A stretch of DNA of 37,298 bases from a virus (IMGVR_UViG_3300047557_001190:1-37298); one strand, 5' to 3'. Shown: positions 1-37,298, numbered from the stretch's first letter. Notes: generated by a model from the letters alone, not told the origin. Numbers and translations are program-made.

Positions 1-127
1 ATGGTATGGATTTCAAAACAGAACTTTCAGAAATGAAGAGCGGACTTGCTGCTTTTATGGCAGAAGTTAAGCAGCGTTTCAATGAAGTTCCTGCTGAACC
101 CGTTGAAGCTGCGTTTGGTGAGTTGAC
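1..127. repeat. 127-base exact terminal repeat, left copy
   Basis: These bases are identical to 33102-33228. The first mismatch is at base 128 (a here, t at 33229). The repeat covers the end of a late-type promoter motif and the first codons of the scaffold-like gene. Its length equals a k-mer size commonly used as the largest in de Bruijn assemblers, so it is best read as the graph overlap that closes a circular genome, not as a biological repeat. Confidence 0.9.
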
Positions 128-575
128 ACTTGTTGACGGCACAATCGTAGTATTTGACGGTGACGAATTGAATGTTGGTAGCATGTTGTCTGTTAAAACT
201 GAGGAGGGTGTAATACCTGCCCCAGACGGAGTGCATGAAACTACCGACGGACTGCTTGTAACTACCAAAGACGGAGTTGTTGAACTTATCGAAGAGAAAA
301 CAATGCCCGTTGAGGAAGTTGAAGTTGAAAATCAATTCGCATCGCTGGAACAATTTGATGCTCTGCGTGCCGCCAATGAGGAAATGGCAAAGAAAATCGC
401 CACCCTCGAAAACGCCCTTATCAATGTGTTGGGCAAAGTAGAAGAAACTTTCAGCGTGTTTGAAAAGTTTGCATCTGCTACACCTGAGCCGACTAAAAAG
501 CCATTCGGAACAGCTAACAAAAACAAAGAGGAAAATTTTAATGGCTTTCTTTCCGCAATCAAAAAAATCAAATAA
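6..575 (+). CDS. scaffold-like head assembly protein (haplotype A)
   Basis: This 189-residue acidic protein sits between the prohead protease (on the circular map, 32073-33080) and the major capsid protein, the usual place of a scaffolding protein. Residues 1-30 look helical. Residues 35-105 are beta-rich with repeated DG turns. Residues 108-155 form a probable coiled coil, and the C-terminus is lysine-rich (KKPF, then AIKKIK), as in scaffolds that bind the capsid inner surface. The late-type motif abutting the start is cut by the window start and is complete in the second copy at 33107. No enzymatic motif was seen. The scaffold role is inferred from position and composition. Confidence 0.65.
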   Translation: MDFKTELSEMKSGLAAFMAEVKQRFNEVPAEPVEAAFGELTLVDGTIVVFDGDELNVGSMLSVKTEEGVIPAPDGVHETTDGLLVTTKDGVVELIEEKTMPVEEVEVENQFASLEQFDALRAANEEMAKKIATLENALINVLGKVEETFSVFEKFASATPEPTKKPFGTANKNKEENFNGFLSAIKKIK

Positions 576-585
576 TTAAATAATC

Positions 586-1533
586 ATGGCATTTGACGTA
601 ACAGGTTTATCGAATTACACCAAAGAGGAGAGCTTAAATCTTCTGACCAAAGCCATGTTCAGTGCAAAAACCGCTTCATTGTTGAACGGTGCTGGACAGG
701 TTCTCCCCGGTATCAAAAGCGCAGAAATACTGCCCCTGCTTTATTCTGACGTTTATTTTCAAACTGACAGCTGTTCTTACCAGACCAGCGGTAACACCAC
801 CCTTTCAAAGCGTACTTTGACCGTAGGTAAAGTAAAGGTACAGGAAACCCTTTGCCCCAAAGACCTCGAAACCAAATACACTCAGAAAGCGTTGAACGCT
901 GGTGAAGCTATCGACATGGGTGTTTTCACCGAGCAGATTGGTAACGAAAAAGCTGCTAAAATTGCCGAAGCTATCGAAACTGCTATCTGGCAGGGTGACA
1001 CCACTGGTGGCGTTGGAAATAACGGCTACTGGGATGGTTTCTTGACTATCCTCGGTGACCTCGGATTTGGCGGTGCTGGCGACCCTATCAAGGGTAACGT
1101 AGCCAACGCTTACACTTCTATCACTGCTTCAAACATCGACGACATCATCGGAACAATCTATGGTGTTATTCCTGCTGAACTGCTGGGCAAATCTGACCTG
1201 TTTATCGCAATGGGCGTTGACACTTTCCGCAAGTATCGTCAGTGGCTGGTAGGTGCTAACTTGTACCACTACCCTGCTAACGAAGTAGCTGAAATGGAAA
1301 TCATCGACCCTGTGACTGGCATCAAGATTTACGGTCTGCACGGTATGAACGGCACAGACAAAATCGTTGCTGGTTTGTGGTCTAACTTCTGGTTAGGTAC
1401 TGACATGATGAACGAAGAGGAGAGCTATGAGTTTATCTTCAATCCTTTCGAGCGTCGTGTGCAATTCCACGCTGCATTCAAATATGGTGTTCAGATTGCT
1501 TACCCTGAGCAGGTTGTTTATTTCTCACTGTAA
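586..1533 (+). CDS. major capsid protein (haplotype A)
   Basis: This 315-residue protein begins 10 bases after the scaffold-like gene and is followed by a strong hairpin terminator, as expected for the most abundant virion protein. It starts MAFDVTGLSNYTKEES. Residues about 60-100 carry a conserved beta segment (TLTVGKVKVQETLCPKDLET), and the C-terminal region FNPFERRVQFHAAFKYG resembles the last strands of HK97-type or P22-type coat proteins. It seems to lack a long N-terminal delta domain, consistent with a separate scaffold. The second copy at 33685 differs at about 28 positions by my count. Family assignment rests on position, length and overall character; no fold search was possible. Confidence 0.8.
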   Translation: MAFDVTGLSNYTKEESLNLLTKAMFSAKTASLLNGAGQVLPGIKSAEILPLLYSDVYFQTDSCSYQTSGNTTLSKRTLTVGKVKVQETLCPKDLETKYTQKALNAGEAIDMGVFTEQIGNEKAAKIAEAIETAIWQGDTTGGVGNNGYWDGFLTILGDLGFGGAGDPIKGNVANAYTSITASNIDDIIGTIYGVIPAELLGKSDLFIAMGVDTFRKYRQWLVGANLYHYPANEVAEMEIIDPVTGIKIYGLHGMNGTDKIVAGLWSNFWLGTDMMNEEESYEFIFNPFERRVQFHAAFKYGVQIAYPEQVVYFSL

Positions 1534-1569
1534 CCATTAAGTAAGTTACCAAACAGTAAGTTTAACCCG

Positions 1570-1604
1570 GGGGGTGGGGATACAACCTCACCCCCTTTAA
1601 TTTT
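1570..1604 (+). terminator. hairpin terminator/attenuator after capsid gene
   Basis: A 10-bp stem (1570-1579 GGGGGTGGGG with 1586-1595 CCTCACCCCC, one G-U pair) has a 6-base ATACAA loop and is followed by TTTAATTTT. It lies between the capsid gene and the next structural gene. It is conserved base for base in the second copy at 34679-34704, where the T-run is longer. It probably terminates or attenuates transcription so that capsid mRNA exceeds downstream mRNA. Confidence 0.8.
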
Positions 1605-1614
1605 AAAATAAAAT

Positions 1615-2133
1615 ATGGCTTGTGTATTAACCACCGGATTTACCCTCGATTGCAAAACCGCATCGGCAGGTATTAAGACAATTTGGCTCGTTGAATTTGA
1701 TGCCAAATCTACCCTAACTAAATCAAGCGGAGAAGTTTCCGCCCACACCTTGTCAGGTGGCAAATCTTACTTTAAATATGAATTGGAGAAAGAAACCGCC
1801 AGCATGACTTGGAGAACAATTCCCTCAACTGAGAACGGCACTGTATTTTACGAAGCCGACCTCGTTGCCCGTCTGCACAAAGTAACTACCGCACAGCGTA
1901 ACGAAATCAAACTGTTGGCCCAGAACCGCATGTTGGCCATTGCCCTTGATGCTTCTGGCGACTACTGGCTGCTGGGTGCTGATTACGGTGTTCAGTTGCA
2001 GCAGAGTGAAAGCAATTTTGGTCAGGCGTTTGGTGACTTCAAAGGTCACGTGCTGAACTTTTTGCACAAAGAAACCGATTTGCCTTTGAAAGTTCAAGCG
2101 GCTGTTGTATCTTCGCTGGCTCTTGGTTCGTAA
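1615..2133 (+). CDS. abundant virion protein, probably tail tube (haplotype A)
   Basis: A 172-residue, beta-rich protein flanked on both sides by hairpin terminators, which suggests high and separate expression. It begins MACVLTTGFTLDCKTASAGIK and contains the conserved-looking patterns TWRTIPSTENGTVFYEADL and RNEIKLLAQNRMLAIALD, then a hydrophobic GDYWLLGADYG turn. Proteins of this kind are common in Bacteroidetes phages near the capsid gene, and the size suits a tail tube monomer. Its haplotype B copy (34727-35245) differs at only three residues, the most conserved protein of the repeated region. Tail tube function is inference from size, predicted beta content and expression context. Confidence 0.55.
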   Translation: MACVLTTGFTLDCKTASAGIKTIWLVEFDAKSTLTKSSGEVSAHTLSGGKSYFKYELEKETASMTWRTIPSTENGTVFYEADLVARLHKVTTAQRNEIKLLAQNRMLAIALDASGDYWLLGADYGVQLQQSESNFGQAFGDFKGHVLNFLHKETDLPLKVQAAVVSSLALGS

Positions 2134-2153
2134 TTGATTTGAGTGTTTCATGC

Positions 2154-2187
2154 AAAGGGGGCTGCCATTCGGTGGCCCTTTTTGTTT
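2154..2187 (+). terminator. hairpin terminator
   Basis: The stem GGGCTGCC/GGTGGCCC (two G-U pairs, ATTC loop) is flanked by AAAGG on the left and TTTTTGTTT on the right. This is a classic intrinsic terminator shape, downstream of the tail-tube-like gene. The same element is present at 35266-35299 in haplotype B. The T-run also forms the left copy of the 11-base repeat that borders the methyltransferase cassette. Confidence 0.85.
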
Positions 2188-2848
2188 ATATTTGCAACAT
2201 GAATAACACAATAATATCGGAAGTTTACAACGAAGACTGCATGGCTTTAATGTTACGCTACCCTGATAAGTATTTTGATTTGGCAGTAGTTGACCCGCCT
2301 TATGGAATAGATTTGGCCAATATGAATATGGGCGTTGGTAAAAGTAAAAAAGCATCTAAAATACAAAATAGAAAATGGAAGCCAAAAGATTGGGATAAGA
2401 TAACACCAACCGCAGAATACTTTTTACAATTATTTAGAGTTTCAAAAAATCAAATAATTTGGGGCGGCAATTACTTTGATTTGCCACCTTGCAAAAACTA
2501 TATTATTTGGGATAAACAAATACCAGAAGGATTATCATTTGCAGATTGTGAAATGGCATGGACTTCATTTGATAAAGCCCCTAAAATGTTTAGGCACTCG
2601 GCTTATTTAGATAAGGCAAATAAATTTCACCCAACTCAAAAGCCCGTTAAATTGTACGATTGGATTTTTAAGAACTACGCAAAGCAAGGCGATAAGATAC
2701 TCGACACCCATTTAGGAAGTGGCAGTAGTAGGATTGCAGCACACAAAGCAGGACTTTATTTTATTGGGTGCGAACTTGACCCTGATTATTTTGCCGCAGC
2801 AGAAAAAAGGTACAAAGATTTTGCAGCCCAACTGAACCTTTTTGTTTA
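2178..2848. repeat. 660-bp methyltransferase cassette between 11-base direct repeats
   Basis: The 11-mer CTTTTTGTTTA occurs at 2178-2188 and 2838-2848. In haplotype B it occurs once (35290-35300), and the flanking sequence joins directly. The inserted unit is therefore 660 bp and holds its own promoter box plus one complete gene whose stop codon falls inside the right repeat. This is a clean gain or loss of a moron-like cassette, possible through recombination between short homologies. No transposase or inverted ends are visible. Confidence 0.75.
2187..2194 (+). promoter_or_regulatory. promoter -7 box of methyltransferase gene
   Basis: TATATTTG matches the Bacteroidetes -7 consensus TAnnTTTG exactly and ends 4 bases before the methyltransferase ATG at 2199. 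No TTTG stands at the usual -33 distance. The box gives the inserted cassette its own expression signal, directly after the upstream terminator. Confidence 0.6.
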
Positions 2849-2849
2849 A
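2199..2849 (+). CDS. DNA methyltransferase, DPPY type
   Basis: A 216-residue SAM-dependent DNA methyltransferase of the N4-cytosine/N6-adenine group. The catalytic motif DPPYG is at residues 32-36. The SAM-binding motif appears later, at LDTHLGSGSS, after FHPTQKP; the order catalytic motif then SAM motif fits the beta class, often adenine-specific. No target recognition domain is obvious beyond the middle region (about residues 45-140). No restriction endonuclease is adjacent, so it is an orphan enzyme, probably for self-protection of phage DNA. An ATG further upstream (2139) would run through the terminator hairpin; 2199 is preferred because a -7 box lies just before it. The gene is absent from haplotype B and has a lower GC content than its neighbours. 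Confidence 0.85.
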   Translation: MNNTIISEVYNEDCMALMLRYPDKYFDLAVVDPPYGIDLANMNMGVGKSKKASKIQNRKWKPKDWDKITPTAEYFLQLFRVSKNQIIWGGNYFDLPPCKNYIIWDKQIPEGLSFADCEMAWTSFDKAPKMFRHSAYLDKANKFHPTQKPVKLYDWIFKNYAKQGDKILDTHLGSGSSRIAAHKAGLYFIGCELDPDYFAAAEKRYKDFAAQLNLFV

Positions 2850-2860
2850 CATGAAACCGA

Positions 2861-2878
2861 CCTACTTATATAGGTAGG
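2861..2878 (+). promoter_or_regulatory. late-type promoter motif
   Basis: CCTACTTATATAGGTAGG is a perfect inverted repeat in its arms (CCTAC/GTAGG) and directly abuts the ATG at 2879. A TTTG lies 18 bases upstream of the TACTTATA core (2841-2844). It belongs to a set of seven related sites in the window. Confidence 0.65.
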
Positions 2879-3256
2879 ATGCTTTACATAACCAAAGCAG
2901 GAACACCCGAATTGATAATCACAGGCAGGGAAAAAGTAACGGTTTCTCCCGTGTATTATCTGTTGGTGTTTGAAAGTGAAATGTCGCAGGAACGCAAGGC
3001 ATTTATTGTGGCAGATAGCAGCACCGCACCAAACAGATACCAGTTATTTTCATTTGTTGAGGGTAGCAGCACCGCCAAAACGCTGGCAGTAGGTACGCAT
3101 TATTGGTCACTATACGCACAAACTTCCCCAACTAATACCAACTACCTATTGGCAAACGAGGAAATAGACAGAGGGCTTGCATATGTATCTACCAGCCATA
3201 CACCATTTAATGACCATGAAGTTAACACAACGATTAAACAGCACAACGTAGGATGA
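2879..3256 (+). CDS. small virion protein (haplotype A)
   Basis: A 125-residue, beta-rich protein (MLYITKAGTPELIITG...) of a type found next to capsid and portal genes in Bacteroidetes phages; its exact role is unknown. Visible features are an N-terminal strand pair, a central QERKAFIVADSS segment and a C-terminal part rich in T, N and Y (YAQTSPTNTNYLLANEEIDRGL). The start is fixed by the late-type motif, which ends at 2878. The stop overlaps the portal start (ATGA). Haplotype B differs at only four residues. It may be a head-tail joining or tube-associated protein; this is inference from position. Confidence 0.7.
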   Translation: MLYITKAGTPELIITGREKVTVSPVYYLLVFESEMSQERKAFIVADSSTAPNRYQLFSFVEGSSTAKTLAVGTHYWSLYAQTSPTNTNYLLANEEIDRGLAYVSTSHTPFNDHEVNTTIKQHNVG

Positions 3257-5172
3257 GTTTTGAACTTTTAAGAATAAATTTTGCCGAAAGCAAGCTGCCT
3301 GTATTCAAGGAAAACAAGAATAAAGGCATAATGTATTACGGGGAAAGCAATGATTTCCCCGCCCATTTGTTGGAGTTTTACAACCGCTCACCGAAACATG
3401 GTGCAATCGTGCGTCAAAAGGCGCGTTTTGTGGCAGGTGAAGAGACCATTGTTGATGGCAACCCCAATGCAGCCAAAATAATTGAATACGTGAACCCTTA
3501 TGAGGGTGTGCAAGAGTTCAAAAACAAACTGGCATTGGATTATGAGTTGTTTAATGGCTTTGCTTATGAGGTATGTTACAACAAATTAGGGCAAATTTCC
3601 GCCCTTTACCACGTTGATTTCAGCAAAATCCGCACACTTGACCATGAATTGTACATGTATGCGGAGGACTGGAAAAAGGCAAAGCATGAGGACATGGTAC
3701 ATTACCGGCCATTTAATCCAAAAAAGGCACAGCCATTAGAAAAGCAGCTGTTTTATTTTAGGGAATATGGGCCGGGATTGGGCGTTTATCCGCTGCCACC
3801 ATATCAGCATTGCTTACAGTATATTGAAATTGATGTAGAAATCGCAAACTTCCACAACAACAACATCCGCAACGGGTTTTCAAATGGAACTTTGGTGCAA
3901 CTTTTCAAGGGTCAGCCATCGCAGGAAATTGCATATGAATTTGAGCGTAAGTTCAAAGCCAAAACAACCGGCACGGACAACGCTGGTGGTGTGCTGATAC
4001 AGTTCAACGAGATGAACGAAAAGGAAGCCACCGTCAACCACTTGCAACCCAGCGAAATGGACAAACAATTCCTGCAACTGAACGAAACGGTGCAAGATGA
4101 GATTTTCGTTGGTCACAACTTCCCCAAAATTTTGCTGGGTTATTCCACAGAGGGCGCGCTCGGTCAGCGCAATGAAATGATTGAAGCGTATGAGTTGCTG
4201 CATAAATCATACGTAAACCGCAGACAGCACAAAATTGATACCTGCCTTGAAAATACTTTTGAAACGGTTTATCCGGGCATCTTAATCAGCACCAAAGACA
4301 GCGACTTTTTAGCCATTGATTATGTGGCTCTTTATCAGGTTGGTGTTGCCACCGTAGATGAAGCACGTGGAGCGTTGGGATTAGGCGAAAGTGAGCAGAA
4401 AGTAATTGATGCAGCACAGCGCACCATTGACAACATCAATAGCTTGTCGCCATTGGTAGCAAATAACGTGCTTGCCAATATGACCGTCAACGAAAAGCGT
4501 GCATTGGCAGGATTGCCACCCATTGAGGGCGGTGATGTATTGGCAACCACACCAAGCACCGCACCAGAGCCGACCACATTTTCAGCAGTCAAATTAAAGT
4601 GCGAATGCGAAACGTGGAAAGACAGCGACATTGAGGTATTTTCCAAGTTCGGTGCAAGTGCTGATGAGTTTGAAGACGTGCCGATGTTGTTTGCTTTGGA
4701 CACCAAAGAGAAAAAAGTATTGGCAGTTGTAACAGCAGATGAAAAAGCCACCGTGAAAAACATTGCTGATGCAGTAAAATTAGACGAGCCGGAAGTTATC
4801 GAGATACTGAAAAAACTGCAAAGCGACGGCAAGTTGAATTGGACAAACAACGCAATCAAAATCACCGATATTGGCAGGGCTGATATTCAAGACGAGGGAT
4901 TGCCTAAAATTGAGGTGCGTTACAAATACGATTTAAGCCCTGATGCACTGCCTTTGCAACCCGGTGGAAAGAGCCGTGAGTTTTGTATCAAAATGACCGA
5001 TTTAAAAAAGCTATACACCCGTGCTGAAATCGACCAAATCAGTGGCATTGTAGGTTACAACGCATGGCTTCGTCGTGGTGGTTGGTACACCGTGCCAAAT
5101 AGTGAGCCACCATTGCACATTCCGCATTGTAGGCACGAATGGTCGCAGCGTGTAGTAAGGAGGAAATCATAA
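3253..5172 (+). CDS. portal protein with MuF-like C-terminal extension (haplotype A)
   Basis: This 639-residue protein has portal character over residues 1 to about 380: MYYGESNDFP near the N-terminus, alpha/beta clip-like region, and a long stem region rich in N and Q (NFHNNNIRNGFSNG, then NETVQDEIFVGHNFPKILLG). The C-terminal third is unusual. It has a winged-helix-like stretch (KNIADAVKLDEPEVIEILKK) and ends with HIPHCRHEW, a Cys/His pattern like that at the end of Mu gpF-type head morphogenesis domains. A fused portal/MuF architecture is therefore likely. The protein starts by ATGA overlap with the upstream gene and stops by TAATG overlap with the next. Residues about 383-435 are missing in haplotype B. 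Confidence 0.8.
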   Translation: MSFELLRINFAESKLPVFKENKNKGIMYYGESNDFPAHLLEFYNRSPKHGAIVRQKARFVAGEETIVDGNPNAAKIIEYVNPYEGVQEFKNKLALDYELFNGFAYEVCYNKLGQISALYHVDFSKIRTLDHELYMYAEDWKKAKHEDMVHYRPFNPKKAQPLEKQLFYFREYGPGLGVYPLPPYQHCLQYIEIDVEIANFHNNNIRNGFSNGTLVQLFKGQPSQEIAYEFERKFKAKTTGTDNAGGVLIQFNEMNEKEATVNHLQPSEMDKQFLQLNETVQDEIFVGHNFPKILLGYSTEGALGQRNEMIEAYELLHKSYVNRRQHKIDTCLENTFETVYPGILISTKDSDFLAIDYVALYQVGVATVDEARGALGLGESEQKVIDAAQRTIDNINSLSPLVANNVLANMTVNEKRALAGLPPIEGGDVLATTPSTAPEPTTFSAVKLKCECETWKDSDIEVFSKFGASADEFEDVPMLFALDTKEKKVLAVVTADEKATVKNIADAVKLDEPEVIEILKKLQSDGKLNWTNNAIKITDIGRADIQDEGLPKIEVRYKYDLSPDALPLQPGGKSREFCIKMTDLKKLYTRAEIDQISGIVGYNAWLRRGGWYTVPNSEPPLHIPHCRHEWSQRVVRRKS

Positions 5173-5723
5173 TGGCAACATTTGCATTTTTTATATCAGA
5201 ACAAGACGTCAAAAAGAACACCCCGATTGACGAGAACGTGGACAGCAAGCTGCTGCAAACAGCTATGCGTACCGCACAGGATATCTACATCCGTGATATT
5301 TTGGGCAGCACTTTGTATGACAAGCTGTGTGACGACATTAACGGGGCAGGATTGGCAGGTGTTTACCTGACATTAGTGAATAAATACATTGCACCTTGCC
5401 TTTATCATTACGTTATTACGGACAGCATCCTGCCCATGACGTTCAAAATGATGAATAAATCGGTGGCAACGAGGGGTGCGGAGAACGCAAATGCCATTGA
5501 TGTTGACCAATTACGGATGATAGAGCAGCGTTATCAGCAAAAGGCGGAGTATTACGGGGAAAGATTACGCCTGTATCTGTGCGAAAACATGGATTTATTC
5601 CCAGAATACAAGACACCTGCATCCGGCATTGATGTCATAAACCCCCAAGACCAAGCCATTTTTGGCGGTTTTATGCTGGGCGAGGATGAGGAATATAAAT
5701 TTTTACGTGGTTTTTTTAGATGA
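5172..5723 (+). CDS. head-tail connector-like protein
   Basis: A 183-residue, mostly helical protein directly after the portal, in the usual place of a head-completion (adaptor) protein. Key patterns are SKLLQTAMRTAQDIYIRDILG, typical of helical adaptor proteins that dock on the portal, and a C-terminal EEYKFLRGFFR. The start at 5172 shares its A with the portal stop (TAATG) and removes an unlikely N-terminal extension from 5139. Its own stop overlaps a downstream ATG (ATGA). Function is inferred from position and helical pattern. Confidence 0.65.
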   Translation: MATFAFFISEQDVKKNTPIDENVDSKLLQTAMRTAQDIYIRDILGSTLYDKLCDDINGAGLAGVYLTLVNKYIAPCLYHYVITDSILPMTFKMMNKSVATRGAENANAIDVDQLRMIEQRYQQKAEYYGERLRLYLCENMDLFPEYKTPASGIDVINPQDQAIFGGFMLGEDEEYKFLRGFFR

Positions 5724-5768
5724 ACAAGGTAAGAATAAAGAACGAAAACAAATTAAAGGTATTTTTAA

Positions 5769-6233
5769 GTGGTAACGATAAACCAACTATTAGCAGCACT
5801 AACCAGAGCAGGCCAAAATCACAAACAGATAAAGGCAACAATCGTTAATGTTGAGCCAAACATCAACACAAACGGTGAGCAGCTTTATCCGTTAATGCGG
5901 ATTTTTCCTGACGGCTCGCAGGTGACCGTTGACAAGGTGATTTACCGCTTTGCCGTTGCTATTGCTGACCGCCACCGGGAAGATTTTACCGATGCGGTTG
6001 AACGTATCAGCGACATGCATACAGTTATGCTGGATATTTACTCGATGCTGCGTTATGTTTATCGTGGCAACATTGCAGGAACGTGGGTAATAGCCGACAG
6101 CATAACCCCGTTTTATGACGCACAAACCGACATCGTTTCAGGTGTCGCTTGTGTAATTGAATTTCATTGCAGCAACCTACGGGATTACTGCGACACCCCA
6201 AATAACAATTTAACATTTCCAACAATAGAATAA
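5769..6233 (+). CDS. neck or tail-completion protein
   Basis: A 154-residue protein starting with GTG immediately after an in-frame TAA (5766-5768), so no earlier start is possible. The N-terminus INQLLAALTRAGQNHKQIK is a helix followed by a beta-rich body (LYPLMRIFPDGSQVTVDKVIYRFAVAIADRHRED). This pattern is seen in Bacteroidetes phage genes placed between the connector and the fibres. Its size and place fit a neck, stopper or tail-terminator protein. I cannot separate these from the sequence alone. Confidence 0.5.
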   Translation: MVTINQLLAALTRAGQNHKQIKATIVNVEPNINTNGEQLYPLMRIFPDGSQVTVDKVIYRFAVAIADRHREDFTDAVERISDMHTVMLDIYSMLRYVYRGNIAGTWVIADSITPFYDAQTDIVSGVACVIEFHCSNLRDYCDTPNNNLTFPTIE

Positions 6234-6236
6234 AAA

Positions 6237-6506
6237 ATGAGTACAGCATTAGAATTTATGAGCGGCTTTACGGGCTGCAAAGTTATCAGCAACACATCAG
6301 CCAACACTGGCAGATTTCAAGGTTTTGTAGTTAATGCCGATGCGGTGGTTTCTGCCTGCCTCGATGAGAATGGTGCGTCTTTGATGTCAACCATCGGCCT
6401 GACAGGCGTTACCCTGAAACAAGGCACATTTATCAGCGTTGCCGAACCCGGGTATATCAGCAGCATCACGCTGACAAGTGGCTCAATCGTAGCATACAAC
6501 GTATGA
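6237..6506 (+). CDS. small beta-rich virion-associated protein
   Basis: An 89-residue protein beginning MSTALEFMSGFTGCKVISN, with alternating hydrophobic residues and many G, S and T, as in small beta-barrel or fibre-linked proteins. It starts 3 bases after the preceding stop and overlaps the fibre-like gene by 4 bases (ATGA). No recognised family. It may be a fibre attachment or trimerisation factor, judged only by its place before the fibre-like protein. Confidence 0.5.
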   Translation: MSTALEFMSGFTGCKVISNTSANTGRFQGFVVNADAVVSACLDENGASLMSTIGLTGVTLKQGTFISVAEPGYISSITLTSGSIVAYNV

Positions 6507-7372
6507 TAAGGCGAGGCATAGGTGTTCAGCCATATACTGCTGTTATTGGTGGGGTAATTCCATTGCTTGATACTTATGGTTCGGCTGCTGCGGCTTATAG
6601 CTTGCGTAAACTTCGCTCTGCTTACACTGGCAGTGCTGTTCGTGTACGTAGGTCCTCAGATAATACGGAACAAGACATTGGATTTGATAGTAATGGTAAT
6701 TTAGACCAAAGTGCATTAACAACTTTTTGCGGTGTTGGTAATGGGTTTGTAACAACTTGGTATGACCAAAGCGGTAACTCAAAGAATTTAACTGAAAGCT
6801 CGGCAACTTCACAACCTCAAATAGTTTCAAGTGGTGCTGTAATAACATTAAATAATAAAATAGCGTTAAATTTTGATGGAAGTAATGATAAATTAATCAA
6901 TACAACAACAGGATATACAATTAATAATACAACATTTTTAGGTGTATATTCTATTAATTCTGTTGCTGGATTGGGAGCTGTTTTTTCAACTGGTATTTTT
7001 TCGGGCAATGTTAGTGGATGGGGTATTGCAACAAATGGAAATTTAACAGCTATACAGACAAGATATAATGGCTCAGCATTAAATCCACCTGCAATAACAA
7101 TTTCAACAAATACACAATATCTAAATTTTGCAATAACTACTACTAATTCTGATAGTTATTGGTTAAATAATGGATTAGAAAATAATGCTACAGGTACAAG
7201 AAGTGCAGCAACAACCAATCAAAATTTAAGTGTTGGTGTTACTTATGATAGTTCACCACAGTATTATTTTCCTGGTAAATTACAAGAAGCGATTTTTTGG
7301 AGCAATAATAATTTATCAGCAAGTAGAAGTAATATTCAATCAAACATAAATACTTATTATACAATTTATTAA
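6503..7372 (+). CDS. fibre-like protein with lectin/arabinofuranosidase-like fold
   Basis: A 289-residue protein. The N-terminal part (residues about 25-95) has AAAAYSLRKLRSAYTGSAVRV, NTEQDIGF and TWYDQSGN, a pattern I associate with the catalytic domain of fungal-type alpha-L-arabinofuranosidase B and with phage proteins that reuse this fold. The rest (FDGSNDKLINTT...) looks like a concanavalin A-type lectin domain. Together these suggest a host-surface-binding tail or capsid fibre. From about 6840 onward the DNA is clearly more AT-rich and the protein N/T/S-rich compared with neighbours, consistent with module exchange in a receptor-binding gene. Catalytic activity is not claimed. Confidence 0.55.
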   Translation: MIRRGIGVQPYTAVIGGVIPLLDTYGSAAAAYSLRKLRSAYTGSAVRVRRSSDNTEQDIGFDSNGNLDQSALTTFCGVGNGFVTTWYDQSGNSKNLTESSATSQPQIVSSGAVITLNNKIALNFDGSNDKLINTTTGYTINNTTFLGVYSINSVAGLGAVFSTGIFSGNVSGWGIATNGNLTAIQTRYNGSALNPPAITISTNTQYLNFAITTTNSDSYWLNNGLENNATGTRSAATTNQNLSVGVTYDSSPQYYFPGKLQEAIFWSNNNLSASRSNIQSNINTYYTIY

Positions 7373-7608
7373 TGAATATAAAAGGATATAAATATAATAT
7401 AGAACAACAAGCAATAGATGCAAGAGAAACTTGTGATACATACTACTGTATTCCTGTTTCTCCTGACGATGTTACACAAAACTGGGTGGATTATAATTTT
7501 GCTGAATTAAATAATCCTCAATTCTGGTATATTATTTATGATGAGAGTTTATTGCCTGTTTTAGGTGAGCCAGTTGAGTTTGATGTAATAACACCGCCAT
7601 TCCCGTGA
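7372..7608 (+). CDS. small accessory protein after fibre-like gene
   Basis: A 78-residue protein rich in aromatic residues (CDTYYCIP, FWYIIYDES), which starts on the last base of the fibre-like gene's stop (TAATG). AT-rich like the end of that gene, so it may have moved with it as one module. Possible fibre chaperone or attachment protein by analogy with tail fibre loci, but no family is recognised. Confidence 0.45.
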   Translation: MNIKGYKYNIEQQAIDARETCDTYYCIPVSPDDVTQNWVDYNFAELNNPQFWYIIYDESLLPVLGEPVEFDVITPPFP

Positions 7609-7763
7609 AAAACTTGAACGAGACAATAGTGGGCAGTTGGATTTTGTGGTTAGCAGGTGCAGCAGCGGAGTTACTTCCGATTGTACAATTCCTTTCATTT
7701 ACGGCAGCTTTGATTTTATCTTGCATAGGCATTTACAAGTTTTTTAAAAATGGCAAAAAGTAA
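7605..7763 (+). CDS. small membrane protein, holin candidate
   Basis: A 52-residue protein starting at GTG (GTGA overlap with the upstream stop). It has a hydrophobic core (SWILWLAGAAAELLPIVQFL, then a second apolar stretch to GIYKFF) and ends with lysines (KFFKNGKK), consistent with one or two membrane spans and a cytoplasmic basic tail. It is the first of four overlapping genes ahead of the cell-wall hydrolase. Holin is a reasonable guess from size and place; there is no diagnostic motif. Confidence 0.55.
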   Translation: MKNLNETIVGSWILWLAGAAAELLPIVQFLSFTAALILSCIGIYKFFKNGKK

Positions 7764-7869
7764 AGAGGTTGTAAAATGGAAACCGAAAAGCAAACGGAAG
7801 TTAGGCAGGCATACGAAGTCAGCCAACAAACACAAATCAACCAAACCATACGTAGGACAAGGAAGGTGA
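7750..7869 (+). CDS. 39-residue basic protein
   Basis: Begins MAKSKEVVKWKPKSKRKLGR and ends KPYVGQGR, with about 40 percent basic residues. It overlaps the upstream gene by 14 bases, and its TGA stop overlaps the next gene's GTG (GTGA), the same coupling used elsewhere in this operon. Small KWKPK.../GQGR proteins recur, from memory, in Bacteroidetes phage lysis regions. Reading this frame as the real one means that the upstream part of the overlapping frame (from ATG 7776) is not coding. Function unknown; nucleic-acid or membrane-surface binding would fit the charge. Confidence 0.5.
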   Translation: MAKSKEVVKWKPKSKRKLGRHTKSANKHKSTKPYVGQGR

Positions 7870-8045
7870 AATTAAAAAACTACTTCTCACCAACACCTAA
7901 ACGCTTTCGTGTTTTGGGGGACAGCATTGCGGCTGCATCTTTGTTTGTTGCCGGGTTAAACCTTGACCACCCAAAACTGATGTTGCTGTGCGGTGTACTG
8001 GGTGCGGTTGGCAAATTTGTCACAAACTTTTTCGCAGAGGAATGA
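7866..8045 (+). CDS. membrane protein, second holin candidate
   Basis: A 59-residue protein with GTG start coupled to the preceding stop. The short N-terminus YFSPTPKRFRVLGDSI is followed by two apolar stretches (AAASLFVAGL and LMLLCGVLGAVGKFVTNFF). The pattern YF-PTPK-R--GD with a following hydrophobic hairpin is typical of holin-like proteins in Bacteroidetes phages. A longer version from ATG 7776 would add about 30 polar residues that overlap a better gene. The stop overlaps the spanin-like gene (ATGA). Confidence 0.6.
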   Translation: MKLKNYFSPTPKRFRVLGDSIAAASLFVAGLNLDHPKLMLLCGVLGAVGKFVTNFFAEE

Positions 8046-8560
8046 GGTGGGTAAATGCAGGTATTATTGTTTTTCTGCTTTTTTTCCTTGTGTTTAGCAC
8101 TCGGAGTTGTGAGGATGCAATCCAAACACGGCAAAATGTAGACACCATGCAAGGCAAAGTGGACAAATACAAGGCAGAAATCGACAGCTTGAAAGCCGAG
8201 TATTTAACCCTGCTGAATAGCCGTGCAGTAAAAATAAAAACCTTGCGTGAAATCAGGACAAAATATGTCCACGACACGCTGACCATTGAGGCACTCGTTG
8301 GTGACACTTCTGGCATTGCAAATCTGCTGTCTGAAAATGCCCTGATGAAAGAGATTGTTTTTGAGGATAGTTTAATAATTGCAAATCAAGGACAAGTGGT
8401 TATTTATCAAGATAGCGTAATTTCGCATTTAGAGGCGATTACAGCCACTCAAAAAGAATTGATGAGTGATTGTGCCAAACAAGTAAAAAAAGAGCGTGTA
8501 AAGACGAATTTATGGAAAACGATTGCGGTTGTGTTTGGATTGGTTGCTGTTGCAAAGTAA
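8042..8560 (+). CDS. spanin-like inner-membrane coiled-coil protein
   Basis: A 172-residue protein with an N-terminal membrane anchor (GIIVFLLFFLVFSTRSC), then a long heptad-rich region (about residues 28-75 and 95-145, DTMQGKVDKYKAEIDSLKAE and similar), and a short apolar C-terminus (IAVVFGLVAVAK). Anchor plus periplasmic coiled coil is the architecture of i-spanins such as lambda Rz. ATG 8042 overlaps the upstream stop (ATGA); a longer form would begin inside the holin-like gene. The Cys after the first span might suggest a lipobox, but the context is poor. No embedded outer-membrane partner gene was found. Confidence 0.5.
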   Translation: MRWVNAGIIVFLLFFLVFSTRSCEDAIQTRQNVDTMQGKVDKYKAEIDSLKAEYLTLLNSRAVKIKTLREIRTKYVHDTLTIEALVGDTSGIANLLSENALMKEIVFEDSLIIANQGQVVIYQDSVISHLEAITATQKELMSDCAKQVKKERVKTNLWKTIAVVFGLVAVAK

Positions 8561-8569
8561 CTTTGTAGA

Positions 8570-8779
8570 ATGTTTACACTAATTAAACAGCAAGGCATAC
8601 AAGATTTTTACTATTGCAAAGACGGGCAATGGCATCCATCTGCCGAACTTAATGCGGTGATAAAACCCTGCGTTTACCGCACGGAAAACGATGCACGGAA
8701 AGCATGGGAACGCCTCGGAAAACCTGCCATTTGTTTTGTGCAGGATATTAAGAACAGAGATAAAAAACTAATCGCATGA
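8570..8779 (+). CDS. hypothetical protein in lysis region
   Basis: A 69-residue soluble protein (MFTLIKQQGIQDFYYCKDGQ...) with two cysteines and a helical C-terminal half (TENDARKAWERLGKP). It starts 9 bases after the spanin-like gene and overlaps the cell-wall hydrolase gene by 4 bases (ATGA). No family recognised. It may regulate or accompany lysis; this is only a guess from position. Confidence 0.5.
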   Translation: MFTLIKQQGIQDFYYCKDGQWHPSAELNAVIKPCVYRTENDARKAWERLGKPAICFVQDIKNRDKKLIA

Positions 8780-9396
8780 AAAACCTGCAAATATATCTAA
8801 ATAGCAAAGGTGCAAATCTTGTCACCGATGGTGTCATTGGTTCACAAACATTGTCAGCACTTGACAGCTATATCAAAACCGAAATCAAAGCCCGTAAATA
8901 CAAGATGCCTGTTGACGGCCTTGTTTGGTTGCGTACTGATATAATATTCAGTAATAAGTTTGATGATTTTGTGGTATGTTACAAAGCAGGTCGTATCGTT
9001 TATGTTGCACCAGCATCCACCACAGCAGGGGATTTTTATGTCTACAACCCCTTGACCGTTGGCGGTGTAACTGGCACAGCCGTTGCCGTTGCACAACAGG
9101 TCACAAATAGTCACAGATTTGTGACAGGTGCGAATTGGAAAAACCTTTGGCTATCTGCACCTTACTTCCAGCAGGTTTTACCCATTACAATTCAGCGTGA
9201 CGCAAACAAAAATAATTTAGTTGACGGAGTTACAAGGCAATTTGGGCTTTATGGCATAAACTTTCACCGAGCAGGTATCGGAAATCTTGTAAACAAGTGG
9301 AGTGCTGGATGTCAAACAGTTCCTGATGCACATTGGTTTGAAATAATCAAACGATTTAACCCCGGTCAGGTTATTGACTTTACGCTTTTAGATTAA
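8776..9396 (+). CDS. cell-wall hydrolase (endolysin candidate)
   Basis: A 206-residue protein. Residues 1-33 (LQIYLNSKGANLVTDGVIGSQT) look like a short peptidoglycan-binding repeat. The C-terminal half has GINFHRAG (His164) and NKWSAGCQTVPD (Ser176 to Cys179), a His plus S-x-GC arrangement like that of L,D-transpeptidase-fold enzymes; related patterns occur in phage lysins. No signal peptide is visible, so release would need a holin, in line with the small membrane proteins upstream. It is the last + strand gene here and overlaps a convergent gene by 4 bases, with no terminator between them. Confidence 0.6.
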   Translation: MKNLQIYLNSKGANLVTDGVIGSQTLSALDSYIKTEIKARKYKMPVDGLVWLRTDIIFSNKFDDFVVCYKAGRIVYVAPASTTAGDFYVYNPLTVGGVTGTAVAVAQQVTNSHRFVTGANWKNLWLSAPYFQQVLPITIQRDANKNNLVDGVTRQFGLYGINFHRAGIGNLVNKWSAGCQTVPDAHWFEIIKRFNPGQVIDFTLLD

Positions 9397-9653
9397 GACA
9401 CAGCCGCAATCCTATCCACAAGTGTTGCCATGTCTAATTTGCAGAGATAAGCTAAATCACCACACACAACGCAAGTAATTGGTTTTTGTCGTGTGCTGCG
9501 TTCATCCGGCATAATTGCATCGATTTTGTAAAAACAAACGGTAAATGTGGGGTCATTCCAAATATCACCATTCATTTCAATACCCATATCCTCCAATTTT
9601 GATGTCAGTTCGTCACCTGCGATGACTTCAAGGCATAAAGGTATTTTAAACAT
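9393..9653 (-). CDS. hypothetical cysteine-containing protein
   Basis: An 86-residue protein (MFKIPLCLEVIAGDEL...). A CVVCG pair with a further Cys downstream (DLAYLC) could bind metal, but spacing is not of a known finger. Its start overlaps the end of the metallophosphoesterase gene by 8 bases, so the two probably form one transcript from the late-type motif at 10513-10528. No family recognised. Confidence 0.5.
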   Translation of the reverse strand: MFKIPLCLEVIAGDELTSKLEDMGIEMNGDIWNDPTFTVCFYKIDAIMPDERSTRQKPITCVVCGDLAYLCKLDMATLVDRIAAVS

Positions 9654-10512
9654 AGTATTGCTGGCAAAAGGTGAATTCCGGTGTTACTTCGCTGTCTTTT
9701 TGGCTGGCGTTCAAGGTTAGCCACATGCTGCCCATTGGCTTGGGTGGTCTGCCTTTCTCGATGTGGAACCCGCCAAAGCCATCCTCGTATTCCTCTTTAT
9801 AGGTGGATGTTCTTATTTGATGCACGTTACGGGCTTTAATTCTTTTTTGGTGGCTATCATACATTTCAACCGGGTTGATGTGGTGGTAAAGTTCGTGAAC
9901 GTGGCCCTGCCATATACAATCGTAACCCTCCATTGATGCCATAAATCGTTGGTCCTGGATTACTCCCTTTGTAACAGCACCACCACCACCGTAGCCATGA
10001 TAGTAGCGTAGTGTCCATTTACGCCTTTGCCCGCTTGGGTCTATCTGAAACTTGAAATCAACCACTCCACCATAACCACCAGCATAAACATTGGCCCCGT
10101 GTGTTTGATTAAACAGGTCAACAAATCGTTGCACCGGGTCAGTTTCCAAAGCTTTGAGTATAGCTGTTTCGTGGTTGCCATAGCCGACAAGCAGAATGTG
10201 GTCTTTATATGGGGCAAACCAATCAACTGCATCTTGGATAACCGCATCAATGTAGTTGGCCTTGTTGTGTTCTGGCCGGATATCTTTTTTGCTTCGTCTT
10301 GGGTCATATTTACCCTGCATCATGCAAAACGTATCCCCATTTAAAATGATTTTGCAGTCACGTTTTACAGCTTCGTCGATGTGATTTTTCAGTAGTACCC
10401 TATCACACTTGGGGTTATCCCAGTGCAGATCAGACATTAAAAGCAGGTTGATTGATTTTTCGCAATACACCGCATGGATGTTGCGAGAGATACGCTTGGT
10501 TTCTTTAAGCAT
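9646..10512 (-). CDS. calcineurin-like metallophosphoesterase
   Basis: A 288-residue protein with all hallmark metal-binding motifs of the calcineurin-like phosphoesterase family: SDLH (27-30), NGDTF (58-62), GNHE (112-115), YHG (171-173) and GHVH (203-206). It is thus likely an active phosphodiesterase or phosphatase. Phage relatives may act on nucleotides, DNA ends or signalling nucleotides; the substrate is not evident. The gene is separated from the replication operon by a terminator and is preceded directly by a late-type motif ending at its ATG. It may therefore act late, unlike the replication genes on the same strand. Confidence 0.85.
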   Translation of the reverse strand: MLKETKRISRNIHAVYCEKSINLLLMSDLHWDNPKCDRVLLKNHIDEAVKRDCKIILNGDTFCMMQGKYDPRRSKKDIRPEHNKANYIDAVIQDAVDWFAPYKDHILLVGYGNHETAILKALETDPVQRFVDLFNQTHGANVYAGGYGGVVDFKFQIDPSGQRRKWTLRYYHGYGGGGAVTKGVIQDQRFMASMEGYDCIWQGHVHELYHHINPVEMYDSHQKRIKARNVHQIRTSTYKEEYEDGFGGFHIEKGRPPKPMGSMWLTLNASQKDSEVTPEFTFCQQYYV

Positions 10513-10528
10513 CTACCTATAAAAGTAG
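10513..10528 (-). promoter_or_regulatory. late-type promoter motif
   Basis: On the minus strand this reads CTACTTTTATAGGTAG, abutting the ATG at 10512. With the flanking base the arms are TCTAC/GTAGA, a perfect dyad. It is the only member of the motif family on the minus strand and marks the metallophosphoesterase pair as a separate transcription unit. Confidence 0.65.
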
Positions 10529-10530
10529 AA

Positions 10531-10620
10531 TTATTTACTATTGTTGCTGATGTCGGTCAAAAAATCTACCAAAGCCAATGCAGCAGGGGATAAAAAAATT
10601 ATGGTTGCAATTAATTCCAT
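10531..10620 (-). CDS. possible 29-residue membrane peptide
   Basis: Reads MELIATIIFLSPAALALVDF followed by a polar tail. A single membrane span is clear. The frame fills the gap between the operon terminator and the metallophosphoesterase promoter motif. No promoter box or overlap supports it, and 29 codons can be open by chance, so it is only a candidate. Confidence 0.3.
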   Translation of the reverse strand: MELIATIIFLSPAALALVDFLTDISNNSK

Positions 10621-10640
10621 ATACCGAATGGTATTATACC

Positions 10641-10678
10641 AAACAGAAAAAACGCCTACCCCGGTTTGGATAGGCGTT
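10641..10678 (-). terminator. terminator of the replication operon
   Basis: A perfect 8-bp stem (10651-10658 AACGCCTA with 10671-10678 TAGGCGTT) with a 12-base loop, followed on the minus strand by TTTTCTGTTT. The stop codon of the last operon gene (10656-10658) lies inside the stem. It closes the minus-strand operon that begins near 17062. Confidence 0.8.
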
Positions 10679-10853
10679 CCATTTGAAACAAATACCGCTC
10701 TCGCACATTATACCATTCATTTACACTGGGCAAGTCATCAGGCATATTGGCGTAATCATACGGCTGGGCTTCGGGCATCTGTTCGGTATTGCTGAATAGT
10801 TTGCAATCCTGCAACTGCCTTTCAATGCTTTTGGGTGTTTCTCGCTTTTTCAT
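10656..10853 (-). CDS. hypothetical protein, last gene of replication operon
   Basis: A 65-residue charged protein (MKKRETPKSIERQLQDCKLF...) with an acidic, proline-containing middle part. Its start overlaps the upstream gene by 4 bases (ATGA), and its stop falls within the operon terminator, so it is firmly part of the operon. No family recognised. Confidence 0.6.
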   Translation of the reverse strand: MKKRETPKSIERQLQDCKLFSNTEQMPEAQPYDYANMPDDLPSVNEWYNVRERYLFQMERLSKPG

Positions 10854-11173
10854 GGCTGATATGGGTTTTTGTGTTTCTCACCCCAGAACTGCGAGCGAAT
10901 GCGGTGCTGCTGTTCGTTATGCACACGGTTTACTTTGAACTCTGCACTATCCCATTCGGGCTGCATGGCTTCAACAAGGTTGCGGGTGATTAACTCACGC
11001 CTGATTTGGTTCATTGCCATATAAGCTGTGATGTCGTGGATGTCGTATGCGGCAGCGTGCATGGCTAACTGGGTAAAATATGCCTTTACACCTGCAATAT
11101 CTCCGGCATCAAGTAAGGCCACCACTGGTAATGGCCTTACGTTATATTGAGCATCTAATTCTTTATTCATCAC
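10850..11173 (-). CDS. hypothetical protein next to annealing protein
   Basis: A 107-residue helical protein with an alanine-rich middle and a basic C-terminus (HRIRSQFWGEKHKNPYQP). It follows the Rad52-type gene with a 4-base ATGA overlap. It may serve recombination or replication because of its place, but no motif supports a specific role. Confidence 0.6.
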   Translation of the reverse strand: MMNKELDAQYNVRPLPVVALLDAGDIAGVKAYFTQLAMHAAAYDIHDITAYMAMNQIRRELITRNLVEAMQPEWDSAEFKVNRVHNEQQHRIRSQFWGEKHKNPYQP

Positions 11174-11655
11174 TTTTGAGATATTATTATCATGTCACGA
11201 TTACACTTGCCGTCATTTATCCATGTGACGAGTTTATCCAGTTTTTCGTAGGCCCAATCGGGGATAAACTTGCCCTCACATTCAATCATTACACGGGGGT
11301 AGTCATAAAGGCAGCGACCTAATCCGAACTGCACAGCAGCACGTTTCATTGCATCGCTAATGCCACCTTTTTCAGGTTCGATGTTGGTTTTGGATGCCCC
11401 GTCTTCCCGGTACACTTCTCGTTCTTGTGATGTGTCACCAAAATTTAATAGTACTGTCAGGCGGCAAATGAAACCATTGCTGATTTCCCTAAATTCTGAC
11501 ATCCAATTCTCTGCACCAAACGCAGCATCAAAGCGGTGCATCACACAACGGTTGTTGATGTAAGGCACCACAATCAATTTGCCTGTGCTGGTTTGAGATT
11601 GCACACGCCATTCGATTTCATTAGGCAGAATAGGTGCGGTTAGTGTATTATTCAT
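11170..11655 (-). CDS. Rad52-type single-strand annealing protein
   Basis: This 161-residue protein has the Rad52/DdrA/Sak family pattern: IEWRVQSQ near residue 14, VPYINNRCVMHRFDAAFG (30-47), then GGISDAMKRAAVQFGLGR (97-114), the most typical signature of phage Rad52-like annealing proteins. It should bind single-stranded DNA and promote annealing in phage recombination and concatemer formation, with the SSB-like protein encoded upstream. ATG 11655 is preferred; a GTG nine bases earlier (11664) is possible. It overlaps both neighbours by a few bases. No exonuclease partner was recognised nearby. Confidence 0.8.
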   Translation of the reverse strand: MNNTLTAPILPNEIEWRVQSQTSTGKLIVVPYINNRCVMHRFDAAFGAENWMSEFREISNGFICRLTVLLNFGDTSQEREVYREDGASKTNIEPEKGGISDAMKRAAVQFGLGRCLYDYPRVMIECEGKFIPDWAYEKLDKLVTWINDGKCNRDMIIISQK

Positions 11656-11884
11656 AGCTGACACCCTCCTTGTCTAATCCTAACTCGTACATGAATTTGG
11701 CATCCTGCAAAAATGCAATCAGCTCGTCAATCTTTTCAGCAGGAATGGCCACCCTCTCTGTTTCGTTGAGGTTTGTCCACTTGGCTGTAAAGCTGACAAT
11801 GTCGGTGAATGATGAGTAATAAAACTCATACTCGCAGGATGAAACCCTGCCGTGTTTGGTTCTGTGTTCTAAATCGTGTTTCAT
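11648..11884 (-). CDS. hypothetical protein
   Basis: A 78-residue protein (MKHDLEHRTKHGRVSS...) with a beta-rich first half and a helical acidic end. ATG 11884 is chosen over an upstream TTG (11908), because the TTG lies inside the -7 box. That leaves a 21-base leader after the box. The stop overlaps the Rad52-type gene by 8 bases, so this gene is probably the first one served by the internal promoter at 11906-11936. No family recognised. Confidence 0.55.
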   Translation of the reverse strand: MKHDLEHRTKHGRVSSCEYEFYYSSFTDIVSFTAKWTNLNETERVAIPAEKIDELIAFLQDAKFMYELGLDKEGVSYE

Positions 11885-11905
11885 ATTGATTTGGTTTTGT
11901 ATGTG

Positions 11906-11936
11906 CAAATATAGTATAGTTTTTTATATCTGCAAA
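11906..11936 (-). promoter_or_regulatory. internal consensus promoter
   Basis: On the minus strand: TTTG (11936-11933), a 19-base spacer, TATATTTG (11913-11906). Both boxes match the Bacteroidetes -33/-7 consensus. It would drive the genes for the 78-residue protein, the Rad52-type protein and the two unknown proteins up to the terminator at 10641-10678. Confidence 0.75.
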
Positions 11937-12070
11937 CTTTTTGAAAGATTTTTTTTTGCAATGTTTACAATCAAATCCTTACTGTAAACTTCGGCATGGT
12001 ATCCCTTTTTGCGATACCTTGCCAGCACCCGGTCAGCTTCGGCATTTGGCACGATGTCAAAGGACATCAT
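11924..12070 (-). CDS. hypothetical small protein
   Basis: A 48-residue basic protein beginning MMSFDIVPNAEADRVLARYR, which looks like a small alpha/beta domain. The start at 12070 lies two bases after the upstream stop; a longer form from 12115 would overlap that gene. No family recognised. Its 3' end contains the -33 box of the internal promoter. Confidence 0.5.
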   Translation of the reverse strand: MMSFDIVPNAEADRVLARYRKKGYHAEVYSKDLIVNIAKKNLSKSLQI

Positions 12071-12071
12071 C

Positions 12072-12305
12072 TCAGCCCTCCAATAAACTATCGTGGTGTA
12101 GAGTTCCTCTCGCACGGCTGTTTACATATTGGTAGGCCACATCAATTATTTGCTGTTCCTTTTTGCTTTTGTACTTACCGGGATTGTTAAGGGCTTTGAT
12201 AATCGTGGCATAGCTGGCAACACCATCGCAGTATTCCACCACCGCCATCACATCACCCTTTTGTTTACAGCCCTGAAAATGCTGCCTTTTCTCTTCGTAT
12301 GTCAT
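12072..12305 (-). CDS. hypothetical protein
   Basis: A 77-residue mainly helical protein (MTYEEKRQHFQGCKQKGDVM...). The first ATG (12305) overlaps the upstream gene by 41 bases; an even earlier TTG at 12314 is less likely. No family recognised; operon position links it to replication or nucleotide metabolism. Confidence 0.5.
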   Translation of the reverse strand: MTYEEKRQHFQGCKQKGDVMAVVEYCDGVASYATIIKALNNPGKYKSKKEQQIIDVAYQYVNSRARGTLHHDSLLEG

Positions 12306-12552
12306 TTTTTGCAATCTTTAATAAAATTAGATATCCGATTAGGTCATTCAATGTATCTTCATCTGTTCCTTCCATTCCTGCACCCCTTGCAATCCGGCTC
12401 AACTTGTCATCAATCCGGACAAGTAACTGCTCAACATTGTCTGCCTTGCTGAAAACTCGCACCGGGTTCAGTGCAGAGTTTCCATACTTGGCATTTTTGT
12501 CCAGCAGCAGTTGTTTGATGCTGTCGCAGGTTTCAATAATTTGCATTCTCAT
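12265..12552 (-). CDS. Nmad1/DUF1599-like protein
   Basis: A 95-residue helical protein with DKNAKYGNSALNPVRVFSKA, then VRIDDKLSRIARG and DTLNDLIGYLILLKIAK. This KYGNS/R-F-S/IDDKLSR/DLIGY series matches, from memory, the phage family once called DUF1599 and later linked to nucleotide modification. The charged helices also resemble MazG-type all-alpha pyrophosphatases, so action on nucleotides is plausible. ATG 12552 is preferred to an upstream TTG (12573). It overlaps both neighbours by about 20 to 40 bases. Confidence 0.6.
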   Translation of the reverse strand: MRMQIIETCDSIKQLLLDKNAKYGNSALNPVRVFSKADNVEQLLVRIDDKLSRIARGAGMEGTDEDTLNDLIGYLILLKIAKNDIRREKAAFSGL

Positions 12553-12751
12553 TGTTTTCTGCCGTATGTTCAATCAAAATGCGGACTGCTTCCTGTACTG
12601 TTTTGTAAAATTGCAATTCATTTGTATAAGCATATTCATCAAATTCAAGGGTTTTTCCTTCAATTTGCTCATAGCTTAATTGCAAATAATTGTAAATTGA
12701 CCGTAATGCCTGACCATCTTCAAGCATAAATTCTGCGAGAGTTTTTTTCAT
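12533..12751 (-). CDS. hypothetical acidic protein
   Basis: A 72-residue helical, acidic protein (MKKTLAEFMLEDGQALRSIY...), low in GC. Its start overlaps the upstream gene by 4 bases (ATGA). No family recognised. Confidence 0.5.
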   Translation of the reverse strand: MKKTLAEFMLEDGQALRSIYNYLQLSYEQIEGKTLEFDEYAYTNELQFYKTVQEAVRILIEHTAENNENANY

Positions 12752-13044
12752 CTTGTTTCTTTTAAGTAGTTTTTTATTATTTTGATTTTTAGTTCGTAGT
12801 AAAACATTTCAGGTTTTGGGTTTGCAGCAAATACAAGGTGTTCATCGATTTTATATTTTGACTCATTTCTTGGTTTTGTTCCAAATTCACCCGGATTGAT
12901 ATTTCTTAAAATCTTGTAATCTAACGGTGATAATTCTTGACTTAACAAAAAAAGGTTCTTTGCGCTTTTTTGTATTTCTTTTTCAAGACCGGTTGATTTT
13001 TTTATTTGCTGGTCAAATACCTTTTTTGCAAACTCTAAACTCAT
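12748..13044 (-). CDS. hypothetical protein, AT-rich gene
   Basis: A 98-residue, lysine-rich protein with a helical first half (FDQQIKKSTGLEKEIQKSAK) and an aromatic-containing end (KPEMFYYELKIKIIKNYL). The DNA is more AT-rich than that of its neighbours, which may mark later acquisition. It shares one base with the stop of the SSB-like gene (TGATG). No family recognised. Confidence 0.55.
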   Translation of the reverse strand: MSLEFAKKVFDQQIKKSTGLEKEIQKSAKNLFLLSQELSPLDYKILRNINPGEFGTKPRNESKYKIDEHLVFAANPKPEMFYYELKIKIIKNYLKETR

Positions 13045-13370
13045 CAGAATGGCAAATCATTTTGTTCGTTTTCCATTTGGGCAGCATAGTCATTTTTGAA
13101 GTTTTCCATGATGCCACCCTTGTCGGCCTTGAATAAGTTCTCTTTAGGCTTCTGCTCAAACTTGTAAGCCTTTCCACTACCCACATACACGGGCGGTGTC
13201 TTCGCTTCACGCTGTTCTTTGGTTTGGCTTAGTTGCAGCGTGTGGGTTTCCCCAAATTTGCCCTCGCTTTTGCGTTCATTTAGCACCAATTTCAGGTACT
13301 TTTTACCGTTTTTGCCCTCTGTGATTAATTCCTTTGGAACGTCAGTCAGGCAGATGTCAATTACTATCAT
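13044..13370 (-). CDS. SSB-like single-stranded DNA-binding protein
   Basis: A 108-residue protein. The first 55 residues are beta-rich and could form an OB fold (ICLTDVPKELITEGKNGKKY). The C-terminus ends in acidic residues and NDLPF (104-108), the form of the bacterial SSB tip that recruits partner proteins. Its place between the DnaA-like and Rad52-type genes fits a phage SSB. The low identity of the core to textbook SSB means that the call rests on the tail, size and context. Confidence 0.65.
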   Translation of the reverse strand: MIVIDICLTDVPKELITEGKNGKKYLKLVLNERKSEGKFGETHTLQLSQTKEQREAKTPPVYVGSGKAYKFEQKPKENLFKADKGGIMENFKNDYAAQMENEQNDLPF

Positions 13371-13588
13371 ATTGCTTTTGTTTTAAGTTCTCGTTTTTTA
13401 TGGTTTAAAATTATCAGGTGAACACACGCATCCCAGTGAGATTTGAAAATCATCATGTTATCAACGCAATCGGTGTACGTTCCAAATTCAGTAAGGAACT
13501 GTGGAGAAAAAAGCCGATACAACCGGATAGCATAACCACCGTCTGGCAGTTCAACCACGTGCGGCTTGAATGGATTGATGAGTTTCAT
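13367..13588 (-). CDS. hypothetical protein behind leaderless-type promoter
   Basis: A 73-residue protein (MKLINPFKPHVVELPDGGYA...). The start at ATG 13588 lies 4 bases after a perfect -7 box (13600-13593). A TTG at 13603 would put the promoter inside the gene. It overlaps the SSB-like gene by 4 bases. No family recognised; the promoter suggests that it leads a subset of the operon. Confidence 0.6.
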   Translation of the reverse strand: MKLINPFKPHVVELPDGGYAIRLYRLFSPQFLTEFGTYTDCVDNMMIFKSHWDACVHLIILNHKKRELKTKAI

Positions 13589-13592
13589 TGTG

Positions 13593-13623
13593 CAAATATA
13601 CAAAATTAAACTTCATTCACAAA
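13593..13623 (-). promoter_or_regulatory. internal consensus promoter, leaderless type
   Basis: On the minus strand: TTTG (13623-13620), 19 bases, TATATTTG (13600-13593), then CACA and ATG at 13588. It lies within the 3' end of the DnaA-like gene. The usual start of transcription a few bases after the -7 box would be at or near the A of ATG, so the mRNA would have no leader. Confidence 0.8.
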
Positions 13624-14058
13624 CAACTCAAAGTTATTTTTTATGGTTTCAACACGGGCAGCGTAACGCCTGTCAATCTCGCAGAAATTGTCCACTAAAT
13701 TAACCGCATGGATGACTGTGGAGTGGTCACGCCCACCGCAAATGTTGCCGATATCCCTTAGCGACATTGCTGTTTTGTAGCGGAGTAGCCACATAAATAT
13801 CTGCCGGGGTTCCAGATACTCACGCTCACGGGTTTTGTGCGACACATGCGTTGGCAAATAGCCATGATACGCTGACCTTATTGCAAGGTGAGCGGCTTTG
13901 ACTGCGGCATCCTCATTGGTGATGTTCATTTTTAGCATCCGTTCCAGTTCCTGTATGCGGATTTGCTGATGCCGGATTGTTTCTTTTAGCTGCGACACCT
14001 CGCTCATGCGGAAAGTGGTGCGGCTGTTTGTTTTGGGTTGTTTTATTTTTGCTCTCAT
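13606..14058 (-). CDS. stand-alone DnaA domain IV-like protein
   Basis: A 150-residue protein with an N-terminal coiled coil (about residues 19-45) and a C-terminal region matching the DNA-binding domain IV of bacterial DnaA: REREYLEPRQIFMWLLR, then MSLRDIGNICGGRDHSTVIH with the diagnostic GGRDHSTV at 108-115. There is no AAA+ ATPase domain. It could bind DnaA-box-like sites to start phage replication or interfere with the host initiator. It lies directly after the primase-helicase gene (4-base overlap), which favours a replication role. Confidence 0.85.
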   Translation of the reverse strand: MRAKIKQPKTNSRTTFRMSEVSQLKETIRHQQIRIQELERMLKMNITNEDAAVKAAHLAIRSAYHGYLPTHVSHKTREREYLEPRQIFMWLLRYKTAMSLRDIGNICGGRDHSTVIHAVNLVDNFCEIDRRYAARVETIKNNFELFVNEV

Positions 14059-15683
14059 GTTGTTTCTACATATAATCCTGTTGCTGTATCGTAGGTAAAA
14101 TTCTGCTGGCCTACTTTTCCCCAGTGGCTAAATTTTACTTTTTGGATATGTACCTCAACCGTGTTGTTGTCAAAGTTTCGGTAAACAGTGATGCCGTTGT
14201 CTGTCTTGTTAAAAAAGTTTGCTGAACCTGCGATGTCATAAAGGGTGGGTATGTCATAGTTTTTACCGTCACGCTTTGCAATCTTTCGGGGGTGTGCCAC
14301 CAAAAAGCAATGCACATTATACCGCTCACAGAAATTTACCAGCTTATCCAGCGACTGCCCAATGTATTTTGTTTCACTTTCGCTGTACTGATGTTCCAAT
14401 TTGTTCCACGCATCAATCACAAACCAATCAATGTTCCTGCGGTTCTTTAATTCGGCCACCTTTGACAAAATGCTTTCCAGCGTGAAGTCCTTTTCGGGTT
14501 TCACAAAATAGATGCTGTTTTCCAGTAGATACAATGCCTCGTATATTTCATCCTGTGTCATGCGGTCTTGCCCCATAAATGGCCGTTGTGATATTTTTTT
14601 CAGCAGCTTGCTGATATGCAATTCCGTTGGCCTGTTTTCGGGTGAATAAAATGCACCTTTCCAGCCATGCCGTTGCAATAGTTTGACAATGATGTGGTCG
14701 AGGAAGTCCGATTTGCCGTGTCCGGGTACGCCTGTAATCGTGGTCAAATATCCTTTGTGGAATTTTAAGTGCTGGTCAAAACCCCACATCCCAGTATCTG
14801 CCCCGGCAGGAAGTCCGTAGTTGTAAAGGTTTTCAATATCAGGCAGAAAGTCGGTAATACTGAACACGCCCACCATTGGAAATTCTGTGAAGCTATTTGC
14901 AGCATCACGCAGCGCAAATGCACCATTCAGCAATAAAAACTCGTTTGCATCTTTGCAGTCATTAAAAACAATGTAATCGCATTTATCCTTACCAAACCGC
15001 TCTGCAATGGCATTACGTAATTCGATACCGGGTGCATCGTTGTCAACCGCAATGTGTATCTTTTCGATGTGGTCGAATGACGGCATAAAGCGGTCAAAAA
15101 AAGTTAGGTTTGGCTGCGCACCGTTTGGAACGCTAATCACATTTTCAATTCCAGCTTCGATTAAAGACAGCGCATCCATTTCGCCCTCAACAATCCACAC
15201 CTCTTTTGCGGTTGCAAGGCAGTCGATATTGTATGGGATAAGCTCCGCACCTTTGTGCATCTTGAAATGCTTTGCGCCATCCCGGTACTTCGTGTTTATC
15301 AGCCTGCCCTCATAAAAGTAATTGAAACAGATGCAGTTCACTTCCTTGCTAACCTGCGGCATCCATTCCACCTGCTCTGTGATTTGCATCTTGTTGAGCG
15401 TGGCTGCTGTTATGCGTCTGCCCTCAAACCATTTTAGCACTTTGTCGGATAGTGTGGTGTTGTTTTTCCATTCCGGCAATTCATATTTTACAACTTCCGG
15501 GCGGTCAATTATTGCACCTTTCCATGTGCAGTGCTGACAATACCATGCCTTTTTATCCAAGTTGACTGATAGGCATTTATCGGTTTTCTTTTTCCGGGTA
15601 TGGCTGCATTGTGGGCAGAGTGTCTGCACTTCGCCTGATGTCTTGCCAGCAGGGATTTCGATATTGTAAAATGCGTAGTTCAA
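14055..15683 (-). CDS. primase-helicase (Toprim, DnaB-like)
   Basis: A 542-residue replication enzyme of the T7 gp4/Twinkle type. It has a CHC2-like zinc finger (C23, C26, C49, C52), a Toprim domain (EGEMD at 166-170, DNDAPG at 214-219) and a RecA-fold helicase domain (Walker A GVPGHGKS at 318-325, Walker B near FVID at 421-424). It should form a ring that primes and unwinds the lagging strand. The start is TTG, overlapping the initiator gene's stop (TTGA); the next Met is after the zinc finger, so TTG is needed. It looks complete. Confidence 0.9.
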   Translation of the reverse strand: MNYAFYNIEIPAGKTSGEVQTLCPQCSHTRKKKTDKCLSVNLDKKAWYCQHCTWKGAIIDRPEVVKYELPEWKNNTTLSDKVLKWFEGRRITAATLNKMQITEQVEWMPQVSKEVNCICFNYFYEGRLINTKYRDGAKHFKMHKGAELIPYNIDCLATAKEVWIVEGEMDALSLIEAGIENVISVPNGAQPNLTFFDRFMPSFDHIEKIHIAVDNDAPGIELRNAIAERFGKDKCDYIVFNDCKDANEFLLLNGAFALRDAANSFTEFPMVGVFSITDFLPDIENLYNYGLPAGADTGMWGFDQHLKFHKGYLTTITGVPGHGKSDFLDHIIVKLLQRHGWKGAFYSPENRPTELHISKLLKKISQRPFMGQDRMTQDEIYEALYLLENSIYFVKPEKDFTLESILSKVAELKNRRNIDWFVIDAWNKLEHQYSESETKYIGQSLDKLVNFCERYNVHCFLVAHPRKIAKRDGKNYDIPTLYDIAGSANFFNKTDNGITVYRNFDNNTVEVHIQKVKFSHWGKVGQQNFTYDTATGLYVETT

Positions 15684-16480
15684 AATACTAACCTTTCGTA
15701 TTGACTTACAAAGTTGGCTTCAAATCTAACCTCATACGGACAATGTTTCAACTGCGACTTGATATTTTCGAGTGCCTTTTTTGCCTGCTCTTCTGTTTCA
15801 CAAATCTGCATGATGTTATCGCCATGTGCAATCAGCCATTTTGGGTTTGCTGTTTTGGCCTGCTCTTTTGTCTTATTCATACCCAGCCATTTCAGGGCAG
15901 TAAGGTATAGCGATTTGTAGTTTTTATTGCCCTTGTAGTTTTGAATATCTTGGTAAATTTCATGCACCTGCTGTTCTGTATAACCTGCATCAATCAGTTT
16001 CTGATGCTCGGCAGTAGAAATAGAAAGGTGGTCAAAGTGTATGTATATTTCTTCTTCTTCTTTTCTTCTTAATTCTTCTTTATTCTTCTTGTTTGTTGTT
16101 AGTTGTTTGTTAGTTGTTTGTTGCTCGTTTGTTAGTTGTTTGTTGTTTGTTTGTTGGACAGATACCTCATTGGATTGGTAATCGTCATATTTACAGATAG
16201 TTACAAGGGTAAATTTGTTTGTTGATTTTAAAATAATTTCACCGCTTTTTTCAAACTTTTTCAGCAAAGTTCTGACTGATTGTTGTGAAATGCCCGTGGC
16301 TATTGATATGTGGCCTATTGATGTAATTAGCTGCCCACGCCTTACATCATATCCTTGCCATTCAGCGTCAGCATGATTAGCTTCCAGCAGCAGATGAACG
16401 AACAAGTGAACGGCCTGTGAGTTCTGATACCACCCCCAGCACATAAACTTGCGGTGTATCTTAATATATCCATTTGTCAT
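15680..16480 (-). CDS. replication initiator-like winged-helix protein
   Basis: A 266-residue protein. Residues 1-100 resemble the N-terminal domain of phage replisome organisers (KFMCWGWYQN..., then QLITSIGHISIATGISQQSVR with a winged helix up to LVTICKYDD). Residues 108-145 are an N/Q/T-rich then K/E-rich linker. The C-terminal part is helical and may bind the helicase. The gene order initiator then helicase, with TTGA overlap, resembles lambda O-P and related systems. As in lambda O, the linker region holds tandem DNA repeats that may be the origin. Confidence 0.75.
   Translation of the reverse strand: MTNGYIKIHRKFMCWGWYQNSQAVHLFVHLLLEANHADAEWQGYDVRRGQLITSIGHISIATGISQQSVRTLLKKFEKSGEIILKSTNKFTLVTICKYDDYQSNEVSVQQTNNKQLTNEQQTTNKQLTTNKKNKEELRRKEEEEIYIHFDHLSISTAEHQKLIDAGYTEQQVHEIYQDIQNYKGNKNYKSLYLTALKWLGMNKTKEQAKTANPKWLIAHGDNIMQICETEEQAKKALENIKSQLKHCPYEVRFEANFVSQYERLVF
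16088..16157. repeat. iteron-like repeats, candidate origin inside initiator gene
   Basis: The 12-mer TTAGTTGTTTGT occurs exactly at 16099, 16110 and 16132, with a degenerate copy at 16121 and further TTTGTT-rich units on both sides, all in an 11-base register. A T/C-rich tract (16049-16090) is adjacent. Phased repeats within an initiator gene's linker plus a skewed, low-GC tract are what is known from lambdoid origins. The alternative is that they simply encode the N/Q/T-rich linker. Confidence 0.55.
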
Positions 16481-16692
16481 TGCTGCTGCCCTTTCATAAA
16501 TAAACGCTTACATTCTGTATAGTAAAGCTGCTGCAATCCTAATTTGTGCATCTCATAATTGTAAACGGGAAGTAAATCTTTGTCAGTGCAGGCCTGTTTT
16601 TCAAATTCTAACTGGATGATTTGGTTTTCCAGTTCTTCCAGACACCGATTGCAAATGTCGGCCGGGATAGGTTTGGGTTTTGTTATATTCAT
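16477..16692 (-). CDS. hypothetical protein, first gene after structured leader
   Basis: A 71-residue protein starting MNITKPKPIPADICNRCLEE, with a CxxC pair and two later cysteines, followed by helices. A longer form from ATG 16785 exists, but its extra 31 codons lie wholly within a strong RNA hairpin, so I prefer the start at 16692. The stop overlaps the initiator gene (ATGA). No family recognised. Confidence 0.5.
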   Translation of the reverse strand: MNITKPKPIPADICNRCLEELENQIIQLEFEKQACTDKDLLPVYNYEMHKLGLQQLYYTECKRLFMKGQQQ

Positions 16693-16699
16693 AAATACA

Positions 16700-16767
16700 A
16701 AAGACCCCACACTTTCAAGGTTCAACCCGGCTCCGACGTAGCCGCCCTTTACTTGTGTGAGGTCTTT
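16700..16767 (-). promoter_or_regulatory. structured leader, candidate attenuator
   Basis: On the minus strand a 13-bp stem pairs 16767-16755 (AAAGACCTCACAC) with 16712-16700 (GTGTGGGGTCTTT, one G-U pair). The 42-base loop has an inner CGGCT/AGCCG hairpin and a possible AAGG/CCTT helix. A T-rich stretch (TTTTGTATTT) follows at once. The element sits between a consensus promoter and the first ATG of the replication operon, so it may be a terminator-like attenuator. Confidence 0.6.
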
Positions 16768-16833
16768 CTGTTTATTCGTTGTCATTGTCGGTCAAATATC
16801 GGCACGGGGTTGAGGCGTGTTATCCGATTAGTG

Positions 16834-16864
16834 CAAATATACCAATTACTTTTTACTTTGCAAA
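16834..16864 (-). promoter_or_regulatory. consensus promoter of replication operon
   Basis: On the minus strand: TTTG (16864-16861), 19 bases, TATATTTG (16841-16834). The predicted leader of about 130 bases to ATG 16692 contains the hairpin at 16700-16767. The -33 box overlaps the end of the upstream small gene. Confidence 0.8.
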
Positions 16865-17062
16865 ATTATTTTCAAGAAATTTCTGCTGCTCTTGCTGTGC
16901 ATCAGCGTAATCAATGCGGCTTTGAATTGTAAAATACCACGCCCAGCCCTTTTCCCATTCGTTGAATTGGTATGTACCTTGACGATACGGGTTGATTCCA
17001 TCATGCAAATCAGCATCAAATTCGGCTGCGGCTTTATGGCCTTGTTCAAATACTGTGTTCAT
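16853..17062 (-). CDS. hypothetical small protein, first minus-strand gene
   Basis: A 69-residue protein (MNTVFEQGHKAAAEFDADLH...) rich in W, Y and charged residues (EWEKGWAWYFTIQSRIDYAD). ATG 17062 lies 4 bases after a -7 box; a longer start at 17098 would run through the promoter. As the first gene transcribed leftward from the divergent region it may be an immediate-early protein. No family recognised. Confidence 0.6.
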   Translation of the reverse strand: MNTVFEQGHKAAAEFDADLHDGINPYRQGTYQFNEWEKGWAWYFTIQSRIDYADAQQEQQKFLENNFAK

Positions 17063-17066
17063 GCCG

Positions 17067-17074
17067 CAAATATA
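17067..17074 (-). promoter_or_regulatory. -7 promoter box, leaderless type
   Basis: TATATTTG on the minus strand, then CGGC and ATG at 17062. A CTTG about 21 bases upstream (17099-17096) is a weak -33 match. It lies in the very AT-rich divergent region between the two main transcription directions. Confidence 0.65.
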
Positions 17075-17092
17075 ATATAATAATTTATACTT

Positions 17093-17419
17093 ATGCAAGT
17101 ATTTTATTTAAAAGTTATCCACAATCAACAAATCAATCGTAAAAATTCCACAAACTTTGCATCGTTGCAGAAACATACAAAGATATATTTCCAGCATTTC
17201 GGGTATTCGCCCGGTGATTTTATCCCATGCGAAGTGTGCGGTGCGGTGGCAAACGATATACACCACATTCAAGCACGTGGCATGGGTGGCAGCAAGACAG
17301 CTGACCGAATTGAAAACCTGATGGCTCTTTGCCGAAAACATCACGAAATGTACGGAGATAGGAAGCAATTCAAAGATTGGCTGCAAAAGGTACATGATTT
17401 GAAAATGAAACGTGAGTGA
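17093..17419 (+). CDS. HNH endonuclease-like protein
   Basis: A 108-residue protein with an HNH motif: Cys46 and Cys49 (CEVC), DIHHIQARGMGG with HH at 57-58, NLMALCRKHHEMYG with Asn75, Cys80 and His83. Small HNH proteins in phages serve in DNA packaging next to terminases or as free-standing nucleases; here the gene is far from the terminase, at the start of the rightward early region, so its role is open. The divergent AT-rich region upstream probably holds its promoter, but no consensus is clear. The stop overlaps the next gene (GTGA). Confidence 0.75.
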   Translation: MQVFYLKVIHNQQINRKNSTNFASLQKHTKIYFQHFGYSPGDFIPCEVCGAVANDIHHIQARGMGGSKTADRIENLMALCRKHHEMYGDRKQFKDWLQKVHDLKMKRE

Positions 17420-17943
17420 ACAAAAACCAAATCATAACAGAGATAGCAACGAGCAAATGGCTGCCGGATTTCTGCCAAAAAGTAGGCAAGCACGTCGCAT
17501 CCGATTTACAGCAGCATCTTTTGTTGTTACTCTGCGAGATGAGCGAGGAGAAAATCACAAACCTGCACCAGAACGGAACGCTGATATTTTACCTTGTCCG
17601 GGTGGGAGTGAATGCGGTGAACGGCAACCGATATACGAAATTCTACCGTGACCATTTACGCACCAATGAAACGCTACCCGATGACTATGACGACATGGCC
17701 GAGGATTACGATGAAAGCAATTTTAGGCGTATGCAGGAAGCCAGGGAAGCAATCAACTACAAAGAGGTGGCAATCCACTTTAACCGCTCGGACTGGTATG
17801 TTGAGAAACTATGGATGCTCTACAACGAAAACCGCAGCATGGCCAGCATAGCAAAAGCCACCAAAATAAATTATAGAGAAATCAGTCAAATAATAAATGC
17901 CCTGAAAGCCCAAATAAAAGAACGTTACAATGAACTTGGTTAA
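17416..17943 (+). CDS. sigma-like transcription factor candidate
   Basis: A 175-residue protein with GTG start. Its N-terminal region (EIATSKWLPDFCQKVGKHVA, then DLQQHLLLLLCEM and LIFYLVRVGVNAV) resembles region 2 of small sigma-70 relatives found in Bacteroidetes phages. An acidic spacer (PDDYDDMAEDYDE) follows, and the C-terminus has a helix-turn-helix-like stretch (SMASIAKATKINYREISQII). That order fits a minimal sigma factor. Since the window shows a second promoter class before head, tail and phosphoesterase genes, this protein is the best candidate to direct it. Similarity is from memory and weak at residue level. Confidence 0.55.
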   Translation: MNKNQIITEIATSKWLPDFCQKVGKHVASDLQQHLLLLLCEMSEEKITNLHQNGTLIFYLVRVGVNAVNGNRYTKFYRDHLRTNETLPDDYDDMAEDYDESNFRRMQEAREAINYKEVAIHFNRSDWYVEKLWMLYNENRSMASIAKATKINYREISQIINALKAQIKERYNELG

Positions 17944-18181
17944 TATCATATCCGTTGCCGCATTAGCGGTACTGCTATCCCGGTACTTATTCCCTCCGGT
18001 GATAAGTTTTATGCTGAAAGTACACAGACCACACAGACCGATTTACAAACCTTGGGAGTGTGGGTTTTGTTTATCGTGGTGGATTGGTTTGGCTGTATTT
18101 ATTCCGCTTGCCGGATGGTGGGGGTTGCCCTTTGCTGCCTTATCTGCTGTGTGTGGCTCTTTAATTGATAGATACGTATGA
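17930..18181 (+). CDS. small membrane protein with CGFC motif
   Basis: An 83-residue protein with an N-terminal membrane span (IISVAALAVLLSRYLFPPVI), a polar loop with a CGFC pair (KPWECGFCLSWW), and one or two further spans. It overlaps the sigma-like gene by 14 bases. Small phage membrane proteins of this type recur in Bacteroidetes phages. Possible roles in superinfection exclusion or as carrier for the glycan genes downstream are only guesses. Confidence 0.55.
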   Translation: MNLVNIISVAALAVLLSRYLFPPVISFMLKVHRPHRPIYKPWECGFCLSWWIGLAVFIPLAGWWGLPFAALSAVCGSLIDRYV

Positions 18182-18381
18182 CACCCGAACAAAAAGAAAT
18201 CTGCCTACAACTCAAAGAAACAATCGAGCGTATCAACCGCACAGGGACATATCACCTTGCCGCTGACTATTATGCCAAACTTAACGAGGTGCATCGCCAG
18301 CTTTATGGACAGCCATTGCCCGGTTGCCGTAGCTGTATGTTTGATGCTTTGAAAAGATTATACCGAGAAGCCAATGGTTAA
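18178..18381 (+). CDS. hypothetical protein with CxxC motif
   Basis: A 67-residue helical protein ending with GCRSCMFDALKRLYREANG. The C-terminal Cys pair and following helix look conserved-type. It overlaps its neighbours by 4 and 8 bases, so it is surely in the operon. Possibly a partner of the glycosyltransferase directly downstream. Confidence 0.55.
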   Translation: MTPEQKEICLQLKETIERINRTGTYHLAADYYAKLNEVHRQLYGQPLPGCRSCMFDALKRLYREANG

Positions 18382-19132
18382 AATAATTCATAGCGGCAAT
18401 GCAGGAGATTTGATTTATTCCTTGCCTGCAATGCGAAAAGCTGCCGAGATAAAAGGCGAAACCGTTGATTTATACCTGCACATCAACGTGCCGGCAAAAT
18501 ACGGCAATTTCTCCCACCCGATGGGTAATGTGCAGATGAATAAAAAAATGGCCGAAATGCTGGAACCTTTGCTTTGGGGTTTGGATTTTATCAATGACAT
18601 CCACATCACAGAAAACGATGAAAAGGTGGATTATAATTTCGACCTATTCCGCAAGTTTCATAATTACACAGGGCATATATCACAATGGTACTTCCACATT
18701 TATCCAGAGCTGACCTGCGATTTGTCTGTGCCGATTAATTTTGATTTAGTACCCAGCTCGGAACCTTTTGATATAGTGCTTAACCGTACAAGCCGATACC
18801 ACAATCCCACCTTTGATTACACGGCCTTACGCCAATATCAGGACCGCATCACTTTTGTAGGGTTGCCCGAGGAGTTCCGTGTTATCAGTGCAAAGTTGCC
18901 AAACATAAAACACTACCCCGTTGATGATTTTTATCAATTAGCACAAGTCATAGCAGCATCAAAGCTATTTATCGGCAATCAATCAATGGCCTATGCAATC
19001 GCCGAGCAAATGAAACATCCCAGAGTTGTTGAGATTTGCCCGACTGCTCACAACGTCATCCCGACAGGCCAGAACGGATATGGGGCATGGACAATCGTAA
19101 ACCTATTACAAATTTTAAAAATACATGGCTGA
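18374..19132 (+). CDS. GT9-like glycosyltransferase
   Basis: A 252-residue protein with the N-terminal pattern IIHSGNAGDLIYSLPAMR, typical for ADP-heptose:LPS heptosyltransferase-like (GT9, GT-B fold) enzymes, and a C-terminal sugar-nucleotide region (FIGNQSMAYAIAEQ). It is shorter than the bacterial family members (about 320-350), so domains may be trimmed. It opens a run of modification genes. Acceptor unknown: host surface glycan, virion protein or modified DNA base. Confidence 0.7.
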   Translation: MVKIIHSGNAGDLIYSLPAMRKAAEIKGETVDLYLHINVPAKYGNFSHPMGNVQMNKKMAEMLEPLLWGLDFINDIHITENDEKVDYNFDLFRKFHNYTGHISQWYFHIYPELTCDLSVPINFDLVPSSEPFDIVLNRTSRYHNPTFDYTALRQYQDRITFVGLPEEFRVISAKLPNIKHYPVDDFYQLAQVIAASKLFIGNQSMAYAIAEQMKHPRVVEICPTAHNVIPTGQNGYGAWTIVNLLQILKIHG

Positions 19133-19721
19133 AACAGCAAAAGCACACCAACGCAGATTGGCATCAGGATTTTATGAGAAATATATCAAAGGTCAGGGCA
19201 TAGACATTGGATGCGGCAGAATTGATACATTTGACGGAATTGATACAATCAGCATGACCGATTGCATCCACCACGATAAAGACGATTGCGATGCTACCAC
19301 AATGGATAAATACGCTGACAACACATTCGACTACGTTTACGCATCCCACGTGCTGGAACATCTTGACGACCCCGTTACCGCAATCCAAAACTGGTATCGT
19401 ATCTGCAAACCCGGTGGGCATATTATTATGAGTATACCACATCGTGATTTATATGAACGCAAAAAGACGCTTCCGAGCCGTTGGAATTTAGACCACCGAT
19501 ATTTTTATCTGCCCTATTCATGTGAGCCGCCACATACTTTTAGTGTTGAGGGCATCTTGCTACAATCAGGCATAAAAGAATATTGGGATATCGAAGTCAT
19601 TGACACGGCAACAAACAAAGACAAACCGGAAGAACACAGCAACGGGGAATTTTCAATCGAAGTAATAATCAAAAAATATGCAGTGGGTAAAACTAAGCGA
19701 AGTCAAGGCAAATCCAAATAA
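19125..19721 (+). CDS. class I SAM-dependent methyltransferase
   Basis: A 198-residue methyltransferase of the type-11 family: GIDIGCG (25-31) as motif I, SHVLEHLDDP (74-83) as the post-II loop, and KPGG (95-98) after the next helix. This group acts mostly on small molecules, sugars or lipids rather than DNA. It overlaps the GT9-like gene by 8 bases and the ParB-like gene by 44 bases, so co-expression is certain; the substrate may be the glycan made by its neighbours. Confidence 0.8.
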   Translation: MAETAKAHQRRLASGFYEKYIKGQGIDIGCGRIDTFDGIDTISMTDCIHHDKDDCDATTMDKYADNTFDYVYASHVLEHLDDPVTAIQNWYRICKPGGHIIMSIPHRDLYERKKTLPSRWNLDHRYFYLPYSCEPPHTFSVEGILLQSGIKEYWDIEVIDTATNKDKPEEHSNGEFSIEVIIKKYAVGKTKRSQGKSK

Positions 19722-20259
19722 TCCAAGGGTTATCCGGGATGACAAGTTTGCAAAATTAAAGCAGTCAATTATTGACTTTCCTGAAATGTTGGAAAAGCGG
19801 CCTTTGGTTTGCTATACCGAAGGAGAACATTACATCGTGCTTGGTGGCAATATGCGCCTGAAAGCATTATCGGACATCGGGGCAAAGGAGATACCGATTA
19901 TTCTCGCAGACGAATGGACAGAGGAACAACGGGCGCAGTTTCTGATTAAGGACAACGTGGGCTTCGGTGAGTGGGATTGGAACGCACTTGCAAACGAATG
20001 GGATGCAGAGCAGTTGGAAGCGTGGGGGTTGTTGTTGCCCGAATTTGCGAATCCAGTTGACTATTCAATTTTAGATGGCGAAGACTTGAACGGCACTTTG
20101 GCAGATATGGCAGGGGGTGTTAAGAAAGCAATCCAAATTGAATTTGAGCCTGATGACTATGAGGAAGCGTATGCGCTTGTAAAGTTTTGGCGTGAACGGG
20201 GTGCTTATGTCGGGGCTTTGATTATTGAACATTTGTCAAACGAAAAAACCAAATTATGA
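19678..20259 (+). CDS. ParB/Srx-fold N-terminal domain protein
   Basis: A 193-residue protein with the ParB N-terminal pattern: VKANPNNPRVIRDDKFAKLK (9-28), IVLGGNMRLKAL (53-64, the GGxxR box that binds CTP/ATP in relatives), then a variable helical part. There is no HTH of chromosomal ParB. Such domains occur in phages with nucleases, terminases and DNA-modification genes, acting as an ATP-dependent enzyme or regulator. Here it lies between two methyltransferases. Confidence 0.75.
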   Translation: MQWVKLSEVKANPNNPRVIRDDKFAKLKQSIIDFPEMLEKRPLVCYTEGEHYIVLGGNMRLKALSDIGAKEIPIILADEWTEEQRAQFLIKDNVGFGEWDWNALANEWDAEQLEAWGLLLPEFANPVDYSILDGEDLNGTLADMAGGVKKAIQIEFEPDDYEEAYALVKFWRERGAYVGALIIEHLSNEKTKL

Positions 20260-20948
20260 ACCAGTCCGAAATCAACAACATCAAATTTTACCATAGGCAA
20301 AATACAAGCGATTTAAAAACATTTGAAGAAGTTATCAGTCGAGATGTTTACCGCAAAAAGAACATGACAATTTTATCGGGTGAACATTGGATTGATTGCG
20401 GTGGCAATGTAGGCGCTTTCACTTTGTTGGCTTGTTCACTTGGTGCAAAAGTAACTGTTTATGAACCCGATCCAAACAACTGCAAAATGATAGAATTGAA
20501 TTTGGCTTTAAATAATTTTGATGCTGAAATTGTTTGTGCTGGTCTTGTGCATAACGATACTAAAAAAGCAAATCTTTTTGTTGGCAATAATGGTAATGTT
20601 TGGCGAAATTCAATGTTTAAGAATTGGAATGGCAAAGGATTGAAAGTTGATTGCGTAAATTTCGATGAGGCTGTTCCTGACGGGGTTTGCGTTAAAATGG
20701 ATATTGAAGGCGCAGAGATGCCGATACTTGAAACCACAAAACGAAAGTTTAAGAAACTGGTTTTTGAATGGAGTTTTGATATTGACCCAAGCCTCCCAAG
20801 ATTTTGGAACATAATTGAAAAACTACAAAACGAATATAAAATCGCTTCAATAGGTAATACAGCTAAATTTCAAAGCAGGGATTATGATGTATGGCAAAAG
20901 TCATGGTTTCCTGCTTGTACTAATGTATTTTGTTATGAAAAGAATTGA
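20256..20948 (+). CDS. FkbM-family methyltransferase
   Basis: A 230-residue protein with WIDCGGNVGAFT (45-56) as SAM-binding motif, VYEPDPNN (68-75) and MDIEGAEMPIL (148-158), the three hallmarks of the FkbM family of O-methyltransferases, which often methylate sugars. It overlaps the ParB-like gene by 4 bases and the oxygenase gene by 14. The gene is more AT-rich than its upstream neighbours, which may indicate separate transfer. Confidence 0.85.
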   Translation: MNQSEINNIKFYHRQNTSDLKTFEEVISRDVYRKKNMTILSGEHWIDCGGNVGAFTLLACSLGAKVTVYEPDPNNCKMIELNLALNNFDAEIVCAGLVHNDTKKANLFVGNNGNVWRNSMFKNWNGKGLKVDCVNFDEAVPDGVCVKMDIEGAEMPILETTKRKFKKLVFEWSFDIDPSLPRFWNIIEKLQNEYKIASIGNTAKFQSRDYDVWQKSWFPACTNVFCYEKN

Positions 20949-21720
20949 TTTAATAGAAGTTCAACACAACCGCAAAATAGGTGAAGCGTGTGAATACATT
21001 GAGCCAAATGTAACGGAAAATTGTATTTTTTATGCCGATGGTGAACCAATAGGATTTTACCTTACAAAGATGCCTGAAAAAATGTGCAAACTTGCTGACT
21101 TGGCGGATGCTGAATTGAGAAGTAAAAATGTACCTAAAACAACAATGGACAGAAAAAAACCATTAGGGGAGGTCAATGGGAAAAGAGAGTATTTGGTTGT
21201 TTCTCAATATTCAACAATTCTCGGAAGTTGCCCACCAAAGCCACATATGAAAAGACCCTATGCTTCAATAAGCTCAGTTCATCAAGTCAAATCAGCACAA
21301 ACATTTATCAAAGCAATGTTGATGCTCGCAAAGGAAAGTGAGCAGGTCATTAAAGAACTTTTACCGAAACAATACGAACAACAAATAAAACTATTTGAGG
21401 ATGTGCCGGATAAGTGGAAGTTCGGCAACCTTTTCACCAGTTCAATTTCAAATTACAACATATCAGCACCATTTCATCGTGATACTGGAAATATAGTAGG
21501 TGCAGTAAATGTAATTATATGCAAACAAAAGAATGCAAAGGGTGGTGACTTGCACATTCCAGATTATGATGCTACCATTGGCCAAGTTGATAATTCAATT
21601 TTAGTTTATCCGGCTTGGAGAAATGTTCATGGTGTTACTCCGATTATACCAACTCATGAAGGCGGTTATAGAAACTCACTTGTGTTTTACCCTTTGAAAG
21701 CATTTGTAGGATTAGAATAA
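20935..21720 (+). CDS. 2-oxoglutarate/Fe(II) oxygenase-like protein
   Basis: A 261-residue protein. In the C-terminal half HRD (His181, Asp183) and VHGV (His232) form the metal triad, and RNSLVFY (Arg246) would bind 2-oxoglutarate, in a double-stranded beta-helix order (GGDLHIPDY between). The pattern FHRDTGN...GGDLH...RNSLV resembles phage TET/JBP-type oxygenases that hydroxylate DNA pyrimidines, but also other DSBH enzymes. The N-terminal 160 residues are of unknown type. ATG 20935 is preferred; an earlier ATG at 20884 lies deep in the FkbM gene. Confidence 0.65.
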   Translation: MKRIDLIEVQHNRKIGEACEYIEPNVTENCIFYADGEPIGFYLTKMPEKMCKLADLADAELRSKNVPKTTMDRKKPLGEVNGKREYLVVSQYSTILGSCPPKPHMKRPYASISSVHQVKSAQTFIKAMLMLAKESEQVIKELLPKQYEQQIKLFEDVPDKWKFGNLFTSSISNYNISAPFHRDTGNIVGAVNVIICKQKNAKGGDLHIPDYDATIGQVDNSILVYPAWRNVHGVTPIIPTHEGGYRNSLVFYPLKAFVGLE

Positions 21721-21740
21721 CAGCAACGATTTAACAACGA

Positions 21741-22103
21741 ATGGCAGGATATAAAGATATTGAACCACGCTGGGAAAAGGGTGTTAGCGGAAACCCCAAC
21801 GGCAGACCAAAAAAGTACGTCACGCTACTCAAAGAGCAGGGGTACAAACTTGCCGAAATAAACGACACCATTCAGGCAATGCTGTCAATGGACTTGGATG
21901 AACTGAAAGAGGTGTGGCAGAATCCGAAAGCAACGGTGTTGGAAAAGACCATTGCGAATGCTATGCGGAAGTCACTTGAAAAAGGCAGCTTGTATTCTAT
22001 TGAAACGCTTTTATCCCGTGTGTACGGCAAACCAAAAGAAACGGCCGATGTGAACCAGACCGTGACCGGGGAGATTAAAATCACATTAGATTTAGGGGAA
22101 TGA
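21741..22103 (+). CDS. terminase small subunit-like (DUF5681-type N-terminus)
   Basis: A 120-residue protein with the N-terminal motif WEKGVSGNPNGRPKK (11-25), known from DUF5681 proteins beside phage terminases, followed by helices that could bind DNA and oligomerise. Its place two genes before the large terminase supports a small-subunit role: recognition of phage DNA. No cos or pac site could be defined. Confidence 0.65.
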   Translation: MAGYKDIEPRWEKGVSGNPNGRPKKYVTLLKEQGYKLAEINDTIQAMLSMDLDELKEVWQNPKATVLEKTIANAMRKSLEKGSLYSIETLLSRVYGKPKETADVNQTVTGEIKITLDLGE

Positions 22104-22237
22104 AAAGAAAATACCACCACCGCTTCCGCATCCAAGCCAAACGCAGACACTTAGCGTTTCAGCGTATGCTGATATTAAACCCATATTTCCGCAACCTATG
22201 GGCGGACATTAAACAAACCATAAAAGAAACCAAATGA
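22100..22237 (+). CDS. 45-residue basic protein
   Basis: A small basic protein (MKRKYHHRFRIQAKRRHLAF...) that exactly fills the gap between the small-terminase-like gene and the glycosyltransferase gene, with ATGA overlaps at both ends. Such tight coupling argues for a real gene. It is rich in R, K and H, so nucleic-acid binding is possible. No family recognised. Confidence 0.6.
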   Translation: MKRKYHHRFRIQAKRRHLAFQRMLILNPYFRNLWADIKQTIKETK

Positions 22238-23292
22238 AAGTACTCGCATTATGGCAAGGCATGGGTGGGGTTGAATACCACCGCCTTTATGTGCCGCTCA
22301 AACGATTGCAGATTGACCATGCCGACCAAATTGAGGTTGAGGTCAGTCAGGAATTTAATAAATCAGGATTACCAAATTTAAAGAAATATGACCTTGTATT
22401 ATTTAACAGATATTTGGGTGCTGACCACTACGAGATATTGCACTACCTGGCAAAGCACAGCATCCCGTACATTATCGACATTGACGACTTCTGGGAACTG
22501 CCGAAATACCACCCGACCTATAAGTATTTCCGTGAGAACAAATTGAAATCGGCAATCGTGGATGCTATCCGATACGCTGACGGGGTAACAACCACCACGC
22601 CTCAACTAGCTGCTGAATTGCGTAAGTTGAACAGGAACGTGGAGATACTGCCCAACGCATTAGACACTACTGATGAACATTGGCTATCTGCCCCACAGCA
22701 ACGTGATGTGTTCACCTTCGGCTGGGTTGGTGGCCTTACACACAGCAACGATATCATGATAATAAGCGATGCTATTGCCCGGATATGCGATGAGTACGGA
22801 GATAAGGTGCGGTTTGTCATTTGCGGTTGGATGCCGAATAATTACGTATGGGATAGCATCCTTTACAAATTCAATGGCGGTAGTGGTGTGCTTAGACCGC
22901 AGGTGGTTGTATCAGCAGCACAAGCCCCGAACGAGTACGGCAATTTTTACCGCTTGTTTGATGTGGCACTTGCACCGCTTGAAGATACCAAGTGGAACGG
23001 GTGCAAATCGGAACTGAAAATCATTGAAGCGGCAACCTATAAGTTGCCAGTCATTGCCTCAAATGTAAACCCATACATTAACCATGCTGAAAACTACGGG
23101 GTGCATTTTACGGACAATACACCCGATGCATGGTATAAATCAATGAAGCATTTTTTGGACAGCCAAGAAAGTGCAAAGATTTTGGGGGATAACAACTACT
23201 ACTACTGCAAAGAGCACCACAACCTTGATAAAATAAACAACCAGCGGTTGGAGTTTTACAAATGCACATCCAATATAAGCGACCATTCGTGA
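22234..23292 (+). CDS. GT4-like glycosyltransferase
   Basis: A 352-residue GT-B fold enzyme. N-terminal LALWQGMGGVEYHRLYVPL, central ILPNALDT and FGWVGGLTHSNDI at the start of the donor domain, and C-terminal GCKSELKIIEAATYKLPVIA with the E-x7-like signature of GT4 enzymes. It probably transfers a sugar from a nucleotide donor. It lies between packaging genes and overlaps the terminase by 31 bases. With the GT9-like, methyltransferase and oxygenase genes it could form one modification pathway. Confidence 0.8.
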   Translation: MKVLALWQGMGGVEYHRLYVPLKRLQIDHADQIEVEVSQEFNKSGLPNLKKYDLVLFNRYLGADHYEILHYLAKHSIPYIIDIDDFWELPKYHPTYKYFRENKLKSAIVDAIRYADGVTTTTPQLAAELRKLNRNVEILPNALDTTDEHWLSAPQQRDVFTFGWVGGLTHSNDIMIISDAIARICDEYGDKVRFVICGWMPNNYVWDSILYKFNGGSGVLRPQVVVSAAQAPNEYGNFYRLFDVALAPLEDTKWNGCKSELKIIEAATYKLPVIASNVNPYINHAENYGVHFTDNTPDAWYKSMKHFLDSQESAKILGDNNYYYCKEHHNLDKINNQRLEFYKCTSNISDHS

Positions 23293-24449
23293 CCGATTAC
23301 CAACGCAGGATACTTGACAGCCCTGCGAGGTACACGATTACAGCAGCCGCCACAAAAGTAGGCAAGACGGCATCGCATATTATTTGGTTGTTTGAGCAGG
23401 CATTGCAGTTAAAAGAAAATCAATCCGTGTGGTGGGTTGCACCCGTGTATCAGCAGGCAGAGATTGCCTTTAATCGTATGCGGACACAGGTAACAAACAA
23501 GGCGTTTTTTAAGGTCAATGAAAGCAAACTGCGACTGACCACCCCAACGGGCGGTATCATTCAATTTAAATCAGCAGAGAAGCCCGACAACCTTTATGGT
23601 GATGATGTTTATGCAGCAGTGTTTGACGAGTTCACACGGGCAAGGGAGGAAGCATGGTTCGCTCTGCGTTCTACGTTGACCAAAACAGAGGGTAAGTGCA
23701 AACTAATCGGGAACGTAAAGGGCAAAAAGAACTGGGGATACAAGTTGAGTGAACGGGCGAGAATGGGTGAGCCAAATTATGAGTTCCACAAAATTACCGC
23801 CTATGACGGAGTGAGTGCTGGCATCCTTAAATTAGAGGAAGTTGAACAGGCGAAACGTGATTTGCCACAGCATATATTTTCCGAGTTGTATCTTGCCGAG
23901 CCGACCGAGGATGGCAGCAACCCATTTGGATTGAGCTATATTTCGCAGTGCATTGAGCCGATTAGCAACCGCCCTGCGGAGTGGTATGGCATCGACTTGG
24001 CAAAGTATTCGGACTGGACAGTCATAATTGGATTGGATGCAGAATATAAGGTTTGCCACTTTGACCGCTTTCAAATGGATTGGTCACAGACAGAGCAGCG
24101 AATTATTCGTACCATTGGTGCGACACCTGCTGCATTAGATAGCACGGGTGTTGGTGATCCTATCGTTGAGAAAATACAGCGTGTCTGCCCCCGTGCAATC
24201 GGTGTGAAATTTACATCAGTCAGCAAACAGCAAATGATTGAGCAACTTACAGCCGATGTTCACGCTGGAATGATTAAATTCCCAGAGGGTATAATTGCGG
24301 ATGAAATGCGTAACTTTGAATTTGAACACACGCAGACGGGCATGCGATATTCAGCACCATCAGGACTACACGATGACGCTGTTTGTGCTTTGGCACTTGC
24401 CCGGCATTGCAGCATAAAAAATAAAAAAGGAGTATTTGTAATAGTATGA
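23262..24449 (+). CDS. terminase large subunit
   Basis: A 395-residue packaging motor with ATPase and nuclease domains. The ATPase has Walker A AATKVGKT (29-36) and Walker B VFDEF (120-124). The RNase H-like nuclease has Asp245 (YGIDLAKYSDW), Asp293 (ALDSTG) and Asp371/372 (GLHDDAVCALA). It looks intact. The deviating P-loop (K three residues before the usual place, with a second Lys in GKT) is common in terminases. It overlaps the GT4-like gene at the start and the chaperone gene by 4 bases (ATGA) at the end. Confidence 0.92.
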   Translation: MHIQYKRPFVTDYQRRILDSPARYTITAAATKVGKTASHIIWLFEQALQLKENQSVWWVAPVYQQAEIAFNRMRTQVTNKAFFKVNESKLRLTTPTGGIIQFKSAEKPDNLYGDDVYAAVFDEFTRAREEAWFALRSTLTKTEGKCKLIGNVKGKKNWGYKLSERARMGEPNYEFHKITAYDGVSAGILKLEEVEQAKRDLPQHIFSELYLAEPTEDGSNPFGLSYISQCIEPISNRPAEWYGIDLAKYSDWTVIIGLDAEYKVCHFDRFQMDWSQTEQRIIRTIGATPAALDSTGVGDPIVEKIQRVCPRAIGVKFTSVSKQQMIEQLTADVHAGMIKFPEGIIADEMRNFEFEHTQTGMRYSAPSGLHDDAVCALALARHCSIKNKKGVFVIV

Positions 24450-25042
24450 AATTACCAAAATCATGGCAGGACATCAGCATCGGCACTTTTCAGCAGTTGC
24501 ACAAGTTGACCGAGCCGACGTTTGAAAACCAAATCGCCACGCTGGCTATCCTTACTGACAAAAGTGTGGATGAAATAGAAGAGTTGCCAATTAAGGACAT
24601 AACCTCTGCCATTAAATCGTTGGCGTGGATGTCGCAGTTACCGACCGCAAAGGATTGCAAAAAGTTTAGGCACGGGCTGACAACTTATAAATTTGTGGCA
24701 TCACAGCACGAACTGGCCGCACATCAGTTTATTGCCGTGCAGGATTTGTTTGGTCAGCAGGATAATTGGGTAGGAAACCTGCACAAAATCATGGCTGCCC
24801 TTGCTGTCAAATACAAATGGTTCCGCAAGTCGGAAATTAAACCCACCGAATTCGAGGGGGTTGCTGATTTATTCCGTGAACGCATGAGCATCGCCAATGC
24901 CTACGGATACGCACTTTTTTTTTCTCTATGCTTGCCGGAGTTACTCGAAACTACCCGAGTATATTTAGAGCAGGAAGTGGCGAAATTGAAGAAGATAGCC
25001 GCAGAAAAGACCGCCCAGCAATCGCATGGCTCAAAACAATAG
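24446..25042 (+). CDS. tail assembly chaperone (G-like)
   Basis: A 198-residue, mainly helical protein (MKLPKSWQDISIGTFQQLHK...) between terminase and tail genes, in the place of lambda gpG-type chaperones. Residues 1-150 form the core, and the end is a long charged helix (RVYLEQEVAKLKKIAAEK). At codons 157-159 it contains nine T in a row, which allows -1 slippage to the frame of the next small gene. Chaperone function is inferred from position, length and the slippery site. Confidence 0.6.
   Translation: MKLPKSWQDISIGTFQQLHKLTEPTFENQIATLAILTDKSVDEIEELPIKDITSAIKSLAWMSQLPTAKDCKKFRHGLTTYKFVASQHELAAHQFIAVQDLFGQQDNWVGNLHKIMAALAVKYKWFRKSEIKPTEFEGVADLFRERMSIANAYGYALFFSLCLPELLETTRVYLEQEVAKLKKIAAEKTAQQSHGSKQ
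24915..24923 (+). other. candidate -1 frameshift site
   Basis: Nine T (24915-24923) include T TTT TTT in the correct phase for a -1 shift from the chaperone frame into the frame that stays open to 25239. The product would be a G-T-type fusion. The second frame also has its own ATG (25048), so slippage is possible but not needed. Confidence 0.4.
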
Positions 25043-25047
25043 ACAGC

Positions 25048-25239
25048 ATGGCAAATGGCGACCGCACTAAATGGGACTTCTTTTTAAACATGACATTGGT
25101 GGAGTTCTTGAATGCGGTATCGTTCCACAATGAGAAACAAAGGGCAAAGACCGAACGGCTAAATGCAGCCGCACAAGGTGCAAAATCTGCAAAAGACAGC
25201 AGCGTATATCAAATTGCTTTATTGCAGGAAATGATTTAA
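25048..25239 (+). CDS. small tail chaperone partner (T-like)
   Basis: A 63-residue helical protein (MANGDRTKWDFFLNMTLVEF...) ending KDSSVYQIALLQEMI. ATG 25048 lies five bases after the stop of the chaperone gene, so independent translation is natural. The same frame is open upstream to the T9 tract, so it might also be the C-terminal part of a frameshift fusion. A pair of such genes before the tape measure is typical for siphophages and contractile phages. The late-type motif starts directly after its TAA. Confidence 0.55.
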   Translation: MANGDRTKWDFFLNMTLVEFLNAVSFHNEKQRAKTERLNAAAQGAKSAKDSSVYQIALLQEMI

Positions 25240-25258
25240 CCTACTTTTATATGTAGGG
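25240..25258 (+). promoter_or_regulatory. late-type promoter motif before tRNA-like element
   Basis: CCTACTTTTATATGTAGGG, with perfect CCTAC/GTAGG arms. Unlike the other sites it is not followed by ATG but, 10 bases on, by the 5' end of the tRNA-like element. That argues for a transcriptional rather than a translational role of the motif. Confidence 0.6.
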
Positions 25259-25268
25259 CTACGGCCTT

Positions 25269-25382
25269 GCCGGGTTAGTGTATAGAAGGTAACATTTCCA
25301 TGTCGACTAACGGGTTGCTTTGAGCGGCAATAGATAAGCAATTCAAATATGGAGGACGGGGGTTCGATGCCCCCACCCGGTG
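25269..25382 (+). tRNA. tRNA-like gene with 40-base insertion at anticodon loop
   Basis: A cloverleaf can be drawn by hand: acceptor GCCGGGT (25269-25275) with ACCCGGT (25375-25381, first pair G-U); D arm GTGT/ACAT with a 10-base loop containing GG; anticodon stem TCCAT (25297-25301) with ATGGA (25349-25353); a 4-base variable loop; T arm GGGGG TTCGATG CCCCC (25358-25374). The anticodon loop is 47 bases instead of 7. Removing 25302-25341 leaves a normal loop TTCAAAT with anticodon CAA. Leu and Ser tRNAs normally have long variable arms, which this lacks. No CCA is encoded. It could be a decaying tRNA, one with an unusual intron, or a tRNA mimic. Confidence 0.6.
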
Positions 25383-25384
25383 CG

Positions 25385-25969
25385 ATGAATATTAGTAAGG
25401 CAGATTTAGCCAAACTGGATGAATTGCTGCCACGTATCGGTATCGACGAGGCCACAGGTGGCATGGGTGGCTCTGTGCTGGGTGATGCAATGGTTGGCGT
25501 TGCTCAGGTAATTATTGACAAGCTAAAACAATCAGCAAGGGAAAAGGGTGTCAAAGCAACTGGCAACCTTATTCAAAGCATTAGGGCAGATTTTCCAAGT
25601 GTCACCCCACAGGGTATTACGGTGGCAATCGAAATGGCTGATTACTACCAATGGGTAGAGAGTGGCAGAGGCAAGGGAAGACGACCACCGATTGCGAGTA
25701 TTGAGCAGTGGATTTCTGCAAAGGGCATTCAGGTAAGGCAATCCAAAGGCGAAAGTAAACAATCGGTTTTAGATAGGCGTAAATCAATGGCAATCGCAAT
25801 CGCAAACAAAATCGCATCCAAAGGAACAATAAAGCGTTTTGGTTACAAAGGGTCGGGTTTTATAGCCGATGTCCTTACCCAGCAGAACATTGACACAATC
25901 GCACAAAAACTATCCGACATAACCGGGCTTCGAATTTCGGTGTATCTGAGTACCGAGGTAACGCAATAG
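25385..25969 (+). CDS. HK97 gp10-like tail completion protein
   Basis: A 194-residue protein with the pattern of the HK97 gp10 family: KATGNLIQSIRADFP, then ADYYQWVESGRGKGRRPPIA and IEQWISAKGI, and a C-terminal basic helix and strand region. Such proteins complete the tail end at the head-tail joint. ATG 25385 is chosen because an upstream ATG (25349) lies inside the tRNA-like element's anticodon stem. The start is two bases after that element ends, so the two must share a transcript. Confidence 0.7.
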   Translation: MNISKADLAKLDELLPRIGIDEATGGMGGSVLGDAMVGVAQVIIDKLKQSAREKGVKATGNLIQSIRADFPSVTPQGITVAIEMADYYQWVESGRGKGRRPPIASIEQWISAKGIQVRQSKGESKQSVLDRRKSMAIAIANKIASKGTIKRFGYKGSGFIADVLTQQNIDTIAQKLSDITGLRISVYLSTEVTQ

Positions 25970-25984
25970 GTACTTTTATAGGTA
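25969..25984 (+). promoter_or_regulatory. late-type promoter motif
   Basis: GGTACTTTTATAGGTA abuts the ATG at 25985 and overlaps the stop codon end of the upstream gene. The core matches other sites, but the arms do not form a dyad here. Confidence 0.55.
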
Positions 25985-27184
25985 ATGGCAATTACAATTA
26001 ATACCGAGCCAAACGACATCAGCCCGGTTTATTCCGATATCAGCTATGTGGTAACTTCCACCAACTACGCACAGAGCAATTTTAAGTTTATTGCGGTGGT
26101 AAAAAACGCATCCAACGTGGTCATTGCAAAACTGAAAGCACCGATTTTTCACGGCACTACGGACAAGGGTGTTTTTAACATCAGCCGAATTTTGCAAAAT
26201 TATGTGACTTATGACTTCACGCAATCGCTTGCATCCATCAGCAAATGCACAAATTCATATCTGGCATACAGCGTTGAATTTGGTGAGGAATATGGTGGCA
26301 CGGAATATCTAACCCTTGCAACCGACACGGGCAAATATGTGTGGAACGGCCTGTTTAATCTGTATGGCAGCGAAACCACAGCAACATATCAAATCACCTA
26401 CCCAAGCACTACGCCTAAATTTCTTAGCCGTGTACGTACAAGGAGGGTGACACTTGCACAAACCGACTACCTCTACTTTTTACGTGGGGCAGTTGGGGCA
26501 GCAACCGAAATACAAGTCAAAGCGTATAATGCCGCTGGCTCATTGATTGCCACATCACAGATAAAAAACAACTTCACGGATGCAGGCGAAAAGTCGGAGT
26601 TTTTATTGCGTTGCCCTGCTGGCCCTGATAACCTTAACGACATCACGGCAGGCAACCTAACAAGCGGAACGGCTGGCAATGTGATACCAGCATCAACAGA
26701 TTACTACACCATGCAGGCCATTGATAGCGGAAGTCAGTTGGGCAGCGAACTTTACCGATTTGATGTGGTTGAGGAGTGCAGCAAATACACACCGCAGTAT
26801 TTGTACTTTTTAAACCCTCTGGGCGGCTTTGAAAGTGTGCGTTGTAGTATGGCATCCAAAGACAAGTATAGCATCAACAGAAAGCAATTCAAGAGAAATA
26901 ACTACACGCTGTCCGGCAACATATACTCATACGATACCAGCAAGCACGGCATCACAAATTACGCAGTTGAAAAAACCAAAGAGGTGACACTGAATACCAA
27001 CTGGCTGAATGAAACGGAATTTGAATGGCTGCAAGATTTGATTGCCTCCCCTGTGGTTTTTCTCGGCAACATCCCGGTCAACATAACCGAAACAAGCTAC
27101 GAGGTATTTGATGATATCGACGGCCCGAATAACTTGAAAATAACTGTCCAATATACTGAACCTGAAAGGTTGCAAAACGCATGA
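25985..27184 (+). CDS. tail/baseplate protein
   Basis: A 399-residue beta-rich protein (MAITINTEPNDISPVYSDIS...) with a repeated-looking C-terminal region NNYTLSGNIYSYDTSKHGIT and TLNTNWLNETEFEWLQDLIA, then SPVVFL. These patterns are typical of a large family in Bacteroidetes phages that lies before the tape measure or baseplate hub gene. It may be the distal tail protein. It has its own late-type motif and overlaps the next gene by 4 bases (ATGA). Confidence 0.6.
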   Translation: MAITINTEPNDISPVYSDISYVVTSTNYAQSNFKFIAVVKNASNVVIAKLKAPIFHGTTDKGVFNISRILQNYVTYDFTQSLASISKCTNSYLAYSVEFGEEYGGTEYLTLATDTGKYVWNGLFNLYGSETTATYQITYPSTTPKFLSRVRTRRVTLAQTDYLYFLRGAVGAATEIQVKAYNAAGSLIATSQIKNNFTDAGEKSEFLLRCPAGPDNLNDITAGNLTSGTAGNVIPASTDYYTMQAIDSGSQLGSELYRFDVVEECSKYTPQYLYFLNPLGGFESVRCSMASKDKYSINRKQFKRNNYTLSGNIYSYDTSKHGITNYAVEKTKEVTLNTNWLNETEFEWLQDLIASPVVFLGNIPVNITETSYEVFDDIDGPNNLKITVQYTEPERLQNA

Positions 27185-29949
27185 ACAATGTAAGATTAGT
27201 ATGCGGTGGGGTATCGGTTGACCTGCCGAGTGATTTTGGAATACTGATAAATAAATCCATTGCCGACATCAGGGAACCAGAAAGCCGCAGTTCGGATTGG
27301 TCAAAGACATTCACACTGCCCGGCACAAAGGCAAACAACAAGCTGTTCACCCACTTGTTTGATTTGAACCTAAGCATCCGCAATACATCTGCCACGAATT
27401 TCAATCCCGATTTCAACCCTAACTTAAAAGCCGATGCAATCCTGCAAGTTGATGAGGTTACGCAGATACAGGGCTTTATTCGTCTGCTGGGTATCAAAAT
27501 AAATGACTTCAATCAGATTGAATATGAATGTTCGATGCACGGGGAGTTGGCTGACTTGTTCGCAAAGGTAGCCGATGCCAAACTTGCTGATTTAGATTTT
27601 ACCGCATACAACCACATCATCAGCGACACGAACATTTTTAATTCGTGGGATACTTCCATTGTAAAAAACAATTCATCTGGCTATGTGAATTTCAGCGGTG
27701 GTTCACCGATTGGTGAGGGCTACGTTTACGGCTGGATTGATAACGGAACCTATGCCGATTATTCAATGATGTATACCGATGACATGACCCCGTACCTATA
27801 TGCCAAAACGGTTGTCGATGCTATATTCAGCGGCACGGGTTATTCTTACTCATCCGGCAGTTTCTTTAATTCGGCACAATTTAAAAGATTGGTCGTGCCT
27901 TGCCCTACACAATACCCAGTACTTTCACAGCAACAGATTATAGAAAGGCAGTTTGAAGCCAAATCGTCGGGCAATGTAACATTATCAAATAATCAGCAGA
28001 TTTTATTCCCGGTAGAGATTACAGACCCATCAAACCAATACGACACAGGAACCAGCAAATTTACAAATGATTATAGCGGACAGCGTTATGATTTTTTCTT
28101 TGTCTGTAAATTAGAAGCTGATTACCAAAATATGTTTAATTATCAATTTTGGTATGGTTTATATATAAATGGAGTAAGAGCAAAATGGCTCAAAATAGAT
28201 ACATATAGTGTTAATTTAGGTACTAATAAATTAACGGTTGATATATCAGCTGCTTTTGAAAATATAAAACTAAATACAGGCGACCAAGTTACTATAAAAT
28301 TTGAGGAGGCATTGGAAGAAGATACAACTCTTGGCCCCGGATTTTTACCTTATGCAAGTGGCACTATTACACAACTGGCTGACAGCAAATTTTTAAATGG
28401 AATAGTTGACGGAATTTATGGTTATGGTGATACTTTGGATTTCACAGGGTTTTTTACAGGAGTTGAAACCAAACAACGTGAGTTCATGCGTTGGATTTTT
28501 ACCATGTTTAACTTGTATATTGAAGCAACTGAAATAGATAAACAGCTGATTATTCTGCCACGTGAGGAATTTTTAACAAATACGGTTAGAGATTGGACAG
28601 AAAAAAGGGATATATCACAGCCATTGGAAATTATACCGATGGGTGAACTTGAAGCAGGCCGTTATACATTTACATACAAGCAGGGCAAAGATGACGGCAA
28701 CAAATACTATGAGGAAGATTACAGCCGCATATATGGTGACAGGCAGATTTTAATTCAAAACGATTTTGTCAAAGATGAAAAGAAAATCGAAATCGGATTT
28801 GTTCCTACATTAATCGTAAAACCTGAAAACGAGATTGATAAATACCTGCCCGAAATCGCAACCAATAATGGTGAACAGAAATCTGGTGATTTAAGAATTT
28901 TACAATATAAAGTAAAAACATCGCAGGTTTATACCGTTAGAAATGGTGCATTTAGCACAACGGCAACGGGCGGAGTTACAAAAACAAAGTACCCTTTTAT
29001 GGGGCATTTAGACGACCCATTGACATCTACTACTGATATAAATTTCGGCCTACCTCGTTTTATAGGATTGCCACCGGGTACACCCGTTACAAACAATAAT
29101 CTTTTCAATCAATACTGGTCAAAGTACATGCAGGAAACTACCGACAAGGATAGCAAGATAGTTAAAGGGCAATTTTATCTTACCCCTGCTGACATGGAAA
29201 AGTTGTCATTCCGTGACTTGTACTTTTTTGACAATAATTATTTCCGGCTAAATAAAATAGAGGACTATGACCCAATCAACCCCTCGGTCAATATCTGTGA
29301 GTTTCTTTTCCTTAAATCAGGTGTGACATTTTCTGCAACGACTGGCAGCGTTGGTGGTGGCGGTAAGCGTCAGGATATATTTAGCGGATTGGAGGAATAC
29401 GACCCACGTGGTGGCAATAATCAGGGCAAAGTAATACAGGGTAAAGGGTTTTCGCTCGGTGAATTTAATAGTGCTGGTGACGGCATTATGGCTGGTGATG
29501 CAATCAGTAATTTTGGCCGAGCCAATGCGGCATTTGCTACAAGTGGAACAACATTCCTAAATGGAAGTCAACGCAGCATCGTAATAGGTGAGGGTGTGCA
29601 GAATGTTGAAAGTGATGAGGTATGGCTACAAGGCCACCTCATGACACAGGAAAACTTCACCACCAATCGCATTGAGTTGACCACAGCCACATCGGTAACT
29701 GCTGATTTATACAAGGACATCTACATCATGGATTGCACGGCAAACACCACGTTAAATTTACCCGATGCAACCACTTGTTTGAGCAAGGCATACTACGTTT
29801 ACAAAAATACGTCAGCACACTCGCTTACTATTGACCCCTACGAAGCACAAACGATTGATGACGGGGCAACTTATGTAATCACAGGACACTATGAATGTGT
29901 GCAAATTGTCAGTGACGGCACACAATGGAGAGTAATATCAAAAAAATAA
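27181..29949 (+). CDS. baseplate hub/tip protein with C-terminal fibre-like domain
   Basis: A 922-residue protein. The N-terminus has REPESRSSDWSKTFTLPGT, NNKLFTHLFDLN and FNPNLKADAILQVDE, a set I know from tail-tip proteins of Bacteroidetes phages. The middle is a long beta-rich body. After a glycine-rich hinge (GSVGGGGKRQD, about residue 720) the C-terminal 200 residues look like a fibre or spike end (TLNLPDATTCLSKAYYVYKN, then TIDDGATYVI), perhaps for receptor binding. The segment 28000-28600 is more AT-rich than its surroundings. It lies just ahead of the tape measure gene, which starts 2 bases after its stop. Confidence 0.65.
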   Translation: MNNVRLVCGGVSVDLPSDFGILINKSIADIREPESRSSDWSKTFTLPGTKANNKLFTHLFDLNLSIRNTSATNFNPDFNPNLKADAILQVDEVTQIQGFIRLLGIKINDFNQIEYECSMHGELADLFAKVADAKLADLDFTAYNHIISDTNIFNSWDTSIVKNNSSGYVNFSGGSPIGEGYVYGWIDNGTYADYSMMYTDDMTPYLYAKTVVDAIFSGTGYSYSSGSFFNSAQFKRLVVPCPTQYPVLSQQQIIERQFEAKSSGNVTLSNNQQILFPVEITDPSNQYDTGTSKFTNDYSGQRYDFFFVCKLEADYQNMFNYQFWYGLYINGVRAKWLKIDTYSVNLGTNKLTVDISAAFENIKLNTGDQVTIKFEEALEEDTTLGPGFLPYASGTITQLADSKFLNGIVDGIYGYGDTLDFTGFFTGVETKQREFMRWIFTMFNLYIEATEIDKQLIILPREEFLTNTVRDWTEKRDISQPLEIIPMGELEAGRYTFTYKQGKDDGNKYYEEDYSRIYGDRQILIQNDFVKDEKKIEIGFVPTLIVKPENEIDKYLPEIATNNGEQKSGDLRILQYKVKTSQVYTVRNGAFSTTATGGVTKTKYPFMGHLDDPLTSTTDINFGLPRFIGLPPGTPVTNNNLFNQYWSKYMQETTDKDSKIVKGQFYLTPADMEKLSFRDLYFFDNNYFRLNKIEDYDPINPSVNICEFLFLKSGVTFSATTGSVGGGGKRQDIFSGLEEYDPRGGNNQGKVIQGKGFSLGEFNSAGDGIMAGDAISNFGRANAAFATSGTTFLNGSQRSIVIGEGVQNVESDEVWLQGHLMTQENFTTNRIELTTATSVTADLYKDIYIMDCTANTTLNLPDATTCLSKAYYVYKNTSAHSLTIDPYEAQTIDDGATYVITGHYECVQIVSDGTQWRVISKK

Positions 29950-29950
29950 A

Positions 29951-32056
29951 ATGGCACAAACCACAGTAGCAATAAATTTAGAGGCCAAAACCAAAGGCAC
30001 GGAAAGCGTAAAGTCGCTGAAAACACAAATCAGGGAGGCCACCCAAGATGCAGCCGCAATGGCTCAAAAGTTTGGGGAGTTTTCACCACAGGCGATTGCA
30101 GCCACAAAGCGTGTAGCTGAACTTAAAGACCAAATGCAGGATTTGCAACAGCGTGTTCAAGCATTAAATCCTGATAAGTTTGAAGCAATCGGTAAGGTTG
30201 TTGGTGGAGTGGCCAGTGGATTTACCGCAGCACAGGGGGCAATGGCTTTGTTTGGTGCTGAAAGTGAAGATGTGCAGAAATCATTGCTAAAAGTGCAGGG
30301 TGCAATGGCACTTGCACAAGGAATGCAGGGATTGTTGGATGCTGGAAAGCAATTTAGGGCATTGGGTCAATCTGCTGTTGCTGCATTTAATTCAATGACC
30401 ACTGCATCAAAAGTATTTTTGGCAACTGGTATTGGTTTGCTAATCACAGCCATTGGTTATGTAGCTGCAAACTTTGACGACCTTGCAAAATCACTTGGTT
30501 TCGCCAAAAGCGAAATGGACAAGATGAACAAGGCCATGAATGTTGCAGCAGCAGAAACCAAAACCCAAGCGGCTGATTTAAACTTTTACAACACCGTTGT
30601 TCAGGACACTACAAAAAGCGAGGGTGAGCGTGAGTTCGCATTGCAGAAACTTAAAGAGGCAGGTATCGCAACAGATGATGTAAACATAGCAAATGCCAAT
30701 TCTCTTGGTAAATTAAATGATAGAGTTGCACAGCAAATCGTTTTGATTGCACAAAGGGCAAGGGTTGAAGCATCAGCACAAATTCTGCAAGAGAAAACCA
30801 AAAAGCTGATTGAAATGCAGAATGGTGATTTAGATGATGCAACAAGTTTGTGGGATAAATTTGTTGCAGGTGCAAAAGGTGCTTTTATGGGTGCTGCTGC
30901 TGGTGCAGAGGAATATCAAAAACGTGGCTTAAATAATATAAATGAAGCCCAGAAAGAAGTAACACAAGCAACCCAAGTATATCAAAAAGAACTTGAAAAA
31001 AATACCAAATTAGAGGGTGTTGCTGTTGCCACTTCAAAGGCAGTTACCTCCACTTTAAAAAATCAAAAACAAGCTACCCGTGATTTAGCACAAGAGGAAT
31101 TGCAGCGTAGGGCTACTATGTTAGCAATTGACCAAACAACACTTGATAAAGCCATTGCCGCAGCTGATGCAGCATTTGCGGTAAAAGTAAAACAACTTAA
31201 AGAACAAGGATTTACAGAGGTTCAAATCGCCACAATGCGTGATGCCGAACTGGAAAAGGTGCGAACTGCGTTTTATGACAAACAAAAGGCCGATGATAAA
31301 AAAGCTGCTGATGAAAAGGCAGAATTTCAAAAGAAACAAAATGAAAGTTTACTGAAAGCCAATGATACATATTTTAAGGCAGCACAAACACAGCTAATTG
31401 AAAGAAACGCATCACAGGCAGAATTTGATGCACTTGAACTTGAAAGATTACAGGCAAACCTAGATGCACAAAAAGCAATCAATGATGCTAATAGTGCAGA
31501 GGTTGTTGCAGCCGAAGCGGAACTGGCAGCAAAGAAAAAAGACATTTACGATAAAGATGCCAAAGCCAAAGAGGACACAGAAAAAGCAAAACGTGCGGCT
31601 GAAATGGCAACCCTCGAAAGTGCATCTTCAATAATCGGCTCTCTCGGTCAGCTATTTGGACAAAGCGAAAAAGAACAAAAGGCATTCGGTCTTGCACAAA
31701 TCGCAGTTGATACCGCAAAGGCATTGACCGCAGCACAGGCCAATGCAATGGCACCCACACCTGACAACGTGGCGACAAGTGGTGCTGCTGGTTTTGCTAA
31801 ATATGCCGGGTATGTGGCAATTATTCTTTCAAACGTAGCACGTGCAAGGGCATTGATAAAAGGTTCTGGTGGAGGTGGTGGAGGTGGGGGTGGTGCTGCT
31901 GCTGCACCTGCTGCCCCGTCATTTGCACCAACCGTTGGCGGTGGACTACCTGATGAGCAGCAGTTTGGTGGCATGGGCAGAGTTTATGTGTTGGAGGGTG
32001 ATATTACCAAAACCCAAACCCGTGTGCGTAGGTTAAGAAATACCAGTGTCGTTTAA
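29951..32056 (+). CDS. tail tape measure protein
   Basis: A 701-residue protein with long coiled coils (about 10-75 and 365-560, rich in A, K, E, Q), a hydrophobic segment (FLATGIGLLITAIGYVAANF, about 150-172) and a glycine-rich stretch near residue 640 (a run of G). This is the pattern of tape measure proteins. By the known rule of about 1.5 angstrom per residue the tail would be roughly 100 nm. The order chaperones, completion protein, baseplate, tape measure is unusual because the tape measure comes last. The final part (YVLEGDITKTQTRVRRLRN) is a typical conserved end in Bacteroidetes phages. Confidence 0.8.
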   Translation: MAQTTVAINLEAKTKGTESVKSLKTQIREATQDAAAMAQKFGEFSPQAIAATKRVAELKDQMQDLQQRVQALNPDKFEAIGKVVGGVASGFTAAQGAMALFGAESEDVQKSLLKVQGAMALAQGMQGLLDAGKQFRALGQSAVAAFNSMTTASKVFLATGIGLLITAIGYVAANFDDLAKSLGFAKSEMDKMNKAMNVAAAETKTQAADLNFYNTVVQDTTKSEGEREFALQKLKEAGIATDDVNIANANSLGKLNDRVAQQIVLIAQRARVEASAQILQEKTKKLIEMQNGDLDDATSLWDKFVAGAKGAFMGAAAGAEEYQKRGLNNINEAQKEVTQATQVYQKELEKNTKLEGVAVATSKAVTSTLKNQKQATRDLAQEELQRRATMLAIDQTTLDKAIAAADAAFAVKVKQLKEQGFTEVQIATMRDAELEKVRTAFYDKQKADDKKAADEKAEFQKKQNESLLKANDTYFKAAQTQLIERNASQAEFDALELERLQANLDAQKAINDANSAEVVAAEAELAAKKKDIYDKDAKAKEDTEKAKRAAEMATLESASSIIGSLGQLFGQSEKEQKAFGLAQIAVDTAKALTAAQANAMAPTPDNVATSGAAGFAKYAGYVAIILSNVARARALIKGSGGGGGGGGGAAAAPAAPSFAPTVGGGLPDEQQFGGMGRVYVLEGDITKTQTRVRRLRNTSVV

Positions 32057-32057
32057 A

Positions 32058-32072
32058 CCTACTTTTAAAGAT
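32058..32072 (+). promoter_or_regulatory. late-type promoter motif (weak)
   Basis: CCTACTTTTAAAGAT abuts ATG 32073. The left half and core are as in other sites; the right arm is degenerate. It decides the start of the protease gene over an upstream GTG (32046). Confidence 0.5.
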
Positions 32073-33080
32073 ATGGATTTGCCAGTTTACAAAATTGTCG
32101 TTAATGAGGATGATGACACCGGGGTTGAGTTCGTGTCGTTGGTTGACCGCCCTGCTATACAAAAGGATTTCATGCTGTTTAATCAGCAGTTTGTTGAACC
32201 CGGTGCGAAAGAAACTGAGGATGAATTTATCAGCAGGTGTATTCCGTACATGGTAGGCGAGGGCATGGAACAAGACCAAGCCGCTGCCGTGTGTTATTCC
32301 AAATGGCAAAGCCGCAAAGAATTTGAAAGCTATGACGATTACCCAGAAGCAGCCAAAGAAAACGCAAAAGTTGCACTGCGTTGGGCAGAGGAAAACGGCT
32401 GGGGTGATTGCGGCACTCCCGTAGGCAAGATAAGAGCAAACCAATTAGCCAATGGTGAAGCCATTACCCGTGAAACCATTGCACGAATGGCAGCATTTGA
32501 ACGCCACAGGCAGAACAGCCAAAAAGAACTTGGCGACGGATGCGGTAGATTAATGTGGTTGGCATGGGGTGGTGATGAGGGCATCGAATGGGCAAGCCGT
32601 AAACTGCAACAGATAGACATGAAACAGGCATACAGCGTGCAGGATGAGGAAAAGCGTATTGTCACCGGGCCTGCAATGTTGGCTGATTTACCCATTTACC
32701 GCTATGATGATGTACGTGGTGAGTACTATGTAACCTTTGATGCACCTACTATTTGGACTATTGCCAAAAAATTTGTCCGTAAAAACTTCTACAAGGCCGT
32801 AAATACCGACCATGAAACCCCCGTTGATAGTGGTGTCCACATGATTGAGAGTTATTTTATTGACCGCGAGCGTGGTGTTATGCCACCCAAAGGATATGAG
32901 GATGCCAAAGACGGCAGCTGGTTCCTGACCTATTTAGTGGACAATGACGAATTATGGTCAAAAGTAAAAGCAGGGGAATGGAAAGGGTTTAGCGTTGAGG
33001 GCTTTTTTGACATGGAAGAACAAGACGAGGTTGTAACGCTGATGCGTGAAATAGCCACCATGCTGAAAAATTTTGCATAG
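32073..33080 (+). CDS. prohead protease (XkdF/S78-like) with inserted domain
   Basis: A 335-residue protein. Residues 1-35 (VYKIVVNEDDDTGVEFVSLV) and 195-312 form a split XkdF-like serine protease: IVTGPAMLADLPIYR, NTDHETP with His247, and GFSVEGFF with Ser307. Between them lies an insert (about 48-182) with EFISRCIPYMVGEGMEQDQA and ANQLANGEAITRETIARMAA and GDGCGRLMWLAWGG, a Cys-containing module common in Bacteroidetes phage proteases. It should cleave scaffold or capsid precursors, matching the scaffold and capsid genes that follow. The motif at 32058-32072 fixes the start. Confidence 0.8.
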   Translation: MDLPVYKIVVNEDDDTGVEFVSLVDRPAIQKDFMLFNQQFVEPGAKETEDEFISRCIPYMVGEGMEQDQAAAVCYSKWQSRKEFESYDDYPEAAKENAKVALRWAEENGWGDCGTPVGKIRANQLANGEAITRETIARMAAFERHRQNSQKELGDGCGRLMWLAWGGDEGIEWASRKLQQIDMKQAYSVQDEEKRIVTGPAMLADLPIYRYDDVRGEYYVTFDAPTIWTIAKKFVRKNFYKAVNTDHETPVDSGVHMIESYFIDRERGVMPPKGYEDAKDGSWFLTYLVDNDELWSKVKAGEWKGFSVEGFFDMEEQDEVVTLMREIATMLKNFA

Positions 33081-33086
33081 GTTTTA

Positions 33087-33110
33087 CCATACCTACCTTT
33101 TATGGTATGG
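33087..33110 (+). promoter_or_regulatory. late-type promoter motif of head module
   Basis: A 7-bp dyad CCATACC (33087-33093) with GGTATGG (33104-33110) has TACCTTTTAT in the loop; the right arm overlaps ATG 33107. A TTTG lies 18 bases upstream of the core (33072-33075). On the circular map this is also the promoter of the gene at window position 6. The arms differ from the other sites but still pair. Confidence 0.65.
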
Positions 33111-33679
33111 ATTTCAAAACAGAACTTTCAGAAATGAAGAGCGGACTTGCTGCTTTTATGGCAGAAGTTAAGCAGCGTTTCAATGAAGTTCCTGCTGAAC
33201 CCGTTGAAGCTGCGTTTGGTGAGTTGACTTTGGTTGACGGCACAATCGTAGTATTTGACGGTGAAGAATTGAATGCTGGCAGTATGCTGTCAGTAAAAAC
33301 TGAAGAGGGTATCGTGCCTGCTCCTGATGGGGTTCACGAAACCACCGACGGTCTGCTGATTACTACCAAAGACGGTGTTGTTGAACTTATCGAAGAGAAA
33401 ACAATGCCCGTTGAGGAAGTTGAGGTTGAAAATCAATTCGCAAGCTTGGAACAATTTGACGCTCTGCGTGCCGCTAATGAGGAACTGGCTGCAAAGATTG
33501 CCACCCTCGAAAATGCCCTTATCAATGTGTTGGGCAAAGTAGAAGAAACTTTCAGCGTATTTGAAAAGTTTGCATCTGCTACACCTGAGCCAGCTAAAAA
33601 ACCCTTTGGCTCTGTAAACAAAAAAAACGAAGAAATTTTTAAGGGTTTTGTTTCAGCATTAAACAAAATTAAAAACTAA
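33107..33679 (+). CDS. scaffold-like head assembly protein (haplotype B)
   Basis: A 190-residue homologue of the protein at 6-575, with the same layout: helical N-terminus, beta-rich DG-turn region, coiled coil (about 108-155) and a lysine-rich tail. Changes are concentrated at the C-terminus (SVNKKNEEIFKGFVSALNK). The full upstream context is visible here: it follows the protease by 26 bases with the dyad promoter motif reaching its start codon. On the circular genome there would be only one such gene per phage. Confidence 0.65.
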   Translation: MDFKTELSEMKSGLAAFMAEVKQRFNEVPAEPVEAAFGELTLVDGTIVVFDGEELNAGSMLSVKTEEGIVPAPDGVHETTDGLLITTKDGVVELIEEKTMPVEEVEVENQFASLEQFDALRAANEELAAKIATLENALINVLGKVEETFSVFEKFASATPEPAKKPFGSVNKKNEEIFKGFVSALNKIKN

Positions 33680-33684
33680 TAATC

Positions 33685-34635
33685 ATGGCATTTGACGTAA
33701 CTGGTTTAAGTAACTACACCAAAGAGGAGAGCCTTACGCTCCTGACCAAAGCTATGTTCACAGGCAAGACAGCTTCTCTGCTGAATGCCGCCGGACAAGT
33801 TCTCCCTAACATTAAAAGCTCCGAAATTCTGCCTCTGCTGTATTCGGATGTTTATTTTCAAGCCGACAGCTGTTCTTATCAGTCAAGCGGAAACACCACC
33901 CTTTCTAAGCGTACTTTGACCGTAGGTAAAGTAAAGGTTCAAGAGACCCTTTGCCCTAAAGACCTCGAAACCAAATACACGCAGAAAGCTTTGAACGCTG
34001 GCGAAGCCATCGACATGGGTGTTTTCACCGAGCAGATTGGTAACGAAAAAGCTGCTAAGATTGCCGAAGCTATCGAAACTGCTATTTGGCAGGGTGACAC
34101 CACTGGTGGCGTTGGAAACAACGCTTACTGGGATGGTTTCCTTACCCAGCTTGATGACCTCGGATTTGGTGGCGCAGGCGACCCCATCAAGGGTAACGTA
34201 GGTGATGCATACACTTCAATCACTGCTTCAAACATCGACGATATTATCGGTACTATTTACAGCGTAATTCCTGCCGAACTGTTGGGCAAGCCTGACCTGT
34301 TCATCGGTATGGGTGTTGACACTTTCCGCAAATACCGTCAGTGGCTGGTAGGTGCTAACCTTTACCACTACCCTGCTAACGAAGTAGCTGAAATGGAAAT
34401 CATCGACCCTGTAACTGGTATCAAAATCTACGGTCTGCACGGCATGAACGGTACTAACAAAATTGTTGCTGGTCTGTGGAGCAATTTCTTCTTGGGTACA
34501 GATTTATTCGATGAGGAAAGCGATTACAGCTTCATTTTCAATCCATTTGAGAGGCGCGTACAATTCCACGCTGCCTTTAAATACGGAGTTGCTCTGGCCT
34601 ACCCAGAACAAGTTTGCTACTTTAAACTTCCATAA
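33685..34635 (+). CDS. major capsid protein (haplotype B)
   Basis: A 316-residue version of the protein at 586-1533, about 91 percent identical by my hand count (28 changes). Changes cluster near residues 26-67, around 148-172 and at 272-285 (LFDEESDYSF for MMNEEESYEF), likely surface-exposed loops, while core strands such as TLTVGKVKVQETLCPKDLET are unchanged. Followed by the same terminator hairpin. This supports strong purifying selection with divergence at exposed sites between two strains. Confidence 0.8.
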   Translation: MAFDVTGLSNYTKEESLTLLTKAMFTGKTASLLNAAGQVLPNIKSSEILPLLYSDVYFQADSCSYQSSGNTTLSKRTLTVGKVKVQETLCPKDLETKYTQKALNAGEAIDMGVFTEQIGNEKAAKIAEAIETAIWQGDTTGGVGNNAYWDGFLTQLDDLGFGGAGDPIKGNVGDAYTSITASNIDDIIGTIYSVIPAELLGKPDLFIGMGVDTFRKYRQWLVGANLYHYPANEVAEMEIIDPVTGIKIYGLHGMNGTNKIVAGLWSNFFLGTDLFDEESDYSFIFNPFERRVQFHAAFKYGVALAYPEQVCYFKLP

Positions 34636-34678
34636 TAACTAACCATTAAGTAAGTTACAAAGAAGTAAGTTTAACCCG

Positions 34679-34709
34679 GGGGGTGGGGATACAACCTCAC
34701 CCCCTTTTT
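34679..34709 (+). terminator. hairpin terminator after capsid gene (haplotype B)
   Basis: The same 10-bp GC-rich stem as at 1570-1595 (34679-34688 with 34695-34704), here followed by TTTTT. The stem and loop are unchanged between haplotypes although the flanking bases differ, which supports function. Confidence 0.8.
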
Positions 34710-34726
34710 AATTAAAAAATAAAAAA

Positions 34727-35245
34727 ATGGCCTGTATACTCACCACCGGCTTCCAGCTTGACTGTAAGACAGCAAGTGCCGGAATTAAGACAATTTGGCT
34801 CGTTGAATTTGACGCCAAATCTACCCTCACAAAATCAAGCGGCGAAGTTTCCGCACACACCTTGTCAGGTGGCAAATCTTATTTCAAGTACGAACTTGAA
34901 AAAGAAACTGCCTCTATGACTTGGAGAACAATTCCCTCAACTGAGAACGGCACTGTATTTTACGAAGCCGACCTCGTTGCACGTCTGCACAAAGTAACCA
35001 CCGCCCAGCGTAACGAAATTAAGCTGTTGGCTCAAAACCGTATGTTGGCTATTGCCCTTGATGCAAGCGGTGACTACTGGCTGCTGGGTGCTGACTACGG
35101 TGTTCAGTTGCAGCAGAGCGAAACTAACTTCGGTCAGGCGTTTGGTGACTTCAAAGGTCACGTTTTAAATTTCTTGCACAAAGAAACCGATTTACCTTTG
35201 AAAGTTCAAGCGGCTGTTGTATCTTCGCTGGCTCTTGGTTCGTAA
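34727..35245 (+). CDS. abundant virion protein, probably tail tube (haplotype B)
   Basis: A 172-residue protein differing from the copy at 1615-2133 at only three residues (V4I, T10Q and one S/T), despite many silent base changes. This shows strong selection on the protein. Flanked by the same two terminators. The tail-tube assignment is inferred as for the other copy. Confidence 0.55.
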   Translation: MACILTTGFQLDCKTASAGIKTIWLVEFDAKSTLTKSSGEVSAHTLSGGKSYFKYELEKETASMTWRTIPSTENGTVFYEADLVARLHKVTTAQRNEIKLLAQNRMLAIALDASGDYWLLGADYGVQLQQSETNFGQAFGDFKGHVLNFLHKETDLPLKVQAAVVSSLALGS

Positions 35246-35265
35246 TTGATTTGAGTGTTTCATGC

Positions 35266-35299
35266 AAAGGGGGCTGCCATTCGGTGGCCCTTTTTGTTT
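35266..35299 (+). terminator. hairpin terminator (haplotype B)
   Basis: Identical stem (GGGCTGCC/GGTGGCCC) and T-run to 2154-2187. Here the T-run leads directly into the late-type motif of the next gene, showing the arrangement without the methyltransferase cassette. Confidence 0.85.
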
Positions 35300-35311
35300 A
35301 ACATCAAAACT

Positions 35312-35329
35312 ATCTACTTTTATGGGTAG
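35312..35329 (+). promoter_or_regulatory. late-type promoter motif
   Basis: ATCTACTTTTATGGGTAG abuts ATG 35330. With the next base the arms are TCTAC/GTAGA, against CCTAC/GTAGG at the homologous site 2861-2878: both arm ends changed together. TTTG stands 18 bases before the core (35293-35296). Confidence 0.65.
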
Positions 35330-35707
35330 ATGTTGTACATCACAAAAGGCGGCACACCAGAGTTGATAATCACGGGCAAGGAGAAAGTGACTATTTCTCC
35401 CGTGTATTATTTGTTGGTGTTCGAAAGTGAAATGTCGCAGGAAAGAAAGGCATTTATTGTGGCAGATAGCAGCACATCACCCAACAGATACCAGTTATTT
35501 TCATTTGTTGAGGGTAGTAGCACCGCCAAAACATTGGCCGTAGGTACGCATTACTGGTCGCTATACGCACAGACAAGCCCGACCAACACAAACTATCTGC
35601 TGGCAAACGAAGAAATAGACCGCGGCCTTGCGTATGTCAGCACAAGCCACACACCATTTAACGACCACGAAGTCAACACAACGATTAAACAGCACAACGT
35701 AGGATAA
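35330..35707 (+). CDS. small virion protein (haplotype B)
   Basis: A 125-residue homologue of 2879-3256, with four conservative changes (A7G, R17K, V22I and A/S in the SST-PN segment). The start is fixed by the abutting motif. The stop overlaps the portal start by one base (TAATG), where haplotype A has ATGA. Role unknown, probably head-tail joining. Confidence 0.7.
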   Translation: MLYITKGGTPELIITGKEKVTISPVYYLLVFESEMSQERKAFIVADSSTSPNRYQLFSFVEGSSTAKTLAVGTHYWSLYAQTSPTNTNYLLANEEIDRGLAYVSTSHTPFNDHEVNTTIKQHNVG

Positions 35708-37298
35708 TGAGTTTTGAACTATTACGCATAAATTTTGCCGAAAGCAAACTCCCTGTTTTTAAAGAAAACAAAAACAAGGGTATAATGTATTACGGTGAGG
35801 ACAATAATTTCCCTCAACATCTGCTTGAATTTTACAACCGCAGCCCAAAACACGGGGCCATTGTTCGCCAAAAGGCGCGTTTTGTGGCAGGTGAGGAGAC
35901 CGTTGTTGACGGCAACCCCAATGCTTCAAAAATAATCGACTACGTAAACCCTTATGAGGGTGTGCAAGAGTTTAAAAACAAGTTGGCTCTGGATTATGAG
36001 CTGTTTAATGGCTTTGCATACGAGGTGCATTACAACAAATTGGGGCAGTTGGCAGCACTTTATCACGTTGATTTCAGCAAGGTTCGGACATTAGACCACG
36101 AACTTTATATGTACGCAGAGGATTGGAAAAAGGCAAAGCATGAGGATATGAAGCATTACCGCCCTTTCAACCCTAAAAAGGCGCAGCCAATGGAAGTTCA
36201 GCTGTTCTACTTCCGTGAATATGCACCGGGTCTGGGTGTTTATCCTCTGCCACCTTATCAGCACTGCTTGCAATATATTGAAATCGATGTTGAGATAGCT
36301 AATTTTCATAACAACAATATCCGCAACGGGTTTTCAAATGGCACGTTGGTTCAGTTGTTTAAAGGTCAGCCATCGCAGGAAATAGCCTATGAATTTGAGC
36401 GCAAGTTCAAAGCCAAAACAACTGGCACGGATAACGCAGGTGGTGTGCTGATACAGTTCAATGAAATGAACGAAAAGGAAGCCACCATCAACCACTTGCA
36501 ACCCAGCGAAATGGACAAACAATTCCTGCAACTGAATGAAACGGTGCAGGATGAGATTTTCGTCGGTCATAACTTCCCCAAAATTCTTCTCGGCTATGCC
36601 ACAGAGGGTGCGCTCGGGCAGCGCAACGAAATGATACAGGCGTATGAGTTGTTGCATAAAAGCTACATTAACCGCAGGCAGAGTAAACTTGAAACATGCC
36701 TTGAAAACACCCTTGAAACCGTTTATCCCGGCATCATAATTACCACCAAAGACAGCGAGTTTTTGGGATTGGATTTTGTTGCCTTGTATCAGGCAAACAT
36801 TGCCACACTTGAAGAGACACGCAACGCACTTGGATTACCAACAACACCGCAACCGCAGGCAGTCACTTTTTCATCACAAGTTAAATGCGAGTGCGAATTG
36901 TGGAAAGATAGCGACATCGAGGTATTTTCAAAGTTTGGTGTGAGTGCTGACGAGTTTGAAGATGTGCCGATGCTGTTTGCACTTGACACCAAAGAGAAAA
37001 AAGTATTGGCAGTGGTAACGGCTGATGAAAAGGCAACCGTAAAAAACATTGCTGATGCGGTTAAATTGGATGAGCCGGAAGTAATCGAGATACTGAAAAA
37101 ACTGCAATCCGATGGAAAACTGAACTGGACAAATAATGCCATCAAAATCACCGATATCGGCAGGGCTGATATTCAGGATGAGGGATTGCCTAAAATAGAG
37201 GTGAGATACAAATACGATTTAAGCCCGGATGCACCACCTTTGATGCCCGGTGGAAAGAGCCGTGAGTTTTGTATTAAAATGATGGAAACAAACAAGCT
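35707..37298 (+). CDS. portal protein, 3' truncated by window end (haplotype B)
   Basis: An open frame of 530 codons without stop that runs off the window. It matches the portal at 3253-5172 closely until about residue 375, then lacks about 50 residues present in haplotype A (the region with IDAAQRTIDNINSLSPLVAN), joins at QVKCECELWKDSDIEVFSKF and continues through the winged-helix-like stretch. At the end the sequence becomes different (KMMETNKL for KMTDLKKL). The missing C-terminal MuF-like part lies outside the window. Confidence 0.8.
   Translation, partial: MSFELLRINFAESKLPVFKENKNKGIMYYGEDNNFPQHLLEFYNRSPKHGAIVRQKARFVAGEETVVDGNPNASKIIDYVNPYEGVQEFKNKLALDYELFNGFAYEVHYNKLGQLAALYHVDFSKVRTLDHELYMYAEDWKKAKHEDMKHYRPFNPKKAQPMEVQLFYFREYAPGLGVYPLPPYQHCLQYIEIDVEIANFHNNNIRNGFSNGTLVQLFKGQPSQEIAYEFERKFKAKTTGTDNAGGVLIQFNEMNEKEATINHLQPSEMDKQFLQLNETVQDEIFVGHNFPKILLGYATEGALGQRNEMIQAYELLHKSYINRRQSKLETCLENTLETVYPGIIITTKDSEFLGLDFVALYQANIATLEETRNALGLPTTPQPQAVTFSSQVKCECELWKDSDIEVFSKFGVSADEFEDVPMLFALDTKEKKVLAVVTADEKATVKNIADAVKLDEPEVIEILKKLQSDGKLNWTNNAIKITDIGRADIQDEGLPKIEVRYKYDLSPDAPPLMPGGKSREFCIKMMETNK

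Follow-up and report, generated by a model that had tools for sequence, protein, structure and literature searches.

A start-codon-proximal box as the probable core of late promoters for near-leaderless mRNAs in a Bacteroidota-type phage

What is the short, recurrent sequence that stands just ahead of start codons in the genome of a tailed phage, and what reads it? The stretch of DNA analysed here, called the window, is the whole of an IMG/VR record (IMGVR_UViG_3300047557_001190; 37,298 bases) from a Bacteroidota-type tailed phage, with portal, terminase, XkdF-type protease, DnaB-like helicase and HNH genes among its phage-type genes. Relatives of its terminase occur in genomes or MAGs of Mucilaginibacter, Fibrisoma and Bernardetia and in one Flammeovirgaceae MAG, and a phage collection searched with the DNA, the capsid and the sigma protein yielded no cultured relatives. 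An earlier note on this DNA had described seven sites sharing a core and had read them as late promoters with a changed -7 box that give leaderless mRNAs, with an RNA hairpin or operator as the alternative. The comparison with related phages favours the first of these readings. We put at roughly 0.8 the probability that the phage's late promoters have this motif as their core (-10/-7-like) element and give leaderless or near-leaderless mRNAs, probably being read by a phage sigma factor.

All seven sites are present where they had been placed and, given as 8-base boxes, are as follows.

2863..2870, plus strand: late box TACTTATA, 8 nt before ATG 2879; diverged copy of the 35315 locus
10520..10527, minus strand: late box TACTTTTA, 7 nt before ATG 10512 of a metallophosphoesterase-like gene
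25242..25249, plus strand: late box TACTTTTA, upstream of a tRNA-like element and a neck/tail-completion gene
25971..25978, plus strand: late box TACTTTTA, 6 nt before ATG 25985 of a 399-aa virion-region gene
32060..32067, plus strand: late box TACTTTTA, 5 nt before ATG 32073 of a prohead-protease-like gene, XkdF family
33094..33101, plus strand: late box TACCTTTT, 5 nt before ATG 33107 of a 190-aa gene just before the putative capsid gene
35315..35322, plus strand: late box TACTTTTA, 7 nt before ATG 35330 of a 125-aa gene before the portal gene

The two ends of the contig, about 1-4900 and 33102-37298, represent a single region in diverged copies, 83-91% identical and spaced about 32.3-33.1 kb apart, so the sites first placed at 2861 and 35312 are one locus and the seven sites reduce to six loci. 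The genome is probably circular, of about 32-33 kb, and assembled from two strains, which would make the record a strain chimera. Within 2157-2849, one end-copy has a DNA methyltransferase gene inserted between terminator and late box; the gene is absent from the other.

The shared core held up in part. It is complete at 10513 only, differs by one mismatch at 2863, 25242, 25971 and 35315 and by three at 32060, and the site at 33087, TACCTTTTAT, does not match it within three mismatches. When the window was searched with the core, seven matches came up where 0.94 would be expected, a number reached in 0 of 100 shuffles; one of the seven is the 2863 site read on the reverse strand. The pattern of box, gap and ATG likewise gave seven matches against 0.93 expected, with a maximum of 4 in 200 shuffles. 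Six of the sites had been said to abut an ATG directly; they are close to the start, but the ATG actually lies 5-8 nt past the 8-base box. At the 32060 site the real start is 32073, within the called ORF. The description of one site, at 25242, as preceding a tRNA-like element was correct, and there the ATG is not adjacent. This element (25269-25384), downstream of the 25242 box, has a 7-bp acceptor and a perfect T arm, and its “anticodon” stem, TCCAT/ATGGA, encloses about 50 nt, not 7. It is kept in relatives with a variable insert; ARAGORN calls a tRNA-Leu(caa) in one relative only (L218:3137-3211), and Rfam gives a weak tmRNA match.

Relatives were drawn from 66-80 loci from each of two protein searches and from 10 loci found with a DNA pattern. 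The earlier note had proposed a search for the motif in related phages, and of 159 distinct ortholog upstreams, across five gene families, 153 do have the box, with a gap of 4-8 nt, nearly all 5-8. The conserved unit of these upstreams is the 8-base box TAC[T/C]TTT[A/T], located 5-8 nt before ATG or GTG, while the arms and flanks vary. Forms in the relatives include TACTTTTA, TACCTTTT, TACTTTTT and TACTTATA, together with TACTATTC/T in one clade, and the last base (n = 153) is A in 88, T in 57, C in 8 and G in none. Among 1901 candidate starts on the relatives' contigs, the late box peaks 5-7 nt before the start; a promoter-like core thus lies a few bp ahead of the start codon, as in leaderless genes. 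Per-column information at late sites is confined to the box, an A at -3 and a C at -1, and the same measure made no shared -35-like element evident upstream of the late boxes. A conserved A at -15 upstream of late starts partly coincides with stop codons of upstream genes. In the more distant relative G016 and in Mucilaginibacter-type loci, a sigma homolog is present and no start-abutting box was found.

It is conceivable that such a motif is a recombination or module-boundary sequence, kept identical by phage exchange and devoid of regulatory function, and its location at gene junctions would suit this. Conservation is limited, however, to about 8 bases plus the spacing, with diverging flanks, and in one clade, described below, all families have changed in concert, all of which renders a boundary sequence extremely improbable. 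Another means by which the motif could act is as RNA: a dyad at the start codon would be bound by the ribosome or a phage protein and so control translation. The earlier note had reported a dyad with compensating arm changes, short stems are possible at five window sites, and in the protease family 4-bp stems are slightly commoner than in that family's own shuffle control. Across relatives, the dyad is nonetheless at the shuffle-control level in the other four of the five gene families, with no conserved stem or compensating changes, so the “compensating arms” are unsupported in general. Conservation falls mainly on the TTT core, which is the unpaired part of the putative dyad. Moreover, some boxes come immediately after terminators, 1 nt past the T-runs, and the upstream transcript therefore often would not reach them. 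A hairpin or operator is thus disfavoured, and we regard it as very improbable.

The terminators bear on the promoter reading as well, and one of them lies in the window.

35267..35295, plus strand: intrinsic terminator; 19 nt separate the end of its T-run from the 35315 box, and the stem covaries among relatives

At this locus of the 125-aa and portal genes, 21 distinct covarying hairpins were found, and in nearly all of the long relatives the terminator ends 19 nt ahead of the box. In other cases the terminator ends 1 nt before the box, namely at the neck gene in three relatives (G002, G003, G007) and at the metallophosphoesterase gene in two (G012, G014). From T-run to start codon there are 14-35 nt overall, and 14-16 nt where the terminator ends 1 nt before the box. 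With terminators so near, a promoter serving the next gene has room for hardly any leader. Were the gene reached instead by read-through or antitermination, with a local promoter lacking, the conservation of the box would have no explanation, which favours a local promoter. Elsewhere in the window, a G/C-rich hairpin with a T-run (34640-34722) follows the putative major capsid gene, ahead of the next one, and is kept in relatives; no late box follows it, and it is perhaps a partial terminator that tunes the level of capsid mRNA.

The context of the start codons was also compared. On leadered Bacteroidota mRNAs, initiation is helped by adenines at -3, -6, -12 and -13 (PMC6847099). Boxed genes have an upstream A content of 0.27, the background value, as against 0.58 for unboxed genes of the same phages, and by this measure the boxed genes have no ribosome-binding context upstream of the start, as expected of leaderless genes. 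A further possibility is that the box is a translation-initiation element, a non-SD ribosome signal within leadered, operon-internal mRNAs. Its fixed distance to the start codon would agree with this, but it is the unboxed genes that have the usual A-rich context, the box comes after terminators, and host-type promoter boxes occupy the same kind of position on early genes, so that we hold a ribosome signal to be very improbable.

These host-type boxes deserve attention in their own right. In host bacteria, a TAHHTTTG box occupies -12 to -5, leaving 4-5 nt to the transcription start (PMC6847099, PMC9723704), and its G at -5 is nearly invariant (PMC6847099). Over the same 1901 candidate starts on the relatives' contigs, TAHHTTTG lies exactly 4 nt before the start in 54 cases, as compared with 0-6 for any other distance. 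Examples from the window are given here.

2187..2194, plus strand: host-type box TATATTTG, 4 nt before ATG 2199 of the DNA methyltransferase gene, just after a terminator at about 2157-2183
8558..8565, plus strand: host-type box TAACTTTG, 4 nt before ATG 8570; similar box in relatives
13593..13600, minus strand: host-type early box TATATTTG, 4 nt before a minus-strand ATG (gene at 13586)
17067..17074, minus strand: host-type early box TATATTTG, 4 nt before a minus-strand ATG (gene at 17060)

Since hosts space box and start by 4-5 nt, a 4-nt gap is a leaderless one, and the early mRNAs should begin at the AUG. The early and late classes are presumptive, being assigned by gene content and layout. 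Three other Bacteroidota phages, 11b, FCL-2 and B124-14, gave no clear peak of TAHHTTTG at 4 nt, and the early design is therefore not general.

The shared late box precedes late/virion operons and is distinct from these early promoters. It has in common with the Bacteroidota sigma-A promoter (-33 TTTG / -7 TAHHTTTG), whose exact box the early genes use, the frame TA-N2-TTT; it differs in having A, T or C and never G at position 8, a gap of 5-8 rather than 4, and no consistent -33 element. TAHHTTTG with G at -5 occurs in 0 of 153 late boxes, whereas the early boxes of the same phages have it. This sharp contrast, as well as the phage sigma-like gene discussed below, was absent from the earlier account.

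Host sigma-A could conceivably read the same leaderless late promoters, alone or helped by a phage activator or sigma appropriator, in place of the 175-aa phage protein described below. The retained TA-N2-TTT frame would be in keeping with this, as would the TTTG 18 nt upstream, which had been pointed out before and is present at three of the seven sites. That TTTG, however, is the end of the terminator T-tract at 35315; at 2863 it is a copy of the same tract, and at 33094 it falls in the last codons of the protease gene. The other loci are without it. Late boxes in general have no TTTG around -33, and the host -33 TTTG was rejected as a part of the late promoter, T-tract or coding sequence accounting for it. 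The nearly invariant host G at -5 (PMC6847099) is missing in 153 of 153 boxes, and one clade has changed its late box with the host-type early box unchanged. Sigma-A as the late reader is consequently unlikely in our view, though well short of negligible.

The clade in question has a sigma that is 39% identical. There all six gene families have the late box as TACTATT[C/T] or a close variant with A in place of T, and the early box is still TAHHTTTG; among phages with the other three sigma types, the late box is TACYTTT or TACTTATA. The concerted change would be best explained by a trans-acting reader specific to late boxes. A candidate for this reader is encoded in the window.

17416-17943, plus strand: candidate phage late sigma, 175 aa; ECF-like two-domain fold by prediction

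The gene overlaps the HNH gene, precedes the terminase genes and is well conserved, being present in 15 of 16 long relatives. An AlphaFold model of the protein (mean pLDDT 78) has two helical domains joined by a flexible linker. When compared with the PDB by Foldseek, it matched mainly ECF sigmas (best E 0.018, probability 0.99), with weak E-values and low TM-scores, and the named viral structures that it matched were sigma-70/ECF proteins. Searches of Pfam and of PDB sequences gave no significant sigma match. Because sequence profiles miss the protein, we infer from structure prediction and gene position that it is likely an ECF-like sigma and the late-box reader.

A parallel exists in the cultured Nonlabens phages P12024S and P12024L (Inhavirus), where a PF04542 (sigma-70 region 2) gene lies between the VRR-NUC gene and the terminase genes; in P12024S, its place matches that of the 175-aa gene. 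As in the window phage, a box abuts late-gene ATGs, and that of P12024S, CGTTAATA-N4-ATG, is analogous but different. CGTTAMTA-N4-ATG was found at 6 sites in P12024S against 0.07 expected and at 5 sites in P12024L against 0.06 expected, and five of the P12024S sites carry AAAACAAA 22 nt upstream. The motif and its upstream AAAACAAA likely constitute an ECF-type late promoter in a cultured phage. Unlike the window phage, then, these phages have a bipartite, ECF-like promoter with the box CGTTA[A/C]TA-N4-ATG, and a profile comparison detected no similarity between the P12024S sigma and the 175-aa protein. In P12024S (L242, JQ823122), the motif positions are 167, 3019, 5400, 21269, 23949, 25189 and 26790, with a spacing of 11 nt at 21269.

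Several described systems are comparable. In phages phiEco32 (gp36) and 7-11 (gp47), a phage sigma with host core RNA polymerase transcribes the late genes (PMC8948821). The phiEco32 promoter resembles the one proposed here in being a single 9-bp element with a start 6-8 bp downstream (PMC8948821), comparable to our box-to-ATG gap of 5-8 nt. It differs in its sequence (tAATGTAtA), the 7-11 promoter is bipartite, both have enterobacterial hosts, and neither is described as abutting start codons in that paper, unlike the boxes of the window phage, whose sigma is a predicted one. In Deinococcus-Thermus, a -10 box adjacent to the ORF gives leaderless expression (PMC12340547), and the Thermus phage phiYS40 has leaderless middle and late mRNAs (PMC3594737). 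The window phage resembles the former in the close placing of promoter core and start codon, a few bases apart, and would resemble phiYS40 as a phage that makes leaderless mRNAs, but both belong to another phylum and use another box; in the window phage the early and late boxes differ from each other and both are start-adjacent. The proposed scheme is a variant of known phage sigma/late-promoter systems; no description of a promoter scheme of this kind was found for Bacteroidota phages in the open-licence literature searched.

The comparison as a whole shows the box, its spacing, its orthology, the terminators, the background A content, the early/late contrast and the concerted change; the transcription start, the late timing and the pairing of sigma with box are what we infer from it. 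In the model that emerges, host sigma-A would transcribe the early genes from TAHHTTTG boxes exactly 4 nt before the ATG. The late boxes, without the G that host boxes require, would most likely be read by host RNA polymerase carrying the phage ECF-like sigma (17416-17943). Late transcription would start at or within about 4 nt of the AUG or GUG and, since the gap varies from 5 to 8 nt, some late leaders may be 1-4 nt long. The resulting leaderless or near-leaderless mRNAs would serve the operons for head, neck/tail, protease and portal as well as a single metallophosphoesterase gene; only at 25242 would something else, the tRNA-like element, be transcribed first.

At about even odds, both transcription classes are leaderless or nearly so, from sigma-A boxes early and through the phage ECF-like sigma late, in a design that Inhavirus repeats with another box and sigma. 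If so, this design may have evolved more than once, and it could bypass or outcompete the leadered translation of the host late in infection. Leaderless translation would thereby be predicted in a phylum that is believed to rely on it little, where leaderless or very short leaders are rare, at 3.7-5.5% (PMC7366714, PMC9723704). The scheme offers a testable model for early/late switching in Bacteroidota phages and names a candidate late sigma that Pfam misses. Finally, the proposed sigma/promoter pair is small, occurs naturally in two specificities (TACTTTT and TACTATT) and could serve as a tool for Bacteroidota genetics.
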